Source: a virus
Virus record (IMG/VR): IMGVR_UViG_3300022538_000248
Location: 1-36,140 of that record
Reading direction: 5' to 3' (one strand)
Length of the DNA stretch: 36,140 bases
Below are positions 1-36,140 of the stretch, in pieces (position 1 is the stretch's first letter; every line of letters starts with the position of its first letter). Under the pieces are notes generated by a model that searched no databases, was not told the DNA's origin, and saw only the letters and a program-made list of their open reading frames with translations. The translations under genes were made by a program, and so were the position numbers.

Positions 1-158
1 CCTATTAATGCTTTTTGTAAATCATTGTCCTCAAGATAGTACAAATCTACGTCCTCAAAACAATTTTCTATGAGTTGGCACAGTCTTAAATTAGGATTCT
101 TACGCCATATCTCAGATATTAGTTCAAGTATTTCATCTATACGGTCTTGGTCTCTCAT
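1..158 (-). CDS. Small phage protein, C-terminus cut by window edge
   Basis: An ORF starts with ATG at 158, overlaps the stop of the upstream gene as ATGA, and runs off the left edge after about 52 codons. The protein is charged and helical, starting MRDQDRIDEILELISEIW, followed by a K-N-P-N-L-R-L-C-Q-L-I stretch and then D-L-Y-Y-L-E-D-N-D-L. The pattern 'RI..(I/L)L..W...P.LRL.QL ... D.YY.ED..L' is one I associate with a widespread small protein family of unknown function in phages and bacteria (DUF1040-like); this match is by eye only. Coupling to the preceding gene suggests co-translation. Confidence 0.75.
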   Translation of the reverse strand, partial: MRDQDRIDEILELISEIWRKNPNLRLCQLIENCFEDVDLYYLEDNDLQKALI

Positions 159-412
159 TTCTCCACCTTTCTTGCCTTTGTATCATTATATTCCATACAG
201 GCTACAGCCAAAGCATCTATCTTTCTTATATCCTCTAAGGCGGCAGCCTCATCCAACCAATAAATTTGGTCAGAGGCTCTACTCAAATGTTGTCTTATAT
301 ATAGAATCCAGTTGGCCACCGGAGTTGCTGCATCTTCTTCTGGTCTTGGGGGTTTGGCAAACTGATAGTCTCGTTCCCCATCAATTAGTTTGTAAACATC
401 TTCTCGTTTCAT
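155..412 (-). CDS. Conserved phage protein of unknown function (85 aa)
   Basis: The 85-aa product begins MKREDVYKLIDGERDYQ and ends with a helical part containing I-D-A-L-A-V-A-C-M-E. The 'VY.LIDGERDYQ ... W..YI..(H/Y)L..A......... A...IRKI.ALAV.CME' pattern recurs in small proteins of many phages, but no function is known to me. A 4-bp ATGA overlap with the next gene and a good SD (aaggagaataaa before the ATG) support the call. No membrane segment or metal site is visible. Confidence 0.85.
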   Translation of the reverse strand: MKREDVYKLIDGERDYQFAKPPRPEEDAATPVANWILYIRQHLSRASDQIYWLDEAAALEDIRKIDALAVACMEYNDTKARKVEK

Positions 413-423
413 TTTATTCTCCT

Positions 424-600
424 TTACTTACTCCGATAATAGAAAGGATTACGCATCCTCAATTCTTTGCATCCACAATTTTTACAATTTAGTCTTTCTA
501 AATATTTACTATCTATTTTTTGGCCCTTTGGTATATCTATTGCAATTTGGCTTTTGCAATTAAGGCACCAAACCGTAAACTTATAAGTGTTGTTACTCAT
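424..600 (-). CDS. Small zinc-ribbon protein (58 aa)
   Basis: The start at 600 is chosen because an SD (AAGGAGG) lies directly upstream of ATG; a longer frame reaching back to 654 would overlap the nuclease gene and lacks this signal. The protein has two Cys pairs, W-C-L-N-C-K near residue 10 and L-N-C-K-N-C-G-C near residue 38, the usual layout of a one-zinc ribbon, and a basic C-terminus. It probably binds zinc; any nucleic-acid or protein partner is unknown. It follows the Cas4-like gene by one base and is likely co-transcribed with it. Confidence 0.8.
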   Translation of the reverse strand: MSNNTYKFTVWCLNCKSQIAIDIPKGQKIDSKYLERLNCKNCGCKELRMRNPFYYRSK

Positions 601-601
601 C

Positions 602-1441
602 TTATCCTCCTTTAGCAAATGGACAAATGCTTCTCGATTTACAGTATCTTTCACAAAAAACTGGGCTACTCTTTCTTATATCAAACTTGTATGGCTGTTG
701 CAAACACCACTGATTCACTTCATCAAATGTACCTACTTTTGTTGGTGTCTTGTTCTTGCCCTTATATGCTTCAAATCTTATGCCTCGCTGCTCGTCACTA
801 CAGGGCTTCTCATACTGTTCTGGCCTATCAAATACAGGATGAGATAAATGTTTCGCTACTTGCTCACGTATATATTCATCTTGCTTTTTGAAACTCCACA
901 AGTCTAAGCGGATATACTCATAAGGAATCGGCGGGTAATCCCTCCAATATGTATTACCTTGCTTCCAGTCCCTATACCATACATCAACACCTAACTCCTC
1001 TACACTTTCACTCCACAATTTACGCATACGCCTCTGCCAGGTGTAACAATTCATTTGCTTAGTCCACTTATCTATTCTATACTTTGGGCCATATACCCCT
1101 GTCTGCTTCAACTCCAATAGCAGAGGCTCTTCCCACCAATCTGCTTTCCCTACTACAATAACCCCATCAATAACATCTTCAAACTTACGCTCTGTATCTA
1201 CACTCTCCGGTGCACACTCTTCATATCTACTATGTAGAGATAGACCCTGTACCATAGTAAGTAGGTCTGAGTAGTCACGGGTTATCTCATCCCAATGATT
1301 GATATACAGTATTCTTGGTAATGGGTCGTCTATTAAATCGGTAATGCTCAGTCGGTTAAGTTCTGGCCTGTGTTCTTTATACTTCCCCTTTAAGACACGT
1401 ATAACACGGTCAGGTAAATTATAATTATTTGTCCATTCCAT
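602..1441 (-). CDS. Cas4/RecB-like PD-(D/E)XK nuclease with Fe-S type cysteines
   Basis: The 279-aa protein carries a PD-(D/E)XK core: G-K-A-D-W-W at about residue 99 followed by L-L-L-E-L-K-Q, giving the Asp, Glu and Lys of the active site, then a helical Q-M-N-C-Y-T-W-Q-R segment like motif QxxxY. One Cys lies N-terminal (E-E-C-A-P-E-S, about residue 76) and a C-terminal group reads C-E-R-Y-C-K-S-R-S-I-C-P-F. This one-plus-three arrangement is that of Cas4 and AddB-type nucleases, whose four cysteines hold a 4Fe-4S cluster. Stand-alone phage Cas4-like proteins are usually placed in recombination or end processing. There is no CRISPR array here. SD AAGGAG precedes the ATG. Confidence 0.85.
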   Translation of the reverse strand: MEWTNNYNLPDRVIRVLKGKYKEHRPELNRLSITDLIDDPLPRILYINHWDEITRDYSDLLTMVQGLSLHSRYEECAPESVDTERKFEDVIDGVIVVGKADWWEEPLLLELKQTGVYGPKYRIDKWTKQMNCYTWQRRMRKLWSESVEELGVDVWYRDWKQGNTYWRDYPPIPYEYIRLDLWSFKKQDEYIREQVAKHLSHPVFDRPEQYEKPCSDEQRGIRFEAYKGKNKTPTKVGTFDEVNQWCLQQPYKFDIRKSSPVFCERYCKSRSICPFAKGG

Positions 1442-1442
1442 T

Positions 1443-1721
1443 TTAATCTCCTTTATGTGGGTTTTGTGGTAATGGCATCCAATGAGTAATCTTATCTATC
1501 CCTTCCTCTTTCACTGGCTCATCAACACACCAAATTCCAGTCTCTCTATTATAAAAACCAATACTAATACTGCGACTATTTGCTACTAAAACTTCTTCCG
1601 ATAGATGTTTATGCATATGCATCCATTTTCCAGTCGGTAATCTATCTTTTACACTAATCCACTTCATTTTATCTTTTAGCCGTCTCGCTTCATCAATGTA
1701 ACTGTACACATCTCTAAACAT
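1443..1721 (-). CDS. DUF551-domain protein
   Basis: The recognisable core runs from W-I-S-V-K-D-R-L-P (about residue 21) through a central V-L-V-A-N / I-G-F-Y-N segment to I-T-H-W-M-P-L-P-Q-N-P at the C-terminus, the signature of DUF551, a small domain common in phages. Function is unknown. The start at 1721 (MFRDVYSYIDEA, SD AAAGGAG) is preferred over an upstream in-frame codon at 1778 because it has the ribosome-binding site. Its N-terminal 46 bp overlap the end of the upstream zinc protein in another frame. Confidence 0.85.
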   Translation of the reverse strand: MFRDVYSYIDEARRLKDKMKWISVKDRLPTGKWMHMHKHLSEEVLVANSRSISIGFYNRETGIWCVDEPVKEEGIDKITHWMPLPQNPHKGD

Positions 1722-1900
1722 TTTTTCTCCTTTGTGTCTTTGCTGCACATATAACAATATCCGCCTACCTGTGCCCATACCTTGGTACTACCATCTGGAT
1801 TTCTAAAGATGGCATAAATAACATATTCTTGATTACAGTGTGGACAAACAGTGGATTCGGCCTCCTGTGTAAATGGTAGTTCTACTTTGCGTGTTTTCAT
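1676..1900 (-). CDS. Small zinc-finger-like protein (74 aa)
   Basis: The product has Cys pairs C-P-H-C near residue 19 and C-Y-M-C near residue 49, plus further Cys near the C-terminus, so it is likely a zinc-binding ribbon. The middle, Y-V-I-Y-A-I-F-R-N-P-D-G, looks like a beta hairpin. It overlaps the DUF551 gene by 46 bp if the starts are right. It may be an adaptor or nucleic-acid-binding protein; no family is recognised. Confidence 0.65.
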   Translation of the reverse strand: MKTRKVELPFTQEAESTVCPHCNQEYVIYAIFRNPDGSTKVWAQVGGYCYMCSKDTKEKKCLEMCTVTLMKRDG

Positions 1901-2014
1901 TTAATCATCCTCTGTAAGAACATAATCTACACACTCACTTATAAAATAAAACGGGTATAATAGAAAGGCGGGGCTTATAGCAATCCACCCTATAATTGTT
2001 TTTATTCTATTCAT
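1901..2014 (-). CDS. 37-aa single-span membrane peptide
   Basis: A short frame, MNRIKTIIGWIAISPAFLLY onward, fills the gap between two genes exactly: its ATG is two bases after the stop of the upstream gene and its TAA abuts the next ATG. GGGAG lies 8 bp upstream of ATG. Residues 5-24 are hydrophobic and suitable for one membrane span, followed by an acidic tail ending E-D-D. Function unknown. The packing, start signal and composition argue that it is real despite its size. Confidence 0.6.
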   Translation of the reverse strand: MNRIKTIIGWIAISPAFLLYPFYFISECVDYVLTEDD

Positions 2015-2015
2015 T

Positions 2016-2237
2016 TTACAACTCCCACTCAGTAACTTTTTCTTTTGCTTTTGGGGCTACAATTTTGCCATCAATAATCAACACCCCTGACTCGTAACCC
2101 AAATTCGGCAGATGGTCAAGTATCCGATATGGTACTTCGCCTTTTGGTAAATAATCTTTCTTTATCTCTTTTTCTGTCATAAAGTTTATTGACATATCCC
2201 CATCTTCATCTGCGTGTAGAACTATATATTTTTTCAT
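2016..2237 (-). CDS. Hypothetical protein (73 aa)
   Basis: The protein starts MKKYIVLHADEDGDMSINF and has alternating hydrophobic strands, with G-V-L-I-I-D-G-K-I-V near the C-terminus, suggesting a small alpha/beta fold. SD GGGAG precedes the ATG. It lies two bases after the deoxyribosyltransferase-like gene. I do not recognise a family. Confidence 0.75.
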   Translation of the reverse strand: MKKYIVLHADEDGDMSINFMTEKEIKKDYLPKGEVPYRILDHLPNLGYESGVLIIDGKIVAPKAKEKVTEWEL

Positions 2238-2239
2238 TT

Positions 2240-2692
2240 TTAATCTCCCGCTCTGATAATAAAATTTATCGCTAATTTCAAGGCATCCACAGCTATGGGG
2301 CTTAAATCCGGCATAGTGTAAATGGCTATCTCCTCTTGTTTTGCATACTCCAACTCCGCAGTAATATTGCTATTGGTGTGTATCCCATTGCCCCCAAACA
2401 GTATCAACAGGTTGCACCCCTCAATAATCTTACAGTTCACAGAGTCTATCTGCTCCTTTGTCAATAGCCCATCCTTGTAGGCACGGTGTATGAACAACTC
2501 GTGGTCGGCTGGCACATACAAATAAGATTTGGGCAACCCATCCATCTTCTCCCAGTCTATGAGATATGCCTGTAGCTCTATACCTATGTTGGTATAGTTC
2601 CGCAGTAGCCTGTGGAAGTTCCCCTCATCATCCCTATCAGCGGGGTACAACAGATATATATTGAACGTGGTATTTAACACTGTATCTTTCAC
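2240..2692 (-). CDS. Nucleoside deoxyribosyltransferase-like / DUF4406-like protein
   Basis: The 150-aa protein has an alternating alpha/beta pattern. A C-terminal region reads C-N-L-L-I-L-F-G-G-N-G-I-H, then N-S-N-I-T-A-E-L-E-Y-A and a hydrophobic strand I-A-I-Y-T-M-P. The order 'LLILFGG..... S.....E.EYA......' is that of nucleoside 2-deoxyribosyltransferase-like folds (N-deoxyribosyltransferase, DUF4406, TIR-related), where the Glu after the Ser is catalytic. The start is taken as GTG at 2692 because AGGAG stands 7 bp upstream; the ATG at 2728 lies inside the preceding gene and lacks an SD. A role in nucleotide salvage or base modification is an inference. Confidence 0.75.
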   Translation of the reverse strand: MKDTVLNTTFNIYLLYPADRDDEGNFHRLLRNYTNIGIELQAYLIDWEKMDGLPKSYLYVPADHELFIHRAYKDGLLTKEQIDSVNCKIIEGCNLLILFGGNGIHTNSNITAELEYAKQEEIAIYTMPDLSPIAVDALKLAINFIIRAGD

Positions 2693-2705
2693 TTTACTTC
2701 TCCTA

Positions 2706-2945
2706 TCAGCTTTGCTGCATAAAGTCAAATAATAGTTGTTGTCCTATTTCTATAAAAGGTATTATATCATAATCATTAACACACCAAGATGCATATTCAC
2801 ATCCTCTGGAATCACTAATCATTATGTCACTACCACACCCACCGGTTACTTTTGCCACCTTACCCACCTCCCTTTCAGCCACACCAATAGTTACAGCCGA
2901 TGGTAGTATCTTTACTCTGTCACCTATTTTGAATTTGGTTTTCAT
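2706..2945 (-). CDS. KOW/SH3-like small protein with QLLFDFM tail (copy A)
   Basis: The 79-aa protein opens with K-F-K-I-G-D-R-V-K-I, the first strand typical of KOW/SH3-like barrels, continues with V-G-K-V-A-K-V and other short strands, and ends I-G-Q-Q-L-L-F-D-F-M-Q-Q-S. It is one of ten such proteins in the window sharing this terminal peptide while the middle is unrelated in sequence. The conserved start looks like a folding scaffold; the tail looks like a docking motif (see findings). Function otherwise unknown. It lies just upstream of the deoxyribosyltransferase-like gene. Confidence 0.85.
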   Translation of the reverse strand: MKTKFKIGDRVKILPSAVTIGVAEREVGKVAKVTGGCGSDIMISDSRGCEYASWCVNDYDIIPFIEIGQQLLFDFMQQS

Positions 2946-2946
2946 T

Positions 2947-3171
2947 TTAATCTTTCTTTACTCCGCATACAGTGCAAGTCCACGCAACTTTATCTTTTAC
3001 CCTACTTTTTGCCTTGTTGTGTACCCTCATACCAACTCCATATTTGGTATCTTGGTACTTACTACGACAGTTACACTTTCGTATCATTATTTTCCCTCCA
3101 AATATTTTTAGATAATTCTTGTCATATCTGGCTTTGTCAGTTGGCCATTTCATTTTTTCATTGATAGTCAT
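2947..3171 (-). CDS. Zinc-ribbon protein, possibly with two in-frame starts
   Basis: The C-terminal part, from MIRKCNCRSKYQDTKYG to C-T-V-C-G-V-K-K-D, is a one-zinc ribbon (C-N-C plus C-T-V-C) of a type frequent in phages. It has its own strong SD (GGAGGG, ATG at 3087, 46 aa). The same frame stays open upstream to another ATG at 3171 with AGAAGGG; the extra 28 residues (MTINEKMKWPTDKARYDKNY and on) look like a conserved phage peptide in their own right. Both products may be made. The longer form is given here. Confidence 0.65.
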   Translation of the reverse strand: MTINEKMKWPTDKARYDKNYLKIFGGKIMIRKCNCRSKYQDTKYGVGMRVHNKAKSRVKDKVAWTCTVCGVKKD

Positions 3172-3181
3172 TTTACCCTTC

Positions 3182-3397
3182 TCATAAAGCATCATTACTT
3201 AATTCCTTTTCAATATTCCCAGCTAATATTACCTTTGTGTTATCGTTGTATTTGGGGTTATACTTAAATTTAAGGGTCAGTGCATATTCTAATGCTGCTT
3301 TCCACGCTTGATGAGCTTCGGGATACCCAAGATGGGAGTTATCGTTTCCCTCTCTATGTGAGTATTTCTTATTCCACCATTTATCAAACTGTTCCAT
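3182..3397 (-). CDS. Small phage protein with W-K-A-A-L-E motif
   Basis: The 71-aa protein begins MEQFDKWWNKKY, and contains H-Q-A-W-K-A-A-L-E-Y-A-L. The pattern 'F..WW ... A..AWKAALE..L' is frequent in small phage proteins of unknown function, usually near the replication genes. AAAGG precedes the ATG. A much shorter relative with only the first part is encoded at 11329-11418. Confidence 0.85.
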   Translation of the reverse strand: MEQFDKWWNKKYSHREGNDNSHLGYPEAHQAWKAALEYALTLKFKYNPKYNDNTKVILAGNIEKELSNDAL

Positions 3398-3414
3398 TCT
3401 TTAACCTTTCAGCT

Positions 3415-3834
3415 TTAGCTTGTCCGATTTTTCAAATCGGCGATTTCTTTCTTATCTTTGCCTCTTGGAATAAACTTACCGCCTGCATATAAAAATGGGC
3501 CGCCAATCATAAGAAGTGATATTAACCCATCAGGTTTGAATAAAGTATTTTTGAGTTCGTTCCCTGCCAATATGGAAAGATTTGTGATGCTTTTGTAGTA
3601 TCCACCTTTGATTCTTTCAATAGTAAGCTTGTAATCAATAGCGTTGGCAAGCCGCTTGGCATCCCATAACGTTGACCAAGGTAGGAATAGCTTTGTTGGT
3701 ACGCCTGCCCACTCAGCAGCATCTTGGTCTACATAGGTGGGGGTTGCTACATCCTGCATGCACCCAGCACCGACAAACACCAATGCTATCAGCCCAATCA
3801 GTACTATGGCCGTTGTTTTTAGTAACTTTTTCAT
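3415..3834 (-). CDS. Predicted phage lipoprotein with a second membrane segment
   Basis: The 139-aa protein begins with two Lys and a hydrophobic run ending F-V-G-A-G-C-M (residues 19-26), a typical signal peptidase II lipobox with Cys at about residue 25. The middle is soluble; a second hydrophobic stretch (L-I-S-L-L-M-I-G-G-P-F-L-Y-A) precedes a highly charged tail. It is probably anchored to the outer face of the host membrane. Phage lipoproteins in early regions often act in superinfection exclusion; this role is an inference from type and position only. It is flanked by replication-region genes, not lysis genes. Confidence 0.8.
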   Translation of the reverse strand: MKKLLKTTAIVLIGLIALVFVGAGCMQDVATPTYVDQDAAEWAGVPTKLFLPWSTLWDAKRLANAIDYKLTIERIKGGYYKSITNLSILAGNELKNTLFKPDGLISLLMIGGPFLYAGGKFIPRGKDKKEIADLKNRTS

Positions 3835-3847
3835 TCTTCACTTCCTT

Positions 3848-3906
3848 TCAAATTGCGTAGCAATTTAGTACGCCTACGGCGTCATAAAATCAAATAATAA
3901 TTGCTC
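3848..3906. repeat. 59-bp direct repeat, copy 1
   Basis: Positions 3848-3906 match 4306-4364 at 58 of 59 bases. The repeat holds the last codons of a tailed KOW protein (E-Q-L-L-F-D-F-M-T-P-stop) and about 33 bp of downstream sequence with two small inverted repeats (aaattgc/gcaattt and cgcc/ggcg). The two proteins upstream of the repeats are otherwise unrelated in sequence. Confidence 0.95.
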
Positions 3907-4101
3907 ACCTTTTCTCGACACATATTCTATTTCATTAGGCAAGAGTGGAAAATCTCTTTCTTTTATTCCACCCCAAATAACCTTTATAAAGCTTCCCTGA
4001 AAACGAACAATCGTCAAAGTCGCAGCACCCAATGAGAAGCTTCTGGGATTTTTTAACTTTACTTTATCCCCAATTTTGAAACCTTTTTTATCCATCGTCA
4101 T
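3874..4101 (-). CDS. KOW/SH3-like small protein with QLLFDFM tail (copy B)
   Basis: 75 aa: K-G-F-K-I-G-D-K-V-K-L at the N-terminus, beta-rich middle with T-L-T-I-V-R-F and F-I-K-V-I-W, and the tail R-K-G-E-Q-L-L-F-D-F-M-T-P. The ATG at 4101 overlaps the preceding gene; a second ATG at 4095 has the better distance to the GGAAG signal, so the first two residues are uncertain. The last ten codons and the downstream bases are almost identical to those of copy C. Confidence 0.85.
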   Translation of the reverse strand: MTMDKKGFKIGDKVKLKNPRSFSLGAATLTIVRFQGSFIKVIWGGIKERDFPLLPNEIEYVSRKGEQLLFDFMTP

Positions 4102-4291
4102 ACTTCCTTTTCAACTCAGCTTCAAGCTTTATAGTGTCTATCTCCTGATTTGTCAAGAATGTAAACCTCCTAAGCAATGAAATTGTCTGGTGAACACCTT
4201 TCCTAATCCTGCGAGTAACTGCCTTAACTCTTTTTTCCTTATTCTCATAAATTATATGATGACTATTAAGCACTATTTTTTTCTTCGCCAT
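4088..4291 (-). CDS. Basic small phage protein (67 aa)
   Basis: The start at 4291 (MAKKKIVLNSHHIIYEN) follows AAAGGA at good distance; an upstream in-frame codon at 4321 lacks an SD. The protein is very basic, with H-H-I-I-Y near residue 11, R-I-R-K-G-V-H-Q and a C-terminal amphipathic helix. The 'HHI.Y ... R.I.KG.H ... L.RR.....' pattern recurs in phage small proteins of unknown function; the charge suggests nucleic-acid binding. Confidence 0.75.
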   Translation of the reverse strand: MAKKKIVLNSHHIIYENKEKRVKAVTRRIRKGVHQTISLLRRFTFLTNQEIDTIKLEAELKRKYDDG

Positions 4292-4305
4292 AAAATTTCC
4301 TTTCT

Positions 4306-4364
4306 TCAAATTACGTAGCAATTTAGTACGCCTACGGCGTCATAAAATCAAATAATAATTGCTC
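4306..4364. repeat. 59-bp direct repeat, copy 2
   Basis: Second copy of the element at 3848-3906, differing at one base. It covers the last codons of the copy C gene and its downstream flank. Because the repeat stops where the coding bodies of the two genes begin to differ, it marks a duplication or recombination boundary at the tail-encoding segment. Confidence 0.95.
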
Positions 4365-4592
4365 CCCCACTCTGACAAATGGTTCGATTTCTGGTTCAAG
4401 TACCATCAAGGCCCACCCTCCAAGTGATTCGCTCTCAAGTTCATATACATTAACATTACAATAAGTCTCCTTTGCTTTTGTTATTGTTCCCATATCTCCT
4501 ATGTGATAAGTGAGTATCCCCCAACTTTCCCGTAATTCCTCTGGCATATCTGACCACTGTATGACACGAACCCTTTGCCCTACCTTAAACAT
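4332..4592 (-). CDS. KOW/SH3-like small protein with QLLFDFM tail (copy C)
   Basis: 86 aa: MFKVGQRVRVIQWS at the start, a G-D-M-G-T-I-T-K turn typical of KOW-like domains at about residue 32, W-A-L-M-V-L-E-P and the tail R-V-G-E-Q-L-L-F-D-F-M-T-P. Starts four bases after the stop of copy D and uses GAGG as SD. The body shares little with copy B although the tails are the same at DNA level. Confidence 0.87.
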   Translation of the reverse strand: MFKVGQRVRVIQWSDMPEELRESWGILTYHIGDMGTITKAKETYCNVNVYELESESLGGWALMVLEPEIEPFVRVGEQLLFDFMTP

Positions 4593-4596
4593 CTTG

Positions 4597-4866
4597 TTAC
4601 CTCATAAAGTCAAACACTAACTGTTCCCCAATCCGTACTTCATCTTGCAACACAAATTCTGGAAAATTCAAGCGTACATCAGACAAATGATACTTATAAG
4701 ACTTATAAATATTCTCAGTATTCAATACTTCCAGTACTACAAGTACTTTACCTATATATTTGTCCATTCTGGGAGGCCAACTATCCATCCATAAATCATG
4801 CTCCGCAGCAGTAGATGCCCTTAATACCTTTACTTTGTCACCAACTTTGAATTTTGGAGTTCTCAT
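4597..4866 (-). CDS. KOW/SH3-like small protein with QLVFDFM tail (copy D)
   Basis: 89 aa: T-P-K-F-K-V-G-D-K-V-K-V-L at the start, then I-G-K-V-L-V-V-L-E-V, and the tail R-I-G-E-Q-L-V-F-D-F-M-R. The tail differs from the others by one Leu to Val, and its codons differ at several third positions, so the peptide rather than the DNA is conserved. It lies directly downstream of the primase gene. Confidence 0.87.
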   Translation of the reverse strand: MRTPKFKVGDKVKVLRASTAAEHDLWMDSWPPRMDKYIGKVLVVLEVLNTENIYKSYKYHLSDVRLNFPEFVLQDEVRIGEQLVFDFMR

Positions 4867-4874
4867 ATCATCCT

Positions 4875-5759
4875 CTATATCATACTAATCAACTCTTTTC
4901 TTACTGTCTTTTTCCCTTTAAGGGCAATGTACTCCCTAATATCCTTTGCCCCATTGAAAGAGAATATGGTTATATCAACTTCTCCTTCCCCAAAATCATC
5001 GTCATAATATAATCCGTCTAACTCATCTCGTAACTGCTCTGCTCCGGCTATACCCACAGTGTCATTGTCAGGTATAATAATTATCCTTTCAGTACCCGCT
5101 AAACCAGTTTCAAGAAACATATCCCATATACCATCTGTATATTGACAGTTGGAACGTGCTATGCTTTGCAATCCTAAATCCCACACACTTATGCCATCAC
5201 TGAATCCCTCACAGATAAACACATAGTAATCACCAATGAGGCCATGTGGATACATAAGCCCCAAACGGGAACCTGTGACACACCGCTTAGTCCCATCTGG
5301 GAATCTACGCTGCACTCCACAGAAACCGCTTTCCCTACGGTATTCAGTTAAATCCTCTCTGAACATTGGGATAGTGAAGGAACGCCCATCGTAACCCACC
5401 AACCACTCATCCAAACTATCCGTGCTTACATTCAATTCCTTTGCTAATCCCAACTTCAACAATGGAAACTTTTGCAGGTTGTTGTAGCAACTATCAGTAA
5501 ATTGCCGCCATAATGTATGTAGGTTAGGTCTGTCGTTTTTGTATATAACAAGCTCTGATAGATTTAATTTGTTCATCTGCTCATTGGTTAGATAACCTTC
5601 TTTGGAACATGCCCAACACTTGTATTTTCCATAATATCTATCTAACAGTGATATAGATAGGTTGGGTCTAATGGTATCCTTGTGAAAGCAACAGTAACTC
5701 CATACCCTGTCATGCTCCACTCTTATGATATTTAATTGTCGGAAGTCAGAGTTTTTCAA
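4875..5759 (-). CDS. DNA primase-like protein (CHC2-type zinc finger and TOPRIM)
   Basis: The 294-aa protein has an N-terminal zinc-finger-like region, C-C-F-H-K-D (about residue 23) then K-C-W-A-C-S-K-E-G, as in CHC2 primase fingers. A TOPRIM domain follows: V-F-I-C-E-G-F-S-D-G (about residue 180; acidic E) and I-I-I-I-P-D-N-D-T-V-G (the D-x-D motif). It should make RNA primers for replication. It is shorter than cellular DnaG and lacks a clear helicase-interaction domain. The start appears to be TTG at 5759 with AAGGAG upstream. Helicase and single-strand-binding-like genes are close by, all on the same strand. Confidence 0.88.
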   Translation of the reverse strand: MKNSDFRQLNIIRVEHDRVWSYCCFHKDTIRPNLSISLLDRYYGKYKCWACSKEGYLTNEQMNKLNLSELVIYKNDRPNLHTLWRQFTDSCYNNLQKFPLLKLGLAKELNVSTDSLDEWLVGYDGRSFTIPMFREDLTEYRRESGFCGVQRRFPDGTKRCVTGSRLGLMYPHGLIGDYYVFICEGFSDGISVWDLGLQSIARSNCQYTDGIWDMFLETGLAGTERIIIIPDNDTVGIAGAEQLRDELDGLYYDDDFGEGEVDITIFSFNGAKDIREYIALKGKKTVRKELISMI

Positions 5760-5775
5760 GGTCTTGTTCTCCTTA

Positions 5776-6009
5776 TCATTTCATAAACGAGAATAATAAC
5801 TGTTCTCCTATCTTTCTGCATCTTTCTAACTCTTTCTCCATAAAATTAAGTTTCAGATTATCAGCTTCAAAATGTAAGGTATAAGGTACTGAGGTAATAC
5901 CAGAATGGTCAACAATTTTAGCAATTTCACCTATCATAGACCGTGTAGTAGGCGTGCACGTTTCCTCGTCGGCACATATTACTCTTACCTCATCACCTAT
6001 CTTAAACAT
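5776..6009 (-). CDS. KOW/SH3-like small protein with QLLFSFM tail (copy E)
   Basis: 77 aa: MFKIGDEVRVICAD at the start, then I-G-E-I-A-K-I-V-D-H-S-G, and the tail K-I-G-E-Q-L-L-F-S-F-M-K. Its ATG overlaps the helicase stop as TAATG, with the SD (GAGGAGG) encoded by the last helicase codons, so the two are translationally coupled. It sits between helicase and primase. Confidence 0.87.
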   Translation of the reverse strand: MFKIGDEVRVICADEETCTPTTRSMIGEIAKIVDHSGITSVPYTLHFEADNLKLNFMEKELERCRKIGEQLLFSFMK

Positions 6010-6881
6010 TAGAAATCCTCCTCTTGTGGTTTATTTCTAAAAGACATCCATTGGCTAATAAAAGCACACTCCACTGTGCCTGTTGCGCCCGACCTATTCT
6101 TACACACAATCAACTCAGCCTCCCCCGTGTCCTCAGCATTTGGGTCTAACTGCCTGTCAAAATAGCTTGGCCTGTGTATCAATATAATCTTGGTGGAGTC
6201 GTTCTCCATTGCCCCACTCTCCCGCAGGTCTGTCATACGTGGTCTTGGGTTTTCTCGTAATTCTGGCCCTCTGTTAAGTTGGGAGAACGCAATAACAGGG
6301 ATATTAAACTCCCTTGCTATGGCCTTTAGCTCCCTGCTTATCTCTGACACTTCCTCTTGCCTGTTTGCTACCTGCTTACGCAGGGACATAAGTTGAAGAT
6401 AATCTATAATCAAGCAGGCGATGGGCTCAACATCTTGAATAGATTTAAGAATCTCCCTTATTGAATCTGGCACAACATACGAATCGTCATTGATTATAAT
6501 GCTGTATTGGGACAGTTGCTCAAGTGCGGTATGAAACTTACCTAACACTTTAGCAGTAGCACACCCTCTTTTTATACTGTTGTAATCAACCTTGGCTAAA
6601 TTTGCTGCCAACAACTCTGTTATCTCCTCACAAGGCATTTCCAAGGTACATAGCAAACTTGCTCCTACATTGGCACTTGGTTGCCCTACATTTAAGAGTA
6701 TGTCCCTCGCCATACTACTCTTGCCCATACCAGGTCTACCTGCTATGGTTGACATCTCCCCCTTGCCGAATCCCAATATAAAGTCATCCAAGGCTTTAAT
6801 ACCAGATGTAATACCATCAAAAGGTTTACCTATGCTCTGCTTTATATCTTGAAGGTCTTTACGTAAATCAAATATTGGCAT
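6009..6881 (-). CDS. DnaB-like replicative helicase (RecA-fold ATPase domain)
   Basis: About 290 aa from M-P-I-F-D-L-R. Walker A is G-R-P-G-M-G-K-S-S (about residue 50), Walker B is C-L-I-I-D-Y-L-Q-L-M, followed by the sensor V-I-A-F-S-Q-L-N-R and the arginine-finger-like region R-E-S-G-A-M-E-N-D-S. These are DnaB/F4 helicase motifs. The N-terminal DnaB scaffold domain is missing, as in some phage helicases, so loading and primase contact must differ from the host's. The start at 6881 is chosen because a frame extending to 6947 would run into the tail of copy F; no strong SD is seen. Confidence 0.9.
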   Translation of the reverse strand: MPIFDLRKDLQDIKQSIGKPFDGITSGIKALDDFILGFGKGEMSTIAGRPGMGKSSMARDILLNVGQPSANVGASLLCTLEMPCEEITELLAANLAKVDYNSIKRGCATAKVLGKFHTALEQLSQYSIIINDDSYVVPDSIREILKSIQDVEPIACLIIDYLQLMSLRKQVANRQEEVSEISRELKAIAREFNIPVIAFSQLNRGPELRENPRPRMTDLRESGAMENDSTKIILIHRPSYFDRQLDPNAEDTGEAELIVCKNRSGATGTVECAFISQWMSFRNKPQEEDF

Positions 6882-6888
6882 ACTAAAC

Positions 6889-7155
6889 TTAATCCATAAA
6901 AGCAAATAATAGCTGTTGATTTTTCTGTAGTAATATTTCAAGAGCATACCAGCTACACCCCCACGATGCAGCTACCTTCATTGTAGAGTAACGAGATATA
7001 TGTGTAGAATTTGGTAGAAATATAACTGGATAATTTCCATTATGCCACCCAACAATTTTGCCTGCTTTGCCAATATCTTTTTGTGCCGCATCGTTTGGGT
7101 CTACTTCACCAAGATATTTGACCATAGTACCAATAGGATACTTCTTGTCACTCAT
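6889..7155 (-). CDS. KOW/SH3-like small protein with QLLFAFM tail (copy F)
   Basis: 88 aa: K-K-Y-P-I-G-T-M-V-K-Y-L-G at the start, I-G-K-A-G-K-I-V-G-W in the middle, and the tail Q-K-N-Q-Q-L-L-F-A-F-M-D. With copy G it forms a subgroup whose first strand reads Y-P-I-G-T rather than F-K-I-G-D. Its start overlaps the upstream gene by 8 bp (ATGAGTGA). Confidence 0.87.
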   Translation of the reverse strand: MSDKKYPIGTMVKYLGEVDPNDAAQKDIGKAGKIVGWHNGNYPVIFLPNSTHISRYSTMKVAASWGCSWYALEILLQKNQQLLFAFMD

Positions 7156-7441
7156 TATTATCTTGCTCCATTATCTTATCACGAACAGATTTACCTTGTG
7201 GTTTGGGTTTAGGCTTGTAACTTTGTTTATACTGTTTATTCAAGTTATTCAATACCCAACGCATACAAACTGCTGGCCAATAGGATATACCCTTCCATCC
7301 CTTGCTCTCAAAGTAGAGGTAACAACTTTGTGCCATATAATCCAATTGTGTGTTGCTAAAGGTGTATCTCTTGTCATGGCAGTATTGTTTCATTACCTCA
7401 AGAACTTCGGTGTCTGAATTGGGTTTATTGGGTTTAGGCAT
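7148..7441 (-). CDS. Phage replication accessory protein fragment-like (possible helicase loader)
   Basis: 97 aa with Y-L-Y-F-E-S-K-G-W-K-G near the middle, then Y-W-P-A-V-C-M-R-W-V-L-N-N and a Lys/Pro-rich tail. The 'F..Y..S.GW......W...V..W' pattern is what closes many phage replication-initiation and DnaC-loader partner proteins. Its position one gene upstream of the helicase fits a role in helicase loading, but this is inference; no ATPase or winged-helix domain is present. Confidence 0.75.
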   Translation of the reverse strand: MPKPNKPNSDTEVLEVMKQYCHDKRYTFSNTQLDYMAQSCYLYFESKGWKGISYWPAVCMRWVLNNLNKQYKQSYKPKPKPQGKSVRDKIMEQDNNE

Positions 7442-7444
7442 ATA

Positions 7445-7678
7445 CTATTCCATAAAACTAAATAATAATTGTTGATTTGGTAGCACCAATGGCTCTATGT
7501 CACTCCATTTAACAGGAACCCACCCTGTAGACGTAGATGCACAATGAGGAGACTCTGGTAGTCTCACTTCACAGTAGCAATCAAATACATAAATAATTTC
7601 ACCTGTTGTATTTTTACATTGCTCACAGCTTCCTACATATCTAACCTTCGTACCTATGGGGTATCTTTTATCAGCCAT
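7445..7678 (-). CDS. KOW/SH3-like small protein with QLLFSFM tail (copy G)
   Basis: 77 aa: K-R-Y-P-I-G-T-K-V-R-Y-V-G, then T-G-E-I-I-Y-V-F-D-C-Y-C and the tail V-L-P-N-Q-Q-L-L-F-S-F-M-E. It has four cysteines (C-E-Q-C and C-Y-C), so it might also bind a metal. SD (AGGAGG) is clear, and it lies between the single-strand-binding-like gene and the replication accessory gene. Confidence 0.87.
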   Translation of the reverse strand: MADKRYPIGTKVRYVGSCEQCKNTTGEIIYVFDCYCEVRLPESPHCASTSTGWVPVKWSDIEPLVLPNQQLLFSFME

Positions 7679-7688
7679 AATTTACCTC

Positions 7689-7970
7689 CTAAAACGGTAC
7701 ATCCCCTACTGGTGTACCACCCTGCTCACATGCAGGTGTTATGGTGTCCTTAATATAAATATACTCAAGAACCTTGGTAATCCCAAGCTGTAACTTTACC
7801 AAATCTGTTGGCTTAAAGGATTTAGTACGCTTCCACCCAGTATCATCTTTATAGCTTTTATCAATGGTAATAGACTGAAAATTACCTTTAGGTGTTTCGT
7901 TACTCCAAACAGCGATTTGGATACCACCAACTCTAATTGTTTTTTCTGGTGCTCTTTTTTCTTGTGCCAT
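7689..7970 (-). CDS. Single-strand DNA-binding-like protein with DVPF tail
   Basis: The start at 7970 (MAQEKRAPEKTIRVGG) has an AGGGG SD; the upstream in-frame ATG at 8003 lies inside the neighbouring gene. The 93-aa body, I-R-V-G-G-I-Q-I-A-V-W-S-N, then S-I-T-I-D-K-S-Y-K-D and T-K-S-F-K-P-T-D-L, has the strand pattern of an OB-like or PC4-like nucleic-acid-binding domain. It ends G-D-V-P-F, close to the D-I-P-F terminus through which bacterial SSB recruits partners. Placement next to helicase and primase supports an SSB role; overall homology to SSB is not evident. Confidence 0.75.
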   Translation of the reverse strand: MAQEKRAPEKTIRVGGIQIAVWSNETPKGNFQSITIDKSYKDDTGWKRTKSFKPTDLVKLQLGITKVLEYIYIKDTITPACEQGGTPVGDVPF

Positions 7971-7989
7971 AATACTACCCCTTTCTAAA

Positions 7990-8226
7990 TTAAGTTTTTT
8001 CAAAACCTATTGATAATTTCCGTCCCCTCTGAACTAAATCATATAACTTTTCCTCAAAACCGTTATCAGCAGCTTCCTCAGTTGTATTATCTCGGACTTG
8101 TGCCCATGTTAAATAACCTACATCAAAGGCAAACTCCATTAATTTTTTATTTTCCTTCAACAGATAGCTTGCCGTCTTTACAATCGTTCTGTCTATATCT
8201 CTTTCAAGTTTATCTTTACCATTCAT
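7990..8226 (-). CDS. Hypothetical helical protein (78 aa)
   Basis: The product is charged and mostly helical, beginning MNGKDKLERDIDRTIVKTAS and ending with R-G-R-K-L-S-I-G-F-E. SD GAGGTGA precedes the ATG, which overlaps the stop of the upstream zinc-ribbon gene as ATGA. No family recognised; location suggests a replication-associated function. Confidence 0.78.
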   Translation of the reverse strand: MNGKDKLERDIDRTIVKTASYLLKENKKLMEFAFDVGYLTWAQVRDNTTEEAADNGFEEKLYDLVQRGRKLSIGFEKT

Positions 8227-8402
8227 AACTCACCTCTTTGTTCCTTTAAGAATCCTTTACACACAACACATTTTACCTTCGGAGGAACTTTGCCTTTGGA
8301 GTTTGGTTGCACTTTGTTCATCGCCATATCTGGACTGTGCGTTGATGGTTTACCACATTTAGGACAGCTTATTTCCCAATAAGATTTACTCCCACCTGCC
8401 AT
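8223..8402 (-). CDS. Zinc-ribbon protein (59 aa)
   Basis: A 59-codon frame fills the gap between two genes. ATG at 8402 follows AAGGAG, and TGA overlaps the next ATG (ATGA). The sequence begins MAGGSKSYWEISCPKCGK and has a second pair C-V-V-C near residue 45, giving a C-P-K-C / C-V-V-C zinc ribbon with a basic linker rich in Lys and Pro. Probable zinc-binding, function unknown. Confidence 0.8.
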   Translation of the reverse strand: MAGGSKSYWEISCPKCGKPSTHSPDMAMNKVQPNSKGKVPPKVKCVVCKGFLKEQRGEL

Positions 8403-8404
8403 AA

Positions 8405-8677
8405 TTATTCTCCTTGTTCGTTCATAAATTCAAATAGTAATTGTTCATTTGGTTTACTTGCCAATTCTATCATTTTTGCCTGTAACCACCAACGAGTTTC
8501 TTTTGGCTCTCTATCCCGTCTCGGCCTACCCATATCTACTACATAAGACACATGCTCACCACCATCATAAATATCAATATCCACAATAGTACCTTTTTTA
8601 TTTAACTCATAAGGTTCTATCGAAGAGCAATTAATAATTCTAACCCTGTCACCTATTTTGAATGCCATATTATTCAT
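8405..8677 (-). CDS. KOW/SH3-like small protein with QLLFEFM tail (copy H)
   Basis: About 90 aa: A-F-K-I-G-D-R-V-R-I-I at the start, K-K-G-T-I-V-D-I-D-I in the middle, and P-N-E-Q-L-L-F-E-F-M-N-E-Q-G-E at the end. Here five residues follow the Met of the motif, so the tag tolerates a short extension. Two possible starts exist (8677 and 8668); neither has a strong SD. The gene lies immediately after the terminator at 8694-8731. Confidence 0.87.
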   Translation of the reverse strand: MNNMAFKIGDRVRIINCSSIEPYELNKKGTIVDIDIYDGGEHVSYVVDMGRPRRDREPKETRWWLQAKMIELASKPNEQLLFEFMNEQGE

Positions 8678-8693
8678 AATGGTATAATTCCAA

Positions 8694-8731
8694 TAAAAGG
8701 CGTAAAGGGGTAAAGTCCTCTACGCCTTTAT
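8694..8731 (-). terminator. Rho-independent-type terminator after the 8753-9115 gene
   Basis: Arms aaaggcgtaaagg (8696-8708) and cctctacgccttt (8717-8729) pair at 12 of 13 positions around an 8-nt loop. On the minus strand the hairpin is followed by a short T-rich run. It lies between two same-strand genes and could reduce readthrough into the replication block. Confidence 0.7.
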
Positions 8732-8752
8732 TTAATTACTTACAACAGTTGT

Positions 8753-9115
8753 CTAATCCAGGTTGATGAACTCACCGTTTCCATTGGGGTCGATGAATTT
8801 GTCCTTTTCGCAGGGGAGGTCTTCCGTGTAAAGACCTTCCTCACTGTGAAAATCGCCCTGAACCCATACGACCTTCGAGCTATTCCTGGCTCTGCCGGAG
8901 TCGGTGTTAATCAGATACGCTCTTGCTGTGGCATACTTGTTGCTCTTGATGGATACCAACTGATAATCAACGCCGTTCTCATGCTCAAGAATCATCCCGA
9001 TTGGGAATGTTCTTGTGGCACACGCCTCTACCAAAGCCACTAAAGCCTTGGCTACTTTTGGCTTGTTGGTGTCAATAGTCACCATCTTGCCAGCTAATTT
9101 TACTTTTATTTTCAT
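8753..9115 (-). CDS. Hypothetical protein (120 aa) in a GC-richer segment
   Basis: The protein begins MKIKVKLAGKMVTIDTNKPK and later has Y-Q-L-V-S-I-K-S-N-K-Y-A and S-S-K-V-V-W-V-Q-G-D-F, suggesting a beta-rich fold. No family is recognised. The segment uses clearly more G and C at third positions than its neighbours and ends at a terminator, so it may be a separately acquired cassette. AAAGG precedes the ATG. Confidence 0.8.
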   Translation of the reverse strand: MKIKVKLAGKMVTIDTNKPKVAKALVALVEACATRTFPIGMILEHENGVDYQLVSIKSNKYATARAYLINTDSGRARNSSKVVWVQGDFHSEEGLYTEDLPCEKDKFIDPNGNGEFINLD

Positions 9116-9119
9116 CTTT

Positions 9120-9575
9120 CTAACCTTTCAAATTTAGTGATTCAACAATCTTCTTTACACTTTCTGTCTTGGTGGGGTATTGGCCAAATGTATTAAGAAT
9201 ATGAACAAGAATAGTAGAACGTGACCAATTATATTCAGAAGGATTGTCACTTGCTTTTTGTGCCTCTTTATACTCATCGGCTAACTGATTGAGCATCTTT
9301 ATGTTTTGGCTGTTAGGTATAGCAAGATTTAATCCTACTGCTACTTTTTCCCATTCAGTTGGTTTGGCCTTGTCAACTACACTGTTGACCGAACCCCTTT
9401 TCGCACTACGTTCCTCATAGACATAATCTATGTACTTCTCTGCTAATTCTGTAATCTTCTGTACAGCATAAATATCCTCCGATTTTTCTATCAATGATTT
9501 TGTTATTGCTAATTTACTTATTCGTAAGTCTTTGTCTACAAATGCTTTAATTTCGTCTTTTGTGTAAGCCACCAT
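9120..9575 (-). CDS. Hypothetical helical protein (151 aa)
   Basis: A mostly alpha-helical, charged protein starting with M-V-A-Y-T-K-D-E-I-K-A-F, with I-T-E-L-A-E-K-Y-I-D-Y-V-Y-E-E-R near residue 45 and a C-terminal helix ending L-N-L-K-G. No catalytic or metal motif is visible. It starts behind AGGGG, one base after the stop of copy I. Function unknown. Confidence 0.8.
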   Translation of the reverse strand: MVAYTKDEIKAFVDKDLRISKLAITKSLIEKSEDIYAVQKITELAEKYIDYVYEERSAKRGSVNSVVDKAKPTEWEKVAVGLNLAIPNSQNIKMLNQLADEYKEAQKASDNPSEYNWSRSTILVHILNTFGQYPTKTESVKKIVESLNLKG

Positions 9576-9576
9576 A

Positions 9577-9831
9577 CTACCCCTTCATAAAATTGAATAA
9601 TAACTGTTGACCTTTTATTGTTACACGCTCTATGTTAGATGGCCTATGCCATTTAGTTTTTATTGCCATACCACAATTTTCATCATCGCATATTACACAA
9701 ACGGAAGTATCATATACAGCCTGAATCCAACCATTTTCATCTATCGAAACAATTTTCCCATCCCCGTGTATCCATTTTGGGTTTTTTGGTTTTACTTTAT
9801 CACCTACCTTGAATTTTTCATACCATTGCAT
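9577..9831 (-). CDS. KOW/SH3-like small protein with QLLFNFM tail (copy I)
   Basis: 84 aa from M-Q-W-Y-E-K-F-K-V-G-D-K-V-K. This start follows GAGGAGGG, whereas an ATG 21 bp upstream precedes the SD. A G-D-G-K-I-V-S-I-D-E-N-G turn fits the KOW pattern, and two Cys (C-V-I-C) sit in the middle. It ends I-K-G-Q-Q-L-L-F-N-F-M-K-G. It overlaps the upstream gene by 14 bp. Confidence 0.87.
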   Translation of the reverse strand: MQWYEKFKVGDKVKPKNPKWIHGDGKIVSIDENGWIQAVYDTSVCVICDDENCGMAIKTKWHRPSNIERVTIKGQQLLFNFMKG

Positions 9832-10060
9832 CTGCACCCTCCTCTGGTACATTCATATAGTCATGTGTTGGATAGTGTTCACAGTCTTTCAACATCATTT
9901 CAAGTTTCTTTATCAATTCTTTTGGTGTTTTACTCGGTAATACACCCAAGCCATCTGTGCAAGCCATTATTTTACCTTTATCATCACGATATACTTCATG
10001 CACACTGTAGTAATCTTCACCATTTTCTTTGTGAATTAGTATTTGGTAGTTCCATTGCAT
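9818..10060 (-). CDS. Conserved small protein, 'MQWNYQILIHKE' family
   Basis: 80 aa starting at 10060 behind AGGGGA. The N-terminal half, W-N-Y-Q-I-L-I-H-K-E-N-G then Y-S-V-H-E-V-Y-R-D-D-K-G-K-I, and a following 'S.TP.EL...L..ML.D' helix make up a small beta-beta-alpha protein seen in many phages and bacteria, of unknown function. An open frame upstream to 10186 runs through the AT-rich and GC-rich non-coding element and is not likely translated. Confidence 0.85.
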   Translation of the reverse strand: MQWNYQILIHKENGEDYYSVHEVYRDDKGKIMACTDGLGVLPSKTPKELIKKLEMMLKDCEHYPTHDYMNVPEEGADAMV

Positions 10061-10151
10061 TATATAATCCCCTATATATACTAAAGTATTATACTTAGTG
10101 TTATATATATACTTTGTATTATAATAACACTTAGGTATATATATACTACAT
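10061..10151 (-). promoter_or_regulatory. AT-rich leader with TATAAT-like boxes and inverted repeats
   Basis: This 91-bp stretch is almost wholly A and T. It contains an inverted repeat GTGTTAT/ATAACAC (about 10099-10129) and two minus-strand TATAAT-type hexamers, but no convincing -35 at the right distance. It separates the GC-rich element at 10152-10345 from the gene at 9818-10060 and may be a promoter or leader. Confidence 0.35.
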
Positions 10152-10345
10152 ATAGGACGGGCAGGATTACCCCACCCTGCACCCACAACCAGATTCAGGC
10201 AGAATACACCTGGTTATTGTAGCCCGTTCTCAATTTCAAGCTTCATCGCCTTCCCTTACCTAACGCTGCCACGCCACCGTCCCACTATTCACTTGCCAAA
10301 ATTATGTGTCCCTCCCTATCTACTACGAGATTGGGGGGGTTTTCA
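10152..10345 (-). ncRNA. GC-rich structured non-coding element, probable RNA
   Basis: About 195 bp with no gene, far richer in G and C than its flanks. Read on the minus strand it is purine-rich. Self-complementary segments (plus coordinates): 10156-10162 with 10222-10228 (7 bp), 10187-10192 with 10210-10215 (6 bp), 10161-10165 with 10176-10180 (5 bp), 10155-10160 with 10277-10282 (6 bp), and a hairpin 10310-10316 with 10333-10339 closed inside by atct/agat. Some of these compete, as in alternate or pseudoknotted folds. No tRNA cloverleaf fits. The strand is inferred from gene direction and base bias. It lies 5' of the 9818-10060 gene, so it could be a leader or an independent RNA. Confidence 0.55.
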
Positions 10346-10427
10346 CGCCCGATAAATAATAATTCTCAGAATTTTTGTAACTTTTTTCAATATTTTATTA
10401 ACGATTGTATCGGTTGTAAGGTTTATA

Positions 10428-10676
10428 TCAGAACCCTTGTTTTATCATATCCTCGTCCGATATATCCAAAGTTTTCATACCTCTAATCGACTCCCGATTT
10501 CTCTTGTAAGTATTACGTAAGTCCACAGCATTATCAAATTCCATCAGGTAGTGCTTACTAAGCGACTTTATACGCTCCCGTATGGTCGCTAATGATACCC
10601 CCTGCTTTTTTGCTATGGTTTGCAATGAGAAATTCTGTGCAAACAGTACCAAAGTTGTTTTCTGTTTGTTAGTCAT
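10428..10676 (-). CDS. Helix-turn-helix DNA-binding protein (sigma region 4 / LuxR-like HTH)
   Basis: 82 aa. Residues 10-40 read as a tri-helical HTH: L-F-A-Q-N-F-S-L-Q-T-I-A-K-K-Q-G-V-S, then L-A-T-I-R-E-R-I-K-S-L as recognition helix. This spacing is that of sigma-70 region 4 or LuxR-type HTHs. The C-terminus is charged and contains I-R-G-M-K-T-L-D-I-S-D-E-D. It probably regulates phage transcription, and is the only obvious DNA-binding regulator in the left arm. It sits next to the non-coding element at 10152-10345, a possible target. Confidence 0.8.
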   Translation of the reverse strand: MTNKQKTTLVLFAQNFSLQTIAKKQGVSLATIRERIKSLSKHYLMEFDNAVDLRNTYKRNRESIRGMKTLDISDEDMIKQGF

Positions 10677-10680
10677 ACAA

Positions 10681-10899
10681 CTACTCCATGAAATTGAATA
10701 ATAATTGCTGATTTTTTATTATCATAGATGCCCAACTTTTGTATACAGGTGTTTTATCCCCGTTAGCATTACATACCCATATCATATCAGACCCTGTACT
10801 TACATTTGTAATTACACACTCTTCATTTATTTTCATCATACCACCATACCATTGCGGTAGACCTTTCAGCATGACTTTATCACCTACCTTAAACTTCAT
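10681..10899 (-). CDS. KOW/SH3-like small protein with QLLFNFM tail (copy J)
   Basis: 72 aa, the shortest stand-alone member: MKFKVGDKVMLKGLPQWYGG at the start, then C-V-I-T-N-V-S and I-W-V-C-N-A-N-G-D strands, and the tail I-K-N-Q-Q-L-L-F-N-F-M-E. Its compact body shows how little separates the opening KOW strand from the tag. It directly precedes the HTH gene. Confidence 0.87.
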   Translation of the reverse strand: MKFKVGDKVMLKGLPQWYGGMMKINEECVITNVSTGSDMIWVCNANGDKTPVYKSWASMIIKNQQLLFNFME

Positions 10900-10953
10900 T
10901 TTTAGCCCCTAATATCGTAATAGTTAGATGGTTACTTAACAATTTTATAAGTT

Positions 10954-11322
10954 TTATAGCTTAATCAGTGGTAAATTATCCTTCGCACGGATTTTATTTA
11001 GCATAGGAATAGGATTGGGGGGTAAATATATATGCTTAGGTAATAAACTATTCATTATTTGTTCTTGTTGTATTTGCTCTATTTCGGTTTTTGAAAACTC
11101 AAACCACTCCCCAATTTTTCGTTTACTTTGATATTTTTTATGTAAAAACTTCTCAACTATCTTAGCTGGTTTATTAAAACGTTCTTTATAAATCAATGTA
11201 AGTGGGTACGGACAACCGGCTTGTAGTATTTGTAACCTTTCTTCTGGATTTTCTGAAGTTCCGATTTTATAAAAATTTGAGTTACCGCACCGAATCAAGT
11301 ATAGGTATTTTTTGTTTTTCAT
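10954..11322 (-). CDS. GIY-YIG / T5orf172-type nuclease-like protein
   Basis: 122 aa. The N-terminus, Y-L-Y-L-I-R then F-Y-K-I-G-T-S-E-N-P-E-E-R-L, is the GIY-YIG core in its T5orf172/MUG113 form, with the Arg of 'ERL' as catalytic candidate. A Glu in I-V-E-K-F-L-H-K-K-Y and E-W-F-E-F complete the usual pattern. Such proteins occur widely in phages, as free-standing homing-type nucleases or as domains in larger proteins. It follows a very short gene that looks like a truncated relative of 3182-3397. No strong SD is visible. Confidence 0.85.
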   Translation of the reverse strand: MKNKKYLYLIRCGNSNFYKIGTSENPEERLQILQAGCPYPLTLIYKERFNKPAKIVEKFLHKKYQSKRKIGEWFEFSKTEIEQIQQEQIMNSLLPKHIYLPPNPIPMLNKIRAKDNLPLIKL

Positions 11323-11328
11323 ATTTAA

Positions 11329-11418
11329 TTACTTTTTACGAGCATTATAAAATTCTTTGGTGCTTGGAAAATTGATTGGGCCAACTTCTTTTTCATACCA
11401 TTTGTCAAATTCTTTCAT
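11329..11418 (-). CDS. 29-aa peptide, possible truncated relative of the 3182-3397 protein
   Basis: A frame of 29 codons reads MKEFDKWYEKEVG, then P-I-N-F-P-S-T-K-E-F-Y-N-A-R-K-K. ATG at 11418 has GGAG 7 bp upstream, inside the end of the peptidase gene, and the stop lies 6 bp before the GIY-YIG ATG. The opening matches MEQFDKWWNKKY of the 71-aa protein at 3182-3397 but the A-W-K-A-A-L-E half is missing. Either a genuine short peptide or a remnant. Confidence 0.55.
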   Translation of the reverse strand: MKEFDKWYEKEVGPINFPSTKEFYNARKK

Positions 11419-12613
11419 TTTGATTCTCCAATATTATGGTATCACTTGGGTAAGCACATTCCTCACATATTTGTGTGCCGTATCTTTCTATAATTTTATG
11501 GTCTTTCGGTATGGGCTTTTCACATACCCAGCATTTCACAGGTTCTTTGTCACCCACATAGAATAGTGCGGCACAATCACTACAATATAACTCCCCATTC
11601 ATATACTTGAGTGAATTGCCAACCTTCATTTCACTTGTTTTTATCCCACACTCATAGCAAGCAAACAAATAGCTTTTCTTCTCCACATTATTGATGCTCA
11701 GGTTTAACTCTTTCAAACAGGAATAGCAGAATTTTTGCTTTCCTTTCTCGTATAACAAGGCCTCCTTTTTGTACTGCTTACATTTATCGCATGGGGCATA
11801 TTTATCATATGAAGTATAAGATACAGCCTGTGCCTTTATTACAGTTGGTTCAGGTGGTAGTGATGCATACTTTTTTGGCTTCATGTTGATTACTATTTCC
11901 TCCGTAAACTTCATGCTATTCCACAGGGCATCGACAGATACATATTCATAAGCGGTATGGGGTTTGTAATATCCACAGGACAAGTTCACGCAGGAAACAC
12001 CAACCCTGTTATTCCACAATTTCATCACATCCGTGACAGTGCCCGTGCAGTTTTTATACTTGTATTTCTTTTTTATCAATCCAATCTCAGAGGAAAAGTC
12101 GTGGGATATAGTTTTGTTGCCCCAATAGGTTTGTATGAAGTCCCTGTTGCCTTTTCTATCTAACTGAATCAGGTATCTGCAATCGTTAAAGAATATCTTA
12201 TCCATGCCTGTGCTACCTTTGCACCCTGACTCCTCCCTTGAGAAGAACACAACCTTTATTTGGGGTATTACTTTTAACAGATACAAACAAACGAATATCC
12301 CGCATTTATCATCTCCGCCTATGCCCACTCTCCTTTTGTTACTCATGGCAAACAGTACATTGTTATCATCTGTGTCTTTGTATATCTTGAAATCGTCCAC
12401 AAAGTCATGCACGGTGTCCATGTGCGATGTCACACAGGGATATGTCTTTGCCTTGCCTTTCGTGACAATGAGGTTTCCAACAGCGTCAATATGATAGGGC
12501 AGCTTCAATTTCTTAAGCTCCTTGTCGAGATACAGCACCATCAGCTTCTCGTTCTCGCTGTTTGTCTGAACCATCAGTACATCGAGCAGTTTGTTGAACC
12601 AATAATATTCCAT
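11405..12613 (-). CDS. M20-type metallopeptidase fused to zinc ribbons
   Basis: 402 aa. Residues 1-250 carry the M20/PepT di-zinc peptidase motifs in order: T-S-H-M-D-T-V-H-D (metal His and catalytic Asp, about residue 63), G-I-G-G-D-D-K-C-G-I (bridging Asp), S-R-E-E-S-G-C-K-G-S (catalytic and metal Glu), L-D-R-K-G-N and K-P-H-T-A-Y-E (last metal His). All expected ligands are present, so it is probably active on small peptides or an amidated substrate. From about residue 275 the protein carries three ribbon-like Cys sets (C-D-K-C ... C-Y-S-C; C-Y-E-C ... C-S-D-C; C-W-V-C ... C-E-E-C). Such a peptidase in a phage, and this fusion, are unusual. It overlaps the next gene upstream as TAATG. Confidence 0.85.
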   Translation of the reverse strand: MEYYWFNKLLDVLMVQTNSENEKLMVLYLDKELKKLKLPYHIDAVGNLIVTKGKAKTYPCVTSHMDTVHDFVDDFKIYKDTDDNNVLFAMSNKRRVGIGGDDKCGIFVCLYLLKVIPQIKVVFFSREESGCKGSTGMDKIFFNDCRYLIQLDRKGNRDFIQTYWGNKTISHDFSSEIGLIKKKYKYKNCTGTVTDVMKLWNNRVGVSCVNLSCGYYKPHTAYEYVSVDALWNSMKFTEEIVINMKPKKYASLPPEPTVIKAQAVSYTSYDKYAPCDKCKQYKKEALLYEKGKQKFCYSCLKELNLSINNVEKKSYLFACYECGIKTSEMKVGNSLKYMNGELYCSDCAALFYVGDKEPVKCWVCEKPIPKDHKIIERYGTQICEECAYPSDTIILENQNERI

Positions 12614-14190
12614 TATTTCTCCATAAATTCAAATAATAACTGTTTTTTATCAGGCAACCTAAAATCCTGTTTTATATACCATTTGTTGTTGAACTTCTTT
12701 AAGTGTTGTTTGTTTCCAGCGGAGTTTATTATTAAATCACCAATAGTAAGTTGGATAAAATTATCCCCGTTTATACAGTATACTTCTTGATACTCTAAGT
12801 TATTTATTATAGGGTTGTAAACAATGTCATAAGCAATTATTGCATGTTCTTTCGGTATTAAATCGCCTTTTCTTGAAAGCCCCGTATAGTTACTATTTCT
12901 ATCGTTTACTCTGGTTCTTCTCCAATATGGTGTATAATCTTGAGAATAATGTATGTAGTATGTTTGCTTTGCAAGTTCTTTATTCATACCTTCCCTGTCA
13001 TAGTTTACAAAACATTGTGATATATGATACCACTTATCATCAAAACAAACAAGGTTGGTGTCTTTTTTATGGTATATTTTATCGCCAATGATTATAATAT
13101 TAGATTCATGTACGTATCCATCATATTCAGTGGAGTGTACCGCCGTTGCCTTGCTCATTGTGTCATTAGTGATAATCTCATTTACCAAGTCCTTTTTGAG
13201 TATGTGCCCATCAAGCATAGTCTGTGTTATGTTTTTTCTGTCGTATTTACTGTAATACACACCGTTTATATCCACTATGCTTGCTTTCAGCACATATCCA
13301 TCATACCTCTTTACGAACACCGCATCTTTTTTGGATATGAAGTTGCTGGTGCACGCCTCCACCACTCTATCTGGGTCGAGAGCTGGATAGTATCCACGAT
13401 TTGTATGTTCATGTAGAGTTATACAGGAATCGGACTTCCTGTGTATCCCCAACGCATCACTGGAAGTAAGAAGATTGTCTTTGGGATACAAGTATCTGAA
13501 CGTGTCCATATAAGGTAAGTGACACATACCATCTATGATTATATCCTTTTTATAATAGCTTTTGTCCATTTGGTTGACGGTGGTTGTCGGATACCACTTC
13601 CATTTATTTTCTTCTGCCAAATCATAAAACAATGGAAGTAAGGTGTTCGTTCTTGCGTACACTCTGTCCAAATACCCAAATGATGTTTTGCGTTTTGTGC
13701 TTTCAACATTGTCCCATAGCACGGCACGGGCATGTATTCTGTTGTTGCTATCTACAACTACAACAATTCTCACTTTGTTTTTGACATAAAAGTTTAACGC
13801 CTTTTGCATGTCTTTTTGACGCATACAACTTTTCCCCAAGTTGCTTGTATCTGCTAAGAAATAATTAGAATACAAATAAGCATATCTTATTTTGCTTGAA
13901 GGCCATATCTCTATTTTTAGATTTAGTTTCCTTTCTTCTTTAGAAAGTATAATACCCCACATATGAGATGCAGAAATATTACAGGAAACATGTCGGTATA
14001 GAAAATCCTTTAGGGATTTTTTATTTTTACGAGTCCCATCTTTTTCTTCATAGGTAACATGGAAAACGTTGGTTGTGGTTGTATGCGTTATGATAATGTT
14101 AGTTGCTTTTGGTGGAGACTTATAGGTATAACCATATTGTTTGTTATATTCTTTCAATATTTTGTCAAAGTTATATTTTATAGTACTCAT
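12613..14190 (-). CDS. Large phage protein of unknown function with C-terminal QLLFEFM tag
   Basis: 525 aa, the longest left-arm product. A central part reads S-C-M-R-Q-K-D-M, then V-R-I-V-V-V-V-D-S-N-N-R-I-H-A-R-A-V-L-W and D-R-V-Y-A-R. This 'SCM......... RI.(G/A)RA(V/L)LW .... DR.Y' pattern recurs in large unassigned proteins of big phages. The C-terminal half has repeats of a 'K.Y.GYV..(A/S)..' beta segment followed by H-I or Y-Y-S strands. The last residues, D-K-K-Q-L-L-F-E-F-M-E-K, are the same tag as in the KOW proteins. No catalytic motif is recognised. Confidence 0.85.
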   Translation of the reverse strand: MSTIKYNFDKILKEYNKQYGYTYKSPPKATNIIITHTTTTNVFHVTYEEKDGTRKNKKSLKDFLYRHVSCNISASHMWGIILSKEERKLNLKIEIWPSSKIRYAYLYSNYFLADTSNLGKSCMRQKDMQKALNFYVKNKVRIVVVVDSNNRIHARAVLWDNVESTKRKTSFGYLDRVYARTNTLLPLFYDLAEENKWKWYPTTTVNQMDKSYYKKDIIIDGMCHLPYMDTFRYLYPKDNLLTSSDALGIHRKSDSCITLHEHTNRGYYPALDPDRVVEACTSNFISKKDAVFVKRYDGYVLKASIVDINGVYYSKYDRKNITQTMLDGHILKKDLVNEIITNDTMSKATAVHSTEYDGYVHESNIIIIGDKIYHKKDTNLVCFDDKWYHISQCFVNYDREGMNKELAKQTYYIHYSQDYTPYWRRTRVNDRNSNYTGLSRKGDLIPKEHAIIAYDIVYNPIINNLEYQEVYCINGDNFIQLTIGDLIINSAGNKQHLKKFNNKWYIKQDFRLPDKKQLLFEFMEK

Positions 14191-14232
14191 ATTGTAACTC
14201 CTTGTTTAGTAACTACTTAGAGGCATCCTCTA

Positions 14233-14496
14233 CTAATTGAGGTGTATTCCGTAAGCATTTGCATCACTACACAAAATAATTACTTCTTGTCCGATGTGTT
14301 TAGCTTTAGTACCCTCAACTTGGTCTAAGTCTGTGATTTTATCCTTAAATATTTTTGTTGCTGTTGGTTTCACAAGTTTACGAGTACACCTATTACAGTA
14401 CGGATGAACGTTTTTTCGTTTAGTACACCAGTCAGCTATATGGAGTGACATTTCACAACCACATAATGTACACTCTGCTGTGTAACAATCACACAT
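14233..14496 (-). CDS. Cys-rich zinc-binding-like protein (87 aa)
   Basis: The start at 14496 follows GGGAGA and gives M-C-D-C-Y-T-A-E-C-T-L-C-G-C. Further Cys and His (D-W-C, H-P-Y-C-N-R-C) make two probable zinc sites in the first 40 residues, followed by a basic stretch and a C-terminal K-H-I-G-Q-E-V-I-I-L-C strand. The frame stays open upstream to 14652, but that part coincides with the tRNA on the same strand and lacks an SD, so it is excluded. Function unknown. Confidence 0.72.
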   Translation of the reverse strand: MCDCYTAECTLCGCEMSLHIADWCTKRKNVHPYCNRCTRKLVKPTATKIFKDKITDLDQVEGTKAKHIGQEVIILCSDANAYGIHLN

Positions 14497-14548
14497 TTTA
14501 TTTCTCCCGTGCCTTTTGGCATCTAAATATGTTTCCAGTTTACTATAA

Positions 14549-14621
14549 TGCCCCCAATGCGGTTTGAACACATGTCTTTCCCCTGAGAAGGGAATATCCT
14601 TCGCAATTAGACGATGGGGAC
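14549..14621 (-). tRNA. tRNA-Glu (anticodon CTC)
   Basis: On the minus strand a 73-nt cloverleaf can be drawn: acceptor GTCCCCA with TGGGGGC (one G-T pair), linker TC, D-stem GTCT/GGAT with a 9-nt loop, anticodon stem TTCCC/GGGAA with loop TTCTCAG (anticodon CTC), 4-nt variable loop, and T-stem ATGTG/CGCAT with loop TTCAAAC. The discriminator is A and no CCA is encoded. The order resembles bacterial tRNA-Glu, starting GTCCCC..TCGTCTA. The D-loop lacks the usual GG pair (GC instead), so it may be divergent or weak. Confidence 0.8.
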
Positions 14622-14701
14622 GACCAGCAATTATAGGATATAATGCTATCACCCTTAATCACTGGTTAGATTAAACATCCCAATGGATATTTAATATGTG
14701 T

Positions 14702-14950
14702 TTACTTCATTTCCCAACTGATACTTACTTTAACAGGAATTACTCTTATCTCGCAGAGGTCATCAATAATTTCACCAGTTATCGAGTTTATTGCGGCTTG
14801 GTCAAAGTAGCCTTCTTCAAGTCTCTGCCATAGTTCTTTTTCCATTATGAAGTAATCTCCTTCATCTAAAGTATCAAAATAGACACCCACTTTGACATCT
14901 TTAGGGTTTGGTGTTATTTGAGTACCTATTACTGTTTTCTTTTTTGCCAT
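14702..14950 (-). CDS. Hypothetical protein (82 aa)
   Basis: MAKKKTVIGTQITPNPKDVK at the start, then V-Y-F-D-T-L-D-E-G-D-Y-F-I and a C-terminal I-R-V-I-P-V-K-V-S-I strand. The 'L..GDYFI' turn is seen in small beta-barrel phage proteins. SD AGGAG precedes the ATG. No function recognised. Confidence 0.82.
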   Translation of the reverse strand: MAKKKTVIGTQITPNPKDVKVGVYFDTLDEGDYFIMEKELWQRLEEGYFDQAAINSITGEIIDDLCEIRVIPVKVSISWEMK

Positions 14951-14993
14951 TTCTGTTCTCCTAATAAATAATGTTACGGGTTTATGTTGTTAC

Positions 14994-15197
14994 TTACTTA
15001 AATGTTTTATGAAACGAATCCACAGCTTTTTGTAGCTCTTGTTTTGCGTGAGTATAATAAACCTCAAAATATTCTTTGGGCAGGTATTCAAAATGTAACG
15101 CTAAGCAGGCTGTAGTATATAAATCCCTGTGTGCTCCTATATCATTAGGGGTCAGCTTGGTAAATTGCAAATCTGTTCTTTTGTTTTTATTGTTCAT
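14994..15197 (-). CDS. Hypothetical helical protein (67 aa)
   Basis: A small helical, charged protein with an aromatic-rich middle, H-F-E-Y-L-P-K-E-Y-F-E-V-Y-Y-T-H, and a C-terminal amphipathic helix. SD AAGGGG lies before the ATG. No recognised family. Confidence 0.78.
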   Translation of the reverse strand: MNNKNKRTDLQFTKLTPNDIGAHRDLYTTACLALHFEYLPKEYFEVYYTHAKQELQKAVDSFHKTFK

Positions 15198-15208
15198 ATT
15201 ATTCCCCT

Positions 15209-15385
15209 TTATTTCTTCAATAATCTTGCACGTTCCTTCTTTGCTATCCGCCCCTCTTTGTCAAGCTTTGCGAGTTGCTGTTCATTGCTTCGTTGACTGC
15301 GAGCCTGTGTCTGTGCATCAGCCTCCTTGTGTTTTCTTTTTTTCTTTTCGTCAGCTATTTTATGGCCGTATCTTTCTCTTATCAT
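15209..15385 (-). CDS. Highly charged small phage protein (58 aa)
   Basis: A 58-codon frame starting MIRERYGHKIADEKKKRKHK, with R-S-N-E-Q-Q-L-A-K-L-D-K-E-G and K-K-E-R-A-R-L-L-K-K. The 'RS..QQL..LD...G....KER..L' pattern is common in small phage proteins of unknown function. SD GGAGGGG stands 8 bp before the ATG, and the gene overlaps the end of the zinc protein at 15360-15821 by 26 bp. Likely a basic helical protein that binds nucleic acid or a partner. Confidence 0.75.
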   Translation of the reverse strand: MIRERYGHKIADEKKKRKHKEADAQTQARSQRSNEQQLAKLDKEGRIAKKERARLLKK

Positions 15386-15821
15386 GTTGTAATCCCCTCC
15401 AATAAAATAATGGGTATTGCTTTTCTTGTGTTGTAAATAAGGTTTCCTTACTTATACGTGTCCTACTAAAATGATACTTGCGAGCTATTTTTTGTAGCCT
15501 ATCCATTTGGTTAATAAATTTATGTGATATGTTACGTAGATTGAAGAGGTTTTTATTCAAATACTTGTAAATAGTGTATTGCATACTGTCCCCAACCCAA
15601 CACATTCCTATTTTACAGCCTAAACATTTTATAGTACACCCACTATCCCCCAAATAATCACAACTTCCACAACATAAATCTTCACCGTTTCTTTTACACA
15701 TATAACTATTATTGCATATCAATTCACTATCCTCTACTCTAATGTTACATGGATTATATTGTTTAAGTAGTTTATCCGCTTTGTCATAGATTAAGTCATA
15801 TAGCTTTCGTCTGTTTATCAT
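15360..15821 (-). CDS. Cys-rich protein, zinc paralogue 1 of 3
   Basis: 153 aa. K-L-Y-D-L-I-Y-D-K-A-D-K-L-L-K-Q-Y-N-P-C at the start is followed by D-L-C-C-G-S-C-D-Y, then G-C-T-I-K-C-L-G-C-K-I-G-M-C and a basic helical C-terminus. It shares this 'LYD.(I/L)Y..AD.LLK..NPC ... CC..C ... GC..KCL.CK...C' layout with the genes at 15978-16406 and 16611-17054. At least eight conserved Cys suggest two structural zinc ions. Function unknown. Confidence 0.82.
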   Translation of the reverse strand: MINRRKLYDLIYDKADKLLKQYNPCNIRVEDSELICNNSYMCKRNGEDLCCGSCDYLGDSGCTIKCLGCKIGMCWVGDSMQYTIYKYLNKNLFNLRNISHKFINQMDRLQKIARKYHFSRTRISKETLFTTQEKQYPLFYWRGLQHDKRKIRP

Positions 15822-15829
15822 ATTATCCC

Positions 15830-15988
15830 TTAAGATAACCTATACTCTTGTATCCACACTTTACCACCAACAGACTGTGATGCTTCCATAGTTTTGTCAG
15901 CTTTTCGCTTGTCAATAAAAACACCCAAGTCAAACTTGTCTGTGCTTTTATTCAGTTTGCACCAGACAATATATACTTTATCTACCAT
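15830..15988 (-). CDS. Hypothetical protein (52 aa)
   Basis: The frame begins MVDKVYIVWCKLNKSTDKFD and ends V-W-I-Q-E-Y-R-L-S, giving a beta-beta-alpha-beta pattern with F-I-D-K-R-K-A-D-K-T helix. AGGAGG lies upstream, inside the end of the preceding zinc paralogue. It sits between two zinc paralogues with overlaps of a few bases, which supports it. Confidence 0.75.
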   Translation of the reverse strand: MVDKVYIVWCKLNKSTDKFDLGVFIDKRKADKTMEASQSVGGKVWIQEYRLS

Positions 15989-16406
15989 AATTTAGCCTCC
16001 TTTGTCTGTTCCTTATCTGTCTTAACCATTGTTCTTTTGATTGATAATAGCATACTTCTGGGATATTATAGGTTACAAACTTTTCTAATACACCTAACCT
16101 ATAGTCCAAAACTTCATTTTCTTTTTTTGCTTCGGAGCATAGCCATAATTTACACCGTAAACATTTTGTAGCACATCCAAATAAAGAATAATGGTCTGTC
16201 CTCCACTCCTCCCAACAACCACCACAACATAGACGTTTAAGTCTTGTTGTATGCCCTTTTGGATGAGATGTGCAACATAATTTTTTGTCTTTAATGTGTA
16301 TTTTGCAAGGGTTATGTTTCTTAAGTAACCTATCCGCAATATCATATAATCTATCGTATAACGCAGATAACTCCTTTACGGACAAAGATTTAGTAGCTGT
16401 TACCAT
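15978..16406 (-). CDS. Cys-rich protein, zinc paralogue 2 of 3
   Basis: 142 aa from 16406, chosen for the GGAGG 6 bp upstream; an in-frame codon at 16445 lacks it and would cover a 23-codon gene. The sequence has E-L-S-A-L-Y-D-R-L-Y-D-I-A-D-R-L-L, K-H-N-P-C, L-C-C-G-G-C-W and G-C-A-T-K-C-L-R-C-K-L-W-L-C, matching paralogues 1 and 3. The C-terminus is basic. Probably zinc-binding, function unknown. Confidence 0.82.
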   Translation of the reverse strand: MVTATKSLSVKELSALYDRLYDIADRLLKKHNPCKIHIKDKKLCCTSHPKGHTTRLKRLCCGGCWEEWRTDHYSLFGCATKCLRCKLWLCSEAKKENEVLDYRLGVLEKFVTYNIPEVCYYQSKEQWLRQIRNRQRRLNYGR

Positions 16407-16408
16407 TA

Positions 16409-16480
16409 TTAACCTCCGTAAAATTCCCCGCTGTAACAATAACAAGTGGTAACTATTTCAAAGACTTTATATGTTCTCAT
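16409..16480 (-). CDS. 23-aa micro-ORF with a strong ribosome-binding site
   Basis: A 23-codon frame, M-R-T-Y-K-V-F-E-I-V-T-T-C then Y-C-Y-S-G-E-F-Y-G-G, has GGAGG 7 bp before its ATG. That ATG overlaps the stop of the upstream 46-aa gene as ATGA, and its own TAA is two bases before the next ATG, supplying that gene's GGAGG in its last codons. It may be a real peptide or a coupling leader. Confidence 0.5.
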   Translation of the reverse strand: MRTYKVFEIVTTCYCYSGEFYGG

Positions 16481-16617
16481 AGACCAACCTCCAATATTAT
16501 TGCCTTAACTAATGTTACAAGAGTAACGATAACTTTTTGTATCGCTTGCACACTTTGTGTCCAGCCTATTATGGTCAAGGCTGTGCCAGTTATTATACCA
16601 GCTATGTATTTTAACAT
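16477..16617 (-). CDS. 46-aa hydrophobic peptide
   Basis: MLKYIAGIITGTALTIIGW at the start and a second hydrophobic part, V-I-V-T-L-V-T-L-V-K-A-I-I-L. It is likely membrane-associated, with one or two short spans. ATG at 16617 has AGGAG 5-6 bp upstream and the stop overlaps the next ATG. It is not near lysis genes; its role is unknown. Confidence 0.65.
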   Translation of the reverse strand: MLKYIAGIITGTALTIIGWTQSVQAIQKVIVTLVTLVKAIILEVGL

Positions 16618-17054
16618 ATGTACTCCTTTTTCAATGAGTCTTTTAGTATTTGAGTTTTAGTACGATAGTAAGGATACAGAACTATCCCACATTTTTCAGC
16701 GATGTTTTTTAACCGGCGAAGCCTATTCTTCAATATTTTATTTGTAACAAAACCACAGTAAAATAACTTACAGGGTAAACATTTAATAGGACAACCAGTT
16801 TTCGATTGATACTTGCAAGCATGACAACACAAGAAATGCCCTTGTTTTTGTTGCCAGGCAACGAAGCTGTGATGATGATATTGTTTACATAAAACAAACC
16901 CCTTTTTAGTAGTGTGTATATTACAGGGATTGTGTTTTTTAATCAACTTATCTGCGATATTATATATGCGGTCGTATAATGCGGATAAATCGGCTAATAT
17001 AAAATCAAATAATAATTGTTCCCCTGTTGGCATTAGTTGCGTTTGTATCGTCAT
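16611..17054 (-). CDS. Cys-rich zinc paralogue 3 carrying an N-terminal QLLFDF tag
   Basis: 147 aa. The body, D-L-S-A-L-Y-D-R-I-Y-N-I-A-D-K-L-I, K-K-H-N-P-C, L-C-C-H-A-C and G-C-P-I-K-C-L-P-C-K-L-F-Y-C, matches paralogues 1 and 2. In front, residues 10-18 read T-G-E-Q-L-L-F-D-F-I, the peptide that ends the KOW proteins, here joined in frame to the N-terminus. The DNA there (about 16999-17024) also resembles the KOW gene ends. This implies that the tag moved between genes by recombination. Function unknown. Confidence 0.83.
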   Translation of the reverse strand: MTIQTQLMPTGEQLLFDFILADLSALYDRIYNIADKLIKKHNPCNIHTTKKGFVLCKQYHHHSFVAWQQKQGHFLCCHACKYQSKTGCPIKCLPCKLFYCGFVTNKILKNRLRRLKNIAEKCGIVLYPYYRTKTQILKDSLKKEYIC

Positions 17055-17065
17055 TTTATATCCCC

Positions 17066-17230
17066 TTAATCAAGTTTATCACGGCTTTGCCATAGTATGC
17101 CGAAGGCATCCGGTGGTAGGTTTTCGTAATCTTGGACAGCAATTAAGTATGGTTCAGCATCATACATCGGACAGCCGTCGTTTTCGCTATCTATCCAGAT
17201 ATAACCACAAATGCATGCATATTCATACAT
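17066..17230 (-). CDS. Small Cys-containing protein (54 aa)
   Basis: The frame begins M-Y-E-Y-A-C-I-C-G-Y-I-W-I-D and continues N-D-G-C-P-M-Y-D, with an acidic C-terminal half. C-I-C plus C-P could hold one metal. GGAGG stands 5 bp before the ATG. Too short for earlier family assignment; unknown function. Confidence 0.75.
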   Translation of the reverse strand: MYEYACICGYIWIDSENDGCPMYDAEPYLIAVQDYENLPPDAFGILWQSRDKLD

Positions 17231-17294
17231 ACTTTCCTCCTTAGTAAGTTATTTTACTTTGCATAGCCCCAGCGTAGCTTGTAGATTTTGCTGT

Positions 17295-17498
17295 CTATTT
17301 GTTCACTATCTTGGTTTTTATTATCTTTCCTCGGAAGACAATAAGAGTTAAACTGTTGTGCAACACTATACCAAATAACATAATTAATCCCAAACCAAAA
17401 TTGTATTTGAAACTAACGTATATCGCTGTAAAGTGAAAAAACAATTTCCACATACAAGTGCACACAGTAAACAATTTCATCTCTGTTTTGTTTGTCAT
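17295..17498 (-). CDS. Small membrane protein with two spans (67 aa)
   Basis: Start at 17498 behind AAGGAG. Two hydrophobic segments, about residues 8-28 and 34-56 (with G-L-G-L-I-M-L-F-G-I-V-L), then a basic tail K-I-I-K-T-K-I-V-N-K. The frame is open upstream to 17660 but there it overlaps another gene and has no SD. Role unknown; inner-membrane location likely. Confidence 0.75.
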   Translation of the reverse strand: MTNKTEMKLFTVCTCMWKLFFHFTAIYVSFKYNFGLGLIMLFGIVLHNSLTLIVFRGKIIKTKIVNK

Positions 17499-17517
17499 TT
17501 TATCTCCTTTTAATAAT

Positions 17518-17766
17518 TTATTCAGCAAAGCCCCCTGGAAAATGCCTTTCCCCTTTGGCCTTTGACAACCTTCTACCGAAGTCAAGGGACTTAATGTCAA
17601 GCCCTCTCGATATGGCATCACCCTCTTGATGGGCTTGTGTCTCGTAGGGTATATTGTCAACGTGGTCTATCTTTGGGTCTTTCGGCTTGCATTTGTACGG
17701 TAGGCCGTGTACCTTATCATGCCTTAATTGATATAATCGTTTTACTTCTTTGGCTATATTGAACAT
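17518..17766 (-). CDS. Hypothetical charged protein (82 aa)
   Basis: MFNIAKEVKRLYQLRHDKVH at the start, Pro/Lys/Asp-rich middle and a basic end K-A-K-G-E-R-H-F-P-G-G-F. It uses GGGAGG as SD and overlaps the preceding gene by 13 bp. It looks largely disordered. No family recognised. Confidence 0.75.
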   Translation of the reverse strand: MFNIAKEVKRLYQLRHDKVHGLPYKCKPKDPKIDHVDNIPYETQAHQEGDAISRGLDIKSLDFGRRLSKAKGERHFPGGFAE

Positions 17767-18074
17767 CTTACCTCCCCTGTGTAAACATTTATATTTACAG
17801 GAAACAATGTTTGTTTTATCAAATTTATATCTAATTTCTTATCAATAGTTTTTAAGCTGTCTAATATATTTAGTGCATATTCCTCCAAATCTTCAACTGG
17901 CATTGTTCTCGGTGTGTTTGACATCAAACCTGCTTTCCCCAGTAAGTCAAACCACGCAATTAAGACAAGGTATTTAGTCATAGACTCCTTTTCTTTATTG
18001 TCCGAAATACTATTCAGTATTTTATTGCAATCAATCATAAAGCGGCCTATACCTTTTTGGTACGATTCTTTCAT
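17754..18074 (-). CDS. Hypothetical helical protein (106 aa)
   Basis: Mostly alpha-helical: M-T-K-Y-L-V-L-I-A-W-F-D-L-L-G-K-A-G near residue 32, then L-E-E-Y-A-L-N-I-L-D-S-L. Its ATG overlaps the stop of the upstream gene. No motif or family is recognised. Confidence 0.78.
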   Translation of the reverse strand: MKESYQKGIGRFMIDCNKILNSISDNKEKESMTKYLVLIAWFDLLGKAGLMSNTPRTMPVEDLEEYALNILDSLKTIDKKLDINLIKQTLFPVNINVYTGEVRCSI

Positions 18075-18259
18075 TATATCTTCTGAATAGAGTCCGGTAG
18101 GTCTAAAGCAAATAATCGTTTGGCTTTATTTTTTACATCCTGCAATGATATGCTATGCAGAATGCGGGTTTTCTTTACAAAGTATCGTTTCCCGTTGTAG
18201 CTACGCCATTGTAGTTTATAACGTTTTAGTATTGTATTGCCTATTGTTAGCGAATACAT
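18074..18259 (-). CDS. Hypothetical basic protein (61 aa)
   Basis: Basic, with W-R-S-Y-N-G-K-R-Y-F-V-K-K-T-R-I, then a helix K-N-K-A-K-R-L-F-A-L. The layout resembles small beta-beta-alpha DNA-binding domains (integrase Arm-type or AP2-like), but that is a loose similarity. AAGGGA precedes the ATG. Confidence 0.7.
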   Translation of the reverse strand: MYSLTIGNTILKRYKLQWRSYNGKRYFVKKTRILHSISLQDVKNKAKRLFALDLPDSIQKI

Positions 18260-18262
18260 AGG

Positions 18263-18448
18263 TTATTCCCTTTCAAACCATTTGCAATTATTGTTTTTAT
18301 TGATTTTACTCGGTTGTCGAATATAAGACTTCCATTCAGTATGCCAATCATGTTTCATTGTAAGGTTATTAGGGTGTTCGCAGAAAGTACCCTTGTGTGC
18401 CATTCTGCTATAAAAGTGTTTACACCCTTTACAAAATACATTTTCCAT
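18263..18448 (-). CDS. Small zinc-binding-like protein (61 aa)
   Basis: N-V-F-C-K-G-C-K-H-F-Y at the start, T-F-C-E-H-P-N near residue 22 and I-N-K-N-N-N-C-K-W-F-E-R-E at the end. The four Cys in the order 'F.KGC..F.......C.HP........... NK.N.C..FE' are typical of a small phage zinc-binding family of unknown function. SD AGGAG. Confidence 0.82.
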   Translation of the reverse strand: MENVFCKGCKHFYSRMAHKGTFCEHPNNLTMKHDWHTEWKSYIRQPSKINKNNNCKWFERE

Positions 18449-18451
18449 AGT

Positions 18452-18598
18452 TTATCTCCTAAATGCCTTTTGCTCAACAGCCCGTTTGTATTCCTCTTGC
18501 AGGCGTATCCAGCGATACCTTGATTGTGCATATCTGCCTTGACGTTTTAGTGCTGCTCCCTCTTGCTCTGCTTGTGTGTCTATTTCTGCTTTGTTCAT
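18452..18598 (-). CDS. Small helical protein (48 aa)
   Basis: Start at 18598 behind GAGGAG, giving M-N-K-A-E-I-D-T-Q-A-E-Q-E-G and a basic C-terminal helix. The open frame continues upstream to 18703 but would overlap the zinc-ribbon gene in another frame. Function unknown. Confidence 0.7.
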   Translation of the reverse strand: MNKAEIDTQAEQEGAALKRQGRYAQSRYRWIRLQEEYKRAVEQKAFRR

Positions 18599-18599
18599 T

Positions 18600-18791
18600 C
18601 TATTTCTCCTCATAGTAAACTGTCTCTGCATATTCAATAGCATAATCTTCGCTAAACTTTGCACCACACCCCAAACACTCTGCCGGATACCGTAATGTAT
18701 CATCGGTTATTTGAAACGCTGCATAGTCTATACTTTCACTACCACAATAAGGACACTTGCCTAAACATTCTTTCGTTTTTAGTTCTAACAT
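18600..18791 (-). CDS. Zinc-ribbon protein (63 aa)
   Basis: Two pairs, G-K-C-P-Y-C-G-S and A-E-C-L-G-C-G-A-K-F, form a classic zinc ribbon resembling the Lar-type restriction-alleviation ribbons of phages (C-P-x-C-G ... C..CG). An acidic tail follows. SD is GAGG. Function is not certain; the Lar comparison is by pattern alone. Confidence 0.82.
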   Translation of the reverse strand: MLELKTKECLGKCPYCGSESIDYAAFQITDDTLRYPAECLGCGAKFSEDYAIEYAETVYYEEK

Positions 18792-18806
18792 TTTATCCTC
18801 TTAGTT

Positions 18807-18866
18807 TAACAGTATTGGGGTATATACCGTACAGTCCATTATACGGTATATTAGCTAATACTGTTA
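18807..18866. repeat. 60-bp two-part inverted repeat
   Basis: Outer arms TAACAGTATT (18807-18816) and AATACTGTTA (18857-18866) are perfect 10-bp complements; inner arms ATATACCGTA (18822-18831) and TACGGTATAT (18842-18851) are a second perfect 10-bp pair. It fills the gap between two minus-strand genes and includes the stop codon of the upstream one. There is no U-run, so it is not a plain terminator; an operator, RNA-stability hairpin or processing site would fit. Confidence 0.85.
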
Positions 18867-19217
18867 GGCCTTGACTTTCCTCAAGTCAAACGCCGATGCC
18901 TTGACGATGCTGCCGGAGTATTTGTCAATCATAACATTGAATGCTCCAGACACGGCCTCGATAACGGCTTGACGCTGGACATCGGACAGACGGGTTTTCA
19001 GATTGCCTAATAGTTGAAAATCCTTGATGGTCTTGTTGACCCGTAGGTTTGTCAAGTGTGCCGTTTGGCAAGGGATACATCGCTGTGGTGATATAACAAC
19101 ATCGCCGTTCTCATAGATTGTTTTTGTCGCCTCGTATTCTGCCTTGCACTCGATACATTTCTCCTTGACAATGTCAATTGTCTTTACTTGACCACGCTCC
19201 TTTTTTTGCTTTGCCAT
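18864..19217 (-). CDS. Zinc-finger-containing protein (117 aa)
   Basis: Start at 19217 (MAKQKKERGQVKTI) behind GGGAG. A ribbon follows: K-C-I-E-C-K-A-E-Y and, about 25 residues later, R-C-I-P-C-Q. The C-terminal half is helical with a basic R-K-V-K-A end. Like 8753-9115, this gene has a higher GC third-position content than its neighbours. Function unknown; nucleic-acid binding is plausible. Confidence 0.82.
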   Translation of the reverse strand: MAKQKKERGQVKTIDIVKEKCIECKAEYEATKTIYENGDVVISPQRCIPCQTAHLTNLRVNKTIKDFQLLGNLKTRLSDVQRQAVIEAVSGAFNVMIDKYSGSIVKASAFDLRKVKA

Positions 19218-19259
19218 TTTACAATCTCCCAATAAAACAATATTGTTTTGGTTTACTGA

Positions 19260-19418
19260 TTAGAGTAGTTGTGAATATGCTATATACGTTTTTGCACCCG
19301 CTATATAGTTGAAGTGTACGTTGAATCTATCGAGCATAGACCGGCTGTTTTTGTATCTGTTTTGCTCAAGACAGTTTTATTCAGCCTATTTTATATAGCA
19401 TACTCAAGACTACTCTAA
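19260..19418 (-). ncRNA. Large stem-closed non-coding element, probable structured RNA
   Basis: About 160 bp without a gene. Outer arms TTAGAGTAGT (19260-19269) and ACTACTCTAA (19409-19418) are perfect complements; a second perfect 11-bp pair (19276-19286 with 19392-19402) continues the stem inward. Inside are a hairpin tctat/ataga (19326-19340) and a ggctg/cagcc helix (19343-19347 with 19382-19386). This is a long stem closing a branched core. It lies in the untranslated leader of the 18864-19217 gene. No known family is recognised. The strand is assumed from transcription. Confidence 0.6.
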
Positions 19419-19531
19419 CCTCTTGTTTCATAGCATCCCTGCTTATACGATACATATTCACTTGTCAAATAACACTATTTGATAAAACTCATAAGTAGGC
19501 ACTACGGTTATATAGTGCCTTATTGCAAGTT

Positions 19532-19702
19532 TTATATGTCAATCCCTTTTGTCATTATGTCAAAGTCCATTGTCTTAATCTCCGGATGGTGCTCTGCAAC
19601 TATATGAATTGCCTGCCAATCACTTATAGCATCAACAGGAAACTCGGCATAAATCTTATCTGTCTCGTCCATATAGACAATCACAATTCGTTTTCTGCTC
19701 AT
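19532..19702 (-). CDS. Small protein (56 aa)
   Basis: Start at 19702 (MSRKRIVIVYMDETDKIYAE) behind AGGGG. An alternating strand and helix pattern, with a W-Q-A-I-H-I-V-A-E-H-H-P helix, gives a compact beta-alpha fold. It is the first gene after the promoter at 19760-19787. No family recognised. Confidence 0.78.
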   Translation of the reverse strand: MSRKRIVIVYMDETDKIYAEFPVDAISDWQAIHIVAEHHPEIKTMDFDIMTKGIDI

Positions 19703-19759
19703 AATAAATCCCCTTTGCAAAATAGTGTTATCGAGTTTTCAAAGAACCAACCTACTTAA

Positions 19760-19787
19760 AGTATAACACATAATTGCAAAAATGCAA
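19760..19787 (-). promoter_or_regulatory. Sigma70-type promoter P1
   Basis: On the minus strand TTGCAT, 16 bp, then TATACT. The flanks (ATGTG before the -10, TTTAAGTAG after) match those of the promoter at 21139-21166, so this is a repeated phage promoter. It points at the 19532-19702 gene, about 60 bp downstream. Confidence 0.75.
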
Positions 19788-19801
19788 ATAGAAAATAAAA
19801 T

Positions 19802-19930
19802 TTATTTTAGCCATGCCAAATAACGCCGATACTCTTGCCTTGCCTGCTGGATTGTTAGACTACCTTGATAAACCAACAGCCAATACCGTATCTTCTTTTG
19901 CAGTTTATTGTTTGGCAATGATATACTCAT
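19802..19930 (-). CDS. Small helical protein (42 aa)
   Basis: The frame begins M-S-I-S-L-P-N-N-K-L-Q-K-K-I-R-Y-W and continues with a Q-A-R-Q-E-Y-R-R-Y-L-A-W helix. GAGG stands 8 bp before ATG, two bases after the stop of the preceding gene. Basic and helical; function unknown. Confidence 0.65.
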   Translation of the reverse strand: MSISLPNNKLQKKIRYWLLVYQGSLTIQQARQEYRRYLAWLK

Positions 19931-19932
19931 TA

Positions 19933-20205
19933 TCAATCCTCTACAATATCACTTCGCAGAATAAACTCACCGATGTTGTCCTCGTCTTGGTTGACAATAC
20001 CATCCCTATCCTGTTGTAATAACGTAACAACGTAATCAGGTTGTACATCAATTATCTTGCGTATTTCACAACCGCTAATCAATATGTCATTTATTGCTAA
20101 CATAGTGTTATGTACGCCAACATACACAACAACAGCATATCGGTTATTGATATATTGTTGAATAATCTGTATTGCATAATATTTGCTCCAACAGCAAATC
20201 ATCAA
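19933..20205 (-). CDS. Hypothetical protein, start uncertain
   Basis: The C-terminal half (L-A-I-N-D-I-L-I-S-G-C-E-I-R-K-I, then Y-V-V-T-L-L-Q-Q-D-R) has the strand pattern of a small beta domain and an acidic end. The N-terminal 20 residues overlap the 45-aa gene in another frame and have no SD, so the true start may be GTG or the ATG at 20106. Function unknown. Confidence 0.6.
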   Translation of the reverse strand: MMICCWSKYYAIQIIQQYINNRYAVVVYVGVHNTMLAINDILISGCEIRKIIDVQPDYVVTLLQQDRDGIVNQDEDNIGEFILRSDIVED

Positions 20206-20281
20206 ACAAGCTCATTCTCTCTCTCGTATCGGAAAACATCCGCTCGGTTGCTTCTGTTATAAGCTCGTTTGTGATATTCAT
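20144..20281 (-). CDS. Small helical protein (45 aa)
   Basis: The frame begins MNITNELITEATERMFSDTR and continues S-L-F-D-D-L-L-L-E-Q-I-L-C. The ATG overlaps the stop of the upstream 59-aa gene as ATGA, supporting coupled translation. Acidic and helical; no family recognised. Confidence 0.6.
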   Translation of the reverse strand: MNITNELITEATERMFSDTRERMSLFDDLLLEQILCNTDYSTIYQ

Positions 20282-20457
20282 TTTACGCTCATCTTGATAT
20301 AGCCTACAAGGTTTTCAACGCATCCATTTACACTGTGTCCAGCTTGCCAGCTGTCCCTAATGATATGACTCATTGACTTGGTTATAGTCAACCAGGATAG
20401 CCGACATCGCTTACTTAGTTTCTTAACTACCAGCTTTTTGTAAACTGTGTATTTCAT
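20278..20457 (-). CDS. Small basic protein (59 aa)
   Basis: The frame begins MKYTVYKKLVVKKLSKRCRL, with S-W-L-T-I-T-K-S-M-S-H-I-I and a C-terminal helix. Basic N-terminus. No clear SD, but it sits 5 bp after the stop of the preceding gene and overlaps the next by ATGA. Function unknown. Confidence 0.6.
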   Translation of the reverse strand: MKYTVYKKLVVKKLSKRCRLSWLTITKSMSHIIRDSWQAGHSVNGCVENLVGYIKMSVK

Positions 20458-20462
20458 AGTTT

Positions 20463-20621
20463 TTAGTCTATATAGGCTTCTGCATAAAGTATTTCAGCAG
20501 CACCTTCAAGTTGTTGGATTGACTCTGTTGCAAAAGGCTCGGTTTTTTTGGTATACTCTGCCAATAATTCAGCAGTATATGCAGCAGCTTCACATGCTTC
20601 TTTAGTAGGTTTCGTTATCAT
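20463..20621 (-). CDS. Small acidic helical protein (52 aa)
   Basis: The frame begins MITKPTKEACEAAAYTAELL and ends with A-A-E-I-L-Y-A-E-A-Y. Ala- and Glu-rich, almost wholly helical. The start has only a weak GAAAG signal. Part of the run of small early genes; unknown function. Confidence 0.6.
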   Translation of the reverse strand: MITKPTKEACEAAAYTAELLAEYTKKTEPFATESIQQLEGAAEILYAEAYID

Positions 20622-20652
20622 AGTTTTATTCTTTCACTTAACCTTTACATAA

Positions 20653-20701
20653 ACCCTTGTATCGGCCTTGCACCGATTAGCCAGCTAATTCTGGCAAGGG
20701 T
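20653..20701 (-). ncRNA. Compact three-way-junction element
   Basis: Closing arms ACCCTTG (20653-20659) and CAAGGGT (20695-20701) are perfect 7-bp complements. Inside are two hairpins, ATCGG/CCGAT with a 7-nt loop (20661-20677) and GCCAG/CTGGC with a 6-nt loop (20680-20695). Together they form a three-way junction of 49 nt without a U-tail. It lies between the stop of 20713-21078 and the next minus-strand gene, so it is transcribed. No D- or T-arm is present, so it is not a tRNA. Confidence 0.55.
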
Positions 20702-20712
20702 ATAGTGGCTAA

Positions 20713-21078
20713 CTATATCATTCCTATTACATTTGGTTGATAGTACAGACTACCGAAAACACCCTCTTTTAGTTTGCCCATTGCAAGTCTACGCAAACTT
20801 ATCGGTATTCCATAAAATCTTGTTATTGTGCCACTTGGTTCAATACGTACACTGCCTTTTTGATAACATAGTTTATTCGGGTTTTGATTCGGTTGTGTGC
20901 GTATCTCATAAACTCGACCAGTTATTGCTCCGTCAGCATTTTCTCGTCCTTGTTCAAAGAATAACTCCTTTGCATTATTGAACCAACCATTGCTTGTGCC
21001 ATTGCCCACATTCTTTGATAAGTCGGCAAGTATAAAATCTAATACTCTACTTGCGACAGCCGTGCAAGAATAACCCAT
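20713..21078 (-). CDS. Conserved phage protein (121 aa)
   Basis: M-G-Y-S-C-T-A-V-A-S-R-V-L-D at the start, E-L-F-F-E-Q-G-R-E-N-A-D-G-A-I-T-G-R-V-Y in the middle, and S-V-R-I-E-P-S-G-T-I-T-R-F-Y-G-I-P. The 'FE.GRE.ADG.ITG.VY ... (S/G)(V/F)RIE.(S/D)G.I.RF' pattern is found in small phage and prophage proteins of unknown function. Residues 14-21, D-F-I-L-A-D-L-S, also occur in zinc paralogue 3. SD GAGGTGA and a promoter just upstream make it one of the first genes expressed. Confidence 0.82.
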   Translation of the reverse strand: MGYSCTAVASRVLDFILADLSKNVGNGTSNGWFNNAKELFFEQGRENADGAITGRVYEIRTQPNQNPNKLCYQKGSVRIEPSGTITRFYGIPISLRRLAMGKLKEGVFGSLYYQPNVIGMI

Positions 21079-21138
21079 AAATCACCTCGCTTTCTGTTAG
21101 CCACTATTAACTTGTCAATGAACTTAATCACTACCTAA

Positions 21139-21166
21139 AGTATAACACATATATCGGATAATGCAA
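21139..21166 (-). promoter_or_regulatory. Sigma70-type promoter P2
   Basis: On the minus strand TTGCAT, 16 bp, TATACT, with ATGTGT just before and TTTAGGTAG just after the -10. The core and flanks match P1 at 19760-19787. It faces the 20713-21078 gene. Confidence 0.78.
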
Positions 21167-21240
21167 ACACAAACTTTAATTTATTATCATATAATCTTGT
21201 AGAATGTTAAGTGATTAGTGAACATTAAACATAAAAGAAT

Positions 21241-21263
21241 AGCCGGACATTGCATCCGGCTTT
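21241..21263 (-). terminator. Terminator-like hairpin after 21279-21473
   Basis: AGCCGGA (21241-21247) and TCCGGCT (21255-21261) are perfect complements with a 7-nt loop. On the minus strand the stem is followed by ATTCTTTTATG, a T-rich run. It separates the 21279-21473 gene from promoter P2, so each unit may be expressed separately. Confidence 0.72.
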
Positions 21264-21278
21264 GGTGATGTGGTGTGA

Positions 21279-21473
21279 TTAGTTTAATCCGCAGGCATCA
21301 AGAAATTTCTGCCGATTGAATTGTGGATTGTCTGTTGCGAAATAATGAGCTAAATCAGAAGCAATATTACAAATAACATACTGTTCGGTAGTAGTGCCAT
21401 TTGGCCCATTATTGCCATGATAGTGTTCCTTGATGGTTTCTGCTATTGCTTTGTAGTGTTTTCTTGATAACAT
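21279..21473 (-). CDS. Small conserved phage protein (64 aa)
   Basis: MLSRKHYKAIAETIKEHY at the start and D-N-P-Q-F-N-R-Q-K-F-L-D-A-C-G at the end. The 'LSR..Y..IA..I ... A.DNP.F.R..FL.ACG' pattern is a recurring small phage protein of unknown function. It is the first gene of the leftward arm, with promoter P3 about 40 bp upstream and a terminator just after it. Confidence 0.85.
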   Translation of the reverse strand: MLSRKHYKAIAETIKEHYHGNNGPNGTTTEQYVICNIASDLAHYFATDNPQFNRQKFLDACGLN

Positions 21474-21508
21474 TTTATACCCCTTTAATAGATTGTCATT
21501 ACAAGTAA

Positions 21509-21537
21509 AGTATAATCTATATTGTCGGTTATTGCAA
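21509..21537 (-). promoter_or_regulatory. Sigma70-type promoter P3
   Basis: On the minus strand TTGCAA, 17 bp, TATACT, followed by TTACTTG. The -10 is identical to P1 and P2, the spacing one base longer. It is the outermost leftward promoter and faces the 21279-21473 gene. Confidence 0.72.
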
Positions 21538-21622
21538 GAGTAATCTTTAATTTATCTTTATATAATTTATTGAAAAGTTATATAGTTATGTAACTCCAGA
21601 TGTGTATATATAAGGGTAGAGG

Positions 21623-21640
21623 ATAAGTGATATAAGTGAT
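21623..21640. repeat. Tandem 9-bp repeat ATAAGTGAT x2
   Basis: Two perfect adjacent copies, followed by a partial third (ATAGTG). Iteron-like, in the divergent region. Confidence 0.85.
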
Positions 21641-21837
21641 ATAGTGCGTGTATGTTATGTAGTTGGTGTATGTGTGTTGACTACTACAACACACGTAACC
21701 GTCATAACCGATATAACCCACACATATCCACCATTGTATATCGGACTATACCGATTCTTGTTAGTTGGTTATCTAACAAGGTTAGAGTATAGCCATGTTG
21801 TTATGTGGTTATCTAACAAAGGTGCAGTCGCACCGGT

Positions 21838-21855
21838 TATAACGATTATAACGAT
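21838..21855. repeat. Tandem 9-bp repeat TATAACGAT x2
   Basis: Two perfect adjacent copies directly after a GGTGC/GCACC hairpin and before a G-rich tract. Related ATAACCGAT/ATAACCC sequences stand at about 21704-21719. Confidence 0.85.
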
Positions 21856-22329
21856 GGGGGTGGGGTAGGCCTGGTTATAAAAGGAGTGTAGGGGAGGTGT
21901 ATATGCTACGAAAACTACAACCATATTTTTCCAAATAAAATATATTAACGTCCGTATTTGTTAATAGTTTATAGGATTAACCCCCTATAATTTTTTTCTT
22001 TTCTCCCCTTTATATAAATAATATGGAACTATAATATATGATATATTCTTAGATATGATATATTACCTCACAATATAATTAATACCAAATTAAAAATACC
22101 TATATAGGAAGTGACATACATAGTACAGTGTCCGATAAGTAGCACTATTTACACGTCCAATAATGTTGGAGTGTTAAAAAAATAAAATTTATTGAAAATT
22201 TTTTATTACTTATGTAGTAGGTACTTATATAACAATAGTCCGATTTCTGTTTATTTTATTTCACCAAAACCCCCCCTATTTCGTAGTATATATAGAGGGG
22301 TATATATATTATATATACTTATCCCTAAT

Positions 22330-22349
22330 ATGTTACAGGGATGTAACAT
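22330..22349 (+). promoter_or_regulatory. Candidate operator upstream of the rightward genes
   Basis: ATGTTAC (22330-22336) and GTAACAT (22343-22349) are perfect inverted repeats with a 6-bp spacer, about 70 bp before the first rightward gene. A TATACA hexamer lies a few bases downstream, with GTTACA 16 bp before it inside the repeat, so a weak promoter would be covered by a protein bound here. Confidence 0.45.
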
Positions 22350-22420
22350 TTACTATACAAGGATGTATGTCTTGTGCCTTTATAAGCAAAGCTTTAGAAG
22401 GCACTATATATAAGAGACAA

Positions 22421-22855
22421 ATGAAAATCTATATTTACATTTTAACTAATGAGTTTAATGGTAAGCAGTATGTAGGTGTTTCCAAGAATCCCAAGATAAG
22501 ATTGAAGGAACATTACAAAACTGATTATCCTATTGGAAGAACTTTAAGAAAATATGATGGTCAGATTGATTTTAGTATTGTCGCCCAGACTAATGATTAT
22601 AAGTCAGCCTTTGAATTAGAAAAGTTTTATATCAAAGATTTGAACACTATGAAGCCTAATGGATATAATCTTACCCTTGGTGGAGAAGGTAATAATACCC
22701 CCCGTTCTGTGGAAACAAAGACTAAAATGGGTATTGCTCAAAGAAAACGTAGAGATAAGGAATTAAATGCCAAACCTAAAAAAGCTCAGGGTTATTTTAT
22801 GAACTATTTTCCGATACCGGAGGAAGAAAAATCGCACGTCCAAAAAAAGACATAG
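22421..22855 (+). CDS. GIY-YIG homing-type endonuclease
   Basis: 144 aa from MKIYIYILTNEFNGKQYVGV; the frame is open to 22367 but the extra 18 residues do not resemble the family. The GIY-YIG core is I-Y-I-L-T-N then K-Q-Y-V-G-V-S, with Arg in I-R-L-K-E-H and Glu in E-L-E-K-F-Y-I-K. It then has G-Y-N-L-T-L-G-G-E-G and a NUMOD-like S-V-E-T-K-T-K-M-G-I-A DNA-binding segment, as in Seg-type phage nucleases. Its end overlaps the start of the terminase small subunit gene by 25 bp, the sort of site homing genes occupy. Confidence 0.88.
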   Translation: MKIYIYILTNEFNGKQYVGVSKNPKIRLKEHYKTDYPIGRTLRKYDGQIDFSIVAQTNDYKSAFELEKFYIKDLNTMKPNGYNLTLGGEGNNTPRSVETKTKMGIAQRKRRDKELNAKPKKAQGYFMNYFPIPEEEKSHVQKKT

Positions 22856-23370
22856 GGGCGGCCTTCGCTTTAGTAGCTAAGGATTTGCTTGAAAATAATC
22901 AAAATATCGCAGATGTGGGGGTTATCCTTGGTACACTTGGGGAGGACTCCCTAAAGTGGCTTAAAGACCTCAAAGCGGAATGTACCACAGTTGACGAGTT
23001 CGTAGAGATTGCCAGGCAGAGGGCTGACATCTCCCTGATAGTGGCAGCGGTTAAATGTGCCTTGGGTTACGAATACCAAGAGGAAGATAAAACCTATCGA
23101 AATATACTCAATAACAGGGATGAGACGGGTGCTCCCGTGATGAAAGAAGTGGTTGATGGTAGGAAAGTCAAGATTAAGCGGGCATTACCTAATGAGGCTT
23201 TATTGAGGTTTATCCTGAAATGCCGCCTTCCAGAATACTTTACTGATACTCAGAGAATTGAGATAAATAAAAAGACCATTGAGATTAAAGAGATTGCTCA
23301 GAAGGAGATTGAGGAGTTTGGGCGAAAGCTTCTTGAGAGTATAAAAAGTGAAAATCAAAATCCCAGATAA
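22831..23370 (+). CDS. Terminase small subunit, apparent ATC start
   Basis: About 179 aa. The sequence after a strong SD (GGAGGAAG) reads ATC GCA CGT CCA AAA AAA, i.e. [I]-A-R-P-K-K-D-I-G-A-A-F-A-L-V, just what a terminase small subunit start (M-A-R-P-K-K) looks like, but with ATC instead of ATG. The next possible start is TTG at 22885. Later parts, I-S-L-I-V-A-A-V-K-C-A-L-G-Y and R-A-L-P-N-E-A-L-L-R-F-I-L-K, fit DNA-recognition terminase subunits. It should bind the packaging site and recruit the large subunit encoded directly after it. Confidence 0.8.
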   Translation: MARPKKDIGAAFALVAKDLLENNQNIADVGVILGTLGEDSLKWLKDLKAECTTVDEFVEIARQRADISLIVAAVKCALGYEYQEEDKTYRNILNNRDETGAPVMKEVVDGRKVKIKRALPNEALLRFILKCRLPEYFTDTQRIEINKKTIEIKEIAQKEIEEFGRKLLESIKSENQNPR

Positions 23371-24268
23371 TCCAAAGGCTTTCTATGGGTTGATACCAAC
23401 CGACCCAAAGGAGAATATCGAGTTCAGAGCGAATCTCCATAAAATGCTGGCTGTAGACCGTAAGGCACAGGCAGTATTTATGGAACTTTGCCGCCAATAT
23501 ATGCCAATCTTCTTTAGTTCGGTGGCTTGGACTTACAATCCTTGGACGAGACTGAACCATCCATTTATCCTTAGACCGGCTCAGATACCGGCAGTGGAGA
23601 CGTTGGATTGGTGCATTGAGAACGGACACGATGCTGGTATTAACAAGAGTCGTGAGGAGGGGGCATCTGAGATTAGTTGCAAGTTGTTTGCAGCAAAGGC
23701 ATTATTGTATGAATACGTGAACTTTATCTTGGGTTCACGAAAGAAAGAATTAGTAGATAATCACGGAGATTACTACACATTATTTGCCAAGGTGGACAAT
23801 GTTTTTAATTATCTGCCTTCGTGGTGGTTAGAACTTTCCGGTTATAATCCTAAAAATAACCGTAAAGATATGTTGTTGACAATACCGTTAAACAGTTCTT
23901 CAATAGTGGGAGAGACTACAAATGAGAGTTTTTCTGCTGGAAGCCGTGCTACGGCATTGTTACTCGATGAGTTCGGTCGTGTGGATGCAGCCACAGCTAC
24001 AGCAATAGAAGGGTCAGTACACGATGTGTCGCCCTGTATAATCTATAGTAGTACTCATTGGCTTGGTGCGGGGCATTGCTTCAATCAAGCCCTCGGCAAA
24101 GCAACCACAAAGGTTGTCGAACTCATCTGGCATCAAAATCCTACCAAAAACCAAGGGCTCTATACAAGTCCTAAAGTTGGTGAGATTGAGTTGATAGACG
24201 TGGATTACTACCGTCAACGTTGGCCGGAGGTACTTGAATATGCAGAAAATGAAATGTCCAGATTGTGA
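23348..24268 (+). CDS. Terminase large subunit, N-terminal ATPase fragment
   Basis: 306 aa with a GTG start overlapping the small-subunit gene. A degenerate Walker A, I-N-K-S-R-E-E-G-A-S-E-I (about residue 98), is followed by Walker B A-L-L-L-D-E-F-G-R-V-D (about residue 206) and the coupling motif S-S-T-H-W. These are packaging-motor ATPase motifs. The frame ends soon after W-P-E-V-L-E-Y-A, before the nuclease domain, which is encoded separately at 24420-25535. See findings for the duplicated P-E-V-L-E-Y-A and frame disruption. The two pieces presumably associate. Confidence 0.87.
   Translation: MKIKIPDNPKAFYGLIPTDPKENIEFRANLHKMLAVDRKAQAVFMELCRQYMPIFFSSVAWTYNPWTRLNHPFILRPAQIPAVETLDWCIENGHDAGINKSREEGASEISCKLFAAKALLYEYVNFILGSRKKELVDNHGDYYTLFAKVDNVFNYLPSWWLELSGYNPKNNRKDMLLTIPLNSSSIVGETTNESFSAGSRATALLLDEFGRVDAATATAIEGSVHDVSPCIIYSSTHWLGAGHCFNQALGKATTKVVELIWHQNPTKNQGLYTSPKVGEIELIDVDYYRQRWPEVLEYAENEMSRL
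24224..24244. repeat. Diverged duplicate encoding PEVLEYA, copy 1
   Basis: Bases encoding P-E-V-L-E-Y-A in the terminase ATPase frame. They match 24404-24424 at 16 of 21 bases, and all differences leave the peptide unchanged. This copy also supplies GGAGG and the ATG of the zinc-ribbon gene. Confidence 0.85.
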
Positions 24269-24395
24269 TAGTGAGAATACCGTTTCTCATACTGATAAGG
24301 AATTACGTAGTTTGAATTTGGAAGTTTGGCAATGTTTTGATTGTGAAAATAAATGGGAAAGTAACCCACCGTCTGTTTGGGACATAGATGATTGA
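24240..24395 (+). CDS. Zinc-ribbon protein inserted inside the terminase gene
   Basis: 51 aa: M-Q-K-M-K-C-P-D-C-D at the start and W-Q-C-F-D-C-E-N-K-W later, a C-x-x-C / C-x-x-C ribbon with an acidic C-terminus. GGAGG stands 9 bp upstream of ATG within the terminase ATPase frame, which it overlaps by 29 bp. It separates the two terminase pieces. Function unknown: it could be a passenger or help join the pieces. Confidence 0.78.
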   Translation: MQKMKCPDCDSENTVSHTDKELRSLNLEVWQCFDCENKWESNPPSVWDIDD

Positions 24396-24403
24396 AGAAT
24401 TAC

Positions 24404-24424
24404 CCAGAAGTATTAGAATATGCC
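24404..24424. repeat. Diverged duplicate encoding PEVLEYA, copy 2
   Basis: Second copy of the 24224-24244 segment. In the frame K-N-Y-P-E-V-L-E-Y-A-T-N it hits TAA; removing one T at 24430-24431 would make it run on into the nuclease piece. It also carries AGAAG and the ATG from which the nuclease piece can start. Confidence 0.85.
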
Positions 24425-25535
24425 ACAAATTAAAATAAATTATGAAGCCTTACCCGATGAATTAAAGAAACTCTTTATCGCCGATGGGTGTAAGAATCTA
24501 CCTGGGAAGTTTCGTAGCCCTTGGCATGATTATCAAGAATTGCGGCGAAAGGGCAATCGGCGGGACTTTGTATCAAATGTATGGGCTACTCCGATGGGGT
24601 CAAGCGATACCCCATTTGACCATACTGTTCTTGAGGACATTAAAAAGAGATATATTCGGGAACCAAATTTTGAGGGGGAAGTGGTTTTTGAATACGATAT
24701 TGATGGATATATTCAAAAAGAAGATATTGAACTTGACATTGAGGGCCCATATTTTATTTCTGATTTTGGAGGCAGGAGGTTAAAATGGTGGGGGAATTTA
24801 ATTCGAGGTAGACCAGACCAAAGACATAATTATATTGTTGGTTGTGACCCTTCTTATGGATTAGGTTCATCAAACTCAGTAGCATCAATTTATGATGTAA
24901 ATACAATGGAATTGGTTGGAGAATGGGTTTGTGCCAATACTAAACCAGAGGATTTTGCTGACCAATCAGTAGCAATAGCACAGTGGGTTGGTGGCGTAGA
25001 TGATACTTTCCTTATTTGGGAAAACAACGGTGGGCACGGAGTAAACTTTACCGATAGAGTTATTTGGCAAGAATACTGTAGTTGTTATACTCAAACAGTA
25101 GAAGATTCTAAAACTCGGAAAAGACAGAAAAAATATGGTTTCCATTCTACCCAAGACCGAAAAGCTGCTATTTTAGGTGAGCTTAGTATTGCTCTTGCTT
25201 GTGGTATTAGTGGGGATAAGAATTATAAGTCTTGTTTAATTTATAGCAAAGAATTGTTAGATGAATTGTTTGATTATATTTTCGTTGGGGGAAGTAAAGA
25301 AATTACAACTTCGTTGAAAGCGGATTTAAGTTCTGGTGCAAGAGAGAGACATGGTGATAGGGCCATAGCTGTTGCACTTTGTATTCTTGGAACGAGAGAC
25401 CAATTTGTTGGTGATTATTCGGAGACAAGAAAAGTTCCATTTGGTTCATTTGAATTTTATCGTAGGGTTGAGGAAACTAAACAAAAAGAGGACTATCGTA
25501 AAGCTAAAAAGTATCTGTTTGGAATTAATTTATGA
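24420..25535 (+). CDS. Terminase large subunit, C-terminal nuclease fragment
   Basis: 371 aa starting with M-P-Q-I-K-I-N-Y-E-A-L-P-D. It holds the linker region (G-C-K-N-L-P-G-K-F-R-S-P-W) and the RNase H-like nuclease: I-V-G-C-D-P-S-Y-G-L-G (first acid), L-I-W-E-N-N-G-G-H-G (second) and R-H-G-D-R-A-I-A-V-A-L (third). All three metal ligands are present, so it is probably active. The weak AGAAG start signal fits reinitiation. Its codon use is more AT-rich at third positions than that of the ATPase piece, suggesting a different history. It overlaps the portal gene as ATGA. Confidence 0.87.
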   Translation: MPQIKINYEALPDELKKLFIADGCKNLPGKFRSPWHDYQELRRKGNRRDFVSNVWATPMGSSDTPFDHTVLEDIKKRYIREPNFEGEVVFEYDIDGYIQKEDIELDIEGPYFISDFGGRRLKWWGNLIRGRPDQRHNYIVGCDPSYGLGSSNSVASIYDVNTMELVGEWVCANTKPEDFADQSVAIAQWVGGVDDTFLIWENNGGHGVNFTDRVIWQEYCSCYTQTVEDSKTRKRQKKYGFHSTQDRKAAILGELSIALACGISGDKNYKSCLIYSKELLDELFDYIFVGGSKEITTSLKADLSSGARERHGDRAIAVALCILGTRDQFVGDYSETRKVPFGSFEFYRRVEETKQKEDYRKAKKYLFGINL

Positions 25536-27289
25536 AAAGTAGTAAAAAATATATTGAAACAAGTCAATATAAAGAACAGAAGTTTGAAGAAAGGCTCCAA
25601 ATACTTGTAAGGGCGTGGCAAAAAAAATGGGAAGACCCACAGGCTCATACACAGAAATTGCTGGCTTCCTATGCTTCGGGGTATTTTGACAAACGCCTCG
25701 CAAGAGAGCATCCAATAAATCTTATAGACAGGGGGGTTTCAACTATAGTTCCTTTTCTTGTTGAAGGCAATCCAAGATTGATGGTTGAATCCATAGTTCC
25801 AAATATGCGTCCATCAGCACACAGAACACAATTAGCTTTGAATTATTTAATTGATAAAAAAATGAATCTGGCTGAGAATGTTTTTATTCCTGCTGCTGTA
25901 ATGTCAATGTTTGGTGGTGTAGCAACCAGGACTTTTTCAGAATACGACCGTATTATAAATTTAGATGATGAGGAAATAAAGTTAGGTACACCAAGAATAA
26001 TATTAATAGACCCTGCTGACTATATTGGTGACCCAGCAGCCAAAAGTAGGAATGATTTTATTATTGAAGGTGATATTTATAGGTTGCCTACTGATTATGC
26101 TAAAGATATATTTGACCATCCTGATGAAATCTCGCCATCAGGAAAATTAATTACTAAATTTAGTGCTGAAAAAATAACAAACCCAGATTTTAATTGGAAC
26201 AAATTAAACCTACGTGACTATTCTATATTTATTGATTTATATATAAGAGATGAAGGAATAATTGTTACAATAATGCCTTATGGCAATACTCCAGTAAGAT
26301 TAAAAACCATTGAATACGATGGCCCTGGTGAGGGGCCTTACGATTATCTTGGTTATAAGTATTTTCCTGGATGCCCTATTCCAATACCCCCTGCTTGGGC
26401 GTGGAATGACCTTGACTATAGTATGAATGTACTTGCCAGAACAGCTCGTGAGCAGGCTGAATCTCAGAAGAATGTTATAGTTGCTGAACCTTCTTCAAAA
26501 GAAGCAGCTAAAAAAATTATAAAAGCATCTAATATGGATGTTATTGTAGCAAAGGGAGTAGAGCAAGTAAAAACTTTATCTTTTGGTGGTGTAAATCCTG
26601 ATAACTATAATTGGATGGCTTTTGCTGAGCAGGAGTTCACAAAAACTGGGGCCAATCCTGATGTGTTAGGGGGTCGTGGAGCACAAGCACCTACGCTCGG
26701 ACAAGAACAACTTGTATATCAAAATGCAAGTCGGATTGTAAATAATATGTACAATCGGTTTGAGAATTTCATGGTATCTGTTATAAATAAATTGGCTTAT
26801 TACGTGTGGACTGACCCCACAGTATATATTCCAGTTATTAATAAAATACCTGGTCTTGGTGAAATTCCCATGGTTTTCTCACAAGCCGATAAAGTCGGTG
26901 ATTTCTATGATTTTATTTTTAACATAAAACCATATAGTAGTCAACGAAGCTCACCAGAGTTGCTATATCAAAGACTAATGCAGTTTATGAGTAGTTGGGT
27001 ATTACCCACAGCAGGTATTGCTACTGCACAAGGTGCTGAGATTGATATTGTTACAGCAACACAAATATTAGCTGACTACGCCGGTTTTGATAATTTTAAT
27101 CAGATTTATAGAAGTGCAGTTCCACAAGAGCCTGGAAATGTACCCTATACTATGATGCCGGTTAGTGGACAACGGCCAGAAGGCACAAAAAGTCCTGGTC
27201 AAATGCCGGACACATTTGGTGCATCTGAACCATCGAGAACAGCCAATATGCAACAACAGCAAAAGCGAACTGGTGGGGGAACAAAATGA
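25532..27289 (+). CDS. Portal protein
   Basis: 585 aa, the usual size for a portal. It follows terminase by an ATGA overlap. Recognisable parts: R-E-H-P-I-N-L-I-D-R-G-V-S-T near residue 65, an extended wing and stem, L-A-R-T-A-R-E-Q-A-E-S-Q-K-N near residue 310 and a Gln/Gly-rich C-terminal tail. The portal forms the dodecameric ring through which DNA enters the head. Identification rests on size, order (terminase-portal-protease-scaffold-capsid) and overall pattern. Confidence 0.82.
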   Translation: MKSSKKYIETSQYKEQKFEERLQILVRAWQKKWEDPQAHTQKLLASYASGYFDKRLAREHPINLIDRGVSTIVPFLVEGNPRLMVESIVPNMRPSAHRTQLALNYLIDKKMNLAENVFIPAAVMSMFGGVATRTFSEYDRIINLDDEEIKLGTPRIILIDPADYIGDPAAKSRNDFIIEGDIYRLPTDYAKDIFDHPDEISPSGKLITKFSAEKITNPDFNWNKLNLRDYSIFIDLYIRDEGIIVTIMPYGNTPVRLKTIEYDGPGEGPYDYLGYKYFPGCPIPIPPAWAWNDLDYSMNVLARTAREQAESQKNVIVAEPSSKEAAKKIIKASNMDVIVAKGVEQVKTLSFGGVNPDNYNWMAFAEQEFTKTGANPDVLGGRGAQAPTLGQEQLVYQNASRIVNNMYNRFENFMVSVINKLAYYVWTDPTVYIPVINKIPGLGEIPMVFSQADKVGDFYDFIFNIKPYSSQRSSPELLYQRLMQFMSSWVLPTAGIATAQGAEIDIVTATQILADYAGFDNFNQIYRSAVPQEPGNVPYTMMPVSGQRPEGTKSPGQMPDTFGASEPSRTANMQQQQKRTGGGTK

Positions 27290-27942
27290 AAGAGTTGTAT
27301 AGTTTAGGAATAATATTAGTAGCAGGATGGCTACTTTTTTGTTGTTTGTGTGGTTCGGGGACATTTAAGATTGATATAAGTAAATATAAAAATATGGTGG
27401 ACTCCTCAGTGGTGATATATGATGAATATGGTGGTGGGTCTGGCGTGTTCATATATGATAATGTTATAGTTACCGCTGCACACATTTTAGAACAGATGGG
27501 TGTCTGCAACATAGAATTTAGTAATGGCACTGTGTTGGAGTCAGGTGATTTTTATATTGATGATGAGGAGGACATTGGTTTCATATTTGTGGATGCCAAT
27601 GAAATCTATATATCCAAAGTATCACTATTGTCTGGGAATATTGGAGATACCATTTACCTTGTAGGAGCACCTTTCCATAAGTGTTTTAGTTTTACCCTGA
27701 CTAAAGGAATATTGTCTCATCTCAATAGAGATATTCCTGAAATGAATTGGGAAGATTTATTACAAACTGATGCCGAGGGTGGGTCAGGTAGTAGTGGTGG
27801 CCCGTTGTACAATTCCAAAGGTGATGTGATAGGTATTTATGTAGGACATGCTGCATATGGTGGAGTTGGTATCAGTTTATGTGAGAGTGCAAAGAGTATT
27901 TTGGAAGCATATGAAAGATGCAAATTAGAGAGGAATAAATAA
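27286..27942 (+). CDS. Trypsin-like serine protease with N-terminal hydrophobic segment
   Basis: 218 aa. The catalytic triad of a chymotrypsin/HtrA-like fold is visible: V-T-A-A-H-I-L (His, about residue 65), E-E-D-I-G-F-I-F-V-D (Asp, about residue 100) and G-G-S-G-S-S-G-G-P-L-Y-N (Ser, about residue 168). Residues 5-23 are hydrophobic with L-L-F-C-C-L-C-G, a signal or membrane segment, perhaps a lipobox. It sits where a prohead protease is expected, but phage head proteases are normally of other folds (U35, S14, S49), and the membrane segment is odd for head maturation. It could act instead in the host envelope. Confidence 0.85.
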   Translation: MKELYSLGIILVAGWLLFCCLCGSGTFKIDISKYKNMVDSSVVIYDEYGGGSGVFIYDNVIVTAAHILEQMGVCNIEFSNGTVLESGDFYIDDEEDIGFIFVDANEIYISKVSLLSGNIGDTIYLVGAPFHKCFSFTLTKGILSHLNRDIPEMNWEDLLQTDAEGGSGSSGGPLYNSKGDVIGIYVGHAAYGGVGISLCESAKSILEAYERCKLERNK

Positions 27943-27943
27943 T

Positions 27944-28183
27944 ATGCCGTGCCCACATTTGAAAAGAAAGAAAAAAGGAAATCCTAAGAAACATAAAAAG
28001 CATACACCAATTACTTCCGAAGCTCAACGGGGATTGTTTGGTGCGGAATTAGCAAGAAAGAGAGCAGGCAAAAAAGGTAAGACTGGTATGAGTGAGGCTG
28101 AGTTGGCTCGTCACTTGGAGGAGTCTGGTGGTAAGGATTTGCCTGCAAGGACAAAGTTGAAACGGAAGAAGAAGCATGGTTGA
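27944..28183 (+). CDS. Basic DUF3008-like small protein
   Basis: 79 aa with a basic start rich in Lys, then P-I-T-S-E-A-Q-R-G-L-F-G and M-S-E-A-E-L-A-R-H-L-E-E-S-G-G-K-D-L-P. The 'SEAQR.LFG ... GMS..E....L.ES.GKDLP' pattern matches a small family (DUF3008-like) often found beside phage head genes. Function unknown; the charge suggests contact with DNA inside the head. Confidence 0.8.
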   Translation: MPCPHLKRKKKGNPKKHKKHTPITSEAQRGLFGAELARKRAGKKGKTGMSEAELARHLEESGGKDLPARTKLKRKKKHG

Positions 28184-28310
28184 GCGGAAGCCGGAAAAAT
28201 ACATCCCCGAAATGACATTTAAGAATTTGCAAGACTTTGTTATTCTTCATATGGATGAGTACCGTAAATTTATGGTGGGAAGAAAACGTCTTAAGCGAAA
28301 AAAAAGATGA
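28176..28310 (+). CDS. Small basic protein (44 aa)
   Basis: M-V-E-R-K-P-E-K-Y-I-P at the start and a Lys/Arg-rich end K-R-L-K-R-K-K-R. The ATG has GGAAGAAG upstream, and its TGA overlaps the next ATG as ATGA, overlapping the previous gene by 8 bp. Head-region small protein; no family recognised. Confidence 0.65.
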   Translation: MVERKPEKYIPEMTFKNLQDFVILHMDEYRKFMVGRKRLKRKKR

Positions 28311-28555
28311 AAATAAAAAAGAAATACGGGGAAAAAATTTATATTGAGTGGATTGATGCTTGGTCTACGTCAGGATGGATGAATTTAAGTTGGATGATGA
28401 AAATTCCAAATGAGGTTTACTGTTTTACAAGTGGTTGGTATGTTGGCGAAAAAGATGGTTTTGTAATTATATGCCATACCAAGGGAAAGACGAAAGATGA
28501 TGACATGATGGGGAAATTGTTAATCCCTAAAAATTGGATAAGGAAGGTTAAATAA
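28307..28555 (+). CDS. Small head-region protein (82 aa)
   Basis: A beta-rich protein with I-Y-I-E-W-I-D-A-W-S, V-Y-C-F-T-S-G-W-Y-V-G and F-V-I-I-C-H-T. The 'V.WED......W........V.S.G..... V.........' arrangement is common in small head-module proteins of unknown role. It ends with TAATG shared with the next gene. Confidence 0.78.
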   Translation: MKIKKKYGEKIYIEWIDAWSTSGWMNLSWMMKIPNEVYCFTSGWYVGEKDGFVIICHTKGKTKDDDMMGKLLIPKNWIRKVK

Positions 28556-28935
28556 TGGCAGCAACAGTGGATGTTAGTGTGATAGTTGAATTGATGGGAC
28601 TTGGTAGAGACTTAAACTTTATAAATAAAGCAACAGATGGAACAACTCCCACTGGAGCTACGTATAATTATCGTGTAGTGGCTGATGGTGCTTTGGCTAC
28701 TCCAGAGGTTTTAGATTTAGGTGATGTAGCAGTAGAAACAATTTTAATTATAAGAGCTGTTGATTATGATTTAGATGTTGACTTGGATTTTGATACAGAT
28801 TTTGATGCAGATTTTACAGTCAAGGCAGGTGAGCCTGCCGCTGTAATACCAAATCCAAGTGGTACTATATACGTTAATAATCATACTGCTACAGAAACAC
28901 CGGCTTACGAATATTTATTAGTTGGGACAGTTTGA
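28555..28935 (+). CDS. Probable minor structural protein with acidic repeat
   Basis: 126 aa, beta-rich and acidic, with a run of alternating Asp and hydrophobic residues (D-L-D-V-D-L-D-F-D-T-D-F-D near residue 75). Such a segment might bind calcium or simply be low-complexity. Its place among head genes suggests a virion component. No family recognised. Confidence 0.75.
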   Translation: MAATVDVSVIVELMGLGRDLNFINKATDGTTPTGATYNYRVVADGALATPEVLDLGDVAVETILIIRAVDYDLDVDLDFDTDFDADFTVKAGEPAAVIPNPSGTIYVNNHTATETPAYEYLLVGTV

Positions 28936-29264
28936 TGATTCAATTTCAATGTCTTAACAGGTCTTGTAATTTTGAACAATATTATGATGAGAATAGTGAC
29001 CCTTCAGTCTGTCCTGAGTGTGATGGAAAGTGCTACAGATTAACATTTTGTAAGGATGAAGTAAGAACAAATAAAGGAGTCAACTGGTATGAGAAAGACA
29101 ACCCCAGATGGAGTACATCAATGGGAGTTCCTGCTGGACAAGTAAAACAGTTTAGTAAGAGATTTCCAAACTCAACTTATTCACCAGATGGCAGGTTACT
29201 TATAAAAAACCGTGCTGACAAGAAACGTCAGATGAAAGAAAGATTTATGTATGAACAAGATTAG
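28935..29264 (+). CDS. FmdB-like zinc-ribbon protein of the head region
   Basis: 109 aa from M-I-Q-F-Q-C-L-N-R-S-C, overlapping the preceding stop (TGATG). It has C-L-N-R-S-C and C-P-E-C-D-G-K-C, a zinc ribbon, then S-T-S-M-G-V-P-A-G-Q-V, F-P-N-S-T-Y-S-P-D-G-R-L and a basic end. The second half is a pattern I have seen in phage head-region ribbons. Function unknown. Confidence 0.8.
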   Translation: MIQFQCLNRSCNFEQYYDENSDPSVCPECDGKCYRLTFCKDEVRTNKGVNWYEKDNPRWSTSMGVPAGQVKQFSKRFPNSTYSPDGRLLIKNRADKKRQMKERFMYEQD

Positions 29265-29274
29265 GAGATAGAAA

Positions 29275-29610
29275 ATGGAAGACCCACAATGTAGTATTTG
29301 CAAGGCAAATTTTAGGTCAGAAGCAATGGTTGGTTCTAAGTGTGAAACTTGTGATAAGCTATACCCAGATGCTAAAACACTGGAGGATATAGCAGACCCT
29401 AATAAAGAACGAGCACGATTACTTAATGAACCAGTAATTAGGGAAATTGTTTATGATATATTAGCAGAAGCGGGGATTGTCAGAAAACGTTGTGAAACCT
29501 GCCAAAAAAAGTTTTTCCCAAAAAGTCCGGCTCAGAAATTTTGTAGTGTTTGCAGGTTCAAAACAAAGGTTACAAATGACAAAAGTGATTCTGATAAGGA
29601 GAAAAACTAA
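29275..29610 (+). CDS. Double zinc-ribbon protein
   Basis: 111 aa with two Cys sets: C-S-I-C-K-A and C-E-T-C-D at the start, and R-C-E-T-C-Q-K-K-F-F then F-C-S-V-C-R near residue 80. The helix between them (N-E-P-V-I-R-E-I-V-Y-D-I-L-A-E) is amphipathic. It overlaps the scaffold gene as TAATG, so may be co-translated with it. Function unknown. Confidence 0.8.
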   Translation: MEDPQCSICKANFRSEAMVGSKCETCDKLYPDAKTLEDIADPNKERARLLNEPVIREIVYDILAEAGIVRKRCETCQKKFFPKSPAQKFCSVCRFKTKVTNDKSDSDKEKN

Positions 29611-30539
29611 TGCCAGAAAACGGGACAGAAAATAGCCAAGAACAAAATGTTGAACAAGATGTGGATGTTAAGGATAAGGAACAACAAGAAACTAAATCAG
29701 ATGAACGGCAGGATGAAACAAAAGAGACTAACGAAACAAAAACTGGCATAGTTGATAAAATCAAAAGTATCATCAAAGGTAACACTGATAATACCGTTGA
29801 TAGTAAAGGTAGTGACAGTGATGGCGATGATATACCAGACGAGTTCACGGAAGCGGCGTTAAAGGATGGTTGGACTGAAGAACAAATTAAGGAGTGGGCA
29901 TCTGATTATACAGATGATGAATTACGAGAATATGCTAAAGATTTAGCTCCACTTTCTGGAATAAAGGGGGATTCTGATAAGTCAGAGCAATCCTCAAAAG
30001 AAGGTGATACTCAACAATCAATTAAGAAGGATGATAAAGTCAAGGATGATGCAAAGGATGAGGTGATAGCAAAACTTACTGAGCGGCTCGATAAGCTGGA
30101 AAAGGGCCAGGAGAAAAATATCGAGCGAGATGCTCAGGAAAAGCTTGCGTCACAGGCATCAAGAGCTACTCAAGTAATGGATGAATTATCCAAAGAATTT
30201 GAGGTTTTTGGAACTTTTGATAAGTTGCCAAGATTTCCTGATGGGAGTATTGTCCCAAGTAGCCCACAGTGTAAAGCTCGTAACGAGGTTTGGGGTCTTG
30301 TTTTAGATTTACATGAGAAAGCGGGGATGGATTTTGAACAAGCATTATCCACTTCCCTCGATGCTTTCAAAGGCAAGAACCTTGTAAAAGATGTAAAACG
30401 GAATTTAATAAAGGATTTGAAAAAGAGTGAAAAACAACTTTCCGCAAAACACAGCAGTCACGAACAGGTGAAAACTGGTTTAAGTGGTGCTGAAGTTATA
30501 CGGGAAGTTCAAAAGAAACACGGAGTGGCTACAAGTTAA
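29610..30539 (+). CDS. Head scaffolding protein
   Basis: 309 aa, very acidic and Gln/Lys-rich, with a long coiled-coil region (about residues 140-185, e.g. I-A-K-L-T-E-R-L-D-K-L-E-K-G) and a basic C-terminal helix. Composition and position just before the major capsid gene are typical of phage scaffolds, which organise the prohead and then leave. The basic end would bind the capsid protein. Confidence 0.85.
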   Translation: MPENGTENSQEQNVEQDVDVKDKEQQETKSDERQDETKETNETKTGIVDKIKSIIKGNTDNTVDSKGSDSDGDDIPDEFTEAALKDGWTEEQIKEWASDYTDDELREYAKDLAPLSGIKGDSDKSEQSSKEGDTQQSIKKDDKVKDDAKDEVIAKLTERLDKLEKGQEKNIERDAQEKLASQASRATQVMDELSKEFEVFGTFDKLPRFPDGSIVPSSPQCKARNEVWGLVLDLHEKAGMDFEQALSTSLDAFKGKNLVKDVKRNLIKDLKKSEKQLSAKHSSHEQVKTGLSGAEVIREVQKKHGVATS

Positions 30540-30564
30540 ACAATAATTTTTAAGGGAAATGATA

Positions 30565-31668
30565 ATGGCAATTGAAACAGATTTTGAGAAGGCATTGGAT
30601 ATTTGGAATGCTACTCTTGCTCATATTATGACCAAGAAACCTGCTCTTGCAAACTTTGCATATAGAAAATATCAGTTCTTCAATATGTTTTTTAAGAATG
30701 CAATGAAGGTAAAAGGTGGAGACCATCTTGAAGGTCATATTACGTTATTGAGTGAAGGTAACGCATCCCATGCCGGTATCTGGGACCAAGATACACTGGT
30801 GAAAAAGAATATCGACCGTAAATATACAGTGAACTGGAGACAGGCCAAGGGCGGTATGCTTTGGAACCTGATGGAAACAAGTATCAATAGTGGTGCTGAG
30901 AAGATTTTTGATGTTCTTGAGCAGCAATATGAGTCTGCCATCAAGGATATTATAGAGGAAATTTATCTGGCTATATTGACTGGGCCTGATAGTGCCAGCG
31001 ATGTAAATGCTCCCAGTTCTATATTTACCTGGTTGAGACTTGGTAGTAACAATTCTACTGGTGGATGGACAGGTTATCGAAGTCGTTACAATGATAGCAC
31101 TTCCGCTGTTGGTACTGCATATGATACCGCTGGGATTAATTCAAGTGCCTCGGTTCATCCCAACTGGGCAAGTTACTATGCTGACCATAATGGTAATTTG
31201 GATGAGACATTGTTGACGTATGTGGATAGGGCATTACGCAAACTGAATTTCCAAGCACCGACTATTCCGCAAACTGTCGGGGAAATGAATGGTAACATTG
31301 ATTTCTCGCTGCACACTACGGACAATGTTATTAGTAAACTGAATACGTTTTATGCCAAGAGTGATGACAATATGGGTTACAACCGTGACTCTCATTATGG
31401 TACTCCTACGATAAAAAGTATTCCATTGGCATACGTTGATATTCTTGATACTGCTCGTAAAGCGATTTATGGTACTGACCCGATTATTGGTCTGAACCAC
31501 AGCAGCATCTTTCCAGTTATCCATACGGATTGGAACTTTAAGGAGATTGATGGTAAAGACCCGAACCGTTCAGTTGTGATGCAGAAGGTTATTTGGCTGC
31601 GTTATAACATCTTTTGTCGTAACCCCAAGGATTCTGGCTTTCTTATCTCGCAACACGTTACTGCATAA
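30565..31668 (+). CDS. Major capsid protein
   Basis: 367 aa from M-A-I-E-T-D-F-E-K-A-L; the ATG at 30559 is six bases earlier. Characteristic are G-G-D-H-L-E-G-H-I-T-L-L, W-R-Q-A-K-G-G-M-L-W-N and the conserved D-S-H-Y-G-T-P near residue 275. Length, place after the scaffold, and more G/C at third positions than most neighbours, as usual for highly expressed genes, all fit an HK97-fold shell protein. SD AAGGGA. Confidence 0.85.
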   Translation: MAIETDFEKALDIWNATLAHIMTKKPALANFAYRKYQFFNMFFKNAMKVKGGDHLEGHITLLSEGNASHAGIWDQDTLVKKNIDRKYTVNWRQAKGGMLWNLMETSINSGAEKIFDVLEQQYESAIKDIIEEIYLAILTGPDSASDVNAPSSIFTWLRLGSNNSTGGWTGYRSRYNDSTSAVGTAYDTAGINSSASVHPNWASYYADHNGNLDETLLTYVDRALRKLNFQAPTIPQTVGEMNGNIDFSLHTTDNVISKLNTFYAKSDDNMGYNRDSHYGTPTIKSIPLAYVDILDTARKAIYGTDPIIGLNHSSIFPVIHTDWNFKEIDGKDPNRSVVMQKVIWLRYNIFCRNPKDSGFLISQHVTA

Positions 31669-31680
31669 GGACTTATGTAA

Positions 31681-32202
31681 ATGTTAAAATCTAAAACTTG
31701 TTCAAAATGTGGTAAAACAAAAGATATTAGTGCTTTTGTTAAACAATGTAGTAGCCCTGATGGGCATTGTTATGAATGTAAACAATGTCGTAAGGAATAT
31801 TATCAAAAGAACAAAAAAGAGATTTTAGCAAAAAGTAAAGTTCGTTATCAAGGAAATCGTGTTAAAAGAATTGAAAATACTGCTGATTATAGAAAAAGAC
31901 GGATTAAGTTACAGCCTGATTATCGTGCTGTTGAAAACCGAGCAGCATTTGCACGTAAACTTGGTATAAGTTCTGATGCAGTTGAGGAATACTATAAAAA
32001 ACAATTTATGAAACAACAAGCCCACTGTGCTATTTGTGGTAAGATAACTGAAAAGTTGTGTATTGACCATAATCACAAAAAGCAAGGTATAGATTCTTGT
32101 AGAGGATTGTTGTGTAAAAGTTGTAATTATGGTATTGGGTGTTTTTTGGATAATCCAGAATTTCTGGGAAATGCAAAACAATATTTAATTAACAATTTTT
32201 AG
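31681..32202 (+). CDS. Recombination endonuclease VII-like nuclease
   Basis: 173 aa. The C-terminal domain has C-A-I-C-G-K, L-C-I-D-H-N-H-K-K-Q and R-G-L-L-C-K-S-C-N-Y-G-I-G, the zinc-plus-DHNH core of T4 endonuclease VII. An N-terminal ribbon C-S-K-C-G-K and C-K-Q-C-R precedes a basic linker. Such genes often occur as free-standing homing-like nucleases. Placement between the major capsid and decoration genes, with low-GC codon use unlike the capsid gene, suggests insertion. Confidence 0.9.
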   Translation: MLKSKTCSKCGKTKDISAFVKQCSSPDGHCYECKQCRKEYYQKNKKEILAKSKVRYQGNRVKRIENTADYRKRRIKLQPDYRAVENRAAFARKLGISSDAVEEYYKKQFMKQQAHCAICGKITEKLCIDHNHKKQGIDSCRGLLCKSCNYGIGCFLDNPEFLGNAKQYLINNF

Positions 32203-32212
32203 GAGAATAAAA

Positions 32213-33094
32213 ATGAGTGTAACAACGAGTACGAGAGGTGTTACTTATACTAAGCATCTGGATTTAACTCAGACCAGAGAGGTTTACGAGTCTCCAATTC
32301 AGAATTGGAGTTTTTTGTATGAAGTATCAACTACAAGAAATCCTGAGTATCATGTAGGGGATAGAGTTGTTCTTCCTGATGGTCGGGTGTTTAGATATGC
32401 AAAAGTTGGTCAAAACCGAACCAGTGGTTATGCTTTTTCCTTTTATAGTCATAAATTTGCTGGAAGTGGTGATTCTACATCATCTGATGTTACTTCAGGA
32501 GCTATTGCAGTTGGTGATATGAGTTTCAAATATACAGTAGAATCAGACCAAGGTTATGACTACAATGGTAGTGTTGCCAAGGATGAACTTCGTGGTGGAT
32601 ATGTAGTTATTCTTGGTTCTACACCCGCACACCAATTTAGAGGAATTGTGGGGAACACTGCTTCGGCTGCGGGTGGTGAAGAAATAACCATCTATGTAGA
32701 TGCTGCATTTAATGTTGCTGCTGATACCGCACAAACTCTTTGTATTTGGTACAACCCATATAATGATGTTCGACAACTTTCAGAAGATGACCTCTCTATT
32801 GCTGGTGTTGGTGCTGCCAATGCCACAACAGAGGGAGAATATGTATGGCTTCAAACATGGGGGCCTTGTAGAGTCAGTGGAATTTCTTCTACTGATTTTG
32901 GTGGCGATTTTGAGCGTCTTGTATTATTTAGAGGTAATGGTTGTGTTGTTCCTGCAACTAATGCAAGTACTACTGATTCTGGTAGGCAAATTGCTGGTTT
33001 TCTGATTGAACGTACCTGTGCTACGATTGAGGCTTTGGGTGCAGACCAACATGGTGGTTATAATCCCTTTTTTATGTTACAGATTAGTCCGTGA
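32213..33094 (+). CDS. Virion structural protein, head decoration or minor capsid type
   Basis: 293 aa, beta-rich and Gly/Ser/Thr-rich, with G-D-R-V-V-L-P-D-G-R-V-F near residue 48, G-G-Y-V-V-I-L-G, H-Q-F-R-G-I-V-G-N-T and Y-V-W-L-Q-T-W-G-P. Proteins of this pattern are found directly after major capsid genes in related phages. It would lie on the capsid or at the vertex. A strong terminator follows it. Confidence 0.8.
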   Translation: MSVTTSTRGVTYTKHLDLTQTREVYESPIQNWSFLYEVSTTRNPEYHVGDRVVLPDGRVFRYAKVGQNRTSGYAFSFYSHKFAGSGDSTSSDVTSGAIAVGDMSFKYTVESDQGYDYNGSVAKDELRGGYVVILGSTPAHQFRGIVGNTASAAGGEEITIYVDAAFNVAADTAQTLCIWYNPYNDVRQLSEDDLSIAGVGAANATTEGEYVWLQTWGPCRVSGISSTDFGGDFERLVLFRGNGCVVPATNASTTDSGRQIAGFLIERTCATIEALGADQHGGYNPFFMLQISP

Positions 33095-33105
33095 TGTAAT
33101 TTAAT

Positions 33106-33143
33106 ATGGGTGGGATATATTTATACCCACCCTTTTCTTTTTT
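33106..33143 (+). terminator. Strong rho-independent terminator after the capsid genes
   Basis: GGGTGGG (33108-33114) and CCCACCC (33126-33132) pair perfectly around an 11-nt loop, followed by TTTTCTTTTTT. It ends transcription of the head operon after the structural gene at 32213-33094. Confidence 0.92.
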
Positions 33144-33158
33144 GAAAGGGACAGAAAT

Positions 33159-33335
33159 ATGTCTGAGCAAGAAGCAATGCAGTTAATTACCAATGTGTGT
33201 GCAGGAATTCAAGGAACACTGAAAGACCATCAACTGATTCAGGAGGCACTGGGTATAATTAGGAATAAAGCTTTTCCTGTACCAACTAAGAAAGTAGCTT
33301 CAAAAGAAGTTAAGAAAGAGGCAAAGGCCGAGTGA
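33159..33335 (+). CDS. Small structural-region protein (58 aa)
   Basis: MSEQEAMQLITNVCAGIQG at the start, L-I-Q-E-A-L-G-I-I, and a Lys/Glu-rich end. AAAGGG lies before the ATG, which comes 16 bp after the terminator's T-run. The two-helix pattern resembles the short proteins found between head and neck genes. Function unknown. Confidence 0.72.
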   Translation: MSEQEAMQLITNVCAGIQGTLKDHQLIQEALGIIRNKAFPVPTKKVASKEVKKEAKAE

Positions 33336-33360
33336 CCCTGGGTCTGTCTCTTGAGGTTAG

Positions 33361-33385
33361 AGCAGGCATAAAAGTAAGACCTGCT
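33361..33385 (+). terminator. Weak terminator-like hairpin
   Basis: AGCAGG (33361-33366) and CCTGCT (33380-33385) pair, followed by TTAACTTTATTT. It lies between the 58-aa gene and the connector gene. The stem is short and the T-run interrupted, so it is at most partial. Confidence 0.4.
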
Positions 33386-33409
33386 TTAACTTTATTTCGG
33401 GGAGTAATG

Positions 33410-34159
33410 ATGGCTAAACTAACAATTTCATATTCTGACCTACACACTCTTACCAGTGAATTTTTAGGATTGGGCAGTACAGCGTCCGATGCTACCAAAG
33501 CTATCGTGGCACGGGGCTACCGTCAGTTTCTCTATCCTATTGATATGGCTACAGGTCAGCTGCACGTCTGGAGTTTTGTCAAGCAATTCCATACATTCTC
33601 TACTGTCTCTGGACAATGGAAGTATAGTTTACCAAATGACTTCTCTGACTTCCTTGATGTGCCACACTTCGATGATGAGACCGGTTATAATGAATTAACC
33701 AAGATAGCTCCTGAGCAAATTCTTGAAATTCGCAGTGGCTCAGTTTCATCTGGTTTTTCAACACATTTTGCATTAGCACCTTTTGTGTATGATAATGAAA
33801 TTGGAACAATGTATGAAATGTGGGTTGACCCTGTACCCGATGGTGTTTATCTATTAAAGTTCTTTTATAGGATTGACCCGTTAGCACCATCAGTAGCCGC
33901 TGATTTGTTAGTTGGTGGTGTGCGAGCAACAGAAGCTATAGTTGAGAGTTGTTTGGCTGTTGCAGAACAACAAGAAGATGAAGTTATAGGATTGCACACG
34001 CAACTTGCTAATGATTTGATTCAAAAATTAATTCGTACAGATATACAGGATACTACAGATTTATTAGGCAATTTAAGTTTACCAAAACCATCAGGATACC
34101 GATGGGGGACAATGGTTGATACGGATACCGTGTATGAGACAGAAAACGGCGTAGGATGA
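33410..34159 (+). CDS. Probable head-tail connector or adaptor protein
   Basis: 249 aa from M-A-K-L-T-I-S-Y, chosen for GGGGAG upstream; a longer frame to 33332 precedes the SD. It has V-A-R-G-Y-R-Q-F-L-Y near residue 30, W-K-Y-S-L-P-N-D-F near residue 66 and Y-R-I-D-P-L-A-P near residue 155. The 'RGYR.F......W.F......Y.LP.DF' pattern recurs in neck or connector proteins of phages with this head module. It would link portal to tail. Confidence 0.78.
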   Translation: MAKLTISYSDLHTLTSEFLGLGSTASDATKAIVARGYRQFLYPIDMATGQLHVWSFVKQFHTFSTVSGQWKYSLPNDFSDFLDVPHFDDETGYNELTKIAPEQILEIRSGSVSSGFSTHFALAPFVYDNEIGTMYEMWVDPVPDGVYLLKFFYRIDPLAPSVAADLLVGGVRATEAIVESCLAVAEQQEDEVIGLHTQLANDLIQKLIRTDIQDTTDLLGNLSLPKPSGYRWGTMVDTDTVYETENGVG

Positions 34160-34211
34160 AAGGCTCAGGGATGGGGAATGAATATTAACCCATAGTTTTA
34201 AGGAAAAAGAA

Positions 34212-34568
34212 ATGAGTGCAACAAATTGGTTTGAAACAAGAAAAAAAGCGTTTAAGATGAGAGAGAAAGATATTGATTCTACTTATACAGTAAGAGTTGG
34301 TAGTGTATCAGATAATTTTATTATGGATAGGGTAGTTACTATCACAAACCCCTCTGCTGCTTTTACTATTACTTTACCAAGTGGTGTGTATAGAGGACAA
34401 CGAGTACTTATTGTTCTTAAATCTAATACAGGTAATAAGAGGGCAACTGTTACAACTGCTGCTGGAAGTAACTATAAATTACAGTATAATGGACAGTATG
34501 TTTCATTAGAGTGGGTTGCAGCGGGCACAAATGATGGTTGGATTTGGCTTGCAAAGTATGCAACATAA
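34212..34568 (+). CDS. Small virion protein (118 aa)
   Basis: A beta-rich protein with V-T-I-T-N-P-S-A-A-F-T-I-T-L-P-S-G and G-Q-R-V-L-I-V-L-K-S-N, then W-I-W-L-A-K-Y. This strand pattern is typical of small decoration or fibre-tip domains ('TLP.G...GQ...I'). The SD is AAGGAA. It lies in the structural operon. Confidence 0.8.
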   Translation: MSATNWFETRKKAFKMREKDIDSTYTVRVGSVSDNFIMDRVVTITNPSAAFTITLPSGVYRGQRVLIVLKSNTGNKRATVTTAAGSNYKLQYNGQYVSLEWVAAGTNDGWIWLAKYAT

Positions 34569-34585
34569 AATAGGAGAAAACAAAA

Positions 34586-35080
34586 ATGAGTACAAGTAAA
34601 AGAAGTGTTCTTGGTTACTGGCATAATGTAGGGAGCATAACAACTGAACATGCTGAATTAGGTGTTACAGGAAGAGATGTTGCTACGGCAGATGCTTTAG
34701 CTACTGAATATACCATTAAAATAATTCCTCCAACTCCTACTCCGTATGCTATGTTAATTAGGTTTAGAGCTGTTGGTACTACTGATGTAGATGATATACT
34801 TCAGATGTATGCTGCAAGAGGAGATGACTTCTATCGCAGGATAGCTATACTTCTTACGGCTATTGGTACGAGCGATACAGATACATCGACAATTCACTTT
34901 ATTGATACTATTACTGCCACAGAAGAGGATGGACACCACGATGCCGAGGAGCAGAATTTGACTGATAATCGTACAGCAACTTATTATTGTAGGGTTTTTG
35001 GTTGTGATAGATTTCTTATCCTTGCCAGTGATTTGGATAGTACAACTTTATATTGTGATATCTGTTGGTTATGGGAGTGA
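34586..35080 (+). CDS. Structural-region protein (164 aa)
   Basis: Beta-rich with Y-A-M-L-I-R-F-R-A-V-G and R-F-L-I-L-A-S-D-L, ending Y-C-D-I-C-W-L-W-E. No family recognised. Its place after a decoration-like gene and its composition suggest a virion component. SD AGGAG. Confidence 0.78.
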   Translation: MSTSKRSVLGYWHNVGSITTEHAELGVTGRDVATADALATEYTIKIIPPTPTPYAMLIRFRAVGTTDVDDILQMYAARGDDFYRRIAILLTAIGTSDTDTSTIHFIDTITATEEDGHHDAEEQNLTDNRTATYYCRVFGCDRFLILASDLDSTTLYCDICWLWE

Positions 35081-35082
35081 TT

Positions 35083-35298
35083 ATGGCCTTGTTTAGAAGA
35101 AAGAAAAAGATTGTCAAGCCCACAGCCAAGGAACAAAAAAGGATTACTGCTCGATTGCAGCGTATGTATCCTCAGATGTATGAACCGGCTATGACAGCAG
35201 GTACGAGGAAAGTAATCAGTCGTGCAGCCCCGTCAGAGAGAAAGGCACTTGAGAGAATGGTGGGTAAGAGATTGAAGAGAAAGTACAAGGGGAAGTAA
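35083..35298 (+). CDS. Very basic small protein (71 aa)
   Basis: M-A-L-F-R-R-K-K-K-I at the start and K-R-L-K-R-K-Y-K-G-K at the end, with over a quarter Lys plus Arg. SD GGGAG stands 7 bp upstream. Its charge suggests binding to packaged DNA or to an acidic neck protein. Function unknown. Confidence 0.75.
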   Translation: MALFRRKKKIVKPTAKEQKRITARLQRMYPQMYEPAMTAGTRKVISRAAPSERKALERMVGKRLKRKYKGK

Positions 35299-35525
35299 TG
35301 GCTAATGTAATTTTTACTCCCCCTATACGGGGTATTCATAAGGGATTACCTGCTGATACGCCAGCACCTAATACATCTGAGTATATGAGTAATGTACGGG
35401 CTAAAGGTTGGGGTGGAAGAATCCTGATTGTTCAACGGGATGGATTGGATAAGTGGTCAACAGACCAGGTGGGTGATTCAGAAAATCCTGTGGTGGCAAT
35501 GTGTACCGTTGCATCAATCACGTAA
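35298..35525 (+). CDS. Short virion protein, 'G-L-D-K-W' family
   Basis: 75 aa, overlapping the previous gene as TAATG. It has G-I-H-K-G-L-P-A-D-T-P, M-S-N-V-R-A and R-I-L-I-V-Q-R-D-G-L-D-K-W, ending V-V-A-M-C-T-V. The 'KGLP.D......S..M.NVR...... R...QR.GL.KW' pattern opens short or long virion proteins in many phages with this head module. It stops here at a TAA, so it is either complete or a short form. Confidence 0.75.
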   Translation: MANVIFTPPIRGIHKGLPADTPAPNTSEYMSNVRAKGWGGRILIVQRDGLDKWSTDQVGDSENPVVAMCTVASIT

Positions 35526-35564
35526 CATTATGAAAAGAAAATTACAATAGTTTCGGTGATATAA

Positions 35565-36140
35565 ATGGCGGCAGGAGACCCAACAGGCGATGACTTGGTT
35601 TCAGGGACAACCAGTGGAGATACCCTGCCTGAGCCTTGGCCACCGGACGAGCCAGAGTTAAGGGAAATATCCTTCGGGGCTGGGGTTGAATTAACATCGG
35701 GCGTGACATATGCCATAGTGGTCAGGGCGGCGGATGCTGCCGATGCCGATGATGCAGGATTGTGGCAGATGATAACTGATGGTACTGGTTATGGTGGTGA
35801 AGTTCATTATTACAGCACTGATGGTGGTTCAACTTGGTCAAGTCAAACTCCTGCAAAGGTGTTTTTCAAGACTTATGCTAATGGTGCTTTGCGAGATAAT
35901 TGTAGTTTTGATTACACTGGTGCAGGTGCTTGGTTGTACGGTGCTGCATATTGGTCTGCTATGACCTTTACTGCCTCATCTACTTATACAATTACAAGTG
36001 TAAAGTTAGAGTTGTACCGTGTGGCAGATTCAACTCCTGGAACAATAACAGTTAGTATAAAAGCAACTTCATCGCCAATTAAAGCTAAAACTCCTGCTCC
36101 TATTGACACATTTACTGGAATGACCCTTGATTATCAGGCG
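35565..36140 (+). CDS. Virion protein, C-terminus cut by window edge
   Basis: An open frame runs from ATG at 35565 to the right edge (192 codons). The sequence is Asp/Ala/Gly-rich at the start, then I-S-F-G-A-G-V-E-L-T-S-G-V-T-Y-A-I-V-V and V-H-Y-Y-S-T-D-G-G-S-T-W, and a second sandwich-like domain with I-T-S-V-K-L-E-L-Y-R. This is the pattern of adhesion or fibre beta-sandwich domains ('choice-of-anchor'-like). The start signal is weak. Probably a large tail or fibre protein. Confidence 0.75.
   Translation, partial: MAAGDPTGDDLVSGTTSGDTLPEPWPPDEPELREISFGAGVELTSGVTYAIVVRAADAADADDAGLWQMITDGTGYGGEVHYYSTDGGSTWSSQTPAKVFFKTYANGALRDNCSFDYTGAGAWLYGAAYWSAMTFTASSTYTITSVKLELYRVADSTPGTITVSIKATSSPIKAKTPAPIDTFTGMTLDYQA

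Follow-up and report, generated by a model that had tools for sequence, protein, structure and literature searches.

A family of small SH3-like phage proteins with a shared C-terminal tail resembling bacterial sliding-clamp motifs

Why do ten small, diverged proteins of one phage, together with a larger protein unrelated to them, end in nearly the same short peptide, and to what might that peptide bind? The question is raised by an uncultured phage contig whose whole IMG/VR record, 36,140 bases long, is the window analysed here. A sequence-only reading had listed ten minus-strand genes for small KOW-like proteins, and we found all ten as open reading frames (ORFs) of 72-91 aa (Table 1). When the tail was written as a degenerate DNA pattern, [EQ]-Q-L-x-F-x-F-[MI], it matched the window 11 times, always on the minus strand, with a mean of 0.00 in shuffled sequences. 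These matches are the ten KOW-like genes and a zinc protein (16611-17054), and the tail of the 525-aa protein is a twelfth instance of the motif.

Table 1. SH3-like genes, other carriers of the tail motif and neighbouring replication genes of the window
Feature	Coordinates	Strand	Tail or motif	Remarks
SH3-like protein	2706-2945	-	GQQLLFDFMQQS	structure modelled; G003 orthologue ends GQQLLLWDDV
SH3-like protein	3874-4101	-	GEQLLFDFMTP	L112 orthologue ends RKQLMLFEL
SH3-like protein	4332-4592	-	GEQLLFDFMTP	L112 orthologue ends RRQLMLFEL
SH3-like protein	4597-4866	-	GEQLVFDFMR	Pfam SH3_15 match below threshold
Toprim primase-like protein, neighbour	4875-5759	-	no tail	
SH3-like protein	5776-6009	-	GEQLLFSFMK	sits between helicase and primase genes
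DnaB-like helicase, neighbour	6009-6947	-	no tail	
SH3-like protein, YPIGT type	6889-7155	-	NQQLLFAFMD	ORF and body profile
SH3-like protein, YPIGT type	7445-7678	-	NQQLLFSFME	ORF and body profile
SSB-like small protein, neighbour	7689-8003	-	SSB-Ct-like end VPF	
SH3-like protein	8405-8677	-	NEQLLFEFMNEQGE	ORF and body profile
SH3-like protein	9577-9852	-	GQQLLFNFMKG	ORF and body profile
SH3-like protein	10681-10899	-	NQQLLFNFME	ORF and body profile
525-aa protein, body unrelated to SH3 panel	12613-14190	-	KKQLLFEFMEK	five orthologues end QLQFSF, QLAFDF, QLLLL, QLLLF, QSLLF
Zinc protein	16611-17054	-	GEQLLFDF near N-terminus	motif without counterpart in homologues

Membership and predicted fold of the family

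The family was counted from the barrel alone. The alignment was truncated ahead of the tail, and the body by itself served as the query against all ORFs from six genomes, one represented by a 21-kb stretch, with members accepted at E below 0.01; the tail columns were left out of the profile because selection on the tail was to be avoided. This body-only profile retrieved 56 members, with 10, 10, 12, 9, 6 and 9 in the individual genomes. The tail is present in all 55 intact members, as QxxFxF in 51 and as QxxL[FW] in four; the sole exception, G001_20609, has a broken barrel, lacks the tail and was classed as not intact. Among the last 20 residues of the other ORFs (n=1145), QxxFxF was found in four and the pentapeptide pattern in 18. 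Since the profile was seeded from members that had been found by their tails, a tail-less branch with a very different body could escape it.

The middles of these proteins had been described as not alignable by eye. The bodies do align once relatives join the alignment, and the tail-free profile retrieves the family with E values down to 5e-21. In a tree of the bodies (71 columns, many forks unresolved) the members do not cluster by phage, and orthologous groups span phages. A failure of the tail motif to be conserved in related phages would have refuted the earlier reading; the motif is kept in all of them.

The panel occurs in few viral contigs. Scans with the DNA pattern found it in 3300005253_000289, 3300022538_000217, 3300022540_000325, 3300022542_000566 and 3300009034_000068, and the panel-bearing contigs 3300005820_000004 and 3300008516_000904 were recovered with the 525-aa family as query. 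A further contig matched by the 525-aa family, 3300033148_003689, stops inside the 525-aa gene. Aligned sets of the 525-aa protein, the 151-aa protein and the primase, used as queries, led to the same small contig set plus three more. Replication and head genes are common to the related phages at approximately 30-90% protein identity. There was no near DNA match to the window among phage records, and no protein match to the terminase, the portal or the 151-aa protein among public phage records, in which the 525-aa protein had weak matches only. Body matches in a Proteus phage and a Stenotrophomonas phage were very weak (E 0.4 to 0.7) and came without the tail. Motif matches in other viral contigs (L004-L007, L015-L018, L024, L027 and L028) were rejected as chance occurrences, lying either in an unrelated frame or within a protein of another kind. 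Among the 36 loci that the tail pattern picked out in genome contigs, no tail was attached to an SH3 body, and thus no prophage or host was found.

An AlphaFold2 model of the protein of gene 2706, run on a 42-member alignment, is a small barrel with a mean pLDDT of 81.8 and strands at residues 10-13, 30-37, 40-45, 53-56 and 61-63. The closest structure match was YorP (PDB 2heq; Z 8.4, rmsd 3.0 over 74 residues, 20% identity), an SPbeta prophage protein of Bacillus subtilis. KOW and other SH3-like domains scored level with it, and eL21 domains appeared in the same lists. Pfam matches of the bodies were sub-threshold only. The bodies are thus predicted, from the model and these matches, to be SH3/KOW-like barrels of the common SH3-like fold. 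They are alike in predicted fold to YorP and to the KOW, eL21 and Mind bomb SH3-like domains, but the profile matches to these domains cover the barrel and not the phage tail, the top matches to solved SH3-like domains stopping at or before profile position 65.

The model also bears on the possibility that the tail is merely an internal part of these small proteins, whether it forms a barrel strand or mediates dimer contacts. A tail placed as an internal strand had been named as an outcome that would refute the earlier reading, and the model does not show it. The alternation of polar and hydrophobic residues in the tail is strand-like, and model confidence there is only moderate (the last block averages a pLDDT of about 65). 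Nevertheless, residues 67-79 are predicted as coil outside the barrel and contribute no barrel strand, related SH3 folds align without the tail, and the unrelated 525-aa protein ends with the same peptide, all of which make an internal role very improbable. A flexible coil beyond the barrel, as in the model, has the accessibility that a clamp-binding motif requires.

The tail peptide and its carriers

The motif had been given as [QE]-Q-L-[LV]-F-[DSAEN]-F-M. The tail is real, but its core is better written as Q-phi-x-F-x-F, with the residue before Q free: across the 51 hexameric tails this residue is Q in 23, E in 17, K in five, R in two, G in two, I in one and V in one. Invariance of Q, F4 and F6 in these tails follows from the construction of the search pattern. 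Position 2 is L in 48 tails and I, Q and T in one each. Free variation is seen at position 3, with L, T, Q, V or M, and at position 5, with S, D, E, N, A, G, Q or L. Met is strongly preferred as the residue following F6, as is G or N at the second residue ahead of Q.

Synonymous variation of the tail codons, noticed earlier, was borne out by counts of nine different 18-nt cores in the ten window tails and 47 in the 51 tails overall. The tail is therefore conserved at the peptide level and not at the DNA level. Genes 3874 and 4332 supply the only identical pair of cores in the window; their 3' ends share a 63-nt repeat with 97% identity, within which both cores lie. This repeat is the one clear recent DNA copy, and it offers some support to the idea that the repeated 3' sequence is a translated DNA element such as a recombination site or a regulatory signal. 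That idea is hardly tenable, however, since it is contradicted by 51 cores that keep their residues under 47 spellings, the zinc-protein copy lies at another position relative to its gene, and the pentapeptide variants described below keep similarity in protein and not in DNA.

Outside the SH3 panel, the same peptide had been claimed for two further proteins. The unrelated 525-aa protein does end with it, which provides a second family of carriers; its AlphaFold model had a mean pLDDT of 52.5 and was left out of the fold claims. For the zinc protein the outcome was mixed: the motif is present near the N-terminus and is missing from its two window paralogues and from its homologues in the relatives. 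As it is not conserved, the motif may be a local fusion in this protein. To call the peptide phage-wide was too strong: its only consistent carriers are the 525-aa protein and the members of the SH3 panel, and the polymerase, helicase, primase and SSB-like protein are without it.

Two tail forms and the bacterial clamp motif

The tail switches form between orthologues. Genes 3874 and 4332 both end in EQLLFDFMTP, whereas their orthologues from L112 end in KQLMLFEL and RQLMLFEL, respectively, and gene 2706 ends in QQLLFDFMQQS, whereas its G003 orthologue ends in QQLLLWDDV. In the G002_18205 group the tail is EQLLFSFMEG, or QQLMLFEL in G005. Such exchanges of a hexapeptide for a pentapeptide were observed in four SH3 orthologous groups, with QLMLF three times and QLLLW once among the pentapeptide tails, and likewise in the 525-aa protein, which carries QLLFEF, QLQFSF and QLAFDF in three phages and QLLLL, QLLLF and QSLLF in three others. 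An alternation of QLxFxF and QLxLF is what the beta-clamp pocket would allow and would not be expected of an arbitrary docking site; we regard this as the decisive result, although it is drawn from sequences and no binding data stand behind it.

Ligands of the bacterial beta clamp are defined by the pentamer Q-phi-x-[LM]-[FL] and the hexamer Q-phi-x-[LM]-x-[FL], which in some ligands lie in a C-terminal tail, and the difference between the two forms is apparently without effect on clamp affinity (PMC11139829). The phage orthologue sets hold both of these known forms. Like the bacterial motifs QL[S/D]LF and QLxLxF of Pol II, Pol IV, UmuC and Hda, the phage tails have Gln at position 1 (55 of 55 intact tails), Leu at position 2 (an aliphatic residue also fitting the motif), a free position 3 and hydrophobic residues at position 4 and at position 5 or 6, and they too are C-terminal, as the bacterial ones often are. 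As the hydrophobic end, hexameric tails have F6, and of the four pentameric SH3 tails three have F5 and one has Trp. Unlike the bacterial motifs, the hexameric tails have Phe and not Leu or Met at position 4, and one motif is borne by six to twelve paralogues per genome. Position 4 is Leu in all four SH3 tails of pentameric form and, among the six tails of the 525-aa protein, in three. At this site the known natural ligands of the clamp are restricted to Leu or Met, and an E. coli peptide was weakened by Phe (PMC11139829). The strict published pattern is met by only three SH3 tails, and the hexameric form alone does not meet it. Besides Phe 4, the Met after F6 and the G or N before Q are misfits that the clamp literature consulted does not explain. 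Because position 4 is unsettled and binding data are lacking, we do not file the tails as proven clamp ligands; by motif they resemble that class, and binding is inferred.

PCNA ligands follow another consensus, the PIP box Qxx[LIM]xx[FY][FY]. We rejected a PIP-box reading: in that register only 23 of the 51 tails have Q at the glutamine position, the final position is Met, and the pentameric tails misfit too. The earlier proposal, in which the peptide docks a panel of SH3-like adaptors on a sliding clamp or some other hub of the replisome, is supported, and the switching of tails between orthologues narrows it to the bacterial clamp-motif type; the PIP-box register is unsupported.

The closest working parallel is phage T4, whose gp43, gp55 and gp33 each have a C-terminal clamp tail that can be exchanged among them (PMC2988020), so that several proteins of one phage have a common tail of this kind. 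T4 differs in having its own clamp, gp45, another motif that is hydrophobic-acidic, and three tailed proteins. In the present phages it is a paralogous family that bears the tail, and no DnaN was detected in the six records, which are possibly incomplete; T4/PCNA-type or divergent clamps were outside the search. With no DnaN detected in the relatives, the host clamp would be the likeliest dock. The tails could instead dock at a phage-specific hub, such as the family-A polymerase, the helicase or a phage clamp that has gone unrecognised, with a likeness to the bacterial motif that is convergent. Such a partner would suit Phe 4 and the preferred Met after F6, both unlike known clamp ligands, and the genes do lie among phage replication genes. 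We consider it unlikely, given that some orthologues have tails that return to QLxLF, which is canonical for the host clamp, and that a DnaN-like phage protein was not found within the limits of the search just given.

Replication neighbourhood and proposed role

The SH3-like genes are interleaved with the genes for the helicase, the primase and the SSB-like protein. Bacterial SSB ends in an acidic tip finishing PF. The SSB-like protein (7689-8003), for whose possible OB fold the sequence profile gave no solved relative as a guide, has an acidic stretch and an [IVT]PF tip; its end is PF in five of six orthologues and QF in one, and among 760 ORFs only those five SSB-like orthologues end in PF. 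By comparison with bacterial SSB, this SSB-Ct-like end looks like a second imitation of a bacterial replisome docking tail.

We propose that a panel of paralogous SH3 adaptors is tethered to the host clamp by its tail, a reading to which we give a probability of roughly two in three, with both DnaN as the partner and tethering as the purpose being inferred. The flexible C-terminal motif of each SH3/KOW-like barrel would dock in the hydrophobic partner pocket of host DnaN, and the 525-aa protein would dock by the same motif. In the infected cell, host clamps may then be loaded with about ten different barrels, whose separate activities would act at replicating DNA. Docking to the clamp as such, be it for tethering or for blocking, is the firmer part and seems to us quite probable, again in the absence of binding data.

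The same docking step could serve a blockade, in which a dozen abundant small proteins would fill the DnaN pockets, evict host Pol III and other clamp partners and stop host replication, the family-A polymerase of the phage working clamp-free. The relatives do encode a family-A DNA polymerase without the tail, so clamp use in phage synthesis is not implied. In addition, overexpression of a clamp-motif peptide is reported to inhibit E. coli colony formation, and Gp168 of phage Twort, likewise a phage protein acting on the host clamp, inhibits it elsewhere, via the DNA channel and not the partner pocket (PMC11139829). On the other hand, simple blockers need no six to twelve diverged bodies kept as orthologous groups, and the 525-aa protein has the same tail. 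Our confidences in tethering and in blockade overlap because the docking step is common to both, but a blockade alone appears doubtful. Tethering is favoured because the diverged bodies are kept group by group, the genes interleave with those for helicase, primase and SSB-like protein, and the SSB-like tip imitates a bacterial tail. An extended form of the tethering proposal, in which six to twelve SH3-like microproteins with their own conserved bodies would plug one interchangeable tail into the host beta clamp and turn it into a platform for many phage functions, is put forward only tentatively, as a possibility somewhat short of even odds.

In the literature searched, with most subscription journals outside its scope, we found no report of a paralogous panel with one shared tail. 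Clamp ligands in the reviewed literature are known singly, whereas here one motif sits on a dozen diverged paralogues. The orthologous pairs of hexameric and pentameric tails make the rules of the motif directly testable with peptides. If the proposal is true, these phages would provide a natural test of the number of ligands per clamp and of motif degeneracy, in particular of Phe at position 4, and would represent the takeover of a host replisome hub by phages without a clamp of their own.

Tail peptides within and beyond the SH3 family

Two genes of the SH3/KOW-like family share a direct repeat of 63 nt (97% identical), which takes in their 3' ends with the tail as well as the spacer. Judged from the sequence, this repeat is a tail that has been copied recently or has undergone gene conversion. 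One family member, in the related uncultured viral contig G001, has a barrel that stops after about 22 matched residues and is followed by a helix-turn-helix-like end without the tail.

In the zinc protein, the GEQLLFDF motif near the N-terminus continues into the eight residues DFILADLS, which recur near the N-terminus of an unrelated ORF with several codons different. Proteins weakly similar to the 525-aa protein (E 6e-4 to 9e-3) were found in Cellulophaga phages phi38:1 and phi40:1 and in a 635-kb uncultured phage.

Features discussed, with coordinates in the window unless G001 is named
Feature	Position	Strand
63-nt direct repeat	3847-3909 and 4305-4367	
SSB-like small protein	7689-8003	-
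M42/M28-like peptidase	11405-12613	-
525-aa protein	12613-14190	-
Zinc protein	16611-17054	-
ORF unrelated to zinc protein	20713-21078	-
Putative large terminase, two ORFs	23348-24268 and 24420-25535	+
HNH-like ORF	31681-32202	
SH3 family member, tail-less	G001 20609-20887	-

SSB-like protein and peptidase

A sequence-profile search found no solved relative of the SSB-like protein, which has orthologues in five related contigs (G001, G002, G003, G005 and L112). The proteins of this set, that of the window included, end in acidic residues followed by [IVT]PF, resembling the SSB C-terminal tip, and among 760 ORFs the PF ending is confined to them; a single orthologue ends in QF instead. The M42/M28-like peptidase has a cysteine-rich, zinc-ribbon-like C-terminal part, and the relatives also keep such a peptidase.

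A putative large terminase in two ORFs

Two ORFs look like a large terminase in two pieces, and every relative shows the split that the window has. An ORF resembling the HNH-like ORF of the window adjoins the second half in G002 and G003.

Follow-up and report, generated by a model that had tools for sequence, protein, structure and literature searches.

TerL, the large terminase subunit, links genome cutting to DNA translocation powered by ATP, usually within a single chain. The locus studied here raises the question of how such a gene came to lie in two pieces, and whether the pieces still work together. In a DNA stretch of 36,140 nucleotides from an uncultivated phage (IMG/VR record IMGVR_UViG_3300022538_000248; hereafter the window), terL consists of two ORFs on the + strand, encoding a 306-residue ATPase chain (23348-24268; GTG start, TGA stop) and a 371-residue nuclease chain (24420-25535; ATG start, TGA stop), and at gene level TerL is not one polypeptide. 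A preliminary description had proposed this division around a zinc-ribbon gene, and it holds at these coordinates. The pair lies between a gene resembling that of the terminase small subunit and a gene in portal position. The former (22885-23370, + strand), which begins with TTG, runs into the 5' end of the ATPase gene; its product matches the terminase small subunit family PHROG 309 (E 1.4e-5), and homologues 69-88% identical precede the ATPase gene in the related loci L004-L009. The latter (25532-27289, + strand), next in the packaging operon, has homologues (57-62% identical) behind the nuclease gene in L003-L009, L012 and L051; we take it to be the portal gene from its position and the usual operon order, a label by position only because its product matched nothing in Pfam or PHROG. 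No HNH gene, such as the packaging partner proposed for HK97-type terminases, is left at the terL joint of the window. Elsewhere in the window there are an endonuclease VII-type gene (31681-32202) and a GIY-YIG endonuclease gene (22367-22855).

Structure prediction gives each chain a clear identity. The ATPase chain is predicted to adopt a TerL-type ATPase fold: its AlphaFold model (pLDDT 92.6) best matches T4 gp17 (3cpe, E 1.1e-9) and the ATPase domain of that protein (2o0h) in the PDB, and K100, R102, G105, D207-E208 and S235-T236, which we take to belong to the Walker-like ATPase motifs, are invariant in 68 sequences. The nuclease chain is modeled (pLDDT 88.2) as an RNase H-fold with conserved acids, with best PDB matches to the TerL nuclease of G20c (5m1p, E 1.4e-7), T4 gp17 (3cpe) and the RB49 gp17 nuclease; D143, H311 and D313 are invariant in 76 sequences. 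Both halves are under strong purifying selection, with dN of 0.015-0.12 against dS of 0.38-2.0 in 14 split-locus comparisons, hand-picked pairs for which the values are rough and dS is partly near saturation. By sequence the chains are remote from known families: neither half had a Pfam match at E of 1 or below, the ATPase chain matched no PHROG and the nuclease chain just two (E 0.36 and 0.61), searching the PDB by sequence gave no match, and a scan of genome contigs found no relative. Against phage records, tblastn with the nuclease chain gave a single weak match (E 4e-4), and with the ATPase chain 125 records, all below 60% identity (best E 4e-21 at ~30%). Phage trees and gene calls based on terL can thus miss or halve split genes, as these Pfam and PHROG failures illustrate.

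The split recurs among relatives. Among 77 distinct terL loci, 21, counting the window, are divided at the same linker, 54 have a continuous gene and two (L032 and L042) are broken elsewhere. These proportions are not a prevalence, because the scans started from the split family to which the window belongs and, of 120 confirmed loci, the best 80 were kept. The 77 are those left after removal of near-copies (nuclease at least 98% identical, same state). Both halves are present in 109 of 112 records; the one-sided records are L051, L070 and L089, and by reading L051 and L070 are split too. The preliminary description had recommended looking for the same split in other genomes, and the 20 further distinct loci come from 17 different metagenome numbers. 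Changes between the split and continuous states number at least nine on the nuclease tree (76 of the 77 loci, without L042) and at least eight on the ATPase tree (nine on the best tree; 73 of the 77, without L032, L057, L080 and L103), where L032 or L042, whichever is present, is scored as not split; the groups for AU tests were picked after the trees had been seen, and one includes the window. The nearest ATPase relatives of the window are all split, the nearest continuous one being L003, at 82%. L012 has an additional frame break within its ATPase gene.

What occupies the joint differs from locus to locus. Four of the 21 joints (L023, L024, L050 and L052) hold endonuclease VII HNH genes (PF02945, E 4e-14 to 7e-26) that are 32-41% identical to one another, eight hold nothing, and zinc ribbons or other small ORFs are also found. 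L070 would be a fifth HNH-bearing joint. Occupied and empty sites were compared by protein alignment, as the linkers are too diverged for global DNA alignment to be informative. Close uninterrupted alleles were found for three of the four HNH loci: L052 shares 81.5% (ATPase) and 83.4% (nuclease) identity with continuous L054, L024 shares 87.6% and 82.1% with continuous L025, and the nuclease of continuous L028 is 89.4% identical to that of L024 and 82.2% to that of L050. The nearest relatives of L023 are split, not continuous, in both trees. HNH genes also lie beside terL in several relatives, and relatives carry the cargo ORFs of L006, L008 and L009 in other positions.

In the window, the joint carries a 51-residue zinc-ribbon gene (24240-24395, + strand; ATG at 24240, alternative ATG at 24249, TGA stop) with a Cx2C...Cx2C pattern and only sub-threshold zinc-ribbon matches in Pfam. 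Homologues in L050 and L002 keep all four cysteines, and that in L114 is 80% identical. In L050 and L114 the ribbon follows an HNH gene directly; in L114, and also in L002, where no HNH match accompanies it, it lies downstream of the portal gene. The inserted stretch (24242-24401, + strand) matches L114 2425-2590 at 139 of 166 nucleotides, the homology beginning right after GAATAT of the first PEVLEYA copy; in L114 these ~160 bp lie directly behind an endonuclease VII-type HNH gene and begin with its last codons. From this alignment we infer that the insert is a remnant of an HNH/zinc-ribbon mobile cassette, and that the ribbon is probably a passenger which that cassette left behind.

The insert is flanked by two copies of a segment encoding PEVLEYA (24224-24244 and 24404-24424, both + strand), identical, as first described, at 16 of 21 nucleotides with all five differences synonymous; when the downstream 332 bp were shuffled 2000 times by mononucleotide, this identity was never reached. 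The first copy encodes the ATPase C-terminus and supplies, in the +1 frame, the GGAGG box (24226-24230) and ATG (24240) of the ribbon gene; the second supplies the AGAAG box (24406-24410) and ATG (24420) of the nuclease gene, each box lying 9 nt before its ATG, so the proposal that each copy provides a start site is borne out. Target-site duplication by a recent insertion was considered and is too simple: the copies differ, and the second resembles the insert-free joint of L005. Joining of parents that carried different versions of the motif would explain the two copies better. The suggestion that a one-base shift had damaged the frame does not stand, because insert-free relatives L005 and L051 begin their nuclease ORF at the same +1-frame ATG inside E-Y-A/V, the sole near start there. 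The ATPase gene overlaps the next ORF stop to start in 17 of the 21 split loci, the exceptions being L002, L006, L072 and L076; L072 has no ATG, GTG or TTG ahead of the nuclease profile start. A nuclease leader (NQKP/NQKS-like) that seemed common to split loci was considered as an HNH scar, a reading dropped because comparable residues occur in the linkers of continuous genes.

A second discontinuity lies inside the nuclease gene. Relative to L004-L009 and L012, the window is 86-92% identical in the ATPase and 84-94% in nuclease codons 1-70, and 49-51% in codons 116-371; relative to L051, nuclease identity climbs from 54% to 78%, with 93% reached over the best 30 residues. These shifts place a mosaic breakpoint zone at about codons 75-115 (24640-24765), with the change of ancestry near codon 70-80, and GC3 falls from 38.7 to 22.7% (27.5% in the 51-codon ribbon). 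The composition change that the preliminary description had put at the split therefore lies ~220 bp into the nuclease gene, with the drop in identity, and GC3 is unchanged at the split. Its claim of a foreign downstream piece survives in part: some of the nuclease gene comes from another terL lineage, but the join is not at the split, because codons 1-70 match the same phages that the ATPase does.

Taken together, these data probably reflect a terL split at a target of homing endonucleases, with the terminase produced as two chains. In this scheme, free-standing endonuclease VII-type HNH genes, which probably encode homing endonucleases, would land repeatedly in the interdomain linker and by inserting there separate terL into two cistrons; later loss or replacement of the HNH gene would leave a passenger (the zinc ribbon in the window), another small ORF, or nothing. 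ATPase and RNase H-fold nuclease would be translated in turn from one operon, via stop-start overlap or an internal start, and would rejoin by contact within the packaging motor. The two-chain motor first raised as a possibility is the outcome we judge most likely, its chains presumably acting together, and the recurrence of the split suggests a motor working as two exchangeable chains. More tentatively, at somewhat under even odds, the ATPase and nuclease genes may be exchanged separately between lineages, with the joint serving homing endonucleases and their passengers alike as a docking site, and with fission both recurring and stable.

The split might instead predate its cargo. Because the DNA encoding PEVLEYA itself contains a ribosome-binding-like box and a +1-frame ATG, plain indels in the linker could have made it, with HNH genes and small ORFs entering later at an ordinary gene border. 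HNH genes fill only four of the 21 joints and eight are empty; L005 and L051 use the E-Y-A/V ATG, and the same motif comes with a similar box and a +1 ATG in continuous L014, L037, L077 and L084. However, +1 linker ATGs are common anyway (37 of the 54 continuous loci), and the HNH-filled joints of L024, L050 and L052 have continuous near relatives, albeit with L024 and L050 mutual neighbors. We consider this sequence of events rather unlikely. An assembly or strain chimaera, as the preliminary description allowed, might account for the composition shift, and a single contig, maybe from the window's own sample, accounts for L001, L013 and L113, whose joint is 100% identical; a chimaera is nonetheless hardly credible, because the 20 other distinct loci share the linker split with other content or none.

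Two further explanations concern the products. A single chain might be restored by splicing, frameshifting or bypassing; bypassing occurs in T4 gene 60, insert-free joints may frameshift, and L002 may use stop read-through. Spliced terL is described, in the parts of the reports drawn on here, for ICP1 (PMC10448857) and Bastillevirinae (PMC11878797). Yet Rfam searches of the window and nine other split loci found nothing at gathering score, and relaxing the cutoff to an E of 1 found nothing within 23900-24800; the HNH and HNH-ribbon inserts consist entirely of coding sequence that overlaps or directly adjoins the genes on both sides, which leaves no non-coding room for a group I ribozyme; and insert-free joints hold nothing to splice. 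Restoration of one chain is thus very unlikely. That the ribbon, and the HNH protein, form a working part of the motor has a precedent in the HNH proteins proposed to act beside HK97-type terminases (PMC10448857, in part), and several relatives have HNH genes adjoining terL, but the ribbon is missing from 19 of the 21 split joints, where there are other genes or no gene at all; it occurs at the joint of the window and of one HNH locus, and sits behind the portal gene in L002 and L114, which makes such a role most improbable.

If the two-chain terminase is real, natural linker-split motors with continuous near relatives would allow tests of coupling by mixing separate chains, and the selfish-element route to gene fission would extend to the packaging motor. 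To our knowledge, signaling between the two TerL domains is still an open question. Among known systems, the herpesvirus pUL15 gene also comes in two parts, as exons spliced to encode one chain; the nuclease chain shows a weaker structural match to the HSV pUL15 nuclease (E 6e-3), a similar fold, whereas here there are two ORFs.

Interrupted terL genes are reported, in the portions of the sources cited, for ICP1 (PMC10448857), Bastillevirinae (PMC11878797), Jug phages (PMC12363816), Lelliottia phD2B (PMC4246154), Campylobacter IBB_35 (PMC3322345) and Enterococcus iF6 (PMC10054541). These resemble the present locus in having terL in pieces, in several with a homing endonuclease inside or nearby, but they involve introns or inteins, shown, predicted or presumed, except iF6, in which VSR endonuclease genes cut off a 95-residue terL piece; in none of the six do those portions describe an ATPase/nuclease pair that is unspliced and has exchangeable cargo. 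The closest parallel is nrdA of phage Aeh1, split by the HNH endonuclease gene mobE into genes in pieces, an arrangement that PMC2988022, in the part cited, also extends to phage 25 gene 43 and the T4 topoisomerase. There too a free-standing phage endonuclease gene divides an essential gene into two cistrons, and the Aeh1 product is reported to work as two chains. The present case differs in affecting terL, in lying at a domain linker, in at least eight changes of state, in its varied cargo and in a window joint that holds no endonuclease. On our best reading, therefore, this is a known kind of gene in pieces, and what differs is its place in the packaging motor.

The large terminase gene (terL) of the window is carried on the plus strand as two ORFs, encoding an ATPase chain of 306 aa (23348-24268) and a nuclease chain of 371 aa (24420-25535), with a gene for a 51-aa zinc ribbon (24240-24395) between them. 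Re-reading of the sequence bore out the preliminary description of the three ORFs, their start boxes and the repeated segment encoding PEVLEYA (24224-24244 and 24404-24424). Neither chain has a Pfam match at E <= 1; in PHROGs the ATPase has no match and the nuclease has two, at E 0.36 and 0.61. AlphaFold models, made from 68 ATPase and 76 nuclease sequences, match the T4 gp17 ATPase (E 1.1e-9) and the TerL nucleases of G20c, T4, and RB49 (best E 1.4e-7), respectively, and TerL proteins of Acinetobacter phages are ~30% identical to the ATPase chain by tblastn. The gene order is small terminase, ATPase, ribbon, nuclease, portal-position gene, and protease. Immediately 5′ of the small terminase gene lies a GIY-YIG endonuclease gene (22367-22855, +; PF01541, E 6.9e-12; PHROG homing endonuclease, E 1.8e-25), for which tblastn at E <= 1e-3 found no homologue in the other 111 records. 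On the minus strand, the product of 11405-12613 has a Peptidase M42 match (23.4 bits, Pfam cut-off 23.2) as well as a weak ClpX-type zinc-finger match at its C-terminus.

Viral contigs were scanned four times, twice with a single protein and twice with an alignment, the best 80 of 120 confirmed loci being kept in one of the scans; this gave 112 records including the window. Both terL halves are present in 109, which comprise 77 distinct loci: 54 continuous, 21 split at the ATPase/nuclease linker (the joint), and 2 broken elsewhere, and because the scans were seeded with the window's own split family, 21/77 is not a prevalence. The last two are L032, with a stop within the ATPase, and L042, with a frame break within the nuclease. 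The apparent break of L032 (L032/L087) is an in-frame stop at 1482-1484 directly followed by a TTNENF motif; that of L042 lies at ~4680-4724, and its ATPase is identical to that of continuous L043. Two loci cut by contig ends, L051 and L070, likewise read as split and are outside the 21. Judged by the record-name prefix, taken here as a metagenome number, the 20 further split loci are spread over 17 different metagenomes.

In maximum-likelihood phylogenies (76 rows for the nuclease, 73 for the ATPase), nine changes of split state are needed for each half, and well-supported branches alone force nine and eight, respectively, gains and re-fusions being counted together throughout. Continuous near relatives exist for three of the four loci with an HNH gene in the joint. 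L052 shares a metagenome number with L054, and identity between them is 81.5% for the ATPase and 83.4% for the nuclease. The L024 ATPase shares 87.6% of its residues with that of L025, the L024 nuclease 89.4% with that of L028, and the L050 and L028 nucleases are 82.2% identical. The fourth, L023, is placed among split loci. It groups, together with L021, L063, L068, and L072, with continuous L017/L019 on the ATPase tree and with the L004-L012 split group on the nuclease tree; AU tests reject constraining either half to the grouping shown by the other (p-AU 5e-6 and 1.7e-47, for groups picked after the trees were seen). In the nuclease, L063 grows more similar to L009, and L068 to L012, only past ~codon 60, so the exchange points do not coincide exactly with the joint.

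A change of ancestry in the window had been proposed at the split itself; identity and third-position GC place it instead at least 220 bp past the nuclease start. The small terminase is 69-88% identical to those of L004-L009, with no match on L012, and the ATPase (86-92%) and nuclease codons 1-70 (84-94%) are close to L004-L009 and L012, the L012 ATPase being partial. From ~codon 75 this identity drops to ~50%, third-position GC drops at the same place, and the closest relative becomes L051, with 78% identity across codons 116-371 and as much as 93% in 30-residue stretches; L051 reads as split and insert-free, and its nuclease ATG lies within E-Y-V.

The joints differ in what they hold. Endonuclease VII-type HNH genes (PF02945) occur in L023, L024, L050, and L052, followed in L050 by a ribbon gene; six loci (L004, L006, L007, L008, L009, and L011) have other ORFs of 32-112 aa; L012 has a 192-aa ORF that lacks a Pfam match and is, from a motif, presumably methylase-like; L076 has a gap of ~94 nt without any 30-codon ORF; and the joints of L002, L005, L021, L063, L068, L072, L111, and L112 are empty. 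In blastp among the inserted proteins (E <= 1e-3), the four HNH proteins are mutually alike, as are the two ribbons, and the remainder match no other insert. Homologues of the L009 ORF lie immediately 5′ of the ATPase gene in L003 and L010 and at or immediately past the nuclease gene end in L004 and L007, those of the L006 ORF at or immediately past the nuclease gene in L068 and L070, and those of the L008 ORF upstream in both L005 and L008. The L004 insert has a single short match elsewhere, in L012, and no copy of the L007, L011, or L012 inserts was found elsewhere in the related records. HNH relatives are present away from the joint in many related loci. Because these homologues and HNH relatives sit at other places, the split linker now acts like other gene borders where small genes settle. 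In L007, HNH genes lie on both outer sides of the split terL: a relative at 2192-2620, before the ATPase gene, and a fragment of a second one at 5114-5278, past the nuclease gene. The window has an endonuclease VII-type HNH gene (31681-32202, +) immediately 3′ of a major-head-like gene (30559-31668; PHROG 9953, E 3.7e-7), and 29275-29610 (+), with a weak PHROG match to HNH endonucleases (E 2e-4), is a possible third mobile nuclease of the structural module.

A scan that used the ribbon protein as query found, apart from a contig that is a near-copy of the window, a single homologue (80%). It lies on L114, where its start codon (ATG) overlaps the stop codon of an endonuclease VII-type HNH gene (PF02945, E 1.3e-17). 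That pair lies downstream of portal and protease homologues, and terL was not found on the 4.4-kb contig. DNA homology to L114 (24242-24401, 139/166) starts immediately past GAATAT of the first PEVLEYA copy, and in L114 its first eleven bases form the final codons of the HNH gene, stop included. Because of this homology and the HNH-ribbon joint of L050, we read the window ribbon as the probable remnant of an HNH-ribbon cassette. The sequence GCAGAAAA occurs both at the start of the L052 HNH gene and at the end of the L114 one and would allow an HNH gene to be lost between short repeats, as judged from two different phages. In L002 a ribbon gene stands alone, downstream of the portal gene. Since the insert-free joint of L005 looks like the second PEVLEYA copy, we interpret the repeat as a putative join of an incoming ATPase-ribbon end to a resident nuclease start.

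The ATPase stop overlaps the start of the next ORF in 17 of the 21 split loci, as TAATG, TGATG, ATGA, or TAGTG in 12 of them. In the other five (the window, L005, L024, L050, and L052), the DNA for P-E-V/L provides a purine-rich box, and the next ATG follows it within the codons for E/D-Y-A. L002 has a TTG immediately past the stop, the next ATG of L006 is 11 nt past it, and L072 and L076 have no stop-start arrangement of these kinds at the joint. Both halves of the split loci are under strong constraint (dN 0.015-0.12, dS 0.38-2.0), much like the continuous pairs tried (dN 0.018-0.081, dS 0.31-2.5). Because of this constraint, because no Rfam family was found in the window or nine other split loci, and because the HNH inserts leave no space for an intron, the most likely product is two chains that would reassemble.

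Separate entries for a terminase ATPase and a terminase nuclease are allowed in some phage annotation lists, and coverage of the literature here is partial, so a two-gene TerL as such may already be on record elsewhere. In the portions covered of the literature on interrupted terL and genes-in-pieces, no description of an unspliced ATPase/nuclease terL pair was found. The same portions describe terL interrupted by introns, inteins, or endonucleases (PMC10448857, PMC11878797, PMC12363816, PMC4246154, PMC3322345, PMC10054541) and genes-in-pieces among other genes (PMC2988022), and in T4 the nrdA/mobE overlap UAAUGA is said to suggest translational coupling (PMC2988022).
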